A DNA stretch of 64,000 nucleotides from Luteibacter jiangsuensis (lineage in GTDB: Bacteria; Pseudomonadota; Gammaproteobacteria; Xanthomonadales; Rhodanobacteraceae). This document shows positions 1 through 64,000 of this stretch, one piece after another. The position numbers were made by a program, and so were the translations under genes. The stretch covers positions 186,001 through 250,000 of the forward strand of contig NZ_JAAQQR010000001.1 of assembly GCF_011742555.1 (NCBI RefSeq). The letters are read 5' to 3'. The notes beneath the pieces were generated by a model. That model searched no databases, was not told the DNA's origin, and saw only the letters and a list, made by a program, of their open reading frames with translations. Position 1 is the first letter of the stretch. Each line of letters opens with the position of its first letter.

Positions 1-633
1 CGGCAGTACCTGACCCGCTCGGACGTGACCCTCCCCAATGTCCAGCTCACCGGAACGCGACGCCTCGGGCAGGATCTTTACGGGCTGGCCTATGCAGGCA
101 TGCTGGAAAGCATGTACGGCGGCGTCGGCGGCGAGGTGCTCTACCGGCCGTTCGGCGAACGGTGGGCCGTGGGCGCCGATGTGAACTGGGTGAAGCAGCG
201 CGGCTTCCGGCAGGACTTCTTCCTGCGCCGATACCACGTGATCACCGGGCAGGCCACAGCCTATTTCAACACCGGCTTCCACGACGTCACGGTGGCGGTG
301 AGCGTCGGTCGCTACCTTGCCGGCGACTGGGGCAGCACGGTCGACGTGTCGCGCGAGTTCGCGAACGGGGCCCGGATGGGCGCCTATGCCACGATCACCA
401 ATAAGTCAGGCAGCGCAGGATACGGCGAAGGCAGCTTCGACAAGGGCATCTACGTGTCCATTCCCTTCGACATGCTGTTGCCGCATTCCTCGCGCAGCCG
501 CGCCACCCTGCTCTGGCAGCCACTGATACGCGACGGCGGCGCGCGCCTCAACAAGCGCTACACCCTGTACACGCTCACGAACGACCTGGACGGCGACCTG
601 TTCGACAAGAATCTGGAGAAGATCCGCGAATAG
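1..633 (+). CDS. YjbH-like exopolysaccharide outer-membrane protein, 3' end only
   Basis: The reading frame is open from base 1, so this is the last ~210 residues of a larger protein whose start lies outside the window. The visible part is rich in alternating aromatic/glycine beta strands (for example RPFGERWAVGADVNW and TGFHDVTVAVSVGRY) and ends in the NLEKIRE type tail. This matches the C-terminal part of YjbH-family lipoproteins, which are outer-membrane beta-barrel-like proteins tied to exopolysaccharide export. Role in export is family knowledge; membership is my recognition from the sequence pattern. Its stop lies 3 bp from the stop of the convergent tyrosine phosphatase gene, so a shared or overlapping transcript end is likely. 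Confidence 0.72.
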   Translation, partial: RQYLTRSDVTLPNVQLTGTRRLGQDLYGLAYAGMLESMYGGVGGEVLYRPFGERWAVGADVNWVKQRGFRQDFFLRRYHVITGQATAYFNTGFHDVTVAVSVGRYLAGDWGSTVDVSREFANGARMGAYATITNKSGSAGYGEGSFDKGIYVSIPFDMLLPHSSRSRATLLWQPLIRDGGARLNKRYTLYTLTNDLDGDLFDKNLEKIRE

Positions 634-636
634 AAC

Positions 637-1074
637 CTACAGGTAGCGCAGCCAGCTCTGCACGCCCTGCTCGATCATGCCGTACGCCTGCTCGTAAGCC
701 GGCCGCCGCTGGCGGTAGGGATCGGGAATATCGCGACCGCCAATCCATTTGTCGAGCAGGAACACCTTGCCGCTGGCTTCGGGCGCCATGCGCCGGATCG
801 CGTCGACATGGCTCCGTTCCATGGCCAGAACGAGGTCGGTGTCGCGCAGCAGGCGTTCGTCCACCTGTCGAGCGACATGACCTTCGCCATCCACGCCGTG
901 CTCGCGCAGCAGCTCCAGTGCCGTGGCGTCCATGGGGTGGCCTGTCATGGCGCCGAGGCCGGCGCTCGACACGGTGGCGGCGTGGCCGGGACCGAGTCGA
1001 TGCCGAAGCAGGTATTCCGCAGTGGGACTCCGGCAGATGTTGCCGATGCAGACGATCAATAGGCGCTGAAACAT
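637..1074 (-). CDS. Low-molecular-weight protein-tyrosine phosphatase
   Basis: 145 residues, the usual size of the family. The P-loop CIGNICRS sits at residues 9-16 (nucleophile Cys9, Arg15), and the general-acid loop DIPDPY is near residue 117. Proteins of this family (Wzb, Etp, Ptp) dephosphorylate bacterial tyrosine kinases that control capsule and exopolysaccharide chain length. The YjbH-like neighbour, facing it 3 bp away, supports a link to polysaccharide control, although no Wzc-type kinase is in the window. Start is the only Met that preserves the P-loop position. It lies back to back with the PAP2 gene, only 35 bp away. Confidence 0.93.
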   Translation of the reverse strand: MFQRLLIVCIGNICRSPTAEYLLRHRLGPGHAATVSSAGLGAMTGHPMDATALELLREHGVDGEGHVARQVDERLLRDTDLVLAMERSHVDAIRRMAPEASGKVFLLDKWIGGRDIPDPYRQRRPAYEQAYGMIEQGVQSWLRYL

Positions 1075-1109
1075 GTGGCCATAATAGACAACCGATGGGA
1101 GAGTCGCAC

Positions 1110-1721
1110 GTGACGATATGGATGGCCATCACCGCACTGGGCGATAGCGCGGTGCTGCTTCCGATGATGGGCTGGATGACGATCTGCCTGGGCCTGCCGC
1201 CGTCCTGCCGACGCGACAGTTGGCGCTGGGTCGTGGCTGCCGCCGCGTGCGGCGGATGTGTGGCGCTTTCCAAACTGCTGTTCATGGCATGGGGCTTGCG
1301 GCCGCCGGGGCTCGATTTCACGGGTTTCAGCGGACACACCGCGCTTGCCATCTTCGTGTGGCCCGCGCTGGCGGCCCTGCTCTCGCGCGGTTGGGGACAC
1401 GCCGCCCATCGGGTGGCCATCGTTCTCGGCCTCGCAACCGGCCTTGCGGTCGGCATATCGCGGCTGGTCCTGCGTTTCCACAGCCCGTCGGAAGTGTGGC
1501 TGGGCGCGGCGCTCGGAGCCGCCGTCGCCTTCTGGTTCCTGCGCGGCGTGTCCTCGCCGCGCACCACACCGGACGTGTCGCAAGGCCCCTGGAAGGCGGT
1601 GCTCGGCTGCGGCGCCCTGACCATCCTGGCACTCTGCTACGGACGGGTGTTTCCTTCGCAACACCTGCTGCAAGACATCGCCATCTGGCTGAGCGACCAT
1701 CCTGCACCATTCACCCGCTGA
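1110..1721 (+). CDS. PAP2-family membrane phosphatase
   Basis: 203 residues, mostly hydrophobic with several membrane segments. Two PAP2 signature blocks are visible: FSGHT with Ser74 and His76, and SRLVLRFH with Arg118 and His124. The family hydrolyses lipid phosphates or pyrophosphates such as undecaprenyl pyrophosphate, or phosphatidic acid, at the membrane. I chose the GTG at 1110 because GGGAGAG lies 6-7 bases upstream; an in-frame ATG at 1095 has no ribosome-binding site. The substrate cannot be told from sequence. The polysaccharide-type neighbours would suit a polyprenyl-pyrophosphate phosphatase, but that is inference. Confidence 0.85.
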   Translation: MTIWMAITALGDSAVLLPMMGWMTICLGLPPSCRRDSWRWVVAAAACGGCVALSKLLFMAWGLRPPGLDFTGFSGHTALAIFVWPALAALLSRGWGHAAHRVAIVLGLATGLAVGISRLVLRFHSPSEVWLGAALGAAVAFWFLRGVSSPRTTPDVSQGPWKAVLGCGALTILALCYGRVFPSQHLLQDIAIWLSDHPAPFTR

Positions 1722-1775
1722 GCGGCGGAACCGATCCGCCCGGCGGGCTATCCTGCAAACCAGCGGAGAGACGAC

Positions 1776-3506
1776 ATGGCAAGCGTGCTTTCGGTCAACG
1801 TCGGGTTGCCACGCGAGGTGGCATGGGAAGGCCGGATCGTTCGTACCGGCATCTTCAAGTCTCCGGTGGAAGGCCGGGTCATGGCCCGCACGCTCAACAT
1901 CGACGGCGACGGCCAGGCGGATACCGCGGGCCATGGTGGCCCCAACCGCGCCGTGATGGTCTATCAGATCGAGTCGTACCGCTATTGGGAGGCCTTCCTC
2001 GGGCGTCCGCCGCTGGAGTACGGCCGGTTCGGCGAAAACCTCACCATCGAGGGACTGCCGGACAACGAGGTTCGCATCGGCGATCGCTACCGGATCGGTG
2101 GCGCGCTGTTCGAAGTCACCCAGCCACGGGTCACCTGCTATCGGGTGGGCATCCGCATGGAGCATCCGCAGATGGCGTCGCTGCTGGTGGCGCACCGTCG
2201 TCCCGGCTTCTATTTCAAGGTGCTGGAAGAAGGCGAGATCGGCGCCGGCGACCCTATCGAGCGCGTGTCGCGGGGGCCGGAGGACCTGACGGTCGCCGAC
2301 GTGGACGCGCTGCTTTACCTTCCCGGCCATTCCCGCGATACCCTGGAACGCGCCCTGCGCATCCCGGCGCTGAGTCCGGGCTGGAAGCAGTCGTTCGCAA
2401 AAATGCTGGAAGACGAGGGCCGCCCCAAGGGCGCGGCAAGGAGCCAACCGGCGTGGAGCGGCTACCGGCCATTCACCGTGCAGAGCGTGCATCGCGAAAA
2501 CGACGCCGTTCGATCGTTCGTGCTCGTGCCCGAGGATGGTTCGCTGCTGCCCCCGGCCTTGCCGGGGCAGTTCCTGGCGTTGCGTATCGATCGGGGAGAC
2601 GGGCAATCGCCCGTCCTGCGCAGTTATTCCATCTCCGGCTGCGTACCGGGACAAAACTTTCGCATCAGCGTCAAACGGGGGAACGGCGAAGGTAGCCGCT
2701 TCCTCCACGAACACGTGGCGGCCGGTCAACGCGTGGAAGCGAGCGCACCACGCGGCGATTTCACCCTGATGGCGAACGGCTCGCCCGTGGTGCTGATCAG
2801 TGCGGGCATCGGTATCACGCCACTCCTCCCCATGCTCGGCGCACTGGCGGCGGAATCCACGCCCCGGACGGTCTGGTGGATTCACTGCACGCGCAGCGTC
2901 GCCGACGACGTGTTCCGGGACGAAGTGCGCAGTGCGCTGGCGAAGCTGCCCGCAGCGCGCGAGTGGTCGTTCTACAGCCGGCCCGACGTTGGCGACGTGG
3001 AAGGCCGCGACTATATGGTGGGCGGCAGGATCGACGGCTCGCGTCTTGCGGCCATGGGCTTGCCACCCGACGCGCACTACTACCTTTGCGGACCGCAGGC
3101 CTTCATGCGGCAGACGATGGCGGACCTGGGCCGGCTCGGCGTGGACGCCTCCCACATCCACAGCGAGACATTCGGCGCGGAAGCCTCTCTGACTCCCGGC
3201 ACGGCCGGGCCCGGGGACCAACCACCCCATCCGCCTGAGGAAGCAGGCACCGGTCCGACGGTCACGTTCACTCGCAGCGGCCTCAGCGTGGCCTGGGACC
3301 CGCGCTACGGCTCGCTGCTTGAGCTTGCGGAGGCATGCGACGTGCCGGTTCGCTGGTCGTGCCGGACCGGCGTCTGTCATACCTGCCAGTGCGGGCTTGT
3401 CGAAGGCGCGGTCGCCTACGCGCCCGACCCGCTCCTGCCGCCGCCGGAAGGGGATGTACTCATCTGTTGCACGACGCCGCGAGGGCCGCTGTCGCTCGAC
3501 TTGTGA
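1776..3506 (+). CDS. MOSC domain / ferredoxin reductase / 2Fe-2S fusion oxidoreductase
   Basis: 576 residues in three parts. Residues 1 to ~225 are a YiiM-like MOSC domain, with the conserved Cys121 in RVTCYRVG that is expected to bind sulfur or molybdenum cofactor. Residues ~230-480 are a ferredoxin-NADP reductase unit, with the FAD motif RSYSIS and nucleotide-binding segment ISAGIGITPLLPML. Residues ~490-576 are a plant-type 2Fe-2S ferredoxin with Cys529, Cys534, Cys537 and a distal Cys at 564 or 565. The combination suggests a self-contained electron chain feeding a molybdenum-cofactor- or sulfur-handling site, possibly for detoxifying N-hydroxylated bases as YiiM/YcbX do. Start follows GGAGAG. 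Function of the fusion is inference; the domains are clear. Confidence 0.9.
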   Translation: MASVLSVNVGLPREVAWEGRIVRTGIFKSPVEGRVMARTLNIDGDGQADTAGHGGPNRAVMVYQIESYRYWEAFLGRPPLEYGRFGENLTIEGLPDNEVRIGDRYRIGGALFEVTQPRVTCYRVGIRMEHPQMASLLVAHRRPGFYFKVLEEGEIGAGDPIERVSRGPEDLTVADVDALLYLPGHSRDTLERALRIPALSPGWKQSFAKMLEDEGRPKGAARSQPAWSGYRPFTVQSVHRENDAVRSFVLVPEDGSLLPPALPGQFLALRIDRGDGQSPVLRSYSISGCVPGQNFRISVKRGNGEGSRFLHEHVAAGQRVEASAPRGDFTLMANGSPVVLISAGIGITPLLPMLGALAAESTPRTVWWIHCTRSVADDVFRDEVRSALAKLPAAREWSFYSRPDVGDVEGRDYMVGGRIDGSRLAAMGLPPDAHYYLCGPQAFMRQTMADLGRLGVDASHIHSETFGAEASLTPGTAGPGDQPPHPPEEAGTGPTVTFTRSGLSVAWDPRYGSLLELAEACDVPVRWSCRTGVCHTCQCGLVEGAVAYAPDPLLPPPEGDVLICCTTPRGPLSLDL

Positions 3507-3601
3507 TTTCACATTCCCGTGACGGCCCGCGACTTGCCGACGGGCAGGCAGGTTGCTAGTTTCGATCCAGGTGAGTCCCTTACCGCCCTCCGCGAGCGCC
3601 C

Positions 3602-6217
3602 ATGGCCGAAGCAGCACATTATCGTTCCGCGCGGCTGGTCCGCATGGTCGGTGGTGTGCTCGCACTCGTCCTCGCCGTCGGTCTGGCGCTGGTCCTGGAC
3701 ACGGACTACGAACGGCGCGTCGAGACGGCACGCGTGCAGACCAAGGCATTCGCCGACAGTGGCCAGCACCTGCTCGGTGAACACCTGGGTGTCGTGCAAC
3801 GGGCCATGGAAGGCGTTGCATCCGACAGCGCCGAATTCGTCGCCACCGTACCCGACCGCGCGCGGGCACTGATATCCGAGAACATGGCGGGGGTCGCCAG
3901 GCGGCAGAAGAATGAGATCGCCGATCTCCTGTTCGTGGACGGAAACGGCAAGGCGATCACCCCCGGCGAGGGCGACCCCACGCTGCCTGCCTGGGTACAC
4001 GACGCAGAGAACCATGAAAACCTCCGCCTGGGCCCGCTGGAATCGAGGCGCGGACAATGGCTGTTGCCGATCGCCGTACCTGCCGGGGACAACCGCTGGG
4101 TGCTCGCTCGCCTCCGGCAAACCCAGTTGCAGGTCATCGTGGAACACGTGCACGCGGGCACCGGCGGCGTGGCGGCCATTACCGATCGCTACGGGAAGAT
4201 TGTCGCGCGCACCGGCCATTCGCCGGGAGCCGTCGGAGAATCCGCCGACGGCCTGTTCGAACCGTTCGGCCCCGCCAACAGCCGCAGGGTGACCCACACC
4301 GACGGCGTGAATCGCATGGTGGCGGTCAGCGGTCCGGAGAAATATCCCCTATGGATAACCGTGGGCGTCGCCACCTCCGCCGTCCTCAGTCCATGGTATC
4401 GCTTCGCCTTTTTCGGCATCTGTCTCTACCTCGTGTATTGCGTCGGCTTTGCCTACCTGTACCGCCGCGTGGCGGCCAGCGAACGAGCGCAGATCCGCGA
4501 ATTGAACGAACGGCTGCAGATCCAGTCGCAGCTGGCCGATGCGGAGCGACGTTTCCGTCTGGCCTTCGACAAGAATCCCCTGCCTTACTGGGTGTTCGAT
4601 ACCAAGACCCTGGCGTTCCTCGAGGTGAACGAGGCCGCCGTTCGCAACTATGGATATTCGCGAGACGAATTCCTCTCAATGCGCATCACCGACATCCGGT
4701 CTTTGCAGGACGCGCGGATCCTGGAACGGCTTTTTCAGGCGCCCGATCGGAGCGAGGATGTCGAACCGGACACGGTCTGGGTGCACCGTCGCAAGGATGG
4801 CACCACCCTCGACGTACGTGTGCACGCCGCGAGCATCGATTTCGACGGACACGCGGCGCGACTCGTGCTGGCCGAGGACATCACCGAGCGGCTGCGTTCG
4901 GAACGTGCCCTTACCTATCGCGCCACCCACGACGTCATCACCGGACTTCCCAACACGGAGGCAATGGTCGAATACCTTGACCACGGCATCGGCGAGCAAG
5001 CATGGTATGAGCTCGTCTATATCCATCTCCGCGGCATCGACCAGGTAAGCGACACGTTCGGTCTGGAAGTCGGGCGCAACGTGCTGCGGCAGGTTGCCGC
5101 GCGATTCGCCGCCATCGGCACTGCGCACGGCATGGTGGCCCATCGTCCCGGCGAGCGATTCCTGGTCGCGATCGTCGATCCGGACCGACGCGACGACGTC
5201 GTCGCGAAGCTGCTGGCGGTGGTCAACGAACCAGTGGCCGTCAACGATACCTTCCACACGCTCGACCCGCAGTTGGGTACTGCCTCGCATCCACTGGACG
5301 GACGCCGTGCCGGACAGGTGATTGCCAGCGCAGCGCTGGCGGCACATGCCCGCACACACGCACCGGAGCCTATCCAGGTGTTCGAGCCAGCCATGGCCGA
5401 ACGTGCCATGGGGCGCCTGACGATGGCCTCGCGCATGCGCCAGGCCATCGATTCGGGTGAGTTGACGATGCACTTCCAGCCCATCGTGGACGCCCCCACC
5501 GGCGAGATATGCAAGCTGGAAGCACTCGTTCGCTGGTGCCAGCCCGACGGCACCCAGGTCCCGCCGGCAGTGTTCATCCCGCTCTGCGAAAAAGCTGGCC
5601 TGGTCCTGCCACTCGGCCGCTGGACACTGGACTCCGTCGCGAAGGCCTGCCTGGAGTTGGCCGGGGCCGGCCACGGGGAACTGCCCGTAGCCCTGAACGT
5701 ATCGGCGGTGCAGTTCCAGCGTGGTGACGTGGCGGCCCAGGTACGCGCCGTGGTGAACGCATACCACCTGTCCGCGCATGCGTTGCAGGTGGAACTCACC
5801 GAGAGCAGCCTGATGGATCAGGAGCGTGCGGTACCCGCGTTACGAGCGCTGCGTGCACAAGGCACGCATGTGTCACTGGACGACTTCGGTACCGGGTTCT
5901 CGAGCATGAGCTACCTGCGCGACCTGCCGATCGATTCGCTGAAGATCGACAGATCGTTCGTGGTGGGCGTCGACACCGACGAGCGTGCGGCATCGATCTG
6001 CCGCTCGATCATCGTGCTCGCACACACCCTCGGCATGACCGTGGTCGCCGAGGGCGTGGAGAGCGAGAGCCAGTACAGCTGGCTGAGCCGTAACGGATGT
6101 GATCAGATCCAGGGATATCACGTGGCGCAACCGATGCCGCTGCCCTCCCTGCTTGCGTATCTCGCCACACGCCCGCCGGCGCGGCCGGCGCATTCGCGCG
6201 CCGCCGATACGGGCTGA
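3602..6217 (+). CDS. Membrane PAS / degenerate GGDEF / EAL protein (probable c-di-GMP phosphodiesterase)
   Basis: 871 residues. An N-terminal membrane helix (~15-37), a periplasmic sensor region (~40-255) and a second helix (~262-285) are followed by a PAS domain (~305-425), a GGDEF-like domain (~430-590) and an EAL domain (~605-855). The GGDEF signature is replaced by HRPGERF near residue 514, so cyclase activity is unlikely. The EAL domain retains LEALVRW and DDFGTGFSSM, the metal-binding and loop motifs of active phosphodiesterases. The protein therefore most likely lowers cyclic di-GMP in response to an envelope signal. It ends 9 bp from the convergent DUF3247 gene. The start ATG at 3602 has only a weak ribosome-binding site. 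Confidence 0.92.
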   Translation: MAEAAHYRSARLVRMVGGVLALVLAVGLALVLDTDYERRVETARVQTKAFADSGQHLLGEHLGVVQRAMEGVASDSAEFVATVPDRARALISENMAGVARRQKNEIADLLFVDGNGKAITPGEGDPTLPAWVHDAENHENLRLGPLESRRGQWLLPIAVPAGDNRWVLARLRQTQLQVIVEHVHAGTGGVAAITDRYGKIVARTGHSPGAVGESADGLFEPFGPANSRRVTHTDGVNRMVAVSGPEKYPLWITVGVATSAVLSPWYRFAFFGICLYLVYCVGFAYLYRRVAASERAQIRELNERLQIQSQLADAERRFRLAFDKNPLPYWVFDTKTLAFLEVNEAAVRNYGYSRDEFLSMRITDIRSLQDARILERLFQAPDRSEDVEPDTVWVHRRKDGTTLDVRVHAASIDFDGHAARLVLAEDITERLRSERALTYRATHDVITGLPNTEAMVEYLDHGIGEQAWYELVYIHLRGIDQVSDTFGLEVGRNVLRQVAARFAAIGTAHGMVAHRPGERFLVAIVDPDRRDDVVAKLLAVVNEPVAVNDTFHTLDPQLGTASHPLDGRRAGQVIASAALAAHARTHAPEPIQVFEPAMAERAMGRLTMASRMRQAIDSGELTMHFQPIVDAPTGEICKLEALVRWCQPDGTQVPPAVFIPLCEKAGLVLPLGRWTLDSVAKACLELAGAGHGELPVALNVSAVQFQRGDVAAQVRAVVNAYHLSAHALQVELTESSLMDQERAVPALRALRAQGTHVSLDDFGTGFSSMSYLRDLPIDSLKIDRSFVVGVDTDERAASICRSIIVLAHTLGMTVVAEGVESESQYSWLSRNGCDQIQGYHVAQPMPLPSLLAYLATRPPARPAHSRAADTG

Positions 6218-6226
6218 AGGTTTGCC

Positions 6227-6535
6227 TTACGCTTTCGTGGCGCCCATCGTCACCGAATCGAGATGCTCGACGCGCACGATGTCGCCCAGCCATACCACCC
6301 CGCTCCATCCTGGCTGCTGAGGGTCTTCGAGTTTCACCGTGCCGTTGATGCCTTCGACGTCGTTCGCATCCTTGAAGACCTGGATGGTCGGCGTAACCAT
6401 CACCACGCCCTCCACCGGCGGATCCCCCGCCACATGTATGCGAACCCGTGCATTGGTCGCCAGTTCTTCCACCCAGCGTTCCAGTCGGGCGACATCCTCG
6501 GGATCGGTGAATACCTTACTTGCCATGCGGCCCAT
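6227..6535 (-). CDS. DUF3247 family protein
   Basis: 102 residues. The body (VARLERWVEELATNARVRIH, then EGVVMVTPTIQ and GWSGVVWLGDIVRVEHL) matches the small DUF3247 family, which I know from Xanthomonadales; no function is established. The longest frame begins 25 codons upstream, but the ATG at 6535 is preceded by AGAGGA at a good distance and starts MGRMASKVF, so I use it. The fold looks like a short helix followed by an SH3-like or OB-like beta barrel, which is only an impression from strand pattern. It supports the taxonomic placement of the window. Confidence 0.82.
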   Translation of the reverse strand: MGRMASKVFTDPEDVARLERWVEELATNARVRIHVAGDPPVEGVVMVTPTIQVFKDANDVEGINGTVKLEDPQQPGWSGVVWLGDIVRVEHLDSVTMGATKA

Positions 6536-6777
6536 GGTCCGGTTCCTCTGCGAGTGCCGTAGCAGAGCCCACGCCGAGGAAATGCCGGGCGCGGACCTCC
6601 ATAACGGCATCGCATGCTAGGCGTGCATCCGTCATGCACCGAGCTCGATCGTGTGAATACGGTGACGACATCCGGCGTGGCTGCCCATTAAGCAATGTGA
6701 AGAGCATTGACGTGGACGTGGGTTAGTTGCACGCTCGAATCGACATGATGACGTGCGAATCGCACTCGCGGGTTGAG

Positions 6778-7191
6778 TCAGTCGCCGGCGCGCCGCAGCA
6801 GCCACGCGGCGGCAAGCGCGGCCCCCGCGATCATGACGGCCGAACGCGCGCGCGGCGACCGCCGCGCATCCGAGGCGAGACTCTCCACGACATCCACGCG
6901 ATCCGCGAAGAGCAGCATCAGCCAGTGACGAAGGTCGTTCTCACTGTGGCGAAAGGCCCTGCGCCGGATCCAACCGCTGACGCCGCGCGGTGGCACGCTG
7001 GTGCCGAACACGGGCGGCCGCCTGAAGTGCTCCGTGGACTGGAGGATCTCCACGTCCGAGATCTGTGGCTCGGGATCGCCCCAATGCACGCCATCGAGGC
7101 GCGGGGGTCTGCGCTCCATCGGCACGGCGGGACGGTTGGCCCGGTCGAGGTCCGCGCCCCACCCGGGAATACGGTCTTGTGGTCGATTCAT
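6778..7191 (-). CDS. Small protein with C-terminal membrane helix, unknown function
   Basis: 137 residues, no family recognised. The N-terminal two thirds are polar and rich in Arg and Pro. A segment around residues 85-105 (LRHWLMLLFADRVDVVESL) is amphipathic, and the last ~20 residues (SAVMIAGAALAAAWLLRRAGD) form one membrane helix with a positive tail. The gene starts 10 bp after the alcohol dehydrogenase stop on the same strand, so the two are probably co-transcribed. This shared operon with oxidative-stress type genes is the only functional hint. A tail-anchored protein is a reasonable reading. Confidence 0.6.
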   Translation of the reverse strand: MNRPQDRIPGWGADLDRANRPAVPMERRPPRLDGVHWGDPEPQISDVEILQSTEHFRRPPVFGTSVPPRGVSGWIRRRAFRHSENDLRHWLMLLFADRVDVVESLASDARRSPRARSAVMIAGAALAAAWLLRRAGD

Positions 7192-7201
7192 GGCGAATAC
7201 C

Positions 7202-8374
7202 TCAGATGGCGGTCGAGGAAGGGCTGTCGGCGCCCGGCGGTATGAGGACGGTCTTGATGCACTGATCCTGCTTGCGCGAGAACATCTCGTAGGCGTCGCT
7301 CACCTCTTCGAGCGGCACGCGGTGCGTGATGATGGCGCGCGGATCGAGCCTGCCTTCCTGGATGTGCTCTATCAGCCGCGGCAAGTGTCGCTTCACGCTC
7401 GCCTGGTTCATCCGGAGCGTGAGGCCCTTGTTGAGTGCATTGCCGATCGGCACGGCGTTGAAGGTGGGCCCGTAGACACCCACGATGGAGACGTTGCCGC
7501 CCTTGCGAACCGAGTTGATGGCCCAATGCAGCACCGTGGCGGCGCCCGCCTGGAGCTTCATCATCACGCCGGTGAGGTGCTGCATCACGCTGCCGGCTGC
7601 TTCGCAGCCCACCGCATCGATGCAGACATCGGCGCCGAGGCCGTCGGTCATCCTCTTGATATGAATGGCCATGTCGCCTACGGAGCGGAAGTTCACGGTT
7701 TCACACTGCGCATAGCGTCGGACGAAGTCCAGGCGGTACTCCACGTGGTCGACCACGATCACCCGCCCCGCTCCCATGAGCCAGGCACAGCGCGCGGCGA
7801 TGATGCCGATCGGACCCGCGCCGAAGATGACGACCGTGTCATTTTCCCGAATGTCGCCCATTTCGGCGGCCTGGTAACCTGTAGGAACCACATCCGTCAG
7901 CAGAACGGCGTCTTCAATGTGCATGCCGGGCGGGATGACCGTCGGCCCGATGTCGGCAAAGGGGACGCGAACGTACTCCGCCTGGCCACCGTCATAGCCC
8001 CCCGTGGTGTGCGAATAGCCATAGATGCCCCCAGCCGCAGTGGCTTCCGGGTTTACGTTGTGGCAATTGCTGTAGAGCTCGCGCTGGCAGAAATAGCATG
8101 TGCCGCAGAAGATGTTGAACGGGACGAGCACCCTGTCCCCGACCTTCAGATTGCGGACGTCCGATCCGACATCCACCACTTCGCCCACGAACTCGTGGCC
8201 GAAGATAGAGCCCACGCGGGTGTCGGGCACAAGGCCATGATAGAGGTGCAGGTCCGACCCGCAGATGCACGAACGCAGCACTTTGACAACCGCGTCGAGC
8301 GGATGTTCGATCACAGGATCGGGAACGTGGCGCGCGCTGACCCGATAGGGCCGGCGATAAGTAGTCGCTAGCAT
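7202..8374 (-). CDS. Zinc-dependent alcohol dehydrogenase, formaldehyde-dehydrogenase-like
   Basis: 390 residues, typical for the long-chain zinc alcohol dehydrogenase family. Catalytic-zinc elements CGSDLHLYHG and GHEFVGEVVD are near residues 38-65. Four structural-zinc cysteines lie in CGTCYFCQRELYSNC (~95-110), and the NAD-binding loop is GAGPIG (~185). It resembles the glutathione-independent formaldehyde dehydrogenase / threonine dehydrogenase branch, which oxidises small alcohols or aldehydes with NAD. It sits upstream of the small membrane protein and downstream of the DUF892 gene on the same strand. The exact substrate is not decidable here. Confidence 0.9.
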   Translation of the reverse strand: MLATTYRRPYRVSARHVPDPVIEHPLDAVVKVLRSCICGSDLHLYHGLVPDTRVGSIFGHEFVGEVVDVGSDVRNLKVGDRVLVPFNIFCGTCYFCQRELYSNCHNVNPEATAAGGIYGYSHTTGGYDGGQAEYVRVPFADIGPTVIPPGMHIEDAVLLTDVVPTGYQAAEMGDIRENDTVVIFGAGPIGIIAARCAWLMGAGRVIVVDHVEYRLDFVRRYAQCETVNFRSVGDMAIHIKRMTDGLGADVCIDAVGCEAAGSVMQHLTGVMMKLQAGAATVLHWAINSVRKGGNVSIVGVYGPTFNAVPIGNALNKGLTLRMNQASVKRHLPRLIEHIQEGRLDPRAIITHRVPLEEVSDAYEMFSRKQDQCIKTVLIPPGADSPSSTAI

Positions 8375-8473
8375 GGCGTTCTCCCGTGACTATGGGTGTC
8401 CCTCGTCCTTCGCATGCAGCCGTGCACGAACGAGAGGATGTGCGGTGACGTGGGCGCGCCGGAACGTATGCGA

Positions 8474-8983
8474 TCAGCGCTTGGCTTCGACGTCTGGGGT
8501 TGCATCGCGAACCAGGAACTCCTCGGTCAGCTGCGGCAGATGCTCCAGCACCCACTTCGCCATGGCCTGCTCCTGGGGGAGGATCTGCTCGCACACCCGC
8601 TTCGTCTCCTCGTCGCCCGCTGTCTCGGCTGCGGCGATGAGAGCGGTATACATGGCGATCTCAAGGTTCTCGAACACGTAGCTCGCCATCGCGCCTTTCA
8701 CGATCTCATCGGAATTCACCATTCCGCCGGCCGCCTGTCCGAAGGCGGCGACCTTGCCCATCATGTCTTTCATGACCGACGGCTTGCCGCCGTGACGTTC
8801 GATGCACTGGCGAAGGAGTTCCTGCTGGCCGAGCGTTTCCTGCAGATGCTCCTCGATACGCTGCTTCACCACGGGGTAATGCTCGATGCGGCTGGCCTGC
8901 GCCTTGAGCATCTGCTCCGCCTGTTGCTCCATGGCGTGGGCGTCGCGCAGCCAGTCAAGGAGGTTCTCGCGCATGTCGGCCAT
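8474..8983 (-). CDS. Ferritin-like DUF892 (YciE/YciF) stress protein
   Basis: 169 residues of four-helix-bundle sequence beginning MADMRENLLDWLRDAHAMEQ. Acidic and His positions (HAMEQQAEQML, RIEEHLQETLGQQ, ENLEIAMYTALI) fit a ferritin-like di-metal site. DUF892 proteins are induced by osmotic or general stress in enterobacteria. The frame is open further upstream, but the ATG at 8983 follows AAGGAG and starts where family members start. It is divergent from the manganese catalase, and DUF892 proteins commonly sit beside manganese catalases. That pairing is family knowledge and matches the layout here. Confidence 0.88.
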   Translation of the reverse strand: MADMRENLLDWLRDAHAMEQQAEQMLKAQASRIEHYPVVKQRIEEHLQETLGQQELLRQCIERHGGKPSVMKDMMGKVAAFGQAAGGMVNSDEIVKGAMASYVFENLEIAMYTALIAAAETAGDEETKRVCEQILPQEQAMAKWVLEHLPQLTEEFLVRDATPDVEAKR

Positions 8984-9189
8984 CTTTGTGCTCCTTCGGT
9001 TGGGGGTCGGGGAGCGCCCATGCTTCAGGAACGGACGTGCAGTGCGTAGCCACGCTGTGTGACGGAAGCATGATGTGACGGGAAGGACTTCACGTGAGTG
9101 CAGTGCGTCGTCACTAACGATGCCCACTGCCTGCACCCCGGCTCTGTCCATCATGGCGAACACGCAAGCCACGAGGAGCACAGCCAGCG

Positions 9190-10083
9190 ATGTTCAATCA
9201 CAACAAGCGACTCCAATACACCGTCCGTGTCAGTGAATCCAATCCCGGTCTGGCCAACCTCATGCTGGAGCAGTTCGGCGGTCCGCAAGGGGAACTGGCT
9301 GCGGCCATGCGCTATTTCACGCAGGCGCTTGCCGAGGAGGATCCGGGCCGGAAAGACATGCTTCTGGATATCGCGACCGAGGAGTTGAGCCACCTGGAGG
9401 TCATCGGGTCCATCATCGCGATGCTGAACCGCGGAGCGAAAGGCATGCTCGCCGAGACCGTCGACCAGCAGGCCGACATGTACCGGGCCCTGCAAGGCGC
9501 GGGTAACGACAGCCACGTGACCCAGGTGCTCTACGGCGGTGGCCCGGCGCTCGTCAATTCCGCCGGCGTTCCCTGGAGCGGTGGATATGTGGACACCATC
9601 GGCGAGCCGACGGCCGACCTGCGTTCCAACATCGCCGCCGAGGCGCGCGCCAAGATCGTGTACGAGCGCCTGATCAACGTCACCGAAGATCCGGGTGTCC
9701 GGGACGCGCTCAACTTTCTCATGACGCGCGAGATCGCGCACCAGAAGTCGTTCGAGAAAGCGTTGTACTCTATGGACAAGAGCTTCCCGCCGGGCAAGCT
9801 CCCAGGCGACCCGCGCTTCACCGACACCTATGTCAACACGTCGCGAGGCGAAGGCGATCGCACCGGACCGTGGTGCGAGGGCAAGGGATTCAGCGAGGTC
9901 ATCGTGCCCACGGAGGACAGCGTACCTGTGGATGGCGGCGACGGCCACGCCGACGTCAAACTGTCGCGCGGCGAGAAGGCGGCCGTCGACGCGTTCGCCG
10001 CCCGAGGCAAGTCCGATCCGAAGCGAGACCCTGTCACGGGCGCGGATCTGGGCACACTGCAACAGGAAGAAACCAGGAAGTAA
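9190..10083 (+). CDS. Manganese catalase
   Basis: 297 residues, the normal length. The N-terminus (MFNHNKRLQYTVRVSESNP) and helices FGGPQGELAAAMRYFTQAL and EELSHLEVIGSIIAML carry the glutamate and histidine ligands of the dimanganese centre. It disproportionates hydrogen peroxide in the cytoplasm without haem. It is transcribed away from the DUF892/alcohol dehydrogenase group, with ~200 bp between the divergent starts. The C-terminal ~70 residues are polar and likely disordered. The stop codon lies within the A/T-rich arm of the hairpin that ends the opposing gene. Confidence 0.95.
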   Translation: MFNHNKRLQYTVRVSESNPGLANLMLEQFGGPQGELAAAMRYFTQALAEEDPGRKDMLLDIATEELSHLEVIGSIIAMLNRGAKGMLAETVDQQADMYRALQGAGNDSHVTQVLYGGGPALVNSAGVPWSGGYVDTIGEPTADLRSNIAAEARAKIVYERLINVTEDPGVRDALNFLMTREIAHQKSFEKALYSMDKSFPPGKLPGDPRFTDTYVNTSRGEGDRTGPWCEGKGFSEVIVPTEDSVPVDGGDGHADVKLSRGEKAAVDAFAARGKSDPKRDPVTGADLGTLQQEETRK

Positions 10084-10111
10084 AAAGATGGGGCCGCGAA
10101 AGCGGCCCCAT
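10081..10111 (-). terminator. Rho-independent terminator for the minus-strand gene, possibly bidirectional
   Basis: A 10-bp perfect stem (10088-10097 with 10102-10111) closes on a GAAA tetraloop. Read on the minus strand it is followed by CTTTTTA (10081-10087), so it terminates the gene ending at 10186. On the plus strand the same stem follows the catalase stop but lacks a T tract. Confidence 0.8.
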
Positions 10112-10185
10112 CCACCATGTCCCTCAGTGAATGGGCGGCTATGGGGCCACGCGGCACGAACGATCGTCCGGCCGGCGTGAGGCGA

Positions 10186-11733
10186 TCAAGCCTTCACGCC
10201 GTGAAGCCTCGACGGGTCGGCTTCCAGACCGACGGTGGCATGCACGGCAGCCAATGCCTGGTCGCGCGACGCCTGCTTTTGCCGCGTTGGTGGGCTTGCT
10301 TCGTCGTCCAATGGGCGAAGCAGGGCAAGCAGGTCGCGGGTTTCCGATGCGCGACGGGGAACCGTGGTCTGCTCCACCAGCCTGGCCATCACGTACCTGG
10401 AACGTTCCGTCGTCTGGCTGGCGGAGCGGGTGATGCTCGCTTTCGCAAGCCGGCCCTTGTCATAAGCAATGTCGGTCTGGCTATCGGCGACGTCTTCGAC
10501 GTGCGTGTAGACATAGTTCTGCGACTTCGGGTCCAGCGTCAGCATCAGGGCGCTGTCCGCACTGAGCGGCGAGTGGTAGCTGGCGCTCAGTTGCGAGTGC
10601 ACGTTCTGGGAAATACTCCGATCGAGCGCGCCGTTTCCGCCGATGCGTGTTTCCTGGGACACCGAGTAGGCGAAACCGTCCTTCTCGGAGGGCTTCAAGG
10701 GATTCGGCGCGCTCGCGGCCTGTACGATCGACGCATGGAAGTCGGGCAGCCCCGTGAGCACCGAGGCTTGCACGGCGGAAAGCGCGCCGGCCATTGGCAC
10801 GAGGCCCGAAGACGAACCATCCGGCGGTGCCGTCAGTTGACCGAAGGCGCTCTTGAACATTGCCATGAAGGTTCTGTCGCCCTGCCCGCGTACCGCCGCG
10901 GCATCGAACTGCCGAAGGTATCCCGCCAACGCCTCGGCACGCTGCGCGCGGTTGCCGAGGATGGCTGTTGCACCGACGTCGACGGTCATGTCGATGGTTC
11001 CGCTCTCGCCGCTCAGCGTGAGGCTGCGCGTCGCGGCATCGGCGTGGAATACGAGGTTGGTGGGTGTATGGCCCGCCTGCGCCGAGCGCACGGTGACGTC
11101 GACCGAGGACAGCACGGCGGTGTCGAAGCCCGTCAATCCTTCGAGGTCGACGCGGGGCGGTGTCGACACCGCGCCATCGAGCGCCTTCTGGAACGCATCG
11201 GCAAGCTTTCCCACGGCTGCACGCTCGGCGTCGTCGAGGGCGGCGCTGCCGTGAATGCCGACCGCAAGGCTGCCATCCTCGGTAGTCATGTCCAGCACCA
11301 CCGATTTTCCGCCGGCTGTCCGTATGCTCAGCGTGGTGGTGGCCTGCGCACCATTACCGGGCGCCGCGAGGGGCCCGCTCAGGCGCACGCTCTGGGAGAA
11401 GTCGCTACCGTCCGTCGCGAACCGGTCCAGCAGCGACTTGCCGAGGCCATCGAAACGACCGCTCAGCGAAGCGGCCGTGTAGCGACTCGCCATGATGGAA
11501 GAGATCGCGTCCTGGGACGGCGTCTGCCACACGGGTGTCGATGCCGGCGGAAATGCGTACGTCGGCGAAGGTTCGGGCGCAGCGAGCGCGCTCAGCGTAA
11601 GCACCACCGAGGCGGGAGCGGTCGCCGTGTCCGGCGCTGCATGGGCGGAAACGGACGGGGCCCGGGCTACGGACGGCGGCAATACCTCGAGGAACAGGGC
11701 GCCCGCCGTGACCATACCTGCTTGTCCGATCAT
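10186..11733 (-). CDS. Large Ala/Ser-rich protein of unknown function, probably exported
   Basis: 515 residues, family not recognised. The N-terminus (MIGQAGMVTAGALFLEVLP then an Ala/Pro-rich stretch) could be a weak signal or membrane segment. The middle (residues ~100-330) has alternating beta strands such as VVLDMTTEDGSLAVGIHG and LTLSGESGTIDMTVDVG, and helices with ALDDAERAAVGKLADAFQKAL. The C-terminus is charged. Codon use looks like that of its neighbours. It is a single gene ended by a clear terminator. I see no catalytic motif. A surface or periplasmic structural role would be a guess. Confidence 0.7.
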   Translation of the reverse strand: MIGQAGMVTAGALFLEVLPPSVARAPSVSAHAAPDTATAPASVVLTLSALAAPEPSPTYAFPPASTPVWQTPSQDAISSIMASRYTAASLSGRFDGLGKSLLDRFATDGSDFSQSVRLSGPLAAPGNGAQATTTLSIRTAGGKSVVLDMTTEDGSLAVGIHGSAALDDAERAAVGKLADAFQKALDGAVSTPPRVDLEGLTGFDTAVLSSVDVTVRSAQAGHTPTNLVFHADAATRSLTLSGESGTIDMTVDVGATAILGNRAQRAEALAGYLRQFDAAAVRGQGDRTFMAMFKSAFGQLTAPPDGSSSGLVPMAGALSAVQASVLTGLPDFHASIVQAASAPNPLKPSEKDGFAYSVSQETRIGGNGALDRSISQNVHSQLSASYHSPLSADSALMLTLDPKSQNYVYTHVEDVADSQTDIAYDKGRLAKASITRSASQTTERSRYVMARLVEQTTVPRRASETRDLLALLRPLDDEASPPTRQKQASRDQALAAVHATVGLEADPSRLHGVKA

Positions 11734-11810
11734 GCCCCGAAGTTCCCGTCGTTCCGTGGGTCGCCCCTATCGCCCCTGTGACGGCCCGAGGCGCGGAAAC
11801 TTGAGCACCC

Positions 11811-12260
11811 TCAGTGGCCGCAATCGTCGCGGCTGTTGTCCGCGATACCGGCGATCAGCCAGCGGCCGTCCATCTTCACCAGGTGCACGAGATCGGTGCC
11901 GCAGTGCTTCACCTTGCCGTTCACCAGGAATTCGTACGGCGTCCAGACCATGGCCAGGTCGCCGTCGACGCGCACCAGCGAATCGTGGATACGCTCCTCG
12001 ATGGCGTCCTTGCCCGGCTTGATGCGATCGATGAACTCCCCCAGCGTCATCCGCACCACCTTGCCCTTGCGCAGCAACGCCACACTTCCCTCGGGCTGGA
12101 CAGTTGCCCGCATCGCACCCTGGTCGTACTTCGCCATGCCGTCGAACATCGCCTGCACCGGGGCCAGCACGGCGGCCTGTTCCGGTGTCGAGGCGAACGC
12201 GGGCGCCACGGCGCCGGACAAGGCCGTGGCTACGATGACGGCGAAGGAACGGGCTTTCAT
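11811..12260 (-). CDS. Secreted NTF2-like (SnoaL/DUF4440-type) protein
   Basis: 149 residues. An N-terminal signal peptide ([24 protein letters not shown]) is cut near residue 23. The rest follows the NTF2-like pattern: a helix ([20 protein letters not shown]), then strands ending [16 protein letters not shown]. Members of this cone-shaped fold bind small ligands or act as small enzymes; function cannot be assigned. A much longer overlapping frame on the same strand exists, but the AGGGGT box before the ATG at 12260 and the clean signal peptide favour this start. Residual cysteines CGTD and DDCGH could form a disulfide in the periplasm. Confidence 0.85.
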
Positions 12261-12423
12261 GCGGATACCCCTGGGGCGCGGTGGCGTTCCGCCATCCTAG
12301 CCGCGGCTCGGCGCCCCACGCCATGGTACTTCCGGCATCCCGGGCGACACCGCAGGCGCCGCCGAATTCGACAAGCCGGGGGCGCGGCCGCCTGCTATAC
12401 CGATCATTTCCCAGGAGAACCTC

Positions 12424-12807
12424 ATGGCAACCACGTCTCTCGATCACGACTTCCTGTCCCGCCAGAAGCAACGGCTCCTCGATCTGCGCCGGCAACTGGT
12501 GGCTGTCGGCGATGCCGCCGGTGCCGACGAGCAGGCGCTCCAGGCGGCTGCCGGCGGAGAACCGCAGGACGCCGGCGACGACGGCGAGCGTTTCGCCCAG
12601 CAGGAAAACGACGAAGCCTTGCTCGGCCACAACGAGCGCCGCCTGGCTGCCGTGGACCGCGCACTGGAGAAGATCGACGAGGGCACTTACGGTATCTCGG
12701 ACGGGAACGGCGAAGCCATTCCGCGCGCACGTCTCGAGGCCGTGCCCGAGAGCTGCTACACGGTGGAGGAAGCCGCCGATCAGGAGCGCATCGATCGCAC
12801 TCGTTGA
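12424..12807 (+). CDS. DksA/TraR-family protein lacking the zinc-finger cysteines
   Basis: 127 residues. The helical N-terminus ([19 protein letters not shown]) and the segment [20 protein letters not shown] are the DksA coiled-coil-to-finger transition. In classical members the finger is CxxC...CxxC; here those positions read ISDGNGEAI and ESCYTVEE, leaving a single Cys. Such zinc-less relatives bind the RNA polymerase secondary channel in some bacteria, but this protein's activity is unknown. AGGAGA precedes the ATG. The neighbours are unrelated secreted proteins. Confidence 0.85.
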
Positions 12808-12917
12808 CGCTACCGGCACCCGCGCTCCGCAATCGTCCAAAAACGAGGGCATGCGCGTCCTATCCGCTCCTGGCGGCAACGCCTAAAAAGGACGAGGGCC
12901 ACCAAGGAGACACACCC

Positions 12918-13904
12918 GTGACCGACTCACCCGAACCGGCACTCGACCCGGCGCGCCGCAACTTCGTCATCGGCGCCGGCGTCCTCGCCGCAGGCGCATT
13001 GACAGGTATCGGAACCCTCGCCGCCAGCACCGCGGCCACCGCCGCCCCCGCTTCAAACACCACCGGAAAGAAGGAAAACACGATGCCGTTCATCACGACC
13101 AAAGACGGAACCCAGATCTTCTACAAGGACTGGGGCAAGGGCCAGCCGATCGTATTCCACCACGGCTGGCCGCTCAGCGCGGACGACTGGGATGCGCAGA
13201 TGATGTTCTTCCTCAATGCGGGCTTCCGCGTCATCGCGCACGATCGTCGTGGACACGGCCGTTCCACCCAGACCGACACCGGCAACGACATGGACACCTA
13301 CGCCGCCGACGTTGCCGCGCTGACGGAACATCTCGACCTGAAGAATGCCGTCCATATCGGCCACTCCACGGGCGGCGGCGAAGTGGCGCGCTACGTGGCG
13401 CGGCATGGCAAGGGCCGCGTCGCCAAGGCCGTGCTCGTGAGCGCCGTGCCGCCGATCATGGTGAAGAGCGCCGCCAACCCGGGCGGCCTCGACATCTCCG
13501 TGTTCGACGGCTTCCGCAAGCAGCTCGCGGCCAACCGCGCGCAGTTCTATCGCGAGGTGCCGATTCCGTTCTACGGCTACAACCGCCCCGGCAAGACGCC
13601 CAACGAGGGCACCGTGGGCAACTGGTGGCGCCAGGGCATGATCGGCGGCATCAAGGCGCACTACGACTGCATCAAGGCGTTCTCGGAGACCGACTTCACC
13701 GAAGACCTGAAGCAGATCGACGTGCCCACGCTGGTGATGCACGGCGACGACGACCAGATCGTGCCTTTTGCCGATTCTGCGCCGTTGTCGGTGAAGCTGC
13801 TGAAGAAGGGCGAGCTCAAGGTGTACAAGGGCTACCCGCACGGCATGCTGACGATTCACGCCGACGAGCTGAACAAGGATCTGCTGGCCTTCATCAAGGC
13901 CTGA
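12918..13904 (+). CDS. Alpha/beta hydrolase (non-haem chloroperoxidase/arylesterase type) with Tat-like leader
   Basis: 328 residues from GTG 12918, which follows AAGGAG. Residues ~13-45 form a twin-arginine-like leader ([21 protein letters not shown]). The mature part is a complete alpha/beta hydrolase, with nucleophile Ser150 in GHSTGGG, acid Asp in GDDDQIVP and His in YPHGM. Family members hydrolyse esters and can perform perhydrolysis. A second ATG at 13083, preceded by AAGAAGGA, would give a leaderless 273-residue protein that begins exactly where ordinary cytoplasmic homologues begin ([18 protein letters not shown]). Both products may be made. The physiological substrate is unknown. Confidence 0.9.
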
Positions 13905-13920
13905 TGCTTCAGCGACAACC

Positions 13921-13948
13921 GTGGGAAGCGCGCTCGCGCGCTTCCCAC
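13921..13948 (+). terminator. Strong hairpin after the hydrolase gene
   Basis: A perfect 12-bp stem (13921-13932 with 13937-13948) with loop CTCG starts 17 bp after the hydrolase stop. The following ATCTT is a poor T tract, so it is a probable but imperfect terminator. Confidence 0.6.
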
Positions 13949-14094
13949 ATCTTCATGCGTTCATATCCACCCGGCAGCTGAACGGGTGCCTCGCATTCTG
14001 TTGCGACGCAGGATGACAGTTGGGTGTCGCTCCCCCATCCTCCCGCCGCAAGGGCGCCGCGGGGGCGCCGCAAGAACTTGCGGGGAAAAATCGA

Positions 14095-16998
14095 ATGATT
14101 CGTCGCCACCTGCCGCGCGGCTTTGCCGTGCCTGCTTTCCGTGCGAAACCGCTTTCCATGGCCTGCGCCGCCGCGGTTTCCTTCGCTTGCAGCGCGACAT
14201 GGGCACAGGAACAGCCCCCGCAGGACACCTCCGGCAACGCACCCGCGACACCTGCGGCCACCGCCCAGAAGCCGAAGCGCAACGCGAACCCCGATGCCGT
14301 GAGCAACCTCGATGCCGTGGTCGTCACCGGCATCCAGGGAAGCATCCAGAACGCGATCAAGGCAAAACAGAACTCCGACAACATCATCGAAGCCATCTCC
14401 GCGGAAGACATCGGCAAGCTGCCCGACAGCAGCATCGCCGAGAGCCTGGCGCGCCTGTCCGGTCTTGCCACGCAGCGCGTCGATGGCCGCGCCAACCAGA
14501 TTTCCATTCGCGGCCTGTCGCCCGACTTCGCCGGCACCACGTTGAACGGCCGGGAGCAGGCCACCATCGGCGAGAACCGCGGCGTCGATTTCGACCAGTA
14601 TCCATCCGAGCTGATCAGCGGAGCGGCGGTGTACAAGACGCCGGACGCCAGCCTCATCGGCCAGGGCCTTTCCGGCACCGTGGACCTGCACACGATCAGG
14701 CCACTCGACCTACCCAAGCGAGCGATCGCCGCCAACCTTCGTGGAGAAAACAACTCCCACGGCAGTCTGAACCACGGCACGGGCGTCGGCGACACAGGCC
14801 ATCGCGCCAGCTTCTCGTACATCGACCAGTTCTTCGACCACACGCTCGGCCTGGCGGTCGGTTTCGCGCAACTCGATTCGCCGGTGCAGGAGAAGCAGTA
14901 CCAGGCCTGGTGGTGGAACCTCAATAACGGGTCGGAAGGTGCGGAGAACCACTGGGGTGCGCCGCATACGCCGGGCATGCCAGATAACGTGCTGTCGCAG
15001 CAGGGCATGCAACTGCGCGCGAAGTCGGAAAACCAGCTGCGAAACGGCCTGATGACCGTGCTGGAATGGGCGCCCGACGATCACTACCACTCCACGCTGG
15101 ACCTCTACTACTCCACGTTCGACCAGAAGACGTATCTGAACGGTGCGCAGTGGTCGAGCAGTTCGTACGACAACGTGTCGTACTCGAACGTAGGCTACGT
15201 CCCGGCTCTGCCCTATCCCATCGTCACCACCGGGCACATCGACGGCCTGCAATCCGTTTTGCAGAACGAATACACCAAGGAAAAGGATCGCCTGTTCTCC
15301 GCGGGCTGGAACAACCAGTACGACTTCGGCAACGGTTGGGCAATCAACGCCGATGCCTCGTATTCCAGCGCGAGGAAGCGCCTGCACGACGCCTATCTGT
15401 TCGCCGGCCTGCCCGGCCAGGCCACGTCGTCCACAGACTTCGCGACTCCGAAGCACGAAGGTTTTCCCGACTTCACACCGGGCGTGAATTTCGCGGACCC
15501 GACGGCGATCTTCTTCACCGATCCGAACGACTACGGCTACAACGGCCGCGAGGAATTCGACAAGCAGAAGGACACGATCAAGGCCTTCCGCCTCGAAGTC
15601 ACCCATCCCGTGGGCTGGATATTTTCCGATGCCACGCTGGGCGTGAATTACTCCGACCGCCGGAAGACGAAAGAGGCCAACGTGTTCTTCGCCTGGCTGA
15701 ACGGTAACGGATCCACCATCGACACCTACGTGCCCGGTTTCGCGGCGCCCATCGATCCGTCCTTCCTGCGCGGCACCACCGATCTCAGTTACGGCGGCAT
15801 TCCGGGCATCGTCAACTACGACGTGCTCGGCGCATTGGCAAACCAGTTCTACCTCACGCAACGTAATGGCCAAGCCGACTGGAGCCGCAACTACACGGTG
15901 AGGGAGAAGGTTCCGGTCGCCTATCTGAAGTTCAACATCGACACCACGATGGGCGACATACCGCTGCGAGGCAACGTCGGCGTGCAGGCCGTGCGCACGG
16001 ACCAGTCGTCGGTGGCGCTGCAGACCAACGGCGATGAGCTGGTCGGCCGCATTTCCGACGGTACAAAGTACACCAAGGTGTTACCGAGCCTGAATCTCGT
16101 GGCCGAGATCGCGGACAAGCAATACCTGCGATTCGGTCTCGCCAAGACGATGGCGCGCGGCCGCATCGACGACGAGAAGGTGGCGACCTCGGCGGGCGTT
16201 GCGCTGGTGAACGACGGCCCGGCCGCAGGCCAGGTGCTGTGGTCCGGCAGCGGCGGCAACCCGAAGCTGAAGCCCTATATCGCGGTTGGCGCGGATCTGT
16301 CGTGGGAAAAGTACTTCGGCACGGCCAGCTATGTGGCGGCCGCGGTGTTCAACAAGAACCTGCTGAACTACATCTACAATCAAACCACGCTCGACTACGA
16401 CTTCTCCAAGTACACGAACGACAATCCCACGTTGACGCCCACCAGCACGCGCGGTTCGTTCACGCGGCCCGAGAACGGCACCGGCGGCAAGATGCAGGGC
16501 CTGGAGCTGTCCGGTGCGCTCGAACTCGGCCTGCTCACCCGTGCGCTGGACGGCTTCGGCGTGCAGGCGAACTTCTCGCTCACCAACAGCACGCTACCGG
16601 TCAGCGCCGTTTCCACCATTCCCGGCAGCCCGTCCACCCTGCCCGGTCTGTCTCGGAAGGTTGCCAACCTTGCCCTGTATTACGAGAAATACGGCTGGTC
16701 GGTGCGCATCGCGGAGCGCTACCGCTCGTCGTTCACCGGCGAGGCTGTCGCGTTGTTCGACCAACTGGGCTACACCAAGGTGCTGGCGGACCGGCAGACG
16801 GACTTCCAGCTGGGCTATGCCTTCGAGCACGGCGCATGGAACGGGCTGTCCGTGCTGCTCCAGGTGAACAACCTGACGAACTCGCCCATGAAGACCCAGC
16901 AGATCGCGGCCCTGCCGAACAGCGTGAAAGTGGCGCGGCCGCTGGAGTACGACAAGTTCGGCCGCACGGTGATGTTCGGGGTGAATTACAAGCTGTAA
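14095..16998 (+). CDS. TonB-dependent receptor (Xanthomonas/Caulobacter type)
   Basis: 967 residues. A signal peptide (~1-41, ending TWAQ) is followed by the TonB box/plug region (LDAVVVTGIQGSIQNAIKAK, then SIAESLARLSGL and NQISIRGLSPDF) and a ~700-residue 22-strand beta barrel ending FGVNYKL. This is the subfamily common in Xanthomonas and Caulobacter that imports plant-derived sugars, oligosaccharides or other large substrates across the outer membrane. I use ATG 14095, after CGGGGA; the frame extends to a TTG at 14020 that would spoil the signal peptide. No transporter or hydrolase partner adjoins it, so the ligand is unknown. Confidence 0.93.
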   Translation: MIRRHLPRGFAVPAFRAKPLSMACAAAVSFACSATWAQEQPPQDTSGNAPATPAATAQKPKRNANPDAVSNLDAVVVTGIQGSIQNAIKAKQNSDNIIEAISAEDIGKLPDSSIAESLARLSGLATQRVDGRANQISIRGLSPDFAGTTLNGREQATIGENRGVDFDQYPSELISGAAVYKTPDASLIGQGLSGTVDLHTIRPLDLPKRAIAANLRGENNSHGSLNHGTGVGDTGHRASFSYIDQFFDHTLGLAVGFAQLDSPVQEKQYQAWWWNLNNGSEGAENHWGAPHTPGMPDNVLSQQGMQLRAKSENQLRNGLMTVLEWAPDDHYHSTLDLYYSTFDQKTYLNGAQWSSSSYDNVSYSNVGYVPALPYPIVTTGHIDGLQSVLQNEYTKEKDRLFSAGWNNQYDFGNGWAINADASYSSARKRLHDAYLFAGLPGQATSSTDFATPKHEGFPDFTPGVNFADPTAIFFTDPNDYGYNGREEFDKQKDTIKAFRLEVTHPVGWIFSDATLGVNYSDRRKTKEANVFFAWLNGNGSTIDTYVPGFAAPIDPSFLRGTTDLSYGGIPGIVNYDVLGALANQFYLTQRNGQADWSRNYTVREKVPVAYLKFNIDTTMGDIPLRGNVGVQAVRTDQSSVALQTNGDELVGRISDGTKYTKVLPSLNLVAEIADKQYLRFGLAKTMARGRIDDEKVATSAGVALVNDGPAAGQVLWSGSGGNPKLKPYIAVGADLSWEKYFGTASYVAAAVFNKNLLNYIYNQTTLDYDFSKYTNDNPTLTPTSTRGSFTRPENGTGGKMQGLELSGALELGLLTRALDGFGVQANFSLTNSTLPVSAVSTIPGSPSTLPGLSRKVANLALYYEKYGWSVRIAERYRSSFTGEAVALFDQLGYTKVLADRQTDFQLGYAFEHGAWNGLSVLLQVNNLTNSPMKTQQIAALPNSVKVARPLEYDKFGRTVMFGVNYKL

Positions 16999-17126
16999 CC
17001 GCCCTCCGGAGGTGAACAAGCCCAGCAGGGCACCTCCACCTGGCAGCAGACTTCCTCGTCCACCTGGACGAGGAAGCCCTTGCCCTGGCATAGGGGACAG
17101 ACGGCCGTTTCGTCGGCAGCTGGCAT
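16986..17126 (-). CDS. 46-residue Cys-rich protein with CxxCxGxG and CxxC motifs
   Basis: A short frame that overlaps the last 13 bases of the TonB receptor on the other strand. It encodes MPAADETAVCPLCQGKGFLV followed by a second half containing EVCC and PCWAC. Cys10/Cys13 with the following QGKG copy half of a DnaJ-type zinc finger (CxxCxGxG), and Cys34/Cys37 supply the second pair, so one zinc ion could be held in a mini-finger. GAGGG is placed 7 bases before the ATG. The size and knuckle layout recall anti-TRAP-like or DnaJ-finger mini-proteins, but no homologue can be named. The DUF1203 gene lies upstream on the same strand with a 58-bp gap. Confidence 0.6.
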   Translation of the reverse strand: MPAADETAVCPLCQGKGFLVQVDEEVCCQVEVPCWACSPPEGGYSL

Positions 17127-17184
17127 CGCGTGGCCCTCGTGACGTGAGACGCCACCGTTATACGCCGCGGCCGCGCCGGAAGCA

Positions 17185-17652
17185 CTACGCCCGGTCGACG
17201 CGCGCCGCGTAGCAACCGTAGCCGGCGTAATGCGCGTGCAGGTAGCTCACCTGCTCCATCGCGAACAGCTGCTCGATGGCGTGGGTCAGCTGTTCGCCGT
17301 GCACCACCCTTGCGTCGGCAATATGGTGGTTGCGATCGAAGCCGCGCAGGGAGATGGTGCGCACACGCAGCGGTTCCGGCACCTCGTCGATCGCGTCGTA
17401 GGCCACGGTGGCCCCTTCGCGCACGAAGATCGCGTGGCTTGAACGAAACGGCGTGTCCGCCGGTTGATGCATGTAGTTGAGCAGCAACAGGCACTCGCCG
17501 CGCCGCGCGTTGCGCAATTCGATGCGCTCGGGGAAGCCCGTGTCGTCCGACGCCCGCATGCGAACGATGCGGCGAGCCTGCAACGACGCTTCGTCGAGAC
17601 CGTAAAGCGGGACAAAGGGCGCGGGATCGAGACCGGTAATGCGAAAGGACAT
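17185..17652 (-). CDS. DUF1203 family protein
   Basis: 155 residues beginning MSFRITGLDPAPFVPLYGLD and containing PCRISLR-like elements typical of the family (RNARRGECLLLLNYMHQP, SHAIFVREG, HAHYAGYGCYAARVDR). DUF1203 proteins are small cytoplasmic proteins without known function. The long frame on this strand continues far upstream, but the ATG at 17652 gives the family's normal N-terminus and length. It is divergent from the NADH dehydrogenase gene, with ~180 bp between starts, and may share a transcript with the 46-residue protein downstream. Confidence 0.85.
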   Translation of the reverse strand: MSFRITGLDPAPFVPLYGLDEASLQARRIVRMRASDDTGFPERIELRNARRGECLLLLNYMHQPADTPFRSSHAIFVREGATVAYDAIDEVPEPLRVRTISLRGFDRNHHIADARVVHGEQLTHAIEQLFAMEQVSYLHAHYAGYGCYAARVDRA

Positions 17653-17829
17653 GGCTGGCTCTTCGTTCGGGGATGGGACGTATCCTCCGCTCCGCCGTCC
17701 GGCGCGGCCATCCGGTTCTTGCGCACGCATGTGCGTCCTGACCGCGTCTTGTCGATTCATGCACTCGTGCCTTCGCGACGCGGCAACGATCGCAACGGTA
17801 TGCTGCCCCGACGATATGGGAGATGACGC

Positions 17830-19128
17830 ATGACTATCCCGAAAGATCCCGGCGCGCATACCGTCGCGATCGTCGGCGGCGGAGCCGCCGGCATCGAACT
17901 GGCTACGAGGCTCGGCAGGCGGCGAGACCTGGACGTGGTGCTGGTGGACAGAGACGCCAGCCATTTCTGGAAGCCGCGGCTGCACGAGCTCGCTGCCGGC
18001 CTGCTGGGCGACGGCGAGGAAGCCGTCTCGTATCTCGCGCATGGACAGGCGCACGGGTATCGATATGAACCCGGCGCTCTCGTGCGCGTCGATGCGGACG
18101 CCCATCGCATCGCACTGGACGAGGTGCGGATGCCGCTTACGGACGAGGCCATCCTGCCACCGCGGTCGCTGCACTACGACACGCTGGTGCTCGCCATCGG
18201 GAGCCGGGTGAACGACTTCGGCACACCGGGCGTGCTCGACTACTGCGACATGCTCGACAGTCCGGCGCAGGCCATCGCGCTGCGGCGCAAGATCCTTGCG
18301 CTGGCCTTGCGCACCGCAGGCGATCCGGCTCGCCGCATTCGCATCGGCATCGTGGGCGCCGGCGCCACGGGCGTGGAACTGGCCGCCGAGCTGCATCACG
18401 CATTCAACGACATGCACCGCTATGGGGGTTTGGCGGGCGCGTCGCGGCTCGACATCACGCTCATGGACATGGCCCCTCGCGTCCTCCCGGCCGTGGACCC
18501 GCGGACCTCGGCCTCGGCGGAACGCATCCTCGAAGGCATGGGCGTGCACGTGCGGGTGGGCGTCGGCGTCGATGCCGTCACGTCAGAGGCCTTCCATCTG
18601 TCCGATGGCGACACCGTGCCTTGCGACATACGCGTTTGGGCCGCAGGCGTCACGGGACATGATGTCGTCGCCGGCCTCGGACCGTTCGAGCTTTCGCGGG
18701 ATCGCAGGATCGTCGTGGACGAATACCTGAAGGCCCGCGGGGTGCCTGACGTCTATGCCATGGGCGATTGCGCGTTCGCGGCGGCTCCCCATGGCACCAG
18801 CGTGCCGCCTACCGCGCAGGCTGCGCACCAGCAGGCGAACTACCTGGCCGACGCCCTGCCGAAGGCGATTCACGGCCACCCGGCAAGACCTTTCGTGTAT
18901 CGCCCGAAGGGAACGCTCGTATCGCTCGGCGAATACAAGGCCACCGGCGAATTGCCGGTGGCGGAAAAGCGCGCGCCCATTCCGATGCGCGGCTGGCTGG
19001 CAAAACTCGTCTACGTCTCGTTGCAGCACATGCATCGCGTGGCGCTGCACGGCTGGGCGAGGGCGAACGCCCTCTGGCTGGCCGACTGGCTCCGCGACAC
19101 CACGCTGCCGCCGGTAAAGCTGCATTGA
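17830..19128 (+). CDS. ndh: Type II NADH dehydrogenase-like FAD oxidoreductase
   Basis: 432 residues. The FAD-binding motif VAIVGGGAAGIELA is at ~14-27, the NAD-binding motif IGIVGAGATGVELAAEL is near 175, and the flavin-contacting VYAMGDCAF near 310. Near the C-terminus an amphipathic membrane-binding stretch (WLAKLVYVSLQHMHRVAL) is visible. These features define single-subunit, non-proton-pumping NADH:quinone oxidoreductases located on the cytoplasmic face of the inner membrane. GGGAG precedes the ATG. The symbol reflects the family; a related quinone reductase role is possible. Confidence 0.88.
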   Translation: MTIPKDPGAHTVAIVGGGAAGIELATRLGRRRDLDVVLVDRDASHFWKPRLHELAAGLLGDGEEAVSYLAHGQAHGYRYEPGALVRVDADAHRIALDEVRMPLTDEAILPPRSLHYDTLVLAIGSRVNDFGTPGVLDYCDMLDSPAQAIALRRKILALALRTAGDPARRIRIGIVGAGATGVELAAELHHAFNDMHRYGGLAGASRLDITLMDMAPRVLPAVDPRTSASAERILEGMGVHVRVGVGVDAVTSEAFHLSDGDTVPCDIRVWAAGVTGHDVVAGLGPFELSRDRRIVVDEYLKARGVPDVYAMGDCAFAAAPHGTSVPPTAQAAHQQANYLADALPKAIHGHPARPFVYRPKGTLVSLGEYKATGELPVAEKRAPIPMRGWLAKLVYVSLQHMHRVALHGWARANALWLADWLRDTTLPPVKLH

Positions 19129-19134
19129 GCCCCT

Positions 19135-19215
19135 GTGGGAGCCGCTTCAGCGGCGATGGGTGATCGCGGCAAGCTAGCCGGCTGCCGCGGGATCGCCGGC
19201 GTAGCCGGCTCCCAC
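19135..19215. repeat. REP doublet (inverted pair of palindromic units)
   Basis: The 81-bp element begins GTGGGAGCC and ends GGCTCCCAC, with two different short palindromes facing each other (AGCCGCTTCAGCGGC at the left, GCCGGCGTAGCCGGC at the right). It lies between the convergent stops of the NADH dehydrogenase and aldo/keto reductase genes, the classical REP location. A near-identical copy, in inverted orientation, is found inside the megasynthase gene at 43012-43091. The outer 35 and 26 bases match exactly. Such REPIN-type elements are mobilised by single-domain REP transposases, which are not seen in this window. Confidence 0.85.
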
Positions 19216-19228
19216 AAAGAGCTTGGTC

Positions 19229-20092
19229 TTACTTCTTCACCGCGTGCTCGAGCGCCTCGAAGTCTTCCTGCGACAGTTCCAGCGAAGCACCCTTGATGTT
19301 TTCTTCCAGATGATCCGCGCTGCCGGTACCCGGAATGGGCAGCATCACGGGGGAGCGCTTCAGAAGCCACGCCAGGGCAACCTGCCCGTCCGTCGCGCCG
19401 AGCTTCTTCGCGATGGACGAAAGCACCGATCCTTCCTTCGCCAGCTCGCCCGCCGCGAGCGGGAACCAGGGGATGAAGCCGATGCCATGCTCCGTGCAGT
19501 AGTCCAGCACGGCCTCGCTCTGCCGGTTGCCGAGGTTGTACAGGTTCTGGACCGTGACGACCTTGAAGAATTTCGCCGCGGCCTGGATTTCCTCCACGTT
19601 CACCTCGGACAGGCCGACATGGCGGATCAGGCCTTCGTTCTGCATGTCACGGATCACGCCGAACTGCTCGTCGCGCGGTACCTTCGCGTCGATACGGTGG
19701 AGCTGCCAGAGATCGATACGGTCGACGCCGAGGCGGCGCAGGCTCATCAGCACGCACTGGCGCAGGTACTCGGGCCGCCCTACCGGCGCCCAGATATCCG
19801 GGCCATGGCGGGTCAGTCCGCCCTTGGTCGCGATCACCATGCCCTTATAGGGATGGAGCACCTCGCGAATGAGGTCCTCACTGACGAAGGGGCCGTAACT
19901 ATCGGCCGTGTCGATCAGGTTCACGCCGAGGGCCGGCAGTTTCTCCAGCGTCTGGCGCGCCGCCCTCGGATCGGCCGGGTCGCCCCAGATTCCCTTCCCG
20001 GTGATGCGCATGGCGCCGAACCCAAGGCGATTGACCTCGAGGTCGCCGCCGATCCTGAACGTGCCGCTGGCCGCTGCGTTGATACTGCTCAT
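19229..20092 (-). CDS. Aldo/keto reductase
   Basis: 287 residues. Catalytic-tetrad elements are visible: Asp and Tyr in LIDTADSYG, Lys in IATKGGL and His in WQLHRID. The C-terminal NADPH-binding region is [15 protein letters not shown]. The family reduces aldehydes and ketones with NADPH as monomeric TIM barrels. The ORF extends upstream, but ATG 20092 ([20 protein letters not shown]) gives the usual N-terminus and follows GGGAGC. It most resembles the general oxidoreductase branch often called YajO/pyridoxal-reductase-like. No pathway context. Confidence 0.9.
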
Positions 20093-20201
20093 GGACTTGC
20101 TCCCGTGGGATGGATGAAGGGTGTCATGCACACATTGGGATGGACCCGACGGTCTAAACCCCCCAGAGGCAAGCTTCGAAAATAATCGCGACGGCGTCTT
20201 G

Positions 20202-22490
20202 TCAAAGATGCTCGTCGATCCTGCCGAGCAACTCGTCGATGTCCCCGCGGGCGACGGGCCGGGCAAGAAGCAGCGCTTCCACCTGTTCCACGTCCCGCGC
20301 CACCGTCGTCGCCCCGAGCATGAGCGCCGCACCCTTCAGGCGATGGGCGACGTGCAGGGCGCGTTCGGGTGCGGCTTCCTGAAGGGCCGCGCGAATGGCC
20401 ACGAGGTCGAGCCGGGCTTCGTCGCGGAAGGCCCGCTCCGCGATCGAGGTGCCGGGCGCCCCGGCGATGGCATCGCGCAAACCGCCGAGGGTCAGGGGCT
20501 TGCCCAGAACGGTATCGATACCGCTCTCCTCGCAACGGCGCACGTGCGCTTCCCCGTGGTTCGCCGAGATGGCGATGAAGCGTGTGCGCACCGTGCCGGC
20601 GCCGGCCTCGCGCGCGCGCAATTCCGCAGCAATGTCGTAGCCCTGCATGTCAGGCAGCTCGCAGTCGAGCAGAACCCCGGCAAACATGCCCGGTACGAAG
20701 GCGTCGATGGCCGCCTGTCCGTGATCCACGGTGTGTGTGTCGTAACCGAGGAACTTCAGCTGCGCCGCGATGATCTGCCGGTTCGCCGGGTGGTCCTCGA
20801 CAAGGAGGATCGTGCCCTTCGGCTCGGGGACGGCGTCGTCGGATGCTCCGGCGAAATCCTCGGGCGGCGCGACCGGCACGCGGCTGGTCGGAAGCTCGAT
20901 GCGCACGGCGGTACCGGCGCCGACGTCGCTGCTGAATTCGAGCCGGCCACCGAGGTGGCGCACGATTTCCGCACAGATGCCGAGCCCGAGACCTGTACCG
21001 CCCATGCGCCGCGAATGGGTGCCGTGCGCCTGCGAGAACGGTCGGAAGAGTTCGCGCTGTCGCTCCGGCGGCACCCCGATGCCCGTATCGAACACCTCGA
21101 GAACGAGGTGGCGCACTTCGTCGGTACCGTCGTTCGCCGTCTGCCAGAGTGCGATGCCCACATGGCCGCGCTCGGTGAACTTCACGGCGTTCGACAGCAG
21201 GTTTTCCATCAGCTGGCGCATCCGTGTCTCGTCGAGCAACAGCCATGGCAAGGCACCCATCGGCAAGTCCAGGCGCACGGCCAGGCCCTTGTGCTCGATC
21301 GCGGCACGCTGCCCTTCGATCACTTCGCGCGCGACCTCCACGATATCGCACGCCGCGAGGTCGGGCGTAAAACCCTCGCTTTCCGAGCGGCTGTAATCGA
21401 GGGCGCTTTTCAGCAGGTTCTGAAGGCTGCGGCTGCTCGACTGCGCGATGGCGATCAGGTCGCGTTGCGCGCCGTCCAGCGAGGTGCGCGAGAGCAGGTC
21501 CACCGACGACGCCACGGCATTCACCGCATTGCGCACCTCATGGCTCATCACGGCGAGCAGCATCGTCTTCTGGCGTTCGCCGCGCCTCGAGGCGAGTTGC
21601 GCACGCCGCAACTGCCAAATGGCAAACACCAGCACCACGATAAGGGTGAGCCCCAGGCCGATCTCCACCCGATACGCGGAAGCCACCTGGGACAAAGTCG
21701 GTGCGCGCAGGTAGGCCGTTTCCAGCCAGCGCTCGATCACCGCGCGGTTATCGTCGGGCCCGATGCTCCGGAGGCTGTCGTCGATGATGGCGAGCAACTC
21801 GGGTGCGTCCTTCCGCACCGCGACGCGCACGCTGATCGGCATGTCCGGGACATCGCCGGCGATGCGCAGGCTCAATGCGTAGTCGCGCCGCACGATCGGA
21901 TGGTAGGCCACGTCGACGCCCACGCCGGCATCGGCAATGCCGCTCTCCACCGCCGCCAGCACCTGGTGGATGTCGGCAAGGGGAAGACGGGTCACCGACG
22001 GATGCTCGCGACGCAGCCACGATTCGTAGACACCGCCACCCTTGAACGCGACCACCCGGCCGTCCAGGGCACGCATGTCCAGCGTGGCGGGGCCGACCGT
22101 GCGACTGATGATCAGGGTCCGACCTACGTAGAAGGGCTTCGACACGAGTGCGCGATCACCGACGTCGGCCTCCAGCAGCCGATCGCTGAGCGACGGCAGC
22201 ATGTCGATGCGGCCTTCGTTGAACGCCCTTACCGATTCCTCCCAGGATTTTGTGCGCACGGTGACGAAGCGCAGCCCGGTGTGCCGGGACACCAGTTCGA
22301 GGTATTGGCTGACCAGTGGATTGCCCCAGGTGCCGCCCACCTCCGATCCCTGCTGCGGGTCCACGGCGATGCGCAACACGGGATGCGCGGCGATCCAGGC
22401 CTTGCGCGCGGCGGTTGCGGCCTCCGGCGTTTCCGTCGCCCCCGCGGCGAAAGCGAGCAGTCCGAAAAGGACGGCGAAGAATCGCCTCAC
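20202..22490 (-). CDS. BvgS/EvgS-like hybrid sensor histidine kinase
   Basis: 762 residues from GTG 22490. A signal sequence (~1-22) is followed by one periplasmic solute-binding-type (SBP_bac_3) sensor domain (~35-265) and a membrane helix (~280-300). Then come a HisKA domain with phospho-acceptor His317 in MSHEVRN, an ATPase domain with FDTGIGVP and GTGLGLG, a receiver with Asp609 in LLDCELPD, and an Hpt domain with His716 in AHRLKGAAL. The chain His-Asp-His implies a phosphorelay to the LuxR-type regulator encoded just upstream, with which it shares a GTGA overlap. The periplasmic domain suggests sensing of an amino acid or similar small solute. Confidence 0.93.
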
Positions 22491-23137
22491 GCCGATCCAC
22501 CATCCAGCGCGAGAATGTAATCGCGCAGCAGGTACAACTCGTTGTCTGAGGAAATCCGCAGCTTCCGGAAGGCGGCCGACTTCTGCGTGCTGATCGTCTT
22601 CAGGCTGCGCCCGGAACGAGTGGCGATCTGCCCCACGGTCAGGCCTTCCAGCAACTGGCGAATCACTTCCCATTCGCGCGGGGACAACGGCACGAGCGCG
22701 GGAGGTTCGTCACTCTCCACACCGCGCTGCGGCAGGAAGCCGCGCCCGGTCATGATGGCGTCGATGGCACGGATGACATCGTCCGGTTCCTGGCTCTTGG
22801 CCACGAAACCATCCGCGCCAGCCTGTCGCAGGCTGTGGATCACCAGGCCCTGGTCGTGCGCCGAGACCACGAGGATCTTCATCCGGGGGTAGGCCGCGCG
22901 CAACTGCTTGATCAGCGCGATGCCGTCGATGTCATCCAGCGCCAGCGAGTAATCGATGATGGCCACGTCGACCGGCATCGTGGCCAGCATGGCGCGGAAC
23001 GGACGGCTGCTCGAATGGCTGCCGACGATGGTGATGGAGGGGGCTTTTTCGAGGTGCGCGACCAGCCCTTTCAGGACGAGCGCATGGTCGTCCAGCAAGG
23101 CCACGCGCACAGAGCCGAGATAGGATCGCGCGGACAT
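22487..23137 (-). CDS. LuxR-family response regulator, partner of the hybrid kinase
   Basis: 216 residues. The receiver domain (~10-125) has the acidic pocket LLDDH and phospho-acceptor Asp in VAIIDYSLALDD. The C-terminal LuxR-type helix-turn-helix is at ~148-210 (LSPREWEVIRQLLEGLTVGQIA). The start at 23137 (MSARSYLGS) precedes the receiver by the usual distance. The gene is co-transcribed with the kinase through a 4-base overlap. It lies divergent from the polysaccharide genes, 246 bp from their first start, so it is the obvious candidate to control them as well as itself. Confidence 0.92.
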   Translation of the reverse strand: MSARSYLGSVRVALLDDHALVLKGLVAHLEKAPSITIVGSHSSSRPFRAMLATMPVDVAIIDYSLALDDIDGIALIKQLRAAYPRMKILVVSAHDQGLVIHSLRQAGADGFVAKSQEPDDVIRAIDAIMTGRGFLPQRGVESDEPPALVPLSPREWEVIRQLLEGLTVGQIATRSGRSLKTISTQKSAAFRKLRISSDNELYLLRDYILALDGGSA

Positions 23138-23196
23138 GAGTGGACCAGATAGCCGGATATTGCCTGTCGAATGCCTACTTTCGTGGGCGATGCGGA

Positions 23197-23215
23197 CGCA
23201 CCATATATCGGTGCG
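23197..23215. promoter_or_regulatory. Candidate operator dyad between the regulator and the polysaccharide genes
   Basis: A perfect 6+6 inverted repeat CGCACC-ATATATC-GGTGCG lies 60 bp upstream of the response-regulator start and 169 bp before the dehydrogenase start. Its size and AT-rich centre suit a dimeric LuxR-type regulator. The binding role is inferred from position and symmetry alone. Confidence 0.4.
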
Positions 23216-23337
23216 CACCCGCTTGTAAATGTCGTCATTCTAGGACTTTGGCAGCTTCCGACTGCACGCTATCGGCCATTCGACCACCTCCGTAAGCCAT
23301 ACAGGCAATCCCGGTCCGTGTTGCTACGCTCTCATCG

Positions 23338-23357
23338 CCCCGCCAGACGGGGTTTTT
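23338..23357 (+). terminator. Leader terminator ahead of the nucleotide-sugar dehydrogenase gene
   Basis: CCCCG (23338-23342) pairs with CGGGG (23348-23352), followed directly by five T residues. It stands 26 bp before the first polysaccharide gene and has no upstream plus-strand gene to terminate for at least 3 kb. A transcription attenuator in the 5' leader is therefore the likely role. The stem is short, so the call is tentative. Confidence 0.5.
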
Positions 23358-23383
23358 CGATGCCGTAAGGGGTGAAAGCGGGC

Positions 23384-24757
23384 ATGGACACAGAAAGCCG
23401 CACAGCAGCAGCCGGCACCGTCGGCGTGGCTGAATCCGTAACGAACGCGCGTCCGTGGGACACGCCCGCCGGCCTCCTGGACCGTCCCCTGGACGGTGTC
23501 CGTTTGGGCATTGTCGGACTCGGCTATGTGGGGCTGCCCCTGGCGGTCGAGTTCGGCAAGCGTTACGCCACGCTCGGATTCGACATTCGCACCGGCCGCA
23601 TCGACGAACTGCGCGCCGGCCACGACGCCACGCTGGAAGTGGACGCCGACGAACTGGCCGCGTCCGCGCGCCTTCGCTTTTCGGCCAGCCTCGACGACCT
23701 GGCGGCGTGCGACGTCTATATCGTGACGGTGCCGACGCCCATCGACGAGGCGCGCCGGCCGGACCTGACGCCGCTGCTGCGGGCCAGCGAGACGTTGGCG
23801 AAAGTGCTCAAGCGCGGCGACGTGGTGGTGTACGAGTCCACCGTCTATCCGGGCTGTACCGAGGAAGTCTGCGTTCCGGTCCTCGAGCGCGGTTCGGGTC
23901 TCGTGTTCAACCGCGACTTCTTCGTGGGTTACAGCCCGGAGCGCATCAATCCGGGCGACAAGACCCATCGCGTGAGCAGCATTCTCAAGGTGACCTCGGG
24001 CTCCACGCCCGAAGCCGCGGACTTCGTGGACGCCCTGTACCGCTCGGTGATCGGCGCCGGCACCCATCGCGCCAGTTCGCTCAAGGTGGCCGAAGCAGCG
24101 AAGGTCATCGAGAACACCCAGCGAGATCTCAACATCGCCCTGGTGAACGACCTGGCCATCCTGTTCAACAAGCTGGGCATCGACACCCTGGAGGTTCTGG
24201 AAGCCGCCGGCACCAAGTGGAACTTCCTGCCCTTCCGGCCCGGCCTGGTGGGCGGCCATTGCATCAGCGTCGATCCCTACTACCTCACGCACAAGGCCCA
24301 GCAGGTCGGCCATCATCCCGACGTGATCCTCGCCGGACGCCGCACCAACGACAGCATGGGACCGTACATCGCCGGCGAACTGGTGCGGCTGATGGTGCGC
24401 AAGGGCATCAACCCCGTGCACGCGCGCGTGCTGGTGCTCGGCCTCGCGTTCAAGGAGAACTGCCCCGACCTGCGTAACACCCGTGTCGTGGACATCGTCG
24501 CGGCCCTCGGGGGGTATGGCGTGGCGGTGGACGTGCACGATCCATGGGTGCAGGCCGGCGAGGCACGGCACGAATACGACATCGACCCCGTCGCCGAACC
24601 GGCGCGGGGCACGTACGACGCGATCGTCGTGGCCGTGGGCCATCGTGAGTTCGTCACGATGGGCGCCGAAGGTATACGCGCCTTCGGCAAGCCCCTCTCC
24701 GTGGTGTACGACGTGAAATACGTGCTGCCCCGCGACGCGGTGGACGGCCGGCTCTGA
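23384..24757 (+). CDS. Nucleotide-sugar dehydrogenase (UDP-glucose/UDP-GlcNAc 6-dehydrogenase family)
   Basis: 457 residues. The Rossmann fold LGIVGLGYVGLPLAVEFGK is near residue 42, and the central helix includes ENTQRDLNIALVND. The catalytic loop GGHCISVDPYYLTHKAQ has its Cys near residue 292. This loop form is typical of the TviB/WbpA branch, which oxidises C6 of UDP-GlcNAc or related sugars, whereas the next gene looks like a UDP-glucuronate epimerase; the true substrate may be UDP-glucose or an N-acetylhexosamine. It provides a uronic acid donor for the polysaccharide. ATG 23384 is preferred to the in-frame GTG 23372, whose spacing to the Shine-Dalgarno is too short. Confidence 0.9.
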   Translation: MDTESRTAAAGTVGVAESVTNARPWDTPAGLLDRPLDGVRLGIVGLGYVGLPLAVEFGKRYATLGFDIRTGRIDELRAGHDATLEVDADELAASARLRFSASLDDLAACDVYIVTVPTPIDEARRPDLTPLLRASETLAKVLKRGDVVVYESTVYPGCTEEVCVPVLERGSGLVFNRDFFVGYSPERINPGDKTHRVSSILKVTSGSTPEAADFVDALYRSVIGAGTHRASSLKVAEAAKVIENTQRDLNIALVNDLAILFNKLGIDTLEVLEAAGTKWNFLPFRPGLVGGHCISVDPYYLTHKAQQVGHHPDVILAGRRTNDSMGPYIAGELVRLMVRKGINPVHARVLVLGLAFKENCPDLRNTRVVDIVAALGGYGVAVDVHDPWVQAGEARHEYDIDPVAEPARGTYDAIVVAVGHREFVTMGAEGIRAFGKPLSVVYDVKYVLPRDAVDGRL

Positions 24758-24771
24758 GCCAAGGCCACGGT

Positions 24772-25782
24772 ATGACGATCCTGGTCACCGGTACCGCGGG
24801 CTTCATCGGTTCACACGTGGCCACTCGTCTGCTCGGGCTCGGCGAAGCGGTTGTCGGCCTGGACAACCTTTCCGACTACTACGATGTCGGGCTGAAGGAA
24901 GCGCGTCTGGCCCGCCTCCGGGAACTTCCCGGATATACGCATGTGCATGCGGACCTGTCCGATCGCGGCGCCATGGAACAGGCCTTCGCGATACACCGTC
25001 CCAAACGCGTGGTGCACCTCGCCGCCCAGGCGGGTGTCCGCTACGCCGCGGAGAACCCCCACATCTATGTATCCAGCAACGTCACCGGCTTCCTGCACGT
25101 GCTGGAGGGGTGCCGGAAGCATGCCGTGGAGCACCTGGTGTTCGCGTCCACCAGTTCCGTGTACGGCGCGAACACCCGCATGCCGTTCTCTGAGCACCAG
25201 CCGACGGAGCACCCGCTGACGCTCTACGCCGCCACCAAAAAGGCGAACGAACAGATGGCGCACGCGTATGCGCACCTCTACGGGCTGCCGTGCACGGGGC
25301 TTCGGTTCTTTACGGTCTACGGTCCGTGGGGCCGCCCGGACATGGCGCTGTTCCTGTTCACCCGGGCCATCCTGGCCGGCGAACCCGTGCGCGTCTTCAA
25401 CCATGGCCGCCACAAGCGGAGCTTCACCTATGTGGACGACATCGTGGACGGCGTCGTCGGGATCCTCGGACGTGTTCCCTCACCGGACCCCCATTGGTCG
25501 GGCGATCGGCCCGACCCAGGCAGCAGCGGCGTCGCTCCCTATCGAATCTACAACATCGGCAACGAGAAACCGGTGGAGCTCCTGCGTTACATCGAAGTGC
25601 TGGAAAAGTGCCTCGGCAAGACCGCCCGCCTCGAGATGCTCCCGTTGCAGCCCGGGGACGTGCCGGACACGGAAGCCAACGTATCCGCCCTCGTGCAGGC
25701 CACCGGCCACGCGCCGAAAGTGGATGTGCACGAGGGCGTGCCGCGCTTCGTGGACTGGTATCGCAGGTATTACCGTGCATAA
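24772..25782 (+). CDS. NAD-dependent epimerase, UDP-glucuronate 4-epimerase-like
   Basis: 336 residues. The NAD-binding GTAGFIGSH is at ~7-15, then GLDNLSDYYDVGLKEARL, a segment characteristic of UDP-glucuronate 4-epimerases (LspL type). The catalytic Ser/Tyr/Lys set follows (ASTSSVYG, then LYAATKKANE), and TVYGPWGRPDMALFLF is also typical. It would convert UDP-GlcA to UDP-GalA, or act on the N-acetylated product of the preceding dehydrogenase. It begins 15 bp after that gene, so they form an operon. Confidence 0.9.
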   Translation: MTILVTGTAGFIGSHVATRLLGLGEAVVGLDNLSDYYDVGLKEARLARLRELPGYTHVHADLSDRGAMEQAFAIHRPKRVVHLAAQAGVRYAAENPHIYVSSNVTGFLHVLEGCRKHAVEHLVFASTSSVYGANTRMPFSEHQPTEHPLTLYAATKKANEQMAHAYAHLYGLPCTGLRFFTVYGPWGRPDMALFLFTRAILAGEPVRVFNHGRHKRSFTYVDDIVDGVVGILGRVPSPDPHWSGDRPDPGSSGVAPYRIYNIGNEKPVELLRYIEVLEKCLGKTARLEMLPLQPGDVPDTEANVSALVQATGHAPKVDVHEGVPRFVDWYRRYYRA

Positions 25783-25815
25783 GACACCCACCCCCTGCCC
25801 GCCCGGAGATCCGCG

Positions 25816-27474
25816 GTGATCATCGACTACCTCGACCCACATGCCGCCGGCGATTATCGCGCGGACCTGTGCATCGTCGGCGGCGGCCCGGCCGGTATCG
25901 CCATCGCGCTTGCATTCGCCGATTCGCCGTTCACCGTCTGCCTGATCGAGGGTGGCGGCGTCTCGGGCGAAGACCGCAGCCAGTCGCTATACGAGGGCGA
26001 ATCCGCGGGCGATCTGCCACTCGATGCCGGCATGTCGCGCATGCGCGTCCTCGGCGGCAGTTGTACCTTGTGGGGCGGTGGCTGCATTCCGTTCTCCGAC
26101 GACGACCTCGCGCCTCGCGACTGGGTGCCCGACAGCGGATGGCCGCTGCGTTACGCCGACCTCGCCCCGTGGTACGACAAGGCGCGCGAGTTCTGCCGCA
26201 TCAGTGCCTTGCCCCAGCCGGGCCACTTCGACGGATCGCCGCCGCGCGCGCCGCTGGACCTCGACCCGGAAGCCCTGGCGAACTTCGTCTTCGCGCGCAG
26301 TCCGATCACCTTCGGCGACGCGTATCGAGAGGCATTGCGCCGTTCCGCCAATGTGACCGCACTGCTGCACGCGAACGTGATGGAACTCGACGCGACGGCC
26401 GACGCCGCCACGGTCACGGGCGCACGCATCGGCTCCCTCGACGGACGGCGCGGATACGTTCGCGCGCGACACTACGTGCTTGCCGCCGGCGGCATCGAGA
26501 ACGCGCGCATCATGCTGCTCTCCGACAGCGTCGCACCGGCAGGCCTCGGCAACGACCGCGATCTGGTCGGCCGCTATTTCATGGACCACCCTTGCGGCGC
26601 CATCGGCAGCGTGCGTGCGGACGATCCCGACCGCCTCACACGGCCGTACGAACGCACCATCGGCAAAGTACGCGCGCCGCTGTCCCCGGAAATCGGTCTT
26701 TCTTTCGAGGCCCAGCGCACGCATCGCAGCCTCAATGCACGAGTCCATCCCTTCGCGGTCGAGGGCCAGGTGCCCCGCGGCATCCGCGCACTGCGCGATG
26801 TGCGCGCGGCGCTGCGCCCGCCCCGCCACACCGAAGCGACCCTGCTGGAAGCGCGGATCTGCGCCGCCATGCAGAATGGGCCAACGGGGCCGGCCGTGGC
26901 CATGCACCAGAAGTTCGTGCTGAGCGCGATGCGCGTCGGCCTGCACATGGGCGACGTGATGAAAGCGGCAGCGCAGAAGTTCGCCGACCGGCCCACGGTG
27001 CGCAGCGACCGGGCCGAACTGGTCGGATTCTTCGAGCAGGCACCGCAGCGCGACAGCCGGGTGCTGCTCGGCGAATCGCGCGACGCCCTGGGCCTGCGCC
27101 GCGTGCGGGTCGAATGGCGACTCAACGATCTCGACAGGCATACGTGGCGCACCACGACGGTGATCGCCGGCCAGCGCCTCGCCGCCGCCTGCAACGGCCG
27201 TTTCGAGCCCGCGGCCTGGGCCATGGGCGACGCGCCTCCGGAGGTGCACGGTACCGCTCACCATATGGGCACGACACGCATGTCCGTCGATCCCGCCACG
27301 GGCGTGGTCGACCCCGACGGAAAAGTGCACGGCATGGCCAACCTGCACGTGGCCGGCAGTTCGGTCTTTCCGACCGGTGGTTGGGCATTTCCGACGTTCA
27401 CCATCGTGGCGCTCAGCCTGCGTCTGGCCGAACAACTCCGCGCGCTGTTGAGCGAAAGCGCCGGTCTGTTGTAG
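25816..27474 (+). CDS. GMC-family FAD oxidoreductase
   Basis: 552 residues from GTG 25816, which follows GGAG. The N-terminal FAD fold LCIVGGGPAGIAIALAF is at ~16-32, the RVLGGSCTLWGGG flavin-attachment region near 80, and the C-terminal GMC block HHMGTTRMS plus GSSVFPTGGWAFPTFTIVAL near 475-530. GMC enzymes oxidise alcohols or sugars to aldehydes, ketones or lactones. Its location between an epimerase and the priming sugar transferase suggests it oxidises a sugar or polyol destined for the polysaccharide, but that is inference. No signal peptide is visible, so it acts in the cytoplasm. Confidence 0.88.
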   Translation: MIIDYLDPHAAGDYRADLCIVGGGPAGIAIALAFADSPFTVCLIEGGGVSGEDRSQSLYEGESAGDLPLDAGMSRMRVLGGSCTLWGGGCIPFSDDDLAPRDWVPDSGWPLRYADLAPWYDKAREFCRISALPQPGHFDGSPPRAPLDLDPEALANFVFARSPITFGDAYREALRRSANVTALLHANVMELDATADAATVTGARIGSLDGRRGYVRARHYVLAAGGIENARIMLLSDSVAPAGLGNDRDLVGRYFMDHPCGAIGSVRADDPDRLTRPYERTIGKVRAPLSPEIGLSFEAQRTHRSLNARVHPFAVEGQVPRGIRALRDVRAALRPPRHTEATLLEARICAAMQNGPTGPAVAMHQKFVLSAMRVGLHMGDVMKAAAQKFADRPTVRSDRAELVGFFEQAPQRDSRVLLGESRDALGLRRVRVEWRLNDLDRHTWRTTTVIAGQRLAAACNGRFEPAAWAMGDAPPEVHGTAHHMGTTRMSVDPATGVVDPDGKVHGMANLHVAGSSVFPTGGWAFPTFTIVALSLRLAEQLRALLSESAGLL

Positions 27475-27605
27475 TGGATCGCCCGCGAGACGGCCATTCG
27501 GACTAGCCATGGGCCGTCCGGAAGTGCAATCGACAGCCCGCGATACCCAACCTAGTCTCTCCGATATCCGCACGCGACACGACGCGTGCTTCAAGGGGAC
27601 GACCG

Positions 27606-29006
27606 ATGATTCGCCTGTTCAGACAGCCGATCGTGCGCTGGCTCACGCTGATGGGCTGCTGCGAAGTGTTGCTTCTTGCCGCATCGCTCAATGCCGCAAC
27701 GTGGATTCGCTTCGCCCCGTCACCCGAAGACCTCGCCGCGTCGTCGCATTCCTTGACGGCCCGCGCCGCGATGTTCGCTATCGTGATCTTCCTGAGCATG
27801 GCGGCCCTCGGGGAATACCGAGCCACCTTGCGCATGAGCTGGCGAGGGCAGCTTGCACGGCATGCCATCGCATTCGCCTTCGGCGGCCTGATCCTAGTAG
27901 TCGGCTACTACGTGGTACCGCAGGCCTATGTGGGTCGCGGCGTCCTGGGCATGGCCCTCGTCATCGCCTTTGTCGTCACGGCGGGGTTCCGCGCGCTGTT
28001 CATGCGCCTCGTCGAGCTGGAATCGCTCAAGCGCCGCGTTCTCGTGCTGGGCGCGGGCGAACGCGCCGCGCAGATCCACAATCGCATGCGCCGGCGTTCG
28101 GACCGTCGCGGCTTCTGCCTGCTCGGTTACGTAAGGGGCCTGAACGAAACGGTGGCCGTTCCCGAAAACCTGCTGGTGAAGCCCGCCGAATCGCTGGCCG
28201 ATCTGGCCCGGAGGGAACGGCTGGACGAGATCGTGGTGGGCGTGGACGACCGTCGCGGCAGCCTGCCGATGGACGAGTTGTTGGCCTGCCGCCAACTCGG
28301 CGTGCAGATCACCGACCTCACCACCTTCGTCGAGCGCGAGGCGGGACGCGTGCAGTTGACCATGCTCGATCCGTCGTGGCTCGTATTCTCTGGCGGATTC
28401 AACGCCACGCCGGTCGCCGTCTTCCTGAAAAGGGCCTTCGACCTCACCGCCTCCGCGCTGATCGCCCTGCTCTGCTGGCCGATCATGCTCGGCGTTGCGC
28501 TGGCCATACGCATCGAGTCCGGTCGGGGTCAGCCGATCCTCTATCGCCAGGAGCGCGTGGGCGAGCACGGAACGACCTTCTGGCTCTACAAATTCCGCAG
28601 CATGCGTACGGACGCGGAAATGGACGGGATTGCGCGCTGGGCGTCAAGCAACGACGACCGGGTGACCCGGGTGGGACGAATCTGCCGCAAGCTGCGCTTC
28701 GACGAGCTGCCGCAACTATGGAACGTGATACGGGGCGACATGAGCATCGTGGGGCCTCGCCCCGAGCGGCCCCAGTTCGTCACCGACCTGGAAAGCAAGA
28801 TCCGTTTCTACAACCTGCGCCACAGCATCAAGCCGGGGTTGGCCGGCTGGGCGCAGTTGAGCTACCCGTATGGCGCGTCCGAAGAGGATGCGGCGGAAAA
28901 GCTCAAGTACGACCTCTTCTACGTGAAGAATCACAACCTCTTCCTCGACATGGTGATCCTCATCGAGACGGTGGAGGTGGTGCTGTTCGGTCGCGGGGCG
29001 CGGTGA
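27606..29006 (+). CDS. Polyprenyl-phosphate sugar-1-phosphate transferase (polysaccharide priming enzyme)
   Basis: 466 residues. The N-terminal half has four or five membrane helices and a CoA-binding-like cytosolic domain ([15 protein letters not shown]). The C-terminal ~200 residues are the bacterial sugar transferase domain, starting with [15 protein letters not shown] and containing [24 protein letters not shown] and [11 protein letters not shown]. It attaches the first sugar phosphate to undecaprenyl phosphate in the inner membrane. The overall architecture resembles transferases of exosortase-A-type exopolysaccharide clusters, but no exosortase is in the window. AGGGGA precedes the ATG. 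It is convergent with the J-protein gene, 13 bp apart. Confidence 0.93.
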
Positions 29007-29019
29007 CGGCGCCATCTTG

Positions 29020-29661
29020 TCAGGGCGGGGGTTCGGGCGTGGTCACGTGCAATGCACGTAACGGCGAACTGTGCCAGTCCACCAGCGCGTCCGCTTCGAA
29101 CCGCACCCACGAGGGACCGTATTCCCAGCGCCCGTCGCCGCGCCGCGTGGGTTCGCCTTCGATGGCGAGCACCTCGCCCTGTGTCATGCCGAGCGCAAGC
29201 ACGGGCGCCTGTACCGATGCCTTGGGCGCGATCCGGATGGGTACCTCGCGAACCTCCGTTTCCACCACCTCGTTCGCAGGCCAAAGTGACCAGACCAGAA
29301 GCGGTGCCGAGATCGCGAGCGTCACCGCATACCAATGCCTCGCCTGGACACGCTGCGGCGGTGCTGGCGAAGGCGAAGCGGCAGTTTGCGGTTCATGCGT
29401 CACCCGCTCTGCTTCGCGCGCGGGCAGCGGAGCACCGGGAAGGCGTCCGTGCCGGCGATGGAAGTCCATCGCCGCCCCGTATTGCGCCGTCAGTCGCTGC
29501 AGGCGAGCGGCGGCCAGCTTGTCCGCACGCGTGCCGCGCCGCCTGTCGGGATGCCACAGCGCCACGTTGCGGCGATACGCACGCTTGAATTCGTCGAGCG
29601 AGCAGCCGGGCTCCACGCGCAGCTTGCCGTACAGGTCGATGAAGTCGGTTTCGTCGGTCAC
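29020..29661 (-). CDS. Membrane-anchored J-domain protein
   Basis: 213 residues from GTG 29661, which follows AGGGGA. A J domain covers residues ~8-65 with the essential HPD at 37-39 (LWHPDRR). A Pro-rich linker leads to one membrane helix (~108-128, HWYAVTLAISAPLLVWSLWP) and a ~80-residue periplasmic or cytosolic beta domain (MTQGEVLAIEGEPTRRGDGR). That tail looks like an SmpA/OmlA-type (BamE) small fold: MTQGEVLxxxGEP is typical. J proteins recruit DnaK. Here the anchor suggests chaperoning at the inner membrane. The tail assignment is tentative. Confidence 0.8.
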   Translation of the reverse strand: MTDETDFIDLYGKLRVEPGCSLDEFKRAYRRNVALWHPDRRRGTRADKLAAARLQRLTAQYGAAMDFHRRHGRLPGAPLPAREAERVTHEPQTAASPSPAPPQRVQARHWYAVTLAISAPLLVWSLWPANEVVETEVREVPIRIAPKASVQAPVLALGMTQGEVLAIEGEPTRRGDGRWEYGPSWVRFEADALVDWHSSPLRALHVTTPEPPP

Positions 29662-29772
29662 CAGAATGTCCCCTGCGGCGGCGCACGCGACATACCGTCA
29701 GGTCTGGCGCTCGCGCCGGCTAGCGTCGCGCACGGCCTTCACGCTTACAAGTATCACTTTTGGAGAACCGCC

Positions 29773-30477
29773 ATGCCCTTGCTCTCCTTCCTTACCGTGG
29801 CCGCCTCGGTCCTGACAGCTTCCGCCGCCCAAGGGCCCGTTCTCGGCGCGCATGATTTCCTGGGTCAGGGCGAAGGACTGGGCGTCAGCCCGGCGGTAAC
29901 CCGTGCCGTGGACACGCAACCGGCGGGCAGCGTCTTTGTCGTGTTCAACGCAGGCTATGCCAGCAACGATGCCGTACCTGCCGATACGTACCGAAATCGT
30001 TGGCGTCCGCTGGGTCGCGCCGTGAGCTATGCCAACTACGGCGGCCGCTTCGCCGTGCAGGGCTACGTCGCCCTCGCCGGCAAGGGCGGCCCGGCGCACA
30101 CGGTATCGATCGAAAAGCGCGGCGAACCCGCGGGCGAACTTTCGCTTCCCTTCGTCGAGGTGCGCAACGCCACGCACGTGCAGGACATCGCCCAATCCTA
30201 TGCCGAGCCTTCGCTGGTCGTCTCGAGCGGCGACGTACGCGTGGACGGACCGGCGACCCTGCTCGCTTTCTGGTGGGGCGACGGCGGCGTAAAGCGCATG
30301 ACGGTCACTCCCGGCGACGGCTTCCAATTGATCGACGCGTTCACGGAGCTTCCCGATGAAAGCGGCGTACAGGGCGCGGTGGCCTGGAAACAGGTGGATC
30401 GCGCGGGCACCTATCGAGTGCATTGGACTGCCGCACCCGTGCAGGGCGCCGCACTTTGGTTGATCGCAATCCGCTGA
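29773..30477 (+). CDS. Small secreted beta-rich protein of unknown function
   Basis: 234 residues. A signal peptide (MPLLSFLTVAASVLTASAA) is followed by beta-strand-rich sequence (GSVFVVFNAGYASND, YGGRFAVQGYVALAG, ATLLAFWWGDGGVKRMTVTPG). I do not recognise the family. GGAG lies 7 bases before the ATG at 29773; the frame runs open upstream through the J-protein region, which is a shadow. It is transcribed divergently from the J-protein gene, with ~110 bp between starts. A periplasmic or extracellular binding domain would be the default guess. Confidence 0.72.
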   Translation: MPLLSFLTVAASVLTASAAQGPVLGAHDFLGQGEGLGVSPAVTRAVDTQPAGSVFVVFNAGYASNDAVPADTYRNRWRPLGRAVSYANYGGRFAVQGYVALAGKGGPAHTVSIEKRGEPAGELSLPFVEVRNATHVQDIAQSYAEPSLVVSSGDVRVDGPATLLAFWWGDGGVKRMTVTPGDGFQLIDAFTELPDESGVQGAVAWKQVDRAGTYRVHWTAAPVQGAALWLIAIR

Positions 30478-30898
30478 ACCGGGGTCGCGTTTCGCATCCG
30501 TTCACATCGGAACATCGAGGCGTCGTCCGATTCCGGACAGTGTGTCGAAAATGCAACTCGCAAATAGCCGCACCACGCCGTGACGTGCGTCCGAAGGCGG
30601 ACGAAAATGCGCATGGGCATGCGGGCGGGGTGTCCGCAAGCGGACATCCAACCCTACAACGATAGGCCTATTTTCCTTTTCATTACATGGAGATAGCCTA
30701 TCTTCTCGATACCCCGAGCCGCGGCGGAACATGTCAGGGACGCCATGGATGAAGCAGGAGCACACTGCACAGGGACGTGCCGGGAGGGAGGCGCAGGGAG
30801 CGCAGCCGCCCGCGGCCGAGGTGTCGAGCCACTAGGGGCTCGTTGTACGTCCATTGCCCCCGGGAGCCGCGATCCATGCGCTCCCGGTCTGGGCAAAC
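30478..30898. other. 421-bp gene-free region between convergent genes, with several dyads
   Basis: No credible reading frame is seen. The region holds three copies of the palindrome GTCCG-N4-CGGAC (listed separately) and a 10-bp palindrome ATAGGCCTAT (30662-30671). A second related dyad AGATAGCCTATCT lies at 30691-30703. Base composition dips in the middle (CTATTTTCCTTTTCATTAC). It could be a remnant of a lost gene with its control region or an unrecognised RNA. Confidence 0.5.
30525..30645. promoter_or_regulatory. Three GTCCG-N4-CGGAC palindromes
   Basis: Copies lie at 30525-30538 (N4 ATTC), 30589-30602 (AAGG) and 30632-30645 (CAAG). The last extends to TGTCCG...CGGACA. Centres are 64 and 43 bp apart. 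Repeated dyads of this size are typical of binding sites for a dimeric activator, and TGTC-N8-GACA resembles enhancer sites of sigma-54 activators, though I find no -24/-12 promoter nearby. Confidence 0.5.
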
Positions 30899-33388
30899 TC
30901 AAAAGGTGACGCGTACGCCCAGGTTGCCGGCGAAGCCGCGCATCCCGTAGCCGCCGATGGCGTGTCGGTAGTTGGCCTCACCGTAAACCTGCACGCGCTT
31001 GCCCAACTGGCTGACGGCACCGGCGGAAACGCGATAACCATTGCCGACGCGGCCCGACCGGAAGCGATCGGCCGCATTCCACTCCTCGCTGGAGACGTCC
31101 ACCGACGGATCGCCGTTACTGGTGTGCGTGAGGTCGACACTGGCATACGGCATGAACACGGGGTTGGCCGTCCGCGAAAGTCGTCCGCCGAGCGTGGCGC
31201 TTGTCTGTTTCGCCGTTCCCAGCCGCACGTCCAGTCCATCGCCATCGCGGAAGTCGCGGAAGTTCAGCGATTGGTGCTTCACCTGGAAGCGCGGCTCCAC
31301 GGTCCATTCATGACCGAGGGCGAACGGCATACCCGCCTCCACGGAAGTCGTCCAGCCGTTGGCACGGATGCGCCCTACATCGGCGCCGCGCAGATCGGTA
31401 CCCACGTCGCCGCGATAGCGGATGGCACCCACGACGCCGTCGACCCAGAATCCATTGCCGCTTTGCCACGTGGCCCAGGCGGAGACGCCGTTGGCGCGGT
31501 ATTTTGCGCGGCTGTTGCCGTCGGCTGCCTTTGGCGTGACACGCGTCGTGCCGTGATCGGCGGCCCAGCCCGCGCGCAACGTTCCATTGTCGTGATCCAG
31601 CGCGATCAGGCTTCCGCCCAACTGCAGCGCGTTGATCTGCTGGTCGAAATCGTATCCGTAATTGCGAAACGACCGGTTCGAGCTGTAACGCAACTGGCCG
31701 CCGAGGTAACGCATGAACACCTCGCCGCCGACCGGGTCGTGCGACGTGCCCTGGCGAATGTCGCCGAGGCGCTGGTGCAGGCCGTCAGTCATCATGTCGC
31801 CGTAGGTCAGCAGTGCGGCAGGGGCCGACAGGTACGACGGCACCTGCGGCACGACTGCATTGCGGCCGTCTTCCGGAGGCGGCCTGTCCGGATTCGGGTT
31901 CTCTCCATCGCCCCCGCCACCGTCTTCGGGGTTTTCCGGCTCGCATTCGTTCTCGCAGACGAAGCGATTGCCGAGACGATAGTCCCAATTGAGATCCCCG
32001 GAAGGCAGCAGGTTCTGCGCTGGATCCGTCTGGCCGGGCCCGAAGGCATGCAAGGTGTACTGGTACGGACCGGCGGCAACGTAACCGCCTCGCAAGGCAA
32101 ACGCGTCGGCGCGCGACGTGCCGCCGACCTGGATAATCGAGATGCCCTCGTGTGCATCCACCTGCCCGTTTTGGTTGTTGTCGGTATTAGCGCCTGCGCC
32201 TGTCGCCGTGACTTCGATCAGCGTTGTTCCGGTGGTCGTCACATTGCCTTCGATCAGCAGACGATCGGTCTGTTGGTTCGCCACCGCGCCGCCGGCATTC
32301 ATGACCGTGTTCAGTGCAAGGTTCCCGCCCGTGCCGGACAGATCGCCGGCGACGGTCAACGTGGAGTGGTCGCCGTCGCTGCGTGGCTGGAAGGCCAGGC
32401 TTGCGCCGGATAGCGACAGCGTCCGGACGTCCGAATCGCCGGTGATGTTCCAAACAGATGCCTTGTCGAACGCAACGGCGTTGAGGCCGAGGATGCGCCC
32501 TTCGAGGATGGCGCCGTCCGTCGCGTTCAAGTCGAAGCGGCCGCCACGCGAAACCATGTCGCCACGGATGGTGCTGGCGCTCACGTTCACCGTCGCCTCG
32601 TCGCCCCTGCCCGTGCTCGTGTTGAACGCGGTCTCGATGGCGATGCCATTACCTCCCGTGACCGTGGCGCCGTTGGCGAGCGTGATCATTGCGATGGATG
32701 GCTGCAGGAGGGTCTGCGAATCGACCAGGATGCCCGAACCGTTCTGGCCGATGATGGATGAGTCATCGACGGTCAGCGTGGCACCCATATCGTTGTTACG
32801 ATTGTCGGTGGTGACGATGACGCCACTCCTGACACCGGTGATCTGGGATTTACCGGCAACGTTCACGGTGCCATAGGAAAACTGCAGGCCGGCGGAATTT
32901 GCGGCCGTCCCCGAGACGGAACTGGACTGATCGATGCTAAGGGTGCCGCCGCCCGACATCAGGATGCCGCTGGCGCCGCCGCTCACGTTCGAACCGGTGA
33001 CGACCGCCGAGGGTGGCGTCTCGGTGCCCGGCGAGTTGGACGCCAACTGGATGATCAGGCCGCGCCCCAGGGTATCGCTGATATTCGAACCGGCGATCGT
33101 CCCCTTGGCGCCGTTGCGCAACGTCACCGGGCCCGTGGCCGCGCCATTCAACTGCACGACGCCGTTCGACGTCGCCAGGATGGAAAGGGTGGTCCCGCCA
33201 TCGACGATCAGCGTCCCCCGATCCCCCACCCCCCACGCTTCGATCGGATCGCCATTGCGCACGATGTGGACCGCACCGGGACCCTCGACGTTACCTGCCA
33301 GGACGGCGGCCGGCGCCGCCAGTAAAAGCGAAGCGATGATGGCGGGGAGTGCGGCAGCACGATGCTCCGCGTGATGTTGGGACGTCAT
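30899..33388 (-). CDS. Type V autotransporter with beta-helix passenger
   Basis: 829 residues from ATG 33388, which follows AGAGGA. A signal peptide ends near VLAGNV. The passenger (~35-470) is built of short repeating beta turns such as TLIVDGGTTLSIL, VVQLNGAATGPVTLRN and GTLSIDQSSSVSG, as in right-handed beta helices. An acidic/Pro-rich linker (ENPEDGGGGDGENPNPDRPP) precedes a ~290-residue autotransporter barrel that ends in the required terminal Phe (GNLGVRVTF). The passenger would be displayed or released at the surface; adhesin is the usual role. No protease motif is seen. Upstream it faces the beta-rich protein genes across a divergent promoter region. Confidence 0.9.
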   Translation of the reverse strand: MTSQHHAEHRAAALPAIIASLLLAAPAAVLAGNVEGPGAVHIVRNGDPIEAWGVGDRGTLIVDGGTTLSILATSNGVVQLNGAATGPVTLRNGAKGTIAGSNISDTLGRGLIIQLASNSPGTETPPSAVVTGSNVSGGASGILMSGGGTLSIDQSSSVSGTAANSAGLQFSYGTVNVAGKSQITGVRSGVIVTTDNRNNDMGATLTVDDSSIIGQNGSGILVDSQTLLQPSIAMITLANGATVTGGNGIAIETAFNTSTGRGDEATVNVSASTIRGDMVSRGGRFDLNATDGAILEGRILGLNAVAFDKASVWNITGDSDVRTLSLSGASLAFQPRSDGDHSTLTVAGDLSGTGGNLALNTVMNAGGAVANQQTDRLLIEGNVTTTGTTLIEVTATGAGANTDNNQNGQVDAHEGISIIQVGGTSRADAFALRGGYVAAGPYQYTLHAFGPGQTDPAQNLLPSGDLNWDYRLGNRFVCENECEPENPEDGGGGDGENPNPDRPPPEDGRNAVVPQVPSYLSAPAALLTYGDMMTDGLHQRLGDIRQGTSHDPVGGEVFMRYLGGQLRYSSNRSFRNYGYDFDQQINALQLGGSLIALDHDNGTLRAGWAADHGTTRVTPKAADGNSRAKYRANGVSAWATWQSGNGFWVDGVVGAIRYRGDVGTDLRGADVGRIRANGWTTSVEAGMPFALGHEWTVEPRFQVKHQSLNFRDFRDGDGLDVRLGTAKQTSATLGGRLSRTANPVFMPYASVDLTHTSNGDPSVDVSSEEWNAADRFRSGRVGNGYRVSAGAVSQLGKRVQVYGEANYRHAIGGYGMRGFAGNLGVRVTF

Positions 33389-33742
33389 GACGCAGTTCCT
33401 CTTTCGGCTCAGGAGTCCCTGGCGCGTGAACCAACGTCGGCAGGGGAATTCGCCGCGCATTACAGCAGTTCACTAAAAGACGGAAAATGGCGCGTAGTCC
33501 TAAATCGGCCCTTCGGCTTGAGTCCCCTGGCTGAACAACGACCTCGTATCACCGGCAATGTTAACGTCGCGTACAGCGGTATGCCTTGGGTCTTTCCCTT
33601 GCCGATTTCGCGCAGATCGCGCTTACAACCAACGGACAGTTTCCCCTGCGGGGGCTGCGCGATATTGTTTCCCGAGGCGACGGCTGCGGCCAAGCCAACC
33701 TCGCGGCAGACGATGCCGCATCGACAACTCAAGGATCGAGTC
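33389..33742. other. 354-bp divergent intergenic region
   Basis: It separates the autotransporter (minus) from the first large beta-rich protein (plus) and must contain both promoters. It is less GC-rich than its surroundings near 33465-33515. Open frames across it are continuations of neighbouring frames without ribosome-binding sites. I see no clear dyad or RNA gene. Confidence 0.5.
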
Positions 33743-35983
33743 ATGGCCAAGAATATTTCCGAGCCCACCGGCAGCAGCCCGGTGATCACCCATGTTTCCT
33801 CCAGCACGGGTTTCCGCGGCAAACTCGTCAGCTCGTCCGGCGAATTCCGGACGCACGTCGACACCGCGACCATGCGGCGCAGGCTTCGCGAAAATGCGCG
33901 GCGTATCCACATCGCTCAGAATCCGATTCCCACGATGCCGGACATCGAAGACGCACTCGTGGGATCCCGAGGGAAGGATGTCCTGCCCGCCGCTGTGTTC
34001 GACGGATCCACGACCGACATCGAAGCCACTTGCGCCAAGTGGGCCAGTGGCCAGCCGGGTGCGGACAATGTCTGGATCAACATCTACGCTGCCGACGCCG
34101 GCGGCCACCCGGTGGAGCCTCCCCTCTATGACGGGTTCGCGGCTGGGGACTCCGACCGGATCGAGGATCTGGACGATCCGATGGTAAAGACTTTCCCATT
34201 GAGCGTATTGCCCACGGCCGCCGGCGAGGACCAGTTCTTCGTGCTCCGCTTTGTCCAGGGCAGCGGGTTCGGCGACGAATATTTCTCGCAGGACTATGCC
34301 TTCGAAGCGGACCGCCGCGCCCCTGGCGGCGATTCGCTGGTACATCCTTTCATCGATCCCAATGTCATCAGGAATGGATTGACCACCAACTACCTCGACG
34401 CCAACGGCGGCAAACTGCTGGTCGTGGTGGATCCGTACGACGACCAGCAACCCGGCGATGTGCTGCAGGCGTTCATGCAGGTCGTGGGGGGGACTACTCC
34501 CGTCCCGACCTTGGCAAAGACCGTCGTGAATGAAGGCGACATCGTCACGCTCGAGTTCCTGAAGGACGACCTCATCGCCGGCGGCATCAATGGCAAGGTC
34601 GAGGTTTGGCTGACCTGCACCGATATTGCCGGGAACACGGCCACATCGCCGAATATACAGTTCGACACCCTCCTGGCCAATGCGCCCAGCGGTTTCGGTC
34701 CTATCTTCGTTCCCGAGCACGACAACAACGGGGACCTGCTTACCGACACCGAGGCACGTCTGAATCCTGCATTTTTTGTACCCGGTTATGTCAATGCCGT
34801 TCTGAACGACGTCGTGCGCGTCGTCGTGTTAGACGCTGCCGGCAACGAAATCATGTATGAGGATATCCCGGTCACGGATCCGGCAGCAGACCCGATCGTT
34901 TCCGGCGCGTTTACGTTGCAGGAGCTCTATGTCATACAAGAGGCGTATGGTGGGAACCCGGTATTTTCCTTCACGATGACGTACCGAATCCTGCGCAACC
35001 CGTTCACCGTCGATACGCTGCAAGTGACCACGATCAACTGCGACCTGACCCTGCCCGGCGGGCCCGATCCCGATCCCGAAACGCCGATCAACGAAAACCT
35101 GAAGCCGCCGACGATCTCGGGCGACAACGTCATCGACGAAACCGAATTCAGTAGCCCCGCGACCACGCTCATCCCGTTCGAGGCCGTCGACGGGACACCC
35201 GCCTTCGAACTCGCCGATGCGGTACAGCTCTTCATCACCGACATGAGCGGCGGCAATCGTGTTCCGGTCGGCGTGCCGGTGTCGGTCACCGATCCCGGGG
35301 CCGACCTCACCACGATCCAGGTTCCCGCCGCCATGCTGGTCGTCGGGCGGATGTACTTCCAGTACTCCCTCTCCCGCGTCGTCACGGGTAACAACACCGT
35401 CATGGCATGGTCCCCCATCCAGCCCGTGACCGTTAAGTCCTCCGATGGACTTCCCGGCGGCCCCAACTTCCTGCCGCTGGACAGCAGCATCTTCCGCGAT
35501 GCCGACCAGACCAGAGGCGCGCCCCCGCGGCCGTCATACTCCTACACCCGCGTTGGCGACATCGTGAGTGGGGGGCCGAATCCCTATAGGGACATGCTCG
35601 TTCGCATCCACTACTACGAGAACATGGCCGTGGGCGACGCGATCAAGCTGAAGCTGGAAGGTAGCCACAGCTTCCCGAACTATGGCGCGCCCGCCCCCGA
35701 CGCGACCTTCGAGTACGAGCATACGGTGAACGGCACCGATCTGACGAATCGTCCCACGGCCATCCCCGAGGACGTCCTGCCGGGGACCAATCCGCCGGCG
35801 GCCGAGCCCGACCAGTTCGTTGACTTCGTGATTCCCTACGAGGATGTCAGGAAGGTGAACGCAGGCCAGCCGGGCCTTGGGAGCATGAGGGTCAGCTACG
35901 AGATCACCAACGTGCAGGGGAGCAATACGTCCGATCCCGCCGTGGTGCTTTTCGCGACAATCGACGTGCGCGCTCCCGCCTGA
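33743..35983 (+). CDS. Large modular beta-domain protein, unknown function (first of a pair)
   Basis: 746 residues from ATG 33743, preceded by AAGGA. No signal peptide or membrane segment. After a polar head with a basic helix (TATMRRRLRENARRIHIAQN) the sequence consists of several ~100-150-residue beta-sandwich-like modules. Each has a pattern of a Pro/Ile-rich strand, a D/G-rich loop, and a strand pair ending V-x-Y-x-V...G..S; for example GSMRVSYEITNVQGSNTSDP and NGKVEVWLTCTDIAGNTATS. The look is that of bacterial Ig-like repeats. A shorter protein with similar modules follows. How a protein without a signal would reach the surface is unclear; the role is unknown. Confidence 0.75.
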   Translation: MAKNISEPTGSSPVITHVSSSTGFRGKLVSSSGEFRTHVDTATMRRRLRENARRIHIAQNPIPTMPDIEDALVGSRGKDVLPAAVFDGSTTDIEATCAKWASGQPGADNVWINIYAADAGGHPVEPPLYDGFAAGDSDRIEDLDDPMVKTFPLSVLPTAAGEDQFFVLRFVQGSGFGDEYFSQDYAFEADRRAPGGDSLVHPFIDPNVIRNGLTTNYLDANGGKLLVVVDPYDDQQPGDVLQAFMQVVGGTTPVPTLAKTVVNEGDIVTLEFLKDDLIAGGINGKVEVWLTCTDIAGNTATSPNIQFDTLLANAPSGFGPIFVPEHDNNGDLLTDTEARLNPAFFVPGYVNAVLNDVVRVVVLDAAGNEIMYEDIPVTDPAADPIVSGAFTLQELYVIQEAYGGNPVFSFTMTYRILRNPFTVDTLQVTTINCDLTLPGGPDPDPETPINENLKPPTISGDNVIDETEFSSPATTLIPFEAVDGTPAFELADAVQLFITDMSGGNRVPVGVPVSVTDPGADLTTIQVPAAMLVVGRMYFQYSLSRVVTGNNTVMAWSPIQPVTVKSSDGLPGGPNFLPLDSSIFRDADQTRGAPPRPSYSYTRVGDIVSGGPNPYRDMLVRIHYYENMAVGDAIKLKLEGSHSFPNYGAPAPDATFEYEHTVNGTDLTNRPTAIPEDVLPGTNPPAAEPDQFVDFVIPYEDVRKVNAGQPGLGSMRVSYEITNVQGSNTSDPAVVLFATIDVRAPA

Positions 35984-36002
35984 GACGCACTGCGGACAGG
36001 CC

Positions 36003-36034
36003 CCTCGCATTCCTCCCGCAGGAGGAATGCGAGG
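36003..36034 (+). terminator. Hairpin between the two beta-domain protein genes
   Basis: A perfect 14-bp stem (36003-36016 with 36021-36034) with loop CGCA starts 20 bp after the first gene's stop. It is followed by AATTCTCCC rather than a T tract, so it may attenuate transcription or stabilise the upstream mRNA rather than fully terminate. Confidence 0.55.
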
Positions 36035-36068
36035 AATTCTCCCACCAAGGACGGAAGAGAGAGTTCAC

Positions 36069-37592
36069 ATGAGCAAGAGAGAACGGGCCTCGAAGCAGAA
36101 CCCGATATACCCTCCGCCCCGATGCCCGGCCGCGGAGGTGCAGGGGGGCATCAACCTGAAAGCCATCTTTCCGTTGCCCGGCGATGGAATCCAGCTTCTC
36201 GTCGTGACACCGGACGAGGCCGTCGAGGGCGATACGGCACTCGTCTACTGGGGCTCGGAGGACAACCTCGTCGGCGTGCTGCCGCTGCATCCGGATGTGG
36301 GACATGCGAATCCCATTACGGTCAACGGTGCGATGGCGCGATTGTTCACTCCGGAAAATACACGGAATCCGGCCGTCGAAGCGTGGTACGTGGTGCAACT
36401 GAGCCAGTTCGGCGACGAGTTCCCATCGCAGCACTTGAGCGTGAACGTGGACTTCCAACCACCCGGCGGCCTGGTGCCTCCGGAACACCAGGCATCGGTC
36501 AATCCCGACCTGGGACGCATCCCCGAACTCGACCTGCCCATCCCACCGGGCCAGCCCCTGACGCTTCACGTGCCGAACTGGGCTTTCCAGGCGGCGGATG
36601 ACCGGCTCTATCTGCGCTGGGGCAGCCATGTCATCGGTCCCATCCAGGGCCAGGTCGGCGCTCCCGTGCCCATCACGGTGCCCTGGGACATCATTTCAGG
36701 CATCGACGGCGGACGTGCCATCGTCGACTACTACATCGTGGATACAGTGGGCAATGATTCGCGTTATTCCCAGGGGCAGCAGGTCATTGACCTGCCAAAA
36801 CCAGACATTCCCGAAACCAATGGCACTCCGTTCCTCGACGGTGGGCTTACCTCGGCACGGCTGATCGTACCCAAGAGCGCGAGCTTGCTGACCGGCGACC
36901 TCGTGGAAGGCTTTTTCGCAGGCAAGTCGGTGGGGTCCAGGCCGGCGACGCCCCAGCAGGACATGGAGTTTCCCATCCCTGGCGCGGAGATCGCCGCCAG
37001 CCAGGGTACTCAGGTCGACGTGCATTACGTGGTGCGGCGCGCTGGTGTCACCTACTCATCGGCGGTCCTGCAGGTTGCCGTGACGCGCCCGACCGCTCCG
37101 GAATGGGACCTCATCTACGACTTCGACAGCGACAGGATTCGTTACGTCAATCCCTATCGGACCATCGTCTTCCCGGAAGCGGGTACGGAGGTGATGAACA
37201 TGCAGTTCGATCCTGCCGTGCCCATCCCAGCGAGTGAACAACTTGGTGTCGAGAAGTATCCATTCCCGGAAACCGAGACGGAGGACTTCATGGGAAACGT
37301 CCTGTATATCGGCGATCCGCAATACGTGAGCCACAATAATACGTTCTTCGTGAGCTTCGCCGAGAACTGGAACGTGGTGCGTTTCGCCGTCACCTCCGTG
37401 CATCGCCAGATCACCATCTCGTTCAAGGACGCCGCTCTGAACATCATAAGTCCCATCTTCAGCATCCCCGATGGAGACCCCATGCGGCAGACCGAGATTC
37501 GCTTCGACGATGGCGGCCGGCGCCGGATCAGGCACGTGGAAATCCGCACGTACGACGTTGTCCGGTTCGACTCCTTCAAATTCAAGCGTTGA
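36069..37592 (+). CDS. Modular beta-domain protein, unknown function (second of a pair)
   Basis: 507 residues from ATG 36069. No signal peptide. The N-terminal ~350 residues contain Ig-like modules resembling those of the preceding protein (VDYYIVDTVGNDSRYSQGQ, VDVHYVVRRAGVTYSSAVLQ). The last ~150 residues (from EWDLIYDFDSD) form a different jelly-roll-like domain ending IRHVEIRTYDVVRFDSFKFK, reminiscent of carbohydrate-binding modules, although no family can be named. The gene is flanked by the internal hairpin upstream and a strong terminator downstream. Shared architecture suggests the pair arose by duplication and acts together. Confidence 0.75.
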   Translation: MSKRERASKQNPIYPPPRCPAAEVQGGINLKAIFPLPGDGIQLLVVTPDEAVEGDTALVYWGSEDNLVGVLPLHPDVGHANPITVNGAMARLFTPENTRNPAVEAWYVVQLSQFGDEFPSQHLSVNVDFQPPGGLVPPEHQASVNPDLGRIPELDLPIPPGQPLTLHVPNWAFQAADDRLYLRWGSHVIGPIQGQVGAPVPITVPWDIISGIDGGRAIVDYYIVDTVGNDSRYSQGQQVIDLPKPDIPETNGTPFLDGGLTSARLIVPKSASLLTGDLVEGFFAGKSVGSRPATPQQDMEFPIPGAEIAASQGTQVDVHYVVRRAGVTYSSAVLQVAVTRPTAPEWDLIYDFDSDRIRYVNPYRTIVFPEAGTEVMNMQFDPAVPIPASEQLGVEKYPFPETETEDFMGNVLYIGDPQYVSHNNTFFVSFAENWNVVRFAVTSVHRQITISFKDAALNIISPIFSIPDGDPMRQTEIRFDDGGRRRIRHVEIRTYDVVRFDSFKFKR

Positions 37593-37640
37593 GCATCGTT
37601 CGCACGACGTCACGCCCGCCGAGTTCCGGCCTGACGGTAT

Positions 37641-37667
37641 AGCGCTCCGAAAGGGGCGCTTTTTTTT
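37641..37667 (+). terminator. Strong rho-independent terminator
   Basis: AGCGCTCC (37641-37648) pairs with GGGGCGCT (37653-37660) through one G-T wobble, closed by a GAAA loop and followed by a run of eight T residues. It cleanly separates the beta-domain gene pair from the megasynthase operon. Confidence 0.93.
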
Positions 37668-38016
37668 GCGCCGCGGCCATGTCGATACCTCGCGGACCGC
37701 ACCCCGAACCGCTGTGGCCGCTTCCGACGATGGAGTCAGGCTCGGCCATTCGCCCACCCCCGGCTAGCGCGCCAGTTGTATATGCCGCTCCCAACCCCGG
37801 GGCTATAAAGATTCCACAGACGCGAAGGGTCAACCGGCCCCGGGGCGTGGCGGGAGATCGCATGAATGCCGAGGGTACGGCGGGGCCGACAGGGGGCACC
37901 AGGGGCAGCGAAGCGGACGGTGGGCGCACACGGAGCGCCCTGCCCATCCGCCCCGCCGACACCTCGACCGTTCGGCCTATGCCATCGCGTTCTCCCAATC
38001 GGTACGGGGCCAGACC
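37668..38016. other. 349-bp leader region of the megasynthase operon
   Basis: Between the terminator and the first NRPS/PKS start there is no clearly conserved gene. An AT-rich patch TTGTATATG (37776-37784) and CTATAAAG (37803-37810) may mark the promoter, but the spacing of these boxes is too wide (about 21 bp) to be convincing. GC-rich runs such as CCCCGG repeat around it. A short coupled frame is listed separately. Confidence 0.45.
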
Positions 38017-38020
38017 ATGA
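37862..38020 (+). CDS. Possible 52-codon leader frame coupled to the megasynthase gene
   Basis: ATG 37862 follows GGGAG by 5 bases, and the frame's TGA overlaps the megasynthase ATG as ATGA. The peptide (MNAEGTAGPTGGTRGSEADG, then Arg/Pro-rich) resembles no family. It uses codons such as AGG, AGA and ACA that nearby genes avoid, so it may be fortuitous. If translated, it would couple translation into the operon. Confidence 0.25.
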   Translation: MNAEGTAGPTGGTRGSEADGGRTRSALPIRPADTSTVRPMPSRSPNRYGARP

Positions 38021-41000
38021 GCGATGCAATGACCGCCGCAGGGCACGACACATCCACCGTCCACGGCCGCTTCCGCGCCGTCGCGAAGGCTTTCGCGGAA
38101 CACGTCGCCCTGGTGTCGGACACGGCTAGCCTGAGCTATGCCGAACTGGACGCGCGCAGCGATCGCGTCGCCGCGAACCTGACAGCCGCGGGCGTGGAGC
38201 CGGGCTGTTATGTGGCGCTGTTGCTGGACCGTTCGGCGGAAGCGGTGATCGCGCTGCTGGGGGTACTCAAGGCGGGCGCGGCATACCTTCCGATCGATAC
38301 GCGCTGGCCCGACGACCGGGTGGCGTTCGCCCTGCGCGACGCCGACGTCGCCGCCGTCGTGACCGACGATGTGCGTGACATGTACGGGAATGACGATGTA
38401 CCGGTGTTCACCCTCGCGGAACTGGAGCGCACAACACCGATGTGGGAAACGCCCTCGGGCGCGAACACCTGCGAAGCGGCACGTCACCGGGCTTCCGGAA
38501 GCGACCTTGCCTACGCGATGTACACCTCCGGTTCCACCGGTACGCCCAAGGGCGTCGAGATCCGCCACGTGTCGATCCTGCGGCTCGTGTTGCGCTCGGA
38601 TTACATCGACTTCAACGCGCCCAACGTACTGCATGCCGCCCCCCTGGGCTTCGACGCGTCCACGTTCGAGATCTTCGCGCCGCTTCTCAACGGCGGAACC
38701 TGTGTCGTGCACGGCGAACGCGTGCCGACGGGCCCCGGCATCGCCCGCACCGTGGCCAAACACGGCGCCGATGTCGCGTGGCTTACCGCCGCGCTGTTCA
38801 ATGCCATCGTGGACGACGACCCGCGCCACCTGGCCGGGTTGCGCGTGGTGATGACGGGCGGCGAGGCGCTGTCGGTGCCGCATGTGCGCAAGGCGTACGC
38901 GGCGCTTCCCGCCACCGCGCTGATCAACGGCTATGGCCCCACCGAATGCACCACGTTCGCGACGACCTATGCGATCCCGCGCAACCTGCCCGACGACCTG
39001 CGGGCCATACCGATCGGGCGCCCCATCGGCGAGACCTCTCTGCATGTGCTCGACAGCGACGGCAACGACGTCGCCGAGGGCGAAACCGGCGAACTTTATA
39101 TCGGCGGCACGGGCGTGGCCCGCGGCTACCTCAACCGGCCTGAGCTCACCGCCGAGCGCTTCGTCGCGGGTGGCACACGCTATCGCACCGGCGACCTGGT
39201 GCATTGGCTGCCCGACGGCGAGCTCGCCTTCGTCGGCCGCGCCGACGGCCAGGTGAAGATCCGTGGCTATCGCGTCGAAACGGGCGAGATCGACATCGCG
39301 CTGCGCGCTCTGCCCGGCGTGACAGCGGCCGCTGTGGTCGCCCGCGAAGACACCCCGGGAGACAAGCGCCTCGTCGCCTATTACGTCGGCGAAGACGACA
39401 CCGTGACGGCGCGGGGGTTACGCGACGCACTGGCTCGTACCCTGCCCGACTACATGCTTCCCGTGGCGTGGGTGCGCATGGAACGCCTGCCCGTGAACGA
39501 CAACGGCAAACTCGATCGCAAGGCGCTGCCGGCACCCGACGCCGCGCGCCCGGAACTCGCGGCGGCCTTTGCCGCGCCACGCGGCGATCTGGAAACGGCA
39601 CTGTGCAACCTCTTCGCCGACGTTCTCGGCGTCGCCCGCGTCGGTCGCGACGACAACTTCTTCGACCTCGGCGGCAGCTCGCTGCTTGCGTCGCGCGTGA
39701 TCGCGCGCGTGCATGACGAGCTGTCGCCCGTCCCGACCCTGGTCGGGTTCTTCGCCGAGCCGACCCCGGCTGCGGTGGGAGCCACGATCGAGGGGCGCGC
39801 CGTCCGTCACGCGCCGGCAGGACGCGTGACGGGCGGCGCGCAGGCGGCAGGGGAACCGGTGGCGATCGTCGCCGTGGCCGGGCGCTTCCCCGGCGCACCC
39901 GACGCCGAGAGCTTCTGGGAGAACCTTTGCGCGGGCCGCGAATCCATACGCTTCTTCGCGCCGGGTGAACTGGATCCGGCCGTGAGCCAGGTCGAACGCG
40001 ACGATCCGGGTTATGTGGCGGCGCGCGGCGTGGTCGACGACGTGGACCAGTTCGACGCCGGATTCTTCGGCATGTCGCCCCGCGAGGCGGAACTGACCGA
40101 TCCGCAGCAGCGCCTGTTCCTCGAGTTGTGCTGGGAGTGCATGGAGCGCGCCGGCTACGTACCCGACGGTCAGTCGGCCCCCGTGGGTGTCTTCGGCGGC
40201 ATGCACAATGCCACGTATTACCAGAAGCACATCAGCGGCCGCCCGGACCTCATCGAAAAGCTCGGTGCCTTCCAGGTGATGCTGGGTAACGAGAAGGACT
40301 ATCTCGCCACCCGCGTGGCGCACAAGCTCAACCTCACGGGCCCGGCGATCAGCCTGAATACCGCATGCTCCACGTCGCTGGTCGCGATCGCCCAGGCCTT
40401 CGATGCCCTGCGCGCGGGCCGCTGTGAGATGGCGCTCGCAGGCGGCTCGTCCATCGCCTGCCCGCCGAACAGCGGATACATCGCGCAGGAAGGATCGATG
40501 TTGTCGCCCGACGGGCATACGCGCACCTTCGACAAGGACGCACAGGGCACGGTGTTCAGCGATGGCGCCGCCGTGGTGCTGCTGAAGCGCCTTTCCGATG
40601 CCCTTCGCGATGGCGATCCGGTGTATGCCGTGATCCGCGGTGCCGCCGTGAACAACGACGGCGCCGTCAAGGCCAGCTTCACCGCGCCCAATGCCGCAGG
40701 GCAGGCAGCGGTGATCGCCATGGCGCTGGACGACGCCGGCATCTCGCCCCGCGACATCTCCTACGTGGAGGCGCACGGTACCGCGACCCCGCTGGGCGAT
40801 CCCATCGAGCTGGAAGGGCTCACGCGCGCCTTCCGCCGCGCCACTGCGGACAAGGGTTTCTGCGCGCTGGGCTCGCTGAAGAGCAACGTGGGCCATCTGG
40901 TGATGGCAGCCGGCGCGGCCAGCGTGATCAAGACGGCGTTCGCACTCAGCGAACGCCGCCTGCCGCCGTCGTTGCACTTCACGTCGGCGAATCCTCGCCT

Positions 41001-44000
41001 GGGCCTGGAAGATTCGCCCTTCGTGGTGAACGACGCGCTGCGCCCATGGCAAACGGCGGGTGGCCCGCTTCGCGCCGGCGTGAGCTCGTTCGGCGTGGGC
41101 GGTACGAATGCCCATGTGGTGCTGGAGGAAGCCCCGGAGCGTTCGCCCTCCGAGCCCGCCAGCGGACCCCAGTTGCTCTTGCTCTCCGCGCGCACGCCGG
41201 CGGCGCTGAGCCACGCGGCCGCGCGGTTGGCCGACCACCTCGCCGCGCATCCGGACGGCAATCTGGCCGACACTGCGTGGACGCTGGCCTGTGGCCGCAA
41301 GGCGTTCGCGCAACGCACGCACCTGGTGGCGCTTTCGACGGGCGACGCGGTGACGAAACTGCGCGACATCGCCGCTGCCGCCATGTGCCGCGCCTGTGCC
41401 GACCCGGCACCCCGTATCGTTTTCCTCTTCCCGGGCCAGGGTTCGCAGTACGCCGGCATGGGACGCGAACTCCACGCGACGGAGCCCGTATTCCGCGCCG
41501 CGCTGGACGAGGTAGCGAACGCTCTGCTCGAGGAACTCGGTTTCGATCTGCGCGACCGCATGTTCGCCGACGATGCGGAGGCCCTGAAGGCCACCTCGCT
41601 TACCCAGCCGGCCACCTTCGCGCTCGAATACGCACTTGCGCGGCTATGGATGAGCCTGGGTGTGGAACCCGTCGCGATGATAGGACACAGCGTCGGCGAG
41701 TTCGTCGCCGCCGCGCTCGCGGGCGTCATGCCGCTGGCCGACGCCGCCCGCCTGGTGGCACGCCGCGGCCGCATGATGCAGGCGCTTCCGGCGGGTGCGA
41801 TGCTTTCCGTTCGCCTGGGCGCCGCCGAGCTGCGAGCGCGGCTCCCGGGTGTCCTTTCCCTCGCGGCCGAGAACGCCCCGAACGCGAGCGTCGTGTCGGG
41901 ACCGGCAGCAGCCGTCGACACCTTCCGCTTGCTGCTGGAGGGGGAAGGCGTGGCATGCCGCCTGCTCCATACCTCGCACGCATTCCACTCCGCCATGATG
42001 GACCCGGTACTCGACGGCTTCCGCTCGGAAGTCGGTGCGGTTGCGCTCTCCGCGCCGCGGGTGCCGATCGTTTCCACCCTTACCGGCCTTCCGCTGACCG
42101 CGGCCGAGGCCACGTCGCCTGACTACTGGACGAGGCACCTGCGGCAGACCGTGCGTTTCTCGCCGGCGCTGTTGCATGCCCTGGACGACGACACGCACGC
42201 GTTCCTCGAGGTCGGGCCGCGTCCGAGCCTTGCCCTGCTCGCACGACAGCATGCGCAGGCACGCGGCCGCACGATCCTGGCTTCGCTGGGCGAAGGCCCC
42301 GCCGATGAGCGCGCCGCATGGCTCGCCGCCGCCGGTGCGCTGTGGTCCGCCGGCGCCACGATCGCCACGCATGCCTTCGATCACCGCGAGCAACGCCGTC
42401 GCGTACGCCTGCCCACCTACCCCTTCGAGCGTAAACGGCACTGGATCGATGCCCGGTTGCCTGCCTCGATCACCCCTATCGCCGCCGCGGCCGCGCTCGC
42501 GCCACCCGCCGCCGCTCCTGCCGTCGTACCGGAGTTCCCCATGCCGATGCCTTCCGCTCCTGCTTCCAGCCACCGTCCGCAGCGCCTCGCCGCCGAACTC
42601 GTCACCCTGTTCGAAGACGTGTCGGGTGCCGATCTCGACGGCGTCGACCCGTCCACCCATTTCGTCGAACTGGGGCTGGACTCGCTTTCGCTGACCCAGG
42701 TGGCCTTGCAGTTGCAGAAGACCTACGCGCTGAAGATCACCTTCCGCGAGCTGATGGACGGCTGCTCGTCGTTCGAGCGCCTCGCGGCACACATCGATCG
42801 CCTGTTGCCGGCTGAAGCCCAGCCGGCGGCGCCCGTGGCCGCGGCAGTTCCCGCGCCGGCCATGGCGGCGGCACCGGCGGCGCAGGCCGTCGGTGGCGGA
42901 CTGGTCCAGGACGTGATCGCGCAGCAGATGCAGATCATGCGGGAACAGTTGGCGTTGCTTGCGGGAGCCGCCGCTTCCGCGCCTTTGCCGGCAGGGGGAA
43001 CCCTTCCCGTTGTGGGAGCCGGCTACGCCGGCGATCCCGCGGCAGCGGGCGGTCTCGCGCAAGCCCCCATCGCCGCTGAAGCGGCTCCCACACATAGCGC
43101 CGCCAACGACGAAGAAGCCGCCCTCGCCCACACCACCTACGACGTGAAGAAGGCTTTCGGCGCCATTGCGCGCATCCACTCCACGAACACGGAACTCAGC
43201 GCGCGGCAGCGCGCGCGGCTGGACGCCTTCATGCGTCGCTACATCGAGCGCAGCAAGGCATCCAAGGCCTATACCGAAGAGCACCGCCCGCACCTCGCCG
43301 ATCCGCGCGTGGTGAACGGTTTCCGCCCGCTGCTCAAGGAGATCGTGTACCAGATCGTGATCGAGCGCTCCAAGGGCTCGAAAGTGTGGGACCTCGACGG
43401 GAACACATACGTGGACGCCCTGAACGGCTTCGGCATGAACCTGTTCGGCTGGCAGCCCGATTTCGTGCTCGACACGGTACGCGCGCAACTGGAAGCAGGT
43501 TACGAAATCGGCCCGCAGCATCCGCTCGCCGGCATCGTGGCAAAACAGGTGTGCGACCTCACGGGTTTCGACCGCGCCGCATTGTGCAATACCGGCTCCG
43601 AAGCGGTCATGGGTTGCGTGCGCGTGGCGCGCACCGTCACCGGCCGCGACACGCTGGTGATCTTCACCGGGTCTTACCACGGCATCTTCGACGAGGTGAT
43701 CGTCCGCGGAACGAAGAAACTGAAATCGGTGCCGGCCGCCCCGGGCATCCTGCGCAACACCGCCGAGAACGTGCTGGTGCTCGACTACGGCACCCCGGAA
43801 TCGCTGGCCATCATTCGCGAGCGCGCCTCGTCCATCGCCGCCGTGCTGGTCGAACCGGTGCAGAGCCGCCGCCCGGACTTCCGGCCGGTGGAGTTCCTGC
43901 AGGAGTTGCGCGCGATCACCGAGGAATCCGGCACCCTGCTCATCTTCGACGAGGTGGTCACCGGCTTCCGCTCGCACCCGCGCGGCGCCCAGGCGATGCT

Positions 44001-44676
44001 CGGCATCGACGCGGACATGGCGTCGTACGGCAAGGTGGTGGGCGGCGGTTTTCCCATCGGCGTGATCGCCGGCAAGCGGCGCTTCATGGACGCGCTCGAC
44101 GGCGGTCACTGGCGCTTCGGCGACGATTCCACGCCGACCGTGGGCGTCACCTATTTCGCCGGTACTTTCGTGCGCCATCCGCTCGCACTGGCGGCCGCGC
44201 ATGCCGTGCTCATGCACCTGAAGGAACAGGGACCCGAGTTGCAGGCCGCGCTGAATGCGAAGGTCACCGCGATGGCCGAGGAGCTGAATGCCTTCTGCGC
44301 CAGCGTGGGGGCACCGGTGCAAATTGTGCACTTCTCGTCGGTGTGGAAGATCGTCTTCAGCGAAGACCATCCGCTGCAGGACCTGTTGTTCGCCATGATG
44401 CGCAGCCGCGGCATCCACATCCTCGACAACTTCCCCTGCTTCTTCACCACGGCGCACAGCGAGGCCGATTTCGCGGCCATCGCCAATGCCTTCCGCGAGT
44501 CCATCCTCGAGATGCAGGAAGCCGACTTCCTGCCGCGCCGCCGCGAACACGCCGCCTTCGACGCCGCCCATCCGCCCATGCCCGGCGCGCGCCTGGGCAA
44601 GGATCCGGACGGCCAGCCGGCGTGGTTCGTTCCCAACCCGGATGCGCCGGGCAAGTACCTGAGGGTTACCGCATGA
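38017..44676 (+). CDS. Hybrid NRPS/PKS: A-PCP-KS-AT-ACP-aminotransferase
   Basis: 2219 residues. The loading adenylation domain (~15-520, TSGSTGTPKG at ~169, GYGPTE) is followed by PCP (GGSSLLA, Ser ~555) and KS (~608-1035; Cys784 in TACSTS, His in EAHGTA and SNVGH). AT (~1130-1430) has GHSVGE and HAFH, the malonyl-type motif. ACP has LGLDSLSL (Ser ~1555), and the class III aminotransferase (~1750-2200) has FDEVVTGFR and the PLP lysine in SYGKVVGGG. There is no ketoreductase, so the beta-ketone should be transaminated directly. Eye-read specificity residues D-A-F-W-M-G-G-T-F resemble valine codes. The KS-AT-ACP-AMT order recalls iturin/mycosubtilin and microcystin synthases. Residues 1666-1692 are encoded by a REP element. 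ATGA overlap with the next gene. Confidence 0.93.
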   Translation: MSDAMTAAGHDTSTVHGRFRAVAKAFAEHVALVSDTASLSYAELDARSDRVAANLTAAGVEPGCYVALLLDRSAEAVIALLGVLKAGAAYLPIDTRWPDDRVAFALRDADVAAVVTDDVRDMYGNDDVPVFTLAELERTTPMWETPSGANTCEAARHRASGSDLAYAMYTSGSTGTPKGVEIRHVSILRLVLRSDYIDFNAPNVLHAAPLGFDASTFEIFAPLLNGGTCVVHGERVPTGPGIARTVAKHGADVAWLTAALFNAIVDDDPRHLAGLRVVMTGGEALSVPHVRKAYAALPATALINGYGPTECTTFATTYAIPRNLPDDLRAIPIGRPIGETSLHVLDSDGNDVAEGETGELYIGGTGVARGYLNRPELTAERFVAGGTRYRTGDLVHWLPDGELAFVGRADGQVKIRGYRVETGEIDIALRALPGVTAAAVVAREDTPGDKRLVAYYVGEDDTVTARGLRDALARTLPDYMLPVAWVRMERLPVNDNGKLDRKALPAPDAARPELAAAFAAPRGDLETALCNLFADVLGVARVGRDDNFFDLGGSSLLASRVIARVHDELSPVPTLVGFFAEPTPAAVGATIEGRAVRHAPAGRVTGGAQAAGEPVAIVAVAGRFPGAPDAESFWENLCAGRESIRFFAPGELDPAVSQVERDDPGYVAARGVVDDVDQFDAGFFGMSPREAELTDPQQRLFLELCWECMERAGYVPDGQSAPVGVFGGMHNATYYQKHISGRPDLIEKLGAFQVMLGNEKDYLATRVAHKLNLTGPAISLNTACSTSLVAIAQAFDALRAGRCEMALAGGSSIACPPNSGYIAQEGSMLSPDGHTRTFDKDAQGTVFSDGAAVVLLKRLSDALRDGDPVYAVIRGAAVNNDGAVKASFTAPNAAGQAAVIAMALDDAGISPRDISYVEAHGTATPLGDPIELEGLTRAFRRATADKGFCALGSLKSNVGHLVMAAGAASVIKTAFALSERRLPPSLHFTSANPRLGLEDSPFVVNDALRPWQTAGGPLRAGVSSFGVGGTNAHVVLEEAPERSPSEPASGPQLLLLSARTPAALSHAAARLADHLAAHPDGNLADTAWTLACGRKAFAQRTHLVALSTGDAVTKLRDIAAAAMCRACADPAPRIVFLFPGQGSQYAGMGRELHATEPVFRAALDEVANALLEELGFDLRDRMFADDAEALKATSLTQPATFALEYALARLWMSLGVEPVAMIGHSVGEFVAAALAGVMPLADAARLVARRGRMMQALPAGAMLSVRLGAAELRARLPGVLSLAAENAPNASVVSGPAAAVDTFRLLLEGEGVACRLLHTSHAFHSAMMDPVLDGFRSEVGAVALSAPRVPIVSTLTGLPLTAAEATSPDYWTRHLRQTVRFSPALLHALDDDTHAFLEVGPRPSLALLARQHAQARGRTILASLGEGPADERAAWLAAAGALWSAGATIATHAFDHREQRRRVRLPTYPFERKRHWIDARLPASITPIAAAAALAPPAAAPAVVPEFPMPMPSAPASSHRPQRLAAELVTLFEDVSGADLDGVDPSTHFVELGLDSLSLTQVALQLQKTYALKITFRELMDGCSSFERLAAHIDRLLPAEAQPAAPVAAAVPAPAMAAAPAAQAVGGGLVQDVIAQQMQIMREQLALLAGAAASAPLPAGGTLPVVGAGYAGDPAAAGGLAQAPIAAEAAPTHSAANDEEAALAHTTYDVKKAFGAIARIHSTNTELSARQRARLDAFMRRYIERSKASKAYTEEHRPHLADPRVVNGFRPLLKEIVYQIVIERSKGSKVWDLDGNTYVDALNGFGMNLFGWQPDFVLDTVRAQLEAGYEIGPQHPLAGIVAKQVCDLTGFDRAALCNTGSEAVMGCVRVARTVTGRDTLVIFTGSYHGIFDEVIVRGTKKLKSVPAAPGILRNTAENVLVLDYGTPESLAIIRERASSIAAVLVEPVQSRRPDFRPVEFLQELRAITEESGTLLIFDEVVTGFRSHPRGAQAMLGIDADMASYGKVVGGGFPIGVIAGKRRFMDALDGGHWRFGDDSTPTVGVTYFAGTFVRHPLALAAAHAVLMHLKEQGPELQAALNAKVTAMAEELNAFCASVGAPVQIVHFSSVWKIVFSEDHPLQDLLFAMMRSRGIHILDNFPCFFTTAHSEADFAAIANAFRESILEMQEADFLPRRREHAAFDAAHPPMPGARLGKDPDGQPAWFVPNPDAPGKYLRVTA
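43012..43091. repeat. REP doublet inside the megasynthase coding sequence
   Basis: The 80-bp element begins GTGGGAGCC and ends GGCTCCCAC, matching the intergenic copy at 19135-19215 in reverse orientation; 35 and 26 terminal bases are identical. It falls in the low-complexity linker between the ACP and the aminotransferase and is translated in frame as an Ala/Gly-rich stretch (VGAGYAGDPAAAGGLAQAPI...). The reading frame stays open. Confidence 0.9.
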
Positions 44677-47600
44677 CGCCCAACGAGCTGGCCGCCGCCA
44701 CGGCGGTCGACTACGATCCGTTCGCCGGCGCGCCGCTCGCGCGCCTCGTGCCGACGACGGCCGCGCAGCGCGAGGTGTGGCTGGCATCCCGGCTGGAGCC
44801 GGAAGCCTCGCTGGCGTACAACGAGGCGGTGTCGCTGAACCTCAAGGGCTTGCTCGACGTGCCGGCCCTCGAATGGGCCCTGCAAGGCATCGTGGATCGC
44901 CACGAGGCGCTGCGTGCCACGTTTGCCGGCGACGGCGAGAGTCTCTTCATCGCGGAACACACCACCCTGCCGATCGCCTTCCACGATCTGTCGCTCCTTG
45001 CGCCGTTCGAAAGCGACGCGCGCATCCAGGCGGCGTTCTCGCGCATCGTCACCACCCCGTTCGACCTGGAGAACGGGCCGCTGGTACGCGCGGAACTGTT
45101 CCGCCTGGCGGCCGACCGCCATCTTCTGACCATCGCCGCGCACCATATCGTGTGCGACGGGTGGTCCTTCGGCGTGATCGTGCGCGATCTCGCCGCCCTT
45201 TACGCGCAACGCACAGGCCTGGGCGACGGCCCGGCCCCCGCGGGCGCGTTCTCGAACTTCGCGTTGGCCGAGGCTGCGCACGCCGGCAGCGAGACGGCAC
45301 GGGAGGATGAAAAGTACTGGCTCGACCGGTTCGCCGGCGCGGTGCCCGTGCTCGACCTTCCCGTGGACCGTTCCCGCCCCCGCCGTCGTTCGTTCGCCTC
45401 ACGGCGCGAAGACCGCATGCTGGACCCGACGGAAGTCGCCGCGATCAAGCGCCTGGGCGCGGCCCAGGGCGCGAGCTTCTACGCGACGCTGCTTGCCGCC
45501 TTTGCCGTCCTGCTCCGCCGTATCGCGGGGCAGGACGACGTGGTGATCGGCATCCCCACCGCGGGCCAGGCGGCCGAAGGTCTCGACACCCTGGTCGGCC
45601 ATGCCGTGAACGTGTTGCCGCTGCGCGCACGCGTCGACGACACCGCGAGTTTCGCCGAGGTGCTCAGCACCGTGCGCAACGCCCTGCTGGACGCCTTCGA
45701 ACACCAGCGCTACACCCTTGGCAGCCTGCTGGCACGCCTTTCACTCGTGCGCGATCCGTCGCGCCTGCCGCTGGTGGCCGTGCTGTTCAATCTCGATGCG
45801 CAGCTGGACGAAAGCACGGTGACCTTTCCTGGCCTCCGTTTCGACGTGGCGGCGGTGCCGCGCGAATTCGAGAACTTCGAGCTGTTCGTCAACGCCGTGC
45901 AGGTCGACGGCGGCTTGCGTCTCGAATGCCAGTACAACGCCGACCTCTTCGAGGGTGAGACGATCCAGGGTTGGCTCGATGCCTATGCCACGCTCCTGCG
46001 CCAGGCGGCGCTCGATCCGGGCGAAGCGGCCGTCGCTCTGCCGGTGGTCAGCGACGCCGTGTACCGCGAGCTGGCGGCGCTGCAACCCGCACCCACGCCG
46101 TTCCCGGAACTCCGCCTTGCCCACGAGTTCTTCGAACAGCAGGTGGACCGTGCACCGGAGCGCGCCGCAGTACGCCATGCCGATCGCTCGCTCAGCTACG
46201 CGGCGCTCGAATCGCGCGCGAACCGCATCGCCAACGCCCTGCGCGAGCGAGGCATCGGCCACGGCGCGCTGGTGGGCCTTTCGCTCACCCGCGGCGTCGA
46301 CATGGTGGCCGCGGTGCTGGGCGTGCTGAAGTCCGGTGCAGGCTACGTGCCGCTCGACCCGGCCTTTCCCGCCGACCGTCTCGCCTTCATGGCCGAAGAC
46401 GCGGCGCTTTCCGCGCTCGTGGTGGACGACGACACGCCCCTGGCATTCGACTTCGACGCCGCGCGCGTGCTCGCGCTCAACAGCGACGAGGTGGCGCGGG
46501 CCTCGTTCGCCCGGCCCGAGCGCAACCGCCGGGCCGCCACACCGGATTCGGTGGCCTATGTCATCTTCACCTCCGGCTCCACTGGCCGGCCCAAAGGCGT
46601 GCGCGTGCCGCACCGCTCGGCCGCCAATTTCCTCACGAGCATGCAACGCGTGCCAGGCATCGCGCCGGACGATCGTCTGGTGGCGGTCACGACGCTATCG
46701 TTCGACATCGCTTTCATGGAATTGCTGCTGCCGCTGACCAGCGGCGCGGAAATCGTGATCGCGGGGCGCGACGACGTTCGCGACGGCGGGCAGCTTCGCC
46801 GCCTGATCGAGGACAGTGACGCCAGCATGATGCAAGCCACGCCCGCGGGATGGCGGCTGCTCATCGATGCGGGCTGGCAAGGCCGCCCCGCGTTCCGCGC
46901 GGTGTCCGGCGGCGAACCGTTGCCGGTCGATCTGGCGGAGGCCCTGCTCGATCGTTGCGGCGAAGTGTGGAACGGCTACGGCCCCACCGAGACCACGGTG
47001 TATTCGACCTACTGGCGCGTGTCCGATCCGCGCGAGGGCATCTATATCGGCCGCCCCATCGCCAACACCACGGTGCACATCCTCGACGAGCGGGGCAATC
47101 ACTGCCCGCTGGGCGTTCCCGGCGAGATTCACATCGGCGGTGCCGGCGTCACGCTGGGTTACCTCGACCGTCCGGAACTCACCGCCGAGAAATTCGTGCC
47201 CGATCCGTGGTCGGAAACGCCGGATTCGCGCATGTATCGCACTGGCGATCGTGGGCGCTGGCTGAGCAACGGGCTGCTGGAGCACCTGGGCCGGCTCGAC
47301 TTCCAGGTGAAGGTGCGCGGTTACCGGATCGAGCCGGGCGAAATCGAGAGCGTGCTGGCGGATGCGCCCGAGGTCGCCCGCACGGTGGTGATCGCGCGCG
47401 AGGACCGCCCGGGGGATGTGCGCCTGGTGGCCTACGTGGTGGGACGCGATGATGTCACGCCGGACGAGGACGCCTTGCGGGCGCGCCTGCGCGCCCGCCT
47501 TCCCGATTACATGGTGCCGCAACACATCCTCGTGCTCGATGCGATTCCGCTGCTGCCCAACGGGAAGGTGGATCGCAAGGCCTTGCCGCCTCCGGTCGCG

Positions 47601-50600
47601 CACTCGGTGGCCGCGCCGGGCCAGCGGACGGCGCCACGCACCGAGGACGAACGCCGCGTCGCTGCCGCGATGGAGGCCGTGCTCTGCCTGCCCGACCTCG
47701 ACATCCGCGATGACTTCTTCGCGCTCGGCGGCCATTCGCTGTTGGCCGCGCAGCTCACCGCGCGGTTGAACCGCGAGTTCGGCGTGACCCTGTCCTTCCG
47801 CACGCTGTTCGACGCACCGACGATCGAACAGCTGGCCGCAGCGATCGGATCGCAGGTGGCCAGCGGTGCCGCGCCGGCAGCCGAGCCGATCGTGCATCGT
47901 GCGGAAAACCAGCAGGAGCATGCGCCGCTGTCGCTGATGCAGCGCCGCCTCTGGGCCCTCGAACGCATGAACCCGGGACGCGTCACCTACAACGCGCCCT
48001 CGGCGCATCGTCTGCGCGGCAAGCTCGACGAGCACGCTTTCGACATGGCGTTCCAGGCCTTGATCCAGCGGCAGCCGATCATGCGTACCGCTTTCCGCGA
48101 CACCGGCGCGGACATCGCCCAGGTGGTGGAGGCGCGGGTGGACTACCCGCTGTTTCCGGCCGAGGATCTCAGCCACCTGTCGCGCGACGAGCGCGAAATC
48201 AGGCTCATGCAACGCCTGCAGGAACTGACCGACACACCGTTCGACCTCGGCAAGGCGCCGCTGTTCAGCGCACGCATGTTCCGCCTGGCCGACGACGAGC
48301 ACGCCTTCTTCTTCATGCCGCACCACATCATCTGGGACGGCTGGTCGTTCGACATCCTCTACAACGAACTGTCGGCGCTGTATCGCGCCTTCGTCGCCGG
48401 ACTGCCCTCGCCGCTGGCTCCGCTGCCGGTCACGTACGGCGACTTCTCCGAATGGCACGCACACTGGCTCGAATCCGGCGCGTTCCACAACCAGTTGGAA
48501 TTCTGGCGCAACCGTCTCGCACAGATGGGGGACGTACGCGCGCTGCCAACGGACCACCCCCGTCGTCCGGGCATGTCCGGGCTCGGCAGGACGGAATGGA
48601 TCCGCGTGTCGCGGGAAGACACCGATGCCATGCATGACGTGGCCCGCCAGGCGGACGCCACGCTCAACATGACCCTGCTGGCGTTGTACTTCGTGATGCT
48701 CTCGGGTTCCGCCGGCCAGCGCGATCTGGTCGTGGGTACGCCCGTGCGCGGACGCAACCAGACCGAGGTCGAATCGGTCATGGGCTACTTCAACAACCTG
48801 TTGCCGCTACACGTGAGCGTCGACCCCGCGCTGTCGTTCCTGGAATTCGTGCGCCACGTAAAGCGCGTTGCCATCGAGGCCTTCGGCCATCCCGACGTGC
48901 CCCTGGAATACCTGCAACGCGAACTGCGCGTGGGCCAGGGCGCGGGCGCCACGCTTTACCAGGCGCTGTTTTCCTTCCAGGACGCCCGTCAGCGCGTGGT
49001 GGACTGGGGTGGCCTGGCGCACGAGCAGATCCTGTTGTTCCAGAGCGGCGCCACGGAGGACCTCGGCCTCTGGTTCCTCGAAGGGCACGCGGGCATGGTG
49101 GGCGGCGTCACCTATAACGCGGACCTGTTGCAGGCGGACACCGCCCGCCTCATGCGCGAGCGTTATCTCGACATGATGCGCCGCGTCGCCGACGATCCCG
49201 CCGTGGCGGTGGCTTCGCTCACCGCGGCGACGGCGAGCGAACTCGAACGCATGCACGAATGGAACGACACCGGCGCGGACGTTCGCCTCCCGGCGGGTTT
49301 GTACGCCATGGTCGCCGCGGCCGCGAAGGCCGCACCCGACGCCGTCGCGATCGCGGATGGCCCGCGCAACGTTACCTATGCGTCCCTGCTGCACCGCGCG
49401 ACGCGCGTCGCCACGCTGTTGCGCGAACGAGGCGGCATGCCCGGCAGCGTCATCGGCCTCTGCGTCGATTCGGGCACGGACCGCGTGGTGGGTCTGCTGG
49501 CGATTGCGCTGGTCGGCGGCACGGCCTTGCTGCTGGACCGCGCCGATCCCGCCGGCCGGTTGAGGGACATCCTTACCGATGCGCGAATGACCGTGCTGGT
49601 CGGCGACTCGGCGCTCGAAGGCATGCTCGACTGGCCGGCCGACTGCGCCGTGTGGCTCGACACGGACCACGCGGAACTCGAGAGAGCCACCGCCGTCGAC
49701 GATGTCGCGTTCGACGCGGTGGATCCCGATACCCCGGCCATGGCGTTCCCCACCTTGGGGGCGGATGGCAAGATGCGAGGTGTGGCCTTGTCGCATCGCG
49801 CGGTCGCGGGCATCGTCGGCGGTCTTGGTGAGGCGCTGTCGATCCGTACCGGGGAACGTATCTCCGGCGACGCCCTGCCCGGCGACCCGATGCTGAGCAT
49901 CGAATCGCTGCTGGCGCTGGCGCACGGTGGGACCTGGGCGGTTCCGCAACGGCCGATCGGCCGCGACAGCTCCTCCATCGAGACGGCATTCCTGGACGGC
50001 ATCGAAACCTTCATCGCCACGCCCGATACCTGGCAGGCGCTCTTCGACGCCGGTTGGCAGGGCGACCGCCGCCTCCGCGCCATCGTCGCCGGCGGCACGC
50101 CGGGTCCGGAGATGGCGGCCCGCATCGCGGGCGGGGCATCGTCGCTCTGGACACTGTTCGGCGACGCGACATCGGCGCCGGCCGCCACCTGCGGACGCGT
50201 CGAGCATCTGGCCGACGCGCTGCATGCGGGCAAGCCGCTGCCGCACGCTCAGGTGTGGATCCTGGACGAGAGCGGCGAACCCTGCCCCATCGGCGCGACG
50301 GGCGACGTCGCCGTTGCCGGGGACACCCTCGCCATGCCCTTCGGCCAGCGTGCTGCTTTTGAACGCCCCTCCTCCCCCGGTGAAGGCGTGCGGCGCACCG
50401 GTTATCGCGGTCGCTGGCTGCCCGGCGGCCAGCTGCAGGTACTGGATCGCTCCGACCGCCGCCTGCGGCACCAGGGCATGGACGTCGAACCGGGTGCCAT
50501 CGAATCGTTGTTGCTCGCCCAGCCCGGCGTCGTGCGTGCGCTTGCCGTGCAGCGTACCGACCACACGGGTTTGTCACGCGTCGACGCCTACGTGGTGGCG

Positions 50601-51074
50601 GCACCAGGCGCCACCGTCGACGCCGAAGGATTGCGCGCCGCCCTCGCCGGCTTGCTGCCAGCATGGGCGATGCCCGCACACCTGGTGGTGCTCGACGCGC
50701 TGCCCTTGCTGCCCACCGGCGAACCCGACCTGGCAGCGCTCCCGCTTCCGGCGGAGCAGCCGACGGCCGTGTCCGCGGAGACGACCCAACCCCGCAGCGA
50801 GAGCGAACGCCTGCTCGCATCGGTCTGGACGGAACTGCTGGGCATGTCGCGCGTGCGGACCAGCGACAACTTCTTCGACGTGGGCGGGCACTCGCTGCTC
50901 GCCGTGGACATGGCCCTGCGCGTGCAGAAGCTCACCGGCGTGCAACTCAACCTGCTCGATATCGCGAACGGCACGCTGGGAACACTCGCCGCCGAGCTCG
51001 CCAACGCACCGCCCGCGCCTGCCCGGGCGGCGGTAAAACGCGGCCTGCTGGGCCGCCTGCTCGGCCGCGGCTGA
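44673..51074 (+). CDS. NRPS: C-A-PCP-C-A*-PCP, last adenylation domain degenerate, no thioesterase
   Basis: 2133 residues, ATGA-coupled to the first megasynthase. C1 (~15-450) has HHIVCDGWS, A1 (~475-975) has TSGSTGRPKG, GYGPTETT and RTGDRGRW, and PCP1 has LGGHSLL (Ser ~1020). C2 (~1085-1510) has HHIIWDGWS. A2 (~1538-2025) is followed by PCP2 with VGGHSLL (Ser ~2071). In A2 the P-loop reads PTLGADGKMRG, the GYGPTE motif reads LFGDATSA, the RTGD motif reads RTGY, and the catalytic lysine motif reads PTGEPDLAAL, so it should not activate a substrate. A1 specificity residues read D-I-M-Q-V-G-G-V-Y, with no confident prediction. The protein ends in a short basic tail with no release domain. Confidence 0.93.
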   Translation: MTPNELAAATAVDYDPFAGAPLARLVPTTAAQREVWLASRLEPEASLAYNEAVSLNLKGLLDVPALEWALQGIVDRHEALRATFAGDGESLFIAEHTTLPIAFHDLSLLAPFESDARIQAAFSRIVTTPFDLENGPLVRAELFRLAADRHLLTIAAHHIVCDGWSFGVIVRDLAALYAQRTGLGDGPAPAGAFSNFALAEAAHAGSETAREDEKYWLDRFAGAVPVLDLPVDRSRPRRRSFASRREDRMLDPTEVAAIKRLGAAQGASFYATLLAAFAVLLRRIAGQDDVVIGIPTAGQAAEGLDTLVGHAVNVLPLRARVDDTASFAEVLSTVRNALLDAFEHQRYTLGSLLARLSLVRDPSRLPLVAVLFNLDAQLDESTVTFPGLRFDVAAVPREFENFELFVNAVQVDGGLRLECQYNADLFEGETIQGWLDAYATLLRQAALDPGEAAVALPVVSDAVYRELAALQPAPTPFPELRLAHEFFEQQVDRAPERAAVRHADRSLSYAALESRANRIANALRERGIGHGALVGLSLTRGVDMVAAVLGVLKSGAGYVPLDPAFPADRLAFMAEDAALSALVVDDDTPLAFDFDAARVLALNSDEVARASFARPERNRRAATPDSVAYVIFTSGSTGRPKGVRVPHRSAANFLTSMQRVPGIAPDDRLVAVTTLSFDIAFMELLLPLTSGAEIVIAGRDDVRDGGQLRRLIEDSDASMMQATPAGWRLLIDAGWQGRPAFRAVSGGEPLPVDLAEALLDRCGEVWNGYGPTETTVYSTYWRVSDPREGIYIGRPIANTTVHILDERGNHCPLGVPGEIHIGGAGVTLGYLDRPELTAEKFVPDPWSETPDSRMYRTGDRGRWLSNGLLEHLGRLDFQVKVRGYRIEPGEIESVLADAPEVARTVVIAREDRPGDVRLVAYVVGRDDVTPDEDALRARLRARLPDYMVPQHILVLDAIPLLPNGKVDRKALPPPVAHSVAAPGQRTAPRTEDERRVAAAMEAVLCLPDLDIRDDFFALGGHSLLAAQLTARLNREFGVTLSFRTLFDAPTIEQLAAAIGSQVASGAAPAAEPIVHRAENQQEHAPLSLMQRRLWALERMNPGRVTYNAPSAHRLRGKLDEHAFDMAFQALIQRQPIMRTAFRDTGADIAQVVEARVDYPLFPAEDLSHLSRDEREIRLMQRLQELTDTPFDLGKAPLFSARMFRLADDEHAFFFMPHHIIWDGWSFDILYNELSALYRAFVAGLPSPLAPLPVTYGDFSEWHAHWLESGAFHNQLEFWRNRLAQMGDVRALPTDHPRRPGMSGLGRTEWIRVSREDTDAMHDVARQADATLNMTLLALYFVMLSGSAGQRDLVVGTPVRGRNQTEVESVMGYFNNLLPLHVSVDPALSFLEFVRHVKRVAIEAFGHPDVPLEYLQRELRVGQGAGATLYQALFSFQDARQRVVDWGGLAHEQILLFQSGATEDLGLWFLEGHAGMVGGVTYNADLLQADTARLMRERYLDMMRRVADDPAVAVASLTAATASELERMHEWNDTGADVRLPAGLYAMVAAAAKAAPDAVAIADGPRNVTYASLLHRATRVATLLRERGGMPGSVIGLCVDSGTDRVVGLLAIALVGGTALLLDRADPAGRLRDILTDARMTVLVGDSALEGMLDWPADCAVWLDTDHAELERATAVDDVAFDAVDPDTPAMAFPTLGADGKMRGVALSHRAVAGIVGGLGEALSIRTGERISGDALPGDPMLSIESLLALAHGGTWAVPQRPIGRDSSSIETAFLDGIETFIATPDTWQALFDAGWQGDRRLRAIVAGGTPGPEMAARIAGGASSLWTLFGDATSAPAATCGRVEHLADALHAGKPLPHAQVWILDESGEPCPIGATGDVAVAGDTLAMPFGQRAAFERPSSPGEGVRRTGYRGRWLPGGQLQVLDRSDRRLRHQGMDVEPGAIESLLLAQPGVVRALAVQRTDHTGLSRVDAYVVAAPGATVDAEGLRAALAGLLPAWAMPAHLVVLDALPLLPTGEPDLAALPLPAEQPTAVSAETTQPRSESERLLASVWTELLGMSRVRTSDNFFDVGGHSLLAVDMALRVQKLTGVQLNLLDIANGTLGTLAAELANAPPAPARAAVKRGLLGRLLGRG

Positions 51075-51098
51075 GCGAAGGCGCCCGGGGGGAACGCC

Positions 51099-52229
51099 AT
51101 GACACACATTGCCTGGTTCATCTGCTGGACGTCGGCTGCCCTGCTCGTGCACGTGTTCGCCGGCTATCCGCTGCTCATGTGGCTGCAGGCACGCATGCGG
51201 CCGCGGCCCGTGGCGAAGCGGGACATCCTGCCCACGGTGAGCATCGTGCTCGCCGTGCACGACGGGGAACGGCACATCCGCGCAAAGCTGGCCAACCTCC
51301 GCCAGCTGGACTACCCGGCGGCGCTGGTCGACATCGTGCTGGTATGCGACGGTTGCCGCGACGCCACCGTCGCGCTGGCCCGTCGGTCCACCGACCCGCG
51401 GCTGACCGTGCTCGACCACCCCAACCGCCGCGGCAAGGCCGCATGCATCAACGACGCCGTGGCGCTCACGCGTGGCGAGGTGATCCTGTTCACCGACGTG
51501 CGCCAGCGCCTCTCCCCCGTGGCTCTGAAGGAATTGGTGGCAAACCTCGGCGACCCCGACGTCGGGGCCGTAACCGGCGAACTGCACATGGAAAACGTGC
51601 GGACGGGATTCGCGCAGGGCGTGGACTTCTACTGGCGTTACGAGAAAGGCATCCGTCGCTCGGAAAGCCTGTCCGGCTCAACCATCGGCGTGACCGCCGG
51701 GATCCACGCGATGCGTCGCGCCCTCTTCGCGCCGTTGCCGCAAGGTACCGTACTCGACGACGTGCTGGTGCCCATGCGCGTGGCCGCACAGGGCAAACGG
51801 GTGGTCTTCGAGCCGAAGGCCATGGCGTGGGACCAGCCGTCGCAGATGCCCGAGGACGAGCGCCGTCGCAAGATCCTCACCCTGGCCGGCAACTACCAGC
51901 TCATCCAGGTTGCGCCCTGGCTTCTGCTGCCATGGTGCAATCCCCTGTGGTTCCGCTTCGTCAGCCACAAGCTGCTGCGACTGCTGGCCCCATGGCTGAT
52001 CGTGGCGCTCACGGCGAGCAGCGGCCTGCTGGCAACGCGGCACCCGATGTACGCCGTCGCGTTCGGCAGCCTGGTGGGTGGCCTGTTGCTGGTTGCCATG
52101 GCCCGCCTGCAGCCGCTCCTTGGGCGCCTGCCGCCGCTGCGTATCGCGGTCGCCTTCTTCTATCTCAATCTCTTCGCCGCACAGGCGCTCGTCGCTTTCG
52201 CACGCAACCGCAGGCTGCACCTATGGTGA
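51099..52229 (+). CDS. Family 2 membrane glycosyltransferase
   Basis: 376 residues. One N-terminal membrane helix is followed by a GT2 catalytic domain with VSIVLAVHDGE, the DXD-like VLVCDG and FTDVRQR elements, LDDVLVPMRV and the acceptor QRRRK-like PEDERRRKIL. Three or four C-terminal membrane helices complete the chain. Processive or polyprenyl-linked GT2 enzymes of this form build polysaccharide repeat units at the cytoplasmic face. The gene begins 25 bp after the NRPS stop with GGGGGGA before the ATG, so it belongs to the same operon. This junction is where the non-ribosomal and glycan parts meet. Confidence 0.9.
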   Translation: MTHIAWFICWTSAALLVHVFAGYPLLMWLQARMRPRPVAKRDILPTVSIVLAVHDGERHIRAKLANLRQLDYPAALVDIVLVCDGCRDATVALARRSTDPRLTVLDHPNRRGKAACINDAVALTRGEVILFTDVRQRLSPVALKELVANLGDPDVGAVTGELHMENVRTGFAQGVDFYWRYEKGIRRSESLSGSTIGVTAGIHAMRRALFAPLPQGTVLDDVLVPMRVAAQGKRVVFEPKAMAWDQPSQMPEDERRRKILTLAGNYQLIQVAPWLLLPWCNPLWFRFVSHKLLRLLAPWLIVALTASSGLLATRHPMYAVAFGSLVGGLLLVAMARLQPLLGRLPPLRIAVAFFYLNLFAAQALVAFARNRRLHLW

Positions 52230-53332
52230 TCCCAACGACCCAGCGCGGCGCGCCCGGCATTCGAGGCCGGCTCGGCGAACTCTGTTATTCCAGCGGCCTG
52301 CTGCATTCCCTGCAGCGTGTGCGCGCCTGGTGGCAGCGCGACTTGCGCATTCTCGCCTATCACCGCGTGATGCCCGTGCCGGATCCGGACGCCTACGAGT
52401 TCGACATGGAACTGATCAGCACGCCGCCTGCCGAGTTCCGCGAGCAGATGCTGCGGCTGAAGAGACATTTCCGGCCGATCCGACTTACCGACGTGGTCGC
52501 CGCGCTCGATGCGGGCGAGGCGCTTCCGCCGGATTCCGTCGCGGTCACCTTCGACGACGGATACGACGACAACTACCGTATCGCAGCGCCGATCCTGGAC
52601 GAGGTGGGTGTACCGGCCACCTTCTTCGTTTCCACCGGCCACCTCGATACGGGCCGGCCGTACGCGTACGACTGGCTGGTGCACATGATCCTTCTGACGG
52701 ATGCGCCGCAGCTCGTGCTGCCGGAGCTGGCGATCGACATCCCTCTTCCGGCCACGCGTGCGCTGCGACGCCGTATCGCAGGTAACGTGCTACTGCGCAT
52801 GAAATGGATGGACGCCCTCGGCCAGACGGCGATGATCGAACGGCTCGAGGCCGAATGGGGCATGCCTTCGGTCAATGCGCGCCCCGCCGACTGTCGCCCG
52901 ATGACCTGGGACCAGGCGCGCGAAATGGAAGCCGCCGGCCTGGAGTTCGGTTCGCACGGCGTGCACCACCGGATGCTGGCCCGGCTTCCGCAGGACGACA
53001 TGGAGCGCGAGATTCGCGAGTCGAAGGCCACGCTGGACCGGGAGCTGCGCCATCCCGCGGTGCTCATGTCGTATCCCATCGGCGGCGATCGGGCCTATAA
53101 CGACGCGGTGATAGCCGCCACGCGCAACGCTGGCTTCCAGCTGGCGTGCAGCTACATCTGCGGCACCAACGCCGAGCCCAGCGAGAACCGCTATGCCCTG
53201 CAGCGCCTGCCGGTGGAAAGCAACATGGGCCCTGGCTGGTTCGCGGCGATGCTCGCGCTGCCACAGCTGATGAGTTACCCCACGCCGCCGCACGCCGCCA
53301 ACGGGCCGCGGGAGATGTCATGTTCCCCCTGA
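52223..53332 (+). CDS. Polysaccharide deacetylase (NodB-like)
   Basis: 369 residues starting inside the 3' end of the GT2 gene. Polysaccharide-deacetylase motifs are visible: LAYHRVMP near residue 48, TFDDGYDDNY near 110 (metal Asp), PATFFVSTGHL, and the SHGVHHRML metal histidines near 245. Enzymes of this family remove N- or O-acetyl groups from glycans. The position within the glycan operon suggests it frees amino groups on a hexosamine, either on a lipid-linked precursor or on the polymer. No signal peptide, so a cytosolic or membrane-face action is likely. Its stop overlaps the next gene by 13 bases. Confidence 0.9.
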   Translation: MVIPTTQRGAPGIRGRLGELCYSSGLLHSLQRVRAWWQRDLRILAYHRVMPVPDPDAYEFDMELISTPPAEFREQMLRLKRHFRPIRLTDVVAALDAGEALPPDSVAVTFDDGYDDNYRIAAPILDEVGVPATFFVSTGHLDTGRPYAYDWLVHMILLTDAPQLVLPELAIDIPLPATRALRRRIAGNVLLRMKWMDALGQTAMIERLEAEWGMPSVNARPADCRPMTWDQAREMEAAGLEFGSHGVHHRMLARLPQDDMEREIRESKATLDRELRHPAVLMSYPIGGDRAYNDAVIAATRNAGFQLACSYICGTNAEPSENRYALQRLPVESNMGPGWFAAMLALPQLMSYPTPPHAANGPREMSCSP

Positions 53333-54582
53333 TCCTCCTCTACGTCGTTCTCACCATCATTCGTCCCCAGGACTACGTCGCGGGGCTGGACACCGTGCCC
53401 ATCCTGCCGGTTGTGCTGCTCATGGCATTCGCGGCATGGGTGGTGTCGAAGGAGAAAACCTTCGAAGCACCGCAGTTCGTGATCCTTCCGGCCTTCCTTC
53501 TCATCCTCATGGTGTCGCAGGCGACCAACGGCTGGGCCGGCGGCGCCGTGGACGAGCTGGCCCGCTTTGGCCCTGTCGTGATCGCGTTCTTCATCTTCGG
53601 CGCCTCATGCGGCACGCAGAAGCGCGTACGCGTGGCCATGGGCGTCTTCGTCGCTTGCGCGGCGGTACTCGCCGTGCACGGCGTCGAGCAGGCGAAACTC
53701 GGCGTGGGCTGGACGGGCGTTCCCCTGGGCGAGGGCGGTCGCATCCAGTACGTGGGCATCTTCAACGACCCCAACGACCTGGGCCTGCTATTCGCTTCCA
53801 CCTTTCCCATGGCCGTATTCCTCGGCCGCCGTGGCGCGAGCATGCTGCGGCCGGTATGGCTCGGTGCGGCGCTGTTGCTGCTCTACGGCACCTATCTCAC
53901 CAATTCGCGCGGCGCCATGCTCGCCGTGCTTGTCGTGGCAGGCTGCTATATCTGGTATCGCAAGGGCATGGCCGTGGCAGCCGTGCTCGGCGTGTTGGGA
54001 CTCGCGGTGCTCAAGATGCTTTCCTCGCGCATGGAGGAACTGGACGCGGGGGAGGAATCCGCCGCCGGCCGCGTCGATGCCTGGTACTCGGGCCTGGAGA
54101 TGTTCCGCGACAATCCGCTGCTCGGTGTCGGTCCCGGCAACTTCACCGAGTACAACGAACTGACCGCGCACAACTCCTTCATCCTGGTGCTGGCGGAAAC
54201 CGGCTTCGTCGGCTTCGTACTCTGGCTGGCATTCGTGGCCTACGGCTTCCTCATGATGCTGAAGATCGTGAGGTTCCAGCGCCCGGCGGACGCCGACCCT
54301 GCCGTCGAAGCCGCCTGGACGACCGAAAAGCAGATGGCCCTCACGTTGCTGCTCTCGCTCTGCGGACTGTTCGCCGCCGCCTTCTTCCTGAGCCGAAGCT
54401 ACATGGTCGTGCTGTACCTCATCGCGGCCATGGTCGCCGGGCACTACGTCGGCGCTCGCCGGCGCTGGCCCGAGCTGCCGATGTTTCGCCTTTCCGACGG
54501 CGGCTGGCGCTGGGTACCCACCGGCGCGTGCAGCGTGTTCGCGTTGTTCGTCCTCGTCGCATTCCTGTTGCGCACCACATGA
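53320..54582 (+). CDS. O-antigen ligase/Wzy-like polysaccharide polymerase
   Basis: 420 residues with about ten membrane helices. The Wzy_C-type large loop includes NDPNDLGLLFAST, TNSRGAMLAVL and GPGNFTEYNELTAHNSFILVLAETGF, which are typical of O-antigen ligase domains. This enzyme polymerises or ligates lipid-linked oligosaccharide at the periplasmic face. It resembles the polymerase of exosortase-A type clusters. GGGAGA precedes the ATG at 53320. It ends in an ATGA overlap with the CapK-like gene. No Wzx flippase is visible in the window. Confidence 0.9.
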   Translation: MFPLILLYVVLTIIRPQDYVAGLDTVPILPVVLLMAFAAWVVSKEKTFEAPQFVILPAFLLILMVSQATNGWAGGAVDELARFGPVVIAFFIFGASCGTQKRVRVAMGVFVACAAVLAVHGVEQAKLGVGWTGVPLGEGGRIQYVGIFNDPNDLGLLFASTFPMAVFLGRRGASMLRPVWLGAALLLLYGTYLTNSRGAMLAVLVVAGCYIWYRKGMAVAAVLGVLGLAVLKMLSSRMEELDAGEESAAGRVDAWYSGLEMFRDNPLLGVGPGNFTEYNELTAHNSFILVLAETGFVGFVLWLAFVAYGFLMMLKIVRFQRPADADPAVEAAWTTEKQMALTLLLSLCGLFAAAFFLSRSYMVVLYLIAAMVAGHYVGARRRWPELPMFRLSDGGWRWVPTGACSVFALFVLVAFLLRTT

Positions 54583-55934
54583 AGACCTACGAAACCCTGC
54601 TGCGCCGCGTTCTCTGGCCCGTCTACGAAGGCGGCCTTCGCCGGCGCGACACGCCGGCCTACGTGCGCCGCTATGCGCACGAGCAATGGTTGTCGGCCGA
54701 GGCGATCCAGGCCTTGCAGTTCGAACGGCTGAAGCGATTGCTGGACTGGTGCTATCGGGAGGTGCCCTACTATCGCCGGCGCTGGGATGCCGAAGGCATC
54801 GAACCGCGTGACATCCGCAACCTGGACGACTACGCCAGGCTGCCGGTGTTGACGAAGGCGGACATCCGCGCGAACGCCGAGGATCTCAAGGCGCGCACGC
54901 TGAAGGATACGCTGGCCTACAAGGCCACCGGCGGCTCCACAGGCGAGCCCCTGCGCTACGGATACACGCGCGAAAGCAACGATCGCCGCATCGCGGTCAT
55001 GTGGCGTGGCTACGGCTGGGCGGGCTCGCGCATGGGCCGGCGCACACTGTTTCTCTGGGGCGGGCCCGTGGGCGAGCCGAGCCGCTCGCAGCGGGCCAAG
55101 GACCGCTTTTACAACGCCGTGTTCGCCCGCAAGGTGCTCGACAGCTTCCGCATGAGCGAAAGCAACATGGCCGACTACGCGAATGCGATCGACGCGTACC
55201 GCCCGAAAGTGATCGTCGGCTACGTCGGCCCGCTCGTCCGCCTCGCGGAATGGCTGCTGGCACACGGGCGGCGAGTGGCTCGCCCGGAATCGATCATCGG
55301 CGCCGCCGAGGCCTTGCATCCGTTCCAGCGCGAGATCATCGAGCGCGCCTTCGGTGCGCCCGCCTTCAACACCTATGGCTGCCGCGAGGTGATGCTCATC
55401 GCCTCCGAGTGCGAACATCGCGAGGGCCTGCACGTGAACGCCGACCACCTGGTGGTGGAAACGCTGGGCGCCGACAGCAAGCCCACGCGAACGGGCAGCG
55501 GCGAAGTAGCCCTCACCGACCTCTTCAACTACGGCATGCCCTTCATCCGCTATGTGAACGGCGACATGGCCACGCACGCAACGTCGCAGTGCGCATGCGG
55601 CCGGGGCCTGCCGCTGCTCGCCTCCGTCGACGGACGCAAGCTCGATGCCATCCGCACGCCGGCCGGGAATATCCTTCCGGGCGAGTTCTTCCCGCACATG
55701 CTCAAGGACGTTCCCGGCCTGGCCCGGTTCCAGCTCGTGCAGCGCAGCCTCGAACGCCTCGACCTCTCCATTGTGCGAGGTCGCGATTTCGAGGACACCT
55801 CGCTCGACTACATTCGCCGCGAAGTCGCCAAGGTGCTGGGCGACAGCACCGAGCTGCACTGTCATTTCGTCGACGACATTCCCCTCACCCGCAGCGGCAA
55901 GCTGCGCGTCACCGTTTCGGAGCTGGCGTCGTGA
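54579..55934 (+). CDS. CapK/PaaK-like adenylate-forming enzyme
   Basis: 451 residues starting MKTYETLLRRVLWPVYEGGL. The substrate/ATP loop ATGGSTGEPLRY, NTYGCREVMLIASECE and the C-terminal LTRSGKLRVTV are features of the phenylacetate-CoA ligase / CapK branch of the AMP-forming superfamily. CapK-like proteins are frequent in capsule clusters, but their reactions are mostly unproven. Here, next to an NRPS without a release domain, it could activate or transfer an acyl group, but that is inference. It is joined by ATGA upstream and GTGA downstream. Confidence 0.88.
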   Translation: MKTYETLLRRVLWPVYEGGLRRRDTPAYVRRYAHEQWLSAEAIQALQFERLKRLLDWCYREVPYYRRRWDAEGIEPRDIRNLDDYARLPVLTKADIRANAEDLKARTLKDTLAYKATGGSTGEPLRYGYTRESNDRRIAVMWRGYGWAGSRMGRRTLFLWGGPVGEPSRSQRAKDRFYNAVFARKVLDSFRMSESNMADYANAIDAYRPKVIVGYVGPLVRLAEWLLAHGRRVARPESIIGAAEALHPFQREIIERAFGAPAFNTYGCREVMLIASECEHREGLHVNADHLVVETLGADSKPTRTGSGEVALTDLFNYGMPFIRYVNGDMATHATSQCACGRGLPLLASVDGRKLDAIRTPAGNILPGEFFPHMLKDVPGLARFQLVQRSLERLDLSIVRGRDFEDTSLDYIRREVAKVLGDSTELHCHFVDDIPLTRSGKLRVTVSELAS

Positions 55935-57049
55935 ACATCACCCACTTCGTGGAGAACCTCAACCGCGGCGGCCTGGAGCGCATGGTCATCGACCTGGTGA
56001 AGGAGCAGCACCGGGAGGGCCACAAGGTGCAGGTGGTATGCCTGTTCGAGCGCGGCTCGCTGGCCCCGGAGCTGGACGCCATCGGGGTGCCCGTCTCGGC
56101 ATGCCACAAGCGCAAGGGCTTCGACCTGCGCGCGCTGGGGTGCGCCCGCCGCCTGTTGGCCGAACACCGCACGGAGGTCCTGCATACGCATAACGCGGTG
56201 GCGCATTACCAGGCGGTGCTCGCCAGCGCGGGCATGGGTATCCGCCAGGTGGTGAACACACGACACGGCATGGGTGCGCAGCGCAAGCCGGGGCGGCGGG
56301 AATGGCTGTTCCGCCGCGCACTCGCCGCCACCGACGCCGTGGTCGCCGTGTGCCAGGCCGCGCGCGACGACGCGGTCCGCCGCGGCATCGCACCCGCCGC
56401 GAAAACGTGCGTGGTGCCGAACGGCATCGTGCTCGACGGCTTCGACGTGGCCTCGGATGCCATGCACGAACGGCTCACCCGGCTTCTTCGCGTACCGCCC
56501 GGCACGCGCATCGTGGGCAGCGTGGGACGGTTGAACTGGACCAAGGACCAGGCCGGCCTCATCCGCGCCTTTCGCATCGTGCGTCATGCCCGTCCGGACA
56601 CCGCCCTGGTTCTGGTGGGCGACGGCGAACTGCGCGAGACGCTCCGGGCCTGCGCCTTCGACGAAGGCGTAGCCGGCTGCGTGCACTTCCTGGGCGACCG
56701 CGACGACGTGCGCGAACTGATGCAGGGTTTCGACCTGTTCGCGCTCTCGTCGGTTACCGAGGGTTATTCAATGGCCCTGCTGGAGGCCTGTGCGGCAGGC
56801 CTTCCGATCGTCGCCACCAACGTGGGCGGCAACGCGGAGATCGTGCACGACGATGCCACCGGGCGGCTCGTGCCTCCTTGCGACCCGCCGGCGCTCGCCA
56901 ACGCGATTCTCGAGCTGCTGCATGCGTCGCACAGGGCATCCACCCTGGGTACGGCAGCGCGGGCGTGGGTGGAAGCCCATGGATCACTACAAGCCATGGC
57001 GGCGCGCTACGGCCAGCTCTATTTCGGCGACCTGGATACGGCGTCGTGA
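55931..57049 (+). CDS. Family 4 glycosyltransferase
   Basis: 372 residues from GTG 55931. GT4 features are clear: N-terminal ITHFVENLNRGGLERMVIDL, hinge VGRLNWTKDQAGLIRAF and the C-terminal EX7E block SSVTEGYSMALLEACAAGLP. It transfers a sugar from a nucleotide donor, retaining configuration. The sequence is close to the TIGR03088-like transferases of exosortase-A-associated clusters. GTGA overlaps couple it to genes on both sides. Confidence 0.9.
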   Translation: MNITHFVENLNRGGLERMVIDLVKEQHREGHKVQVVCLFERGSLAPELDAIGVPVSACHKRKGFDLRALGCARRLLAEHRTEVLHTHNAVAHYQAVLASAGMGIRQVVNTRHGMGAQRKPGRREWLFRRALAATDAVVAVCQAARDDAVRRGIAPAAKTCVVPNGIVLDGFDVASDAMHERLTRLLRVPPGTRIVGSVGRLNWTKDQAGLIRAFRIVRHARPDTALVLVGDGELRETLRACAFDEGVAGCVHFLGDRDDVRELMQGFDLFALSSVTEGYSMALLEACAAGLPIVATNVGGNAEIVHDDATGRLVPPCDPPALANAILELLHASHRASTLGTAARAWVEAHGSLQAMAARYGQLYFGDLDTAS

Positions 57050-58254
57050 AAGTCCTGGTCGTCACCAATCTCTTTCCGACGCCCTGGGATCCCCGGCGCG
57101 GCACGTTCAACCGGCAGCAGTTCCAGCGCCTTGCGGAACGCCACGAGGTGCACGTGCTCACGGCGGTCGATTTCCGCGAACGCATGGCCGGCACGTCGGG
57201 CGACGCCGGTGTGGCGGGCGTCGTCTCCGACTACTTCACCTTCTTCCACCCGCCCGGCTTCGGCCGCTTCCTCAATGCGTTCTGTTTCTTCGCCTGCCTC
57301 ATGTGGCAGCGACGCCGCGACCTGCGTAACGCGGGCTACGACGTGATGCTGGCGAGTTGGGGCTATCCGGACGCGGCGGGGGCCGCATGGGTCGCTCGCC
57401 TGCTCGGCATTCCGTATGTGGTGAAGGTGCATGGCAGCGACCTGAACGTGCAGGCGGAGTTCCGCCTGCGTCGACCGCAGATCCGCTGGGCGCTGCGGGG
57501 GGCCGCCGGCGTGATTGCGGTCAGTCGGGCCCTGGCGCGCAAGGCGGTGGACCTTGGCGCAAGCGCGGACACGGTCGAACCCTTGTACAACGGCGTCGAC
57601 ACGCGCCTCTTCCACCGCGGCGACCGGAGCGCCGCGCGCGCGCGGCTCGATCTGCCCGCCGGCGCGCCAATCGTGCTCTACGCAGGCAACCTGAAGGCCA
57701 CGAAGGGATGCCTCGACCTCATCGAGGCCTTTCCGGCACTGATGGCCCGCCACCCGGACGCAAGGCTCGTCTATGTGGGCGACGGGCCGTGCCACGGCAA
57801 CCTCGAGGACAGGGCCGCGGCCTTGTGCGTCGCCCCTGCGGTGCGCCTGGTCGGCGCCGTGGACCACGCCGAACTGGCCGACTGGTTCCGCGCGGCAAAC
57901 GTACTATGCCTTCCGAGCCATAACGAAGGCGTGCCCAACGTGGTATTGGAAGCCATGGCCTGCGGCATACCTATCGTCGCCACCGCCGTCGGTGGCATTC
58001 CCGAGGTCGTTCCCGACCACGCGGGCATCCTCGTGCCCCCGCATCAATCGCACGAACTCGGCACCGCGCTGGTGGAAGCGTTCGAACGCCACTTCGATCC
58101 GGCGGCGATCGCGGCGCACGCCGCCACCTTCCGCTGGGAAGAAAACATCGACCGGCTGGAGCGCGTGCTCCTTCGTGCCGTGGCGGGTGCCAACCGGCTA
58201 CCGCGACGCAGAACCACCCCACCCGATCAGCCTGGCCGCCTGCCGAACACATGA
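57046..58254 (+). CDS. Family 4 glycosyltransferase
   Basis: 402 residues from GTG 57046, within a GTGA overlap. The N-terminus VLVVTNLFPTPWDPRRGTF is the classic start of polysaccharide GT4 enzymes. The middle has HGSDLN, the GT-B switch is LYAGNLKATKGCLDL, and the C-terminal EX7E is SHNEGVPNVVLEAMACGIP. It would add one residue of the repeat unit. An ATGA overlap connects it to the deacetylase gene that follows. Confidence 0.9.
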   Translation: MKVLVVTNLFPTPWDPRRGTFNRQQFQRLAERHEVHVLTAVDFRERMAGTSGDAGVAGVVSDYFTFFHPPGFGRFLNAFCFFACLMWQRRRDLRNAGYDVMLASWGYPDAAGAAWVARLLGIPYVVKVHGSDLNVQAEFRLRRPQIRWALRGAAGVIAVSRALARKAVDLGASADTVEPLYNGVDTRLFHRGDRSAARARLDLPAGAPIVLYAGNLKATKGCLDLIEAFPALMARHPDARLVYVGDGPCHGNLEDRAAALCVAPAVRLVGAVDHAELADWFRAANVLCLPSHNEGVPNVVLEAMACGIPIVATAVGGIPEVVPDHAGILVPPHQSHELGTALVEAFERHFDPAAIAAHAATFRWEENIDRLERVLLRAVAGANRLPRRRTTPPDQPGRLPNT

Positions 58255-58889
58255 CCCTGAAACTCAGAAAACAAGACCTTCTCGGCCTGCTGCCGGAGCA
58301 TCTCGTCCTCACGCGCACCCGCGACGCCGACCTGCGCTACCTGAGCTTCGACGACGGCCCGGACCCGGAGCACACGCCGAAGCTCCTGGACGTGCTTGCC
58401 AGACACGGCGTGAAGGCGAGCTTCTTCCTGGTGGGCGAGAAGATCGAACAGCACCCCGACATCGTGAAGCGCATCGTCGAGGAAGGCCACATGATAGGAA
58501 ATCATTCGTACAGCCACTGGTCGTTCCGCAACATGAACCTCGCGAAGCAGCTCGACGAGGTGTATCGCACCGACGCCGCGCTTCGCCTGTTCGACAATCG
58601 GCCGCACCATCGCATGCGCCCGCCGCACGGCTATGTCGGAGCCTCGTTGCTCGCGCATTTCGCCCGCCGGCGCCGCAGTCTCGTGTACTGGTCTTACGAC
58701 AGCCTCGACTACCAGGACCGTCCGGTGGGCGCGTTGATCGATCGCCTTCGCAATGACCCTCCCCTTGCGGGCGACATCGTGCTCATGCACGACGACAGCG
58801 ACAAGGCGGCCGATGCGCTCGACGTACTCTTGCCGGAATGGCTGGCGCAGGGAATGCGCTTCGCCGCGCTGCCCGGGAGCGCCGCATGA
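58251..58889 (+). CDS. Polysaccharide deacetylase (NodB-like)
   Basis: 212 residues, close to the minimal NodB domain. Motif 1 is LSFDDGPDPEHT, motif 2 MIGNHSYSHWSF (metal histidines), motif 3 RPPHGYV and motif 4 DIVLMHDDSD, all intact. It removes acetyl groups from N-acetylhexosamines. It is the second intact deacetylase in this operon, which suggests a glycan with free amino groups or sequential modification of different sugars. No signal peptide is evident. Overlaps of four bases on both sides. Confidence 0.92.
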   Translation: MTLKLRKQDLLGLLPEHLVLTRTRDADLRYLSFDDGPDPEHTPKLLDVLARHGVKASFFLVGEKIEQHPDIVKRIVEEGHMIGNHSYSHWSFRNMNLAKQLDEVYRTDAALRLFDNRPHHRMRPPHGYVGASLLAHFARRRRSLVYWSYDSLDYQDRPVGALIDRLRNDPPLAGDIVLMHDDSDKAADALDVLLPEWLAQGMRFAALPGSAA

Positions 58890-60052
58890 GGATCCTCTAC
58901 CATCACCGCACCCGCGGCCGGCACGTGGAAGGCGTGCATATCCGCGGCATCGTGGGGGCACTGCGCGAGCTGGGCCACGACGTGGACGTGATGTCGTTTC
59001 CCGGCGCCGACCCGGAGCGCGAAGTGGAGACGACGACGACCGGGAGCCGTAGCCGTCTCGCCGGCCTTGTCACGAAGCTTCCCGGCGTCGTCTTCGAGAT
59101 GTTCGAGCTGCTCTACAACGTGGTCACACTGGCGCGTATGAGCCGCGCGTGGCGGGTGGCACAGCCGCAGCTCATCTATGAGCGCTACTCATTGTTCCTG
59201 TTCGCCACCATCTGGCTGGCCCGGCGGCGCGGCATTCCGCTGGTGCTGGAAATCAACGATTCGGCACTGGTGGAGCGGGTGCGGCCTCTGAAAATGCGCT
59301 TGTTGGCACGGCGCATCGAACGCTGGTGTTTCCGGCATGCCACGGGCCTGGTGTTCATTTCCACCTACTTTCGCGAAACTGCTATAGCCGCCTACGGCGA
59401 GATCTCGCCTTGCGTCATTTCACCGAATGCCGTGGACCTGCCCCGTTTCGATCCGTCGCGTTTCGATCGGGAGGTCCTGCGTACGCAACGCGGACTCAGC
59501 GGAAGGACAGTGTGCGGCCACGTTGGGGCGTTCGCGCATTGGCACGGCGTGGACGCCTTCGTCGAGGCCATCGCCCAGCGGCTCGACAGCGTGCCGGACC
59601 TTGCGCTTGTTTTCGTCGGCGACGGCAAGACGCTGCCGGCCGTGCGCGAGCTGATCGAGGCACGCGGCTTGTCGGACCGCGTACTGCTGCCGGGCCGCGT
59701 TCCCCACGACGAGGTGGCGAGCTGGATCGCCTGCATGGACTATGCCGTGTTGCCCAACTCCAATCACTATGGTTCGCCGATGAAGCTCTTCGAGTTCATG
59801 GGCATGGGCGTGGCAGTGGTGGCGCCCGACTACGCGCCCGTTGCCGAGGTGATCGCCGATGGTCACACCGGCTGGCTGTTCCCTCGCGGCGACGCCGCGG
59901 CCTGCGTCGAACGCGTGCTCGAACTGGCCCAGCAGGCGGAGGAACGCAGGCGCGTCGGGCAGGCTGCCCGCGATTACATCGCGAATGAACGGCAGTGGCG
60001 CAACAACGCGGAACAGCTATTGACACTCGTGCCAGCCGAGGCATGCCCATGA
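58886..60052 (+). CDS. Family 4 glycosyltransferase
   Basis: 388 residues. The N-terminus MRILYHHRTRGRHVEGVHIR contains the His-rich donor-side loop of a GT4. LVLEINDSALVER and the C-terminal block SNHYGSPMKLFEFMGMGVAV (EX7E-like) complete the signature. It adds a sugar in the repeat unit. ATGA coupling on both sides keeps it in the operon. Confidence 0.88.
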   Translation: MRILYHHRTRGRHVEGVHIRGIVGALRELGHDVDVMSFPGADPEREVETTTTGSRSRLAGLVTKLPGVVFEMFELLYNVVTLARMSRAWRVAQPQLIYERYSLFLFATIWLARRRGIPLVLEINDSALVERVRPLKMRLLARRIERWCFRHATGLVFISTYFRETAIAAYGEISPCVISPNAVDLPRFDPSRFDREVLRTQRGLSGRTVCGHVGAFAHWHGVDAFVEAIAQRLDSVPDLALVFVGDGKTLPAVRELIEARGLSDRVLLPGRVPHDEVASWIACMDYAVLPNSNHYGSPMKLFEFMGMGVAVVAPDYAPVAEVIADGHTGWLFPRGDAAACVERVLELAQQAEERRRVGQAARDYIANERQWRNNAEQLLTLVPAEACP

Positions 60053-61224
60053 TCGCAGCCGTCGCCCTCGTCTTCCTCCTCGCCGCTGCGCTGCTGCTGA
60101 CCATAGCCATCCGCGCGCGCAACATGCAGTACTGGCTGTGGGGCTACCTCACGCGGCGCAAGCCGCCCAGGGCCGAAGGTCCGGTGCATGTGCTGTTCTG
60201 CTTCGTGGATCATTTCGAGCCGAACTGGGGTCGCGTGGATATGGACACCCAGCGCCGCCGCGTGGACCGCTGGTGCGCCGAGTATCGCGCGCTGGCATCG
60301 CGCCACCGCGACGCGGACGGGCGCATGCCACAGCACACCTTCTTCTACCCGGAAGAAGAGTATGTGGAGGAACACCTCGACAAGATCGCCGGTCTGTGCG
60401 CCGACGGCTATGGCGAAATCGAGATCCACCTGCATCACGACAACGACACACCAGAGAACTTCGTCGCCACCATGGACCGGTTCAACCGCCTGCTGCACGA
60501 CAGGCACGACGCGCTTCCCCGCGATCCGGTGACCGGTCAGCTGCGCTTCGCGTTCATCCACGGCAACTGGTGCCTGGACAATTCGCGCCCCGACGGGCGC
60601 TGGTGCGGCATCGACAATGAATTGATCCTGCTGCGGGAGCTCGGCTGCTACGCCGATTTCACCCTACCCTCGGCGCCGAGCGACACACAGACGCGCATGT
60701 CGAACGCCATCTACTACGCCACCGACGATCCGCAGCGCTGCAAGTCGCACGACACCGGCGTGCCGATGCGCGTCGGCGGCGAGCCCGTGGGCGACCTGCT
60801 GATCATCCAGGGGCCTCTGGGCCTGAACTGGAAGGACCGCCGCTTCGGCATCGTGCCGCGTATCGAGAATTCCGATATCCGCAAGGGCTGCCCGCCGTCA
60901 CGCCATCGCGTGGACCAGTGGGTTCGCACGGGGATCCACGTGGAAGGCCGCCCGGAATGGGTGTTCGTGAAGGTACACACGCACGGCACGCAAGAGCGTG
61001 ACATGGACACGCTGCTGGGCAAGCCGATCGAAGACATGCACGATTACCTGGAGACCGCCTACAACGACGGTAGCGATTACGTGCTGCACTACGTGACGGC
61101 GCGCGAAATGTACAACGTGGCCAAGGCGGCAGAGGCCGGAATGACCGGCAACCCGGGCCTTTATCGCGACTTCGAACTGGCTCGCCCCGGGAAGATCCCC
61201 GAACCCGCCCAGGCAACCGGATGA
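60049..61224 (+). CDS. Membrane-anchored deacetylase-superfamily-like protein, unassigned
   Basis: 391 residues from ATG 60049 within an ATGA overlap. One N-terminal membrane helix (~3-22) is followed by a large cytosolic or periplasmic domain. Possible metal-binding elements are FCFVDHFEPNWG near residue 50 and EIEIHLHHDND near 125; FIHGNWCLDN lies near 170. The spacing (Asp-His early, HxHHD later) recalls the polysaccharide deacetylase/glycoside hydrolase superfamily, but the standard NodB motifs are absent. It is the last gene of the operon, convergent with the GT2 gene 2 bp away. Activity is not known. Confidence 0.75.
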   Translation: MIAAVALVFLLAAALLLTIAIRARNMQYWLWGYLTRRKPPRAEGPVHVLFCFVDHFEPNWGRVDMDTQRRRVDRWCAEYRALASRHRDADGRMPQHTFFYPEEEYVEEHLDKIAGLCADGYGEIEIHLHHDNDTPENFVATMDRFNRLLHDRHDALPRDPVTGQLRFAFIHGNWCLDNSRPDGRWCGIDNELILLRELGCYADFTLPSAPSDTQTRMSNAIYYATDDPQRCKSHDTGVPMRVGGEPVGDLLIIQGPLGLNWKDRRFGIVPRIENSDIRKGCPPSRHRVDQWVRTGIHVEGRPEWVFVKVHTHGTQERDMDTLLGKPIEDMHDYLETAYNDGSDYVLHYVTAREMYNVAKAAEAGMTGNPGLYRDFELARPGKIPEPAQATG

Positions 61225-61225
61225 A

Positions 61226-61978
61226 TCAGACCAGGCGCTTGCGCATGGCCAGCCACGCGTACTGGCACATGTGACGGCTGGACGAAAACCAGTCGAGCTT
61301 GGCCACATCCCGGTAGATGCGCCACTGCCATTGCGCCGCGCGCCACTTGTCGGCAGACACCGAACCGTTACGCACCAGATAGTATGCCAGCGCCTCGCTG
61401 CCGGGCACGCACGTAGCGACGCCGGCTCGACGCACCATCTCCAGCCAGAACACGTAGTCTTCGTGGCCGACCTTCCGGAAATCGATGTCGCCCAGCCTGC
61501 GGTCGTAGATGCCGGTGAGATTCCCGATGTGGTTGCTGCGCAGCATCTGCGCATAGCCCACCCGCGTCGGAGGACGCACATGCGAGAGCAGCCGGCCATC
61601 TTCCGAAACACGATCGTAAGGCGCGTAGCAGATGGCGCTTCCGGTGTCGGCCATATGCTGCAGCTGACGTCGAAGCTTGGCCGGGTGCCAGCTGTCGTCG
61701 CTGTCCAGAAAAGCGATGTAGCTGCCGCGGGCCGCCGCCATGCCGGCGTTGCGGGCGGCGGCAACACCGGCGTTGCGTTGGGCATGGATCGTGCGGATGC
61801 GCGGGTCGGTCGCGGCGAGGTCGTCCATGATCGATGCGGTGCCGTCGCGGGAGCCATCGTTCACGATGATCAGCTCCCAGGCTTCGTGGCTTTGCGAAAG
61901 CACCGAGAGCGCGGCACCCCGCAAGGTTGCAGCCGCGTTGTAGGCCGGCATGATCACGCTGACGATGGCGTGACTCAT
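61226..61978 (-). CDS. Family 2 glycosyltransferase
   Basis: 250 residues. GT2 fold with VSVIMPAYNAAATL, NDGSRDGT, FLDSDDSWHP (the DXD) and EDYVFWLEMVRRAG (catalytic acidic). It is soluble, without membrane helices. The start ATG 61978 is coupled to the methyltransferase stop by ATGA on the minus strand. The pair ends the polysaccharide locus from the opposite direction and might decorate the same glycan. Confidence 0.9.
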   Translation of the reverse strand: MSHAIVSVIMPAYNAAATLRGAALSVLSQSHEAWELIIVNDGSRDGTASIMDDLAATDPRIRTIHAQRNAGVAAARNAGMAAARGSYIAFLDSDDSWHPAKLRRQLQHMADTGSAICYAPYDRVSEDGRLLSHVRPPTRVGYAQMLRSNHIGNLTGIYDRRLGDIDFRKVGHEDYVFWLEMVRRAGVATCVPGSEALAYYLVRNGSVSADKWRAAQWQWRIYRDVAKLDWFSSSRHMCQYAWLAMRKRLV

Positions 61979-62916
61979 GCGCTCACCGTACCGGGCTTGC
62001 GGCCGATGAAGTCGATGGACGTCACGCACAGCCGCTCGGGCGGTATGTGCGCGAACTGTGGATGCACCTGCATGCTCGCCAGTTCGGCCAGTCGTTTCTC
62101 GCGTGCGCACTCGGTGTTGAGCACGATGTCGAAACCGGCGGCGGCGGCGCGTTCCACGAATTCGTAGGCGCGCATGCGGTTCTGGTAGAGGAAGGCGTTG
62201 TCCCAGCGTCGCCATTCGCGGTCCGAATACTGCAGGTAGTTGAGCTGGTTGATGCTGCCATCGACATAGGCGTAGTGGTCGCCGCAGTTCACCGAATGGA
62301 ACATGATCCCTCCGGGCGCCAGAATACGCATGGCTTCGCGATAGATGCCGTCGATCGCCTCGGGCAGCACGTGTTCGAGAACGCTGTTGGAGAAAACGCA
62401 ATCCACCTGCTGCCCGTCGAGCCGGGTGCGTGCCGCATCGGCGGGCGCCTCGTAGACCACCACACCCTCGCTGGCCACCCCCACGTCGTCGCCTCGCTCC
62501 AGTCGTGCCAGAAGGCCCTGCTGGCGCTGCCTGACATCGCTTTCGGGTATGCCGCATGCCTCGGCAATGAGCGCCGTGTATCGCGCGAGGTTAGCGGCGC
62601 AGTTGCGCACCAGCGCCGGCCTGATGTGCCGGTTGAGATCCACCGTGACGACCTGGCGGGCGCCGCCCAGATAGCAGGCGAATGGAAAGGTGGGATACCA
62701 GCCGCTGCCGACCTCGAACAGTCGCGCCCCTGCGATGGGACGACCGACATCGCGCAGGTGTCCGACCATCAGGCGCCAGTCGTCCATCTTGACGTCGAAC
62801 TCGCGACGGAACCCGCGCAGGCCGCCAAAGCGGCGCTGCAGCAGGTAATGCGCCTGTTCGCCGCCCGGCACGTGACCGAGCACCTTCTGTAACACGCCTT
62901 TGGCACGCCAATGCAT
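61975..62916 (-). CDS. SAM-dependent methyltransferase-like protein
   Basis: 313 residues. The SAM-binding motif FEVGSGWYPTFPFA (motif I), VVTVDLNRH, and CVFSNSVLEHVL, with LAPGGIMFHSVNC (motif III) place it in the class I methyltransferase fold. Such proteins in polysaccharide loci methylate sugars. ATG 62916 (MHWRAKGVLQ) is preceded by GGGAG; an in-frame ATG at 62931 is an alternative. Its stop overlaps the following GT2 start. Confidence 0.85.
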   Translation of the reverse strand: MHWRAKGVLQKVLGHVPGGEQAHYLLQRRFGGLRGFRREFDVKMDDWRLMVGHLRDVGRPIAGARLFEVGSGWYPTFPFACYLGGARQVVTVDLNRHIRPALVRNCAANLARYTALIAEACGIPESDVRQRQQGLLARLERGDDVGVASEGVVVYEAPADAARTRLDGQQVDCVFSNSVLEHVLPEAIDGIYREAMRILAPGGIMFHSVNCGDHYAYVDGSINQLNYLQYSDREWRRWDNAFLYQNRMRAYEFVERAAAAGFDIVLNTECAREKRLAELASMQVHPQFAHIPPERLCVTSIDFIGRKPGTVSA

Positions 62917-63162
62917 GATGGCTGCTCCCATTCGAGGTCGGACGCGCCATGCGTGCAGGCGTCCGGTAACATCGACTCTGTCGCGGAGCGACCGCGATAG
63001 CCATAGCACCTCGGCAGTGCAGGCATGCAACCGACGGCTAGGACAAACGGCTGATACGGGTATGAAGGCCGCGGAAGCCCCACGTCGATGGGAGCGCCCA
63101 GGATCCGACGGATATTCGGTTGGAATTGTCTAACAACGGCACCTCCGACTACGATGTGCGCC

Positions 63163-63534
63163 ATGTCCCGCCGCCCGCCAAGCCTCCTCGTCCGTCTGCG
63201 CCGCCATCGCGGCGTGTGGATGCTTGCGCTGGCCGTGCTGCTCTTCAAGATAACCATGTCGACCTTCTGCGCGCTCGACGGGCCCCGTGTCGCCTTCACC
63301 GACGGCTCGCCGGCTGCCCCGATCGCCGTTCAGGGCACGAACGCCGATGCCGACGACTACTGCGCGCTCGGCGAAGGCGGCGGGTGTCATTGCACCTGTG
63401 TGCATGCGGTGGCCCTGCCCACGCATGCAACCGTCATGGCGATAGCGGAGCGGCCGTCGAGCCTGCGTCTGGCTGTGACTGCGGGCGAATCGCCCGCTTT
63501 CGCGCGTTCTCCGCTGCGCCCACCGATCTCCTGA
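63163..63534 (+). CDS. Small membrane protein with Cys/His-rich motif, upstream of a CzcC-like gene
   Basis: 123 residues (or 126 from ATG 63154). One membrane helix (~17-37, WMLALAVLLFKITMSTFCAL) is followed by a periplasmic part. A dense metal-binding stretch, GGGCHCTCVHAVALPTH, lies near residues 77-93. Small proteins like this often precede heavy-metal RND efflux operons, and the next gene is a TolC/CzcC-type channel, so a metal-sensing or metal-delivery role is plausible. No family name can be given. Confidence 0.7.
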   Translation: MSRRPPSLLVRLRRHRGVWMLALAVLLFKITMSTFCALDGPRVAFTDGSPAAPIAVQGTNADADDYCALGEGGGCHCTCVHAVALPTHATVMAIAERPSSLRLAVTAGESPAFARSPLRPPIS

Positions 63535-63603
63535 AGCCGCACCGCCCGATGCCGGTCGCGTGAGCGGCCGCGCCGATCCGCGTCCGACTTCAGGAGATCC
63601 ACC

Positions 63604-64000
63604 ATGTCTTTCCTGCGTACCGCGCCATGGGGCGCCGCGTGCGTGTGGATGGCTGCCAGCGCCATCGCCTCACCTTCCCCGACCAACGTGGCCGGCCCAC
63701 CCGCCGCGCTCGGCCTGCGAAATGCCGTGCGTGAAGTCTGGGCCGCCAGTCCCGACCTGCAGGCGGCCGATGCGGAACGCCTCGCCGCCCAGGCACGCGC
63801 CCGCGCCGCCGCGCAACCGGTGTACAACCCATCGCTTTCCATCGAGGGCGAGAACGCCGACGTCGACAGGCGCACCGCCGGGGCCAGCCTCACGCTCGAC
63901 GTGTCCGGCAAGCGCAGGGCTCGCATGTCCGAAGGCGACGCCGACGTGCGCGCACGCGAGGCGGCCTATGCACTGGAACGCCGACGCGTCGCGCTCGACT
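63604..64000 (+). CDS. TolC/CzcC-type outer-membrane efflux protein, 5' part only
   Basis: 132 residues are visible before the window ends. A signal peptide (~1-22, ASAIAS) is followed by the start of the outer-membrane-factor helical barrel: LRNAVREVWAASPDLQAADAERLAAQARARAAAQPVYNPSLSI, shown here in part, with the NPSLS beta segment and a second helix. CAGGAGA lies before the ATG. These proteins form the outer channel of RND metal or drug efflux pumps. The rest of the operon is not in the window. Confidence 0.85.
   Translation, partial: MSFLRTAPWGAACVWMAASAIASPSPTNVAGPPAALGLRNAVREVWAASPDLQAADAERLAAQARARAAAQPVYNPSLSIEGENADVDRRTAGASLTLDVSGKRRARMSEGDADVRAREAAYALERRRVALD

Follow-up and report, generated by a model that had tools for sequence, protein, structure and literature searches.

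We propose, at odds of roughly one in two, that an operon of Luteibacter jiangsuensis builds and decorates the repeat unit of an exopolysaccharide, with an assembly line of two megasynthases making a beta-aminated acyl peptide that would be put on the lipid-linked repeat unit. A plus-strand run of 11 consecutive genes spans positions 38017-61224 of the window, which is the whole stretch of 64,000 nucleotides that was analysed, and carries the two megasynthase genes (the NRPS/PKS cassette) followed by nine glycan genes (Table 1). Many relatives retain this pairing, which makes it probable that the product of the giant enzymes is a basic group attached to the polymer.

Table 1. Features of the operon and its surroundings (positions in the window, or in the named downstream locus).
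Feature	Position	Strand	Basis
Nucleotide-sugar dehydrogenase, TviB type (UDP-GlcNAc C6 dehydrogenase)	23372-24757	+	NCBIfam NF011729, 615.8 bits (cut-off 592)
NAD-dependent sugar epimerase	24772-25782	+	PF01370
GMC-type oxidoreductase	25816-27474	+	PF05199; syntenic in L061, L066, L070
Initiating polyprenyl-phosphate sugar phosphotransferase	27606-29006	+	TIGR03013, 560.9 bits (cut-off 393); PF02397
Terminator-like hairpin then T7, between preceding gene and gene 1	37641-37660	+	
Gene 1, NRPS/PKS, A-T-KS-AT-T-aminotransferase, 2219 aa	38017-44676	+	Pfam and active-site motifs
Gene 2, NRPS, C-A-T-C-A*-T, 2133 aa, basic amphipathic C-terminal tail	44673-51074	+	Pfam and motifs
Gene 3, GT2 glycosyltransferase	51099-52229	+	PF00535
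Gene 4, polysaccharide deacetylase, TFDDG and HGVHH motifs	52226-53332	+	PF01522
Gene 5, Wzy / O-antigen ligase family membrane protein	53320-54582	+	PF04932, 78.1 bits, over cut-off
Gene 6, PaaK/CapK-like adenylate-forming enzyme	54579-55934	+	NCBIfam PaaK-like models (below cut-off); PDB
Gene 7, GT4 glycosyltransferase	55931-57049	+	PF00534/PF13692
Gene 8, GT4 glycosyltransferase	57046-58254	+	PF13692
Gene 9, polysaccharide deacetylase, SFDDG and HSYSH motifs	58251-58889	+	PF01522
Gene 10, GT4 glycosyltransferase	58886-60052	+	PF13692
Gene 11, conserved protein, long hydrophobic N-terminal helix	60049-61224	+	Conservation
Flippase	L059, 7170-8939	-	PF01943, over cut-off
Chain-length protein	L165, 3274-4806	-	TIGR03007, over cut-off; Pfam Wzz, below cut-off
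Export protein	L165, 4843-5475	-	TIGR03027, over cut-off

Organization of the operon

Neighbouring genes overlapped by 4 nt at 8 of the 10 junctions, genes 4 and 5 overlapped by 13 nt and genes 2 and 3 were separated by a gap of 24 nt. Alternative starts are present for gene 4 (ATG at 52223) and gene 11 (60043). These coordinates and overlaps agreed with the sequence-only reading, which had described 11 consecutive, mostly overlapping genes as one coupled operon. Gene 1 may well be the first gene of the operon, given the terminator-like hairpin located ahead of it, one such hairpin being observed where 0.6 were expected from shuffled sequence.

The two megasynthases

Pfam and active-site motifs reproduced the domain orders that had been read for both megasynthases. 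The protein of gene 1 combined KS, AT, carrier and class-III aminotransferase (AMT) domains with intact catalytic motifs (NTACSTSL in KS, GHSVGE in AT, SYGKVVGGG in AMT, LGGSSL and LGLDSL in the T domains). Its starter A domain had an intact A3 core (TSGSTGTPKG), the binding Asp and the code DAFWMGGTFK, which is Val-like as far as the amino acid can be predicted from such a code. The extension module was single, and the reductive domains KR, DH and ER were absent in Pfam. The AMT domain matched the solved aminotransferase of mycosubtilin MycA (6kfu/6kfm) with an E value of 3e-122, in line with the beta-amino-forming assembly line that had been claimed.

The motifs of both C domains (HHIVCDG and HHIIWDG) and of both T domains (LGGHSL and VGGHSL) were found in the protein of gene 2, whose first A domain (A1) had the code DIMQVGGVYK, with a Gly-like residue as the predicted substrate. 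The second A domain (A*) had been called degenerate, and it was: its A3 core was TLGADGKMRG, not TSGSTGxPKG, and the amino-binding position was without Asp. Among gene-2 proteins, the HHxxxDG motif of C2 was present in 35 of 36 and the serine motif of T2 in 36 of 36, with an intact A2 in nine only. The repeated decay or loss of the last A domain next to intact C and T partners, for which a quick tree without L116 and L118 (distant architectures) was among the evidence, appears to be new here. In the nine proteins with an intact A2, this domain was of the DILQ type in 9/9, while A1 was DILQ in six, DIMQ in two and DVWH in one (L076); the ten-letter codes of A1 and A2 were identical in three of the nine. 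We considered that A1 may load both T1 and T2, which would make A2 partly redundant.

The last module of gene 2 terminates in a basic amphipathic tail, a pattern picked after inspection of the sequences. Tails of 15-120 or 15-70 residues were retained in the tail comparison, both tail patterns having been picked in this way. The single-sequence model of the piece from T2 to the tail had a pLDDT of 51. A last module bearing such a tail also appears to be new here, and the tail may anchor the protein to the membrane.

Glycan genes and flanking exopolysaccharide machinery

The GT2, the three GT4, the Wzy-like protein and both deacetylases that had been named among genes 3-11 were recovered with Pfam. 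Both deacetylases carried catalytic motifs of the NodB type, and a signal peptide was not seen by eye in either; the closest NCBIfam model of gene 4 was PgaB (TIGR03938), with a score far under its cut-off, and gene 9 matched the PgdA/PdaB/NodB models with scores below cut-off. The closest models of genes 7 and 10 were TIGR03088 and TIGR04063, respectively, both of the XrtA system and both below cut-off. The claimed CapK-like enzyme, gene 6, had no match in the Pfam search; its assignment held on PaaK-like NCBIfam models below their cut-offs and on phenylacetate-CoA ligases of the PDB (2y4o, E 2e-27). Loading of the T2 domain that has no functional A partner was considered as a possible task of gene 6. 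A role in the glycan is argued by its retention with the glycan genes in genomes without the megasynthases (G004, G026, G030, G099 and G195). Gene 11 had no match in Pfam or NCBIfam, its best PDB hit in a profile search had an E value of 0.28, and its single-sequence model had a pLDDT of 43.

The initiating phosphotransferase upstream of the operon was syntenic in L061, L063, L064, L066, L067 and L070. The TviB-type dehydrogenase, syntenic 5' of the megasynthase in L061, L063, L066, L067 and L070, is, as read from sequence, the upstream portion of the operon's exopolysaccharide locus. At the position of the sugar epimerase, a close homologue was found in L061, L066 and L070 and a weaker one in L063 and L067. 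A flippase, a kinase, a chain-length protein and an export protein are encoded 7-17.5 kb past the end of the window; matches of the XrtA-type kinase, of an outer-membrane protein and of hydrolases were below cut-off. The set of Wzx/Wzy components is complete, with the initiating phosphotransferase, the flippase, Wzy (gene 5) and the chain-length and export proteins. The operon is flanked by a Wzx/Wzy exopolysaccharide machine of the XrtA type, a label given by TIGR03013, TIGR03007 and TIGR03027, all over cut-off. The joining of megasynthases to polysaccharide assembly, as first proposed, was thereby extended to a complete exopolysaccharide locus around the operon.

The four glycosyltransferases that share the operon with the megasynthases could instead act on the peptide, so that the product would be a discrete glycosylated peptide or lipid and not a decorated polymer; short NRPS genes that overlap glycosyltransferase genes, described in PMC3849588, are a precedent. 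However, Wzy, the initiating phosphotransferase, the flippase and the chain-length and export proteins indicate a polymer, and we consider this alternative improbable.

Conservation in the family and order

The family survey covered 197 genomes drawn from a larger group. The AMT region was found in 89 of them, representing 19 of 26 genera, with at least 71% identity in 69 of the 89, and gene 11 was found in 77. Both were present in 68 genomes, with a Fisher p value for their co-occurrence of 5e-24, uncorrected for kinship. They were on one contig in 62 of the 68, within 25 kb of each other in 59 of these and within 45 kb in all 62. In the other families of the order, AMT was present in three of eight genomes with gene 11, each time on the same contig and within 45 kb. 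Downstream stretches were fetched for 38 of the 89 AMT genomes, picked to cover the identity range (those of L044, L046 and L048 were shorter than 20 kb); with 45% identity as the threshold, 24 of the 38 retained at least six of the nine glycan genes and 12 retained none of genes 3-11.

Each partner was also found alone. AMT occurred without gene 11 in 21 of 89 genomes and gene 11 without AMT in 9 of 77, four of these nine assemblies being at most 90% complete. Five of the nine were inspected and had the glycan genes without the megasynthases. Distant AMT homologues of some family genomes (L047 and L049) were located in long multi-module NRPS/PKS genes.

The linkage of megasynthase and glycan genes that had been predicted is kept across many genera, and the search for the same gene order that had been suggested as a check found it to recur collinearly in relatives, which makes the arrangement more than chance. 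The only junction without overlap, the 24-nt gap, is also the boundary between the megasynthase and glycan genes, as if two unrelated operons had been joined there by chance or insertion. This explanation by mere neighbourhood is disfavoured and has very little probability left, given the collinearity across genera and in the other families of the order, and the excess of distant genomes in which the cassette lies close to a polysaccharide marker.

Genomes outside the sampled family

The 31 loci outside the family were taken from the best 80 of 587 relatives, with Xanthomonadales-like, short-flank and remote loci left out; L093 (G212) was excluded for having the same place and score as the family genome G075. 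Some of the 31 genomes could still be family relatives, the family sample being 197 genomes of a larger group. A PF02397 transferase was encoded at most 20 kb from the cassette in 8 of 31 genomes and at most 50 kb from it in 13 of 31, while random placement predicted 0.87 and 2.14, respectively. With one row per near group, these counts were 7 and 9 of 26. No PF02397 gene was present within 50 kb on the contig of the cassette, some contigs being short, in 18 of 31 genomes. By eye, the neighbours of the cassette in Xenophilus (L077 and L078) look like housekeeping genes.

These 18 genomes keep a free small molecule as the main rival of the decorated polymer. The megasynthases would then make a small diamino peptide (an antimicrobial, metallophore or signal) whose only tie to the exopolysaccharide is co-expression; it might, for instance, stay in the matrix or be released into it. 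The Xenophilus neighbourhoods and the distant AMT homologues in multi-module genes are consistent with it, and two alpha/beta hydrolases similar to TIGR03100/03101 (below cut-off) are possible trans-acting thioesterases. This hydrolase pair lies 3' of the window in the genome itself and, in Lysobacter concretionis (L072), immediately follows gene 2, and one such hydrolase follows the synthase in Aquabacterium (L107). However, no exporter or resistance gene is present among the 11 operon genes, gene 1 is translationally coupled to gene 2 as the glycan genes are among themselves, and the glycan genes are linked within 45 kb in every same-contig family genome. We regard the free peptide as a serious but rather unlikely explanation. 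An obligate role of the megasynthases is disfavoured by the same 18 genomes and by the nine family genomes with gene 11 and no AMT.

Comparison with known systems

Polysaccharides with amino-acid or acyl groups are known, but to our knowledge it is simple donors that supply these non-sugar groups. An exopolysaccharide decorated by an NRPS/PKS line was not described in the titles and abstract openings of the open-access literature searched, which is not proof of absence. If a diamino peptide is supplied to the polymer, genome mining for natural products misfiles such clusters under small-molecule loci, and a change of one A domain could give matrix polymers new cationic side groups.

The KS-AT-ACP-aminotransferase order is shared with NRPS-PKS of the mycosubtilin/iturin type (MycA). 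The starter of MycA is a fatty acyl ligase and the iturin/mycosubtilin family proper has a terminal thioesterase, whereas gene 1 has an amino-acid starter code with the binding Asp, neither gene 1 nor gene 2 had a thioesterase domain in Pfam, and polysaccharide genes adjoin. XrtA/PEP-CTERM-type loci have the TIGR03013, TIGR03007 and TIGR03027 proteins in common with this one, where the NRPS/PKS cassette is extra. DltABCD uses adenylation and a carrier protein to decorate teichoic acids by D-alanylation. The proposed role shares this logic and the amine-bearing acyl group on a surface polymer, but no MBOAT-type DltB homologue is present among the 11 genes and a multi-step line replaces the single amino acid. 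In the NodC/NodB/NodA logic of Nod factors, a deacetylase exposes a sugar amine, to which an acyl group is then passed on by a carrier protein. Gene 9 is similar to NodB (TIGR04243, below cut-off), but a NodA homologue was not identified and the locus is of the Wzx/Wzy polymer type.

The rkpA/wcbR enzymes are PKS/FAS proteins with a reductive module (KR, DH, ER) and without NRPS modules, while here an amino acid is loaded, extended once and transaminated, peptide modules follow and gene 1 has none of the three reductive domains. As type I PKS genes of capsule clusters (PMC3908369), they likewise place a carrier-protein megasynthase within a polysaccharide locus. By analogy with what might be suspected for these proteins, the cassette might supply a dedicated lipid or acyl primer for polysaccharide assembly or anchoring, and the locus does encode an initiating transferase and a PaaK-like ligase. 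Against this, the single extension, the lack of reductive domains, the amino-acid starter code and the aminotransferase point to a short polar product, not a lipid, and some genomes have the glycan genes without the cassette; a primer is very improbable.

Xanthomonas and Alcanivorax have single-module C-A-PCP-TE NRPS genes whose ends overlap a glycosyltransferase gene (PMC3849588). The adjacency is the same, but here there are two proteins, no TE, PKS and AMT domains, a 24-nt gap to gene 3 and a full polymer assembly locus, an architecture other than the short NRPS of the glycine-glucolipid type. Identity with the Xanthomonas META-B NRPS clusters was considered and rejected; the main text of PMC3849588 contains neither "polysaccharide" nor "AMT", and "aminotransferase" once, in a reference title.

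Proposed pathway

For the decorated polymer, gene 1 would load an amino acid, add one malonate unit and convert the beta-keto group to an amine, leaving a beta,gamma-diamino acyl chain on the carrier, to which gene 2 would add one or two small residues. Release would take place without a built-in thioesterase, the chain being handed over at the inner membrane. The putative acceptor is an amine of the lipid-linked repeat unit, exposed in the cytoplasm by the deacetylases (genes 4 and 9), and genes 3, 7, 8 and 10 would assemble this unit on the lipid from the upstream phosphotransferase. The polymer would be completed and exported by the flippase, Wzy (gene 5) and the XrtA-type co-polymerase and export proteins encoded downstream. 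Among the locus genes inspected, no transferase for the last step was identifiable beyond candidates, these being a downstream GNAT protein and the hydrolase pair. A further point against this pathway is that the starter codes differed among lineages, in a comparison of A-domain codes that left a few stand-alone A-T proteins uncounted.

A wider and more speculative proposal, which we hold as doubtful, is that of a widespread unrecognised class of surface polysaccharides, in which a modular NRPS/PKS line acylates the repeat unit at the membrane and its starter amino acids can be exchanged. The terminal C-T module without an A domain would be the glycan transferase: C2 would accept an amino sugar on the undecaprenyl-linked oligosaccharide, and the basic amphipathic C-terminal tail would keep the megasynthase at the membrane. 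If so, one A-domain swap would let lineages give their matrix polymer another charge or identity.

Organization of the operon and of the surrounding exopolysaccharide locus

The host genome is a 4.33 Mb draft, and the window is part of its contig 11. The eleven consecutive, mostly overlapping plus-strand genes described by the sequence-only reading were confirmed: eight of the ten junctions overlap by 4 nt and one by 13 nt, and genes 2 and 3 are separated by a gap of 24 nt. Scans of 37300-38100 and 50900-61400 gave no sigma-70-like site, a negative that carries little weight in a GC-rich genome. Neither Pfam nor NCBIfam assigned gene 11 to a family, and its best PDB match had an E value of 0.28; its family is strongly conserved (mean column identity 77%, 15 rows). 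Only two condensation domains were found in the whole genome, both in the megasynthases of the operon (genes 1 and 2, hereafter the cassette), and two PF01648 (PPTase superfamily) genes are on contigs other than contig 11.

Together with the operon, the surrounding locus offers a full set of components for exopolysaccharide assembly and export. Its dehydrogenase and initiating transferase also precede the megasynthase in the genomic stretches L061, L063, L066, L067 and L070.

Features of the operon and of related loci (window coordinates unless a contig or stretch is named)
Feature	Position	Remark
End of second exopolysaccharide locus	100-972	YjbH, Wzb-type phosphatase
TviB-type dehydrogenase, TIGR03013 initiating transferase	within 23372-29006	upstream of operon; both over cut-offs
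Epimerase, GMC oxidoreductase	between the preceding two	upstream of operon
Autotransporter, pertactin-like passenger	30899-33388, minus	inside locus
Two large ORFs	33743-35983; 36138-37592, plus	between initiating transferase and gene 1
Terminator-like hairpin followed by T7	37641-37660	just upstream of operon
Operon	38017-61224, plus	eleven genes
Gene 1	38017-44676	A-T-KS-AT-T-aminotransferase
Gene 2	44673-51074	C-A-T-C-A*-T (A*, degenerate A domain), no thioesterase
Genes 3-10		GT2, deacetylase, Wzy, PaaK-like, GT4, GT4, deacetylase, GT4
Gene 11	60049-61224
TIGR04325 methyltransferase	contig 11, about 255-267.5 kb	beyond window
GNAT-type protein	same	PF13480
Flippase	same	PF01943
Two hydrolases resembling XrtA-associated hydrolases 1 and 2	same	below cut-off
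Outer membrane protein, tyrosine kinase, XrtA type	same	below cut-off
TIGR03007 chain-length protein, TIGR03027 export protein	same	both over cut-off
RND-type efflux operon (by eye)	L059 (own genome) 63-5130	between operon and flippase/export genes
Cupin_8 genes near cassette	L061 6972-7922; L070 8129-9055, 9298-10215; L164 8679-9857; L087 11561-12595; L107 18887-19756

The two large ORFs had no match in Pfam or NCBIfam; their homologues lie at the equivalent place in L060 (same genus) and, by eye, in L163, and L061 (same genus) and other genera have Cupin_8 genes in that place. Several genera, and also Nostoc, encode Cupin_8 proteins near the cassette, but the window locus showed none, and this genome has two Cupin_8 genes on another contig. 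The end of the second exopolysaccharide locus lies some 22 kb upstream of the dehydrogenase gene, and ORFs of the stretch L058 resemble its transport genes by eye.

Conservation in the Rhodanobacteraceae and Xanthomonadales

The aminotransferase end of gene 1 (AMT) was present in 89 of the 197 Rhodanobacteraceae genomes sampled and in 19 of 26 genera, with an identity of at least 71% in 69 genomes and of 43-57% in the other 20. Gene 11 was found in 77 of the 197 genomes and gene 6 in 72. Both AMT and gene 11 were present in 68 genomes, on a common contig in 62 and on different contigs in six; on the common contig they were within 25 kb of each other in 59 genomes and within 45 kb in 62/62. AMT occurred without gene 11 in 21 genomes and gene 11 without AMT in nine. 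At least six of genes 3-11 were kept at 45% identity or more in 24 of 38 stretches hand-picked across the AMT identity range (three of them shorter than 20 kb), fewer in two and none in 12. Among 150 searched genomes of the order, 21 had gene 11, 13 of which belong to this family; three of the remaining eight also hold AMT, in each case on the same contig and within 45 kb. A functional link between the megasynthase and glycan (genes 3-11) halves is well supported by this conservation in the family.

Distribution beyond the order

The best 80 of 587 relatives included cassettes in Lysobacter, Pseudoxanthomonas and Rhodanobacter records, in the Burkholderiales Xenophilus, Lautropia and Xylophilus (62-69% identity), and in Bacteroidota and Cyanobacteria (53-59%). 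In 32 loci from these best 80 we measured how far AMT lies from the closest PF02397 transferase of its contig; one locus, from a Rhodanobacteraceae genome, was removed. The transferase was within 20 kb in 8/31 loci (0.87 expected) and within 50 kb in 13/31 (2.14 expected), or in 7/26 and 9/26 when each near group contributed a single row; with the family genome counted, the values were 9/32 (0.89 expected) and 14/32 (2.18 expected). In Spirosoma, for instance, the genes around the cassette include a flippase, a GT2 and a weak match to the GNVR domain, and the locus of Rhizobium lusitanum has a polysaccharide pyruvyl transferase. Xenophilus, Winogradskyella and Mucilaginibacter lack a PF02397 gene within 50 kb of the cassette on its contig. 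The tie of the cassette to polysaccharide genes is therefore strong in the family and over-represented but not universal elsewhere.

The Rhizobiales version (L097, L101) comprises A-T and KS-AT-T-AMT-C-A-T plus a separate C-T protein; a polysaccharide pyruvyl transferase is found in L097 and a GMC oxidoreductase lies nearby (by eye).

Predicted product and its fate

The A-domain code of gene 1 is DAFWMGGTFK, which we take to be valine-like. In a count made by hand, 14 of the 19 other full gene 1 proteins encoded at Xanthomonadales-like loci had DA[FL]W[LMIF]GGTFK, and the remaining five had different codes. The starter codes of Bacteroidota loci differ from that of the window, and those of Pedobacter and other homologues depend on lineage (e.g. 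DVQFMAQVVK), which suggests that the cargo amino acid is swapped between lineages. The AT motif, HAFH, is presumably malonyl-specific. Given the MycA-like aminotransferase, the intermediate would be a 3,4-diamino acyl chain, to which one or two small residues would be added. The gene 2 code, DIMQVGGVYK, is only related to DILQ-type codes, which we assume to be glycine-like.

Among 36 two-module gene 2 proteins, including that of the window, nine had an intact second A domain and 15 a degenerate one, and 12 lacked it. On a quick first-module tree the intact or lost state changed at least five times, and the absent state nine times, six of them forced by well-supported branches; either kind of change may be a gain or a loss. 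The HHxxxDG motif of the second C domain (C2) was retained in 35/36 proteins (L075 has HQ) and the serine motif of the last T domain (T2) in 36/36. Selection thus seems to maintain the terminal C-T pair even without an A domain of its own. Either the first A domain loads both T domains, or C2 hands the chain to something else; in the latter case the acceptor could be on the glycan, which would also account for the missing thioesterase.

The last module ends in a basic tail such as KRGLLGRLLGRG or LGxRLRxLFGRR. Either of two amphipathic patterns, both picked after inspection of the tails, was present in 35/48 related tails, where shuffling predicted 2.0, and in 2/16 other NRPS tails (0.5 expected), and 43/48 related tails had a net charge of at least +3. 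Shuffle tests of the hydrophobic moment alone were mixed, many single tails being not significant. A low-confidence model of the T2-tail piece placed a helix at the tail, which is weak support. The tail may bind the membrane or dock a partner.

The best reading of these sequences proposes that the megasynthase product may end up on the polymer. Searches of an open-access library gave no paper whose title or abstract opening describes such a system, which is weak evidence for its novelty. Glycan genes also occurred without the cassette: in genome G195 the ORFs ahead of gene 3 include a GNAT protein and a deacetylase-like gene, and the stretches that hold the glycan genes of G004 and G030 have an asparagine-synthase-type amidotransferase and an acyltransferase-3 protein, respectively. 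The cassette may therefore belong to a set of interchangeable modules that modify the glycan.
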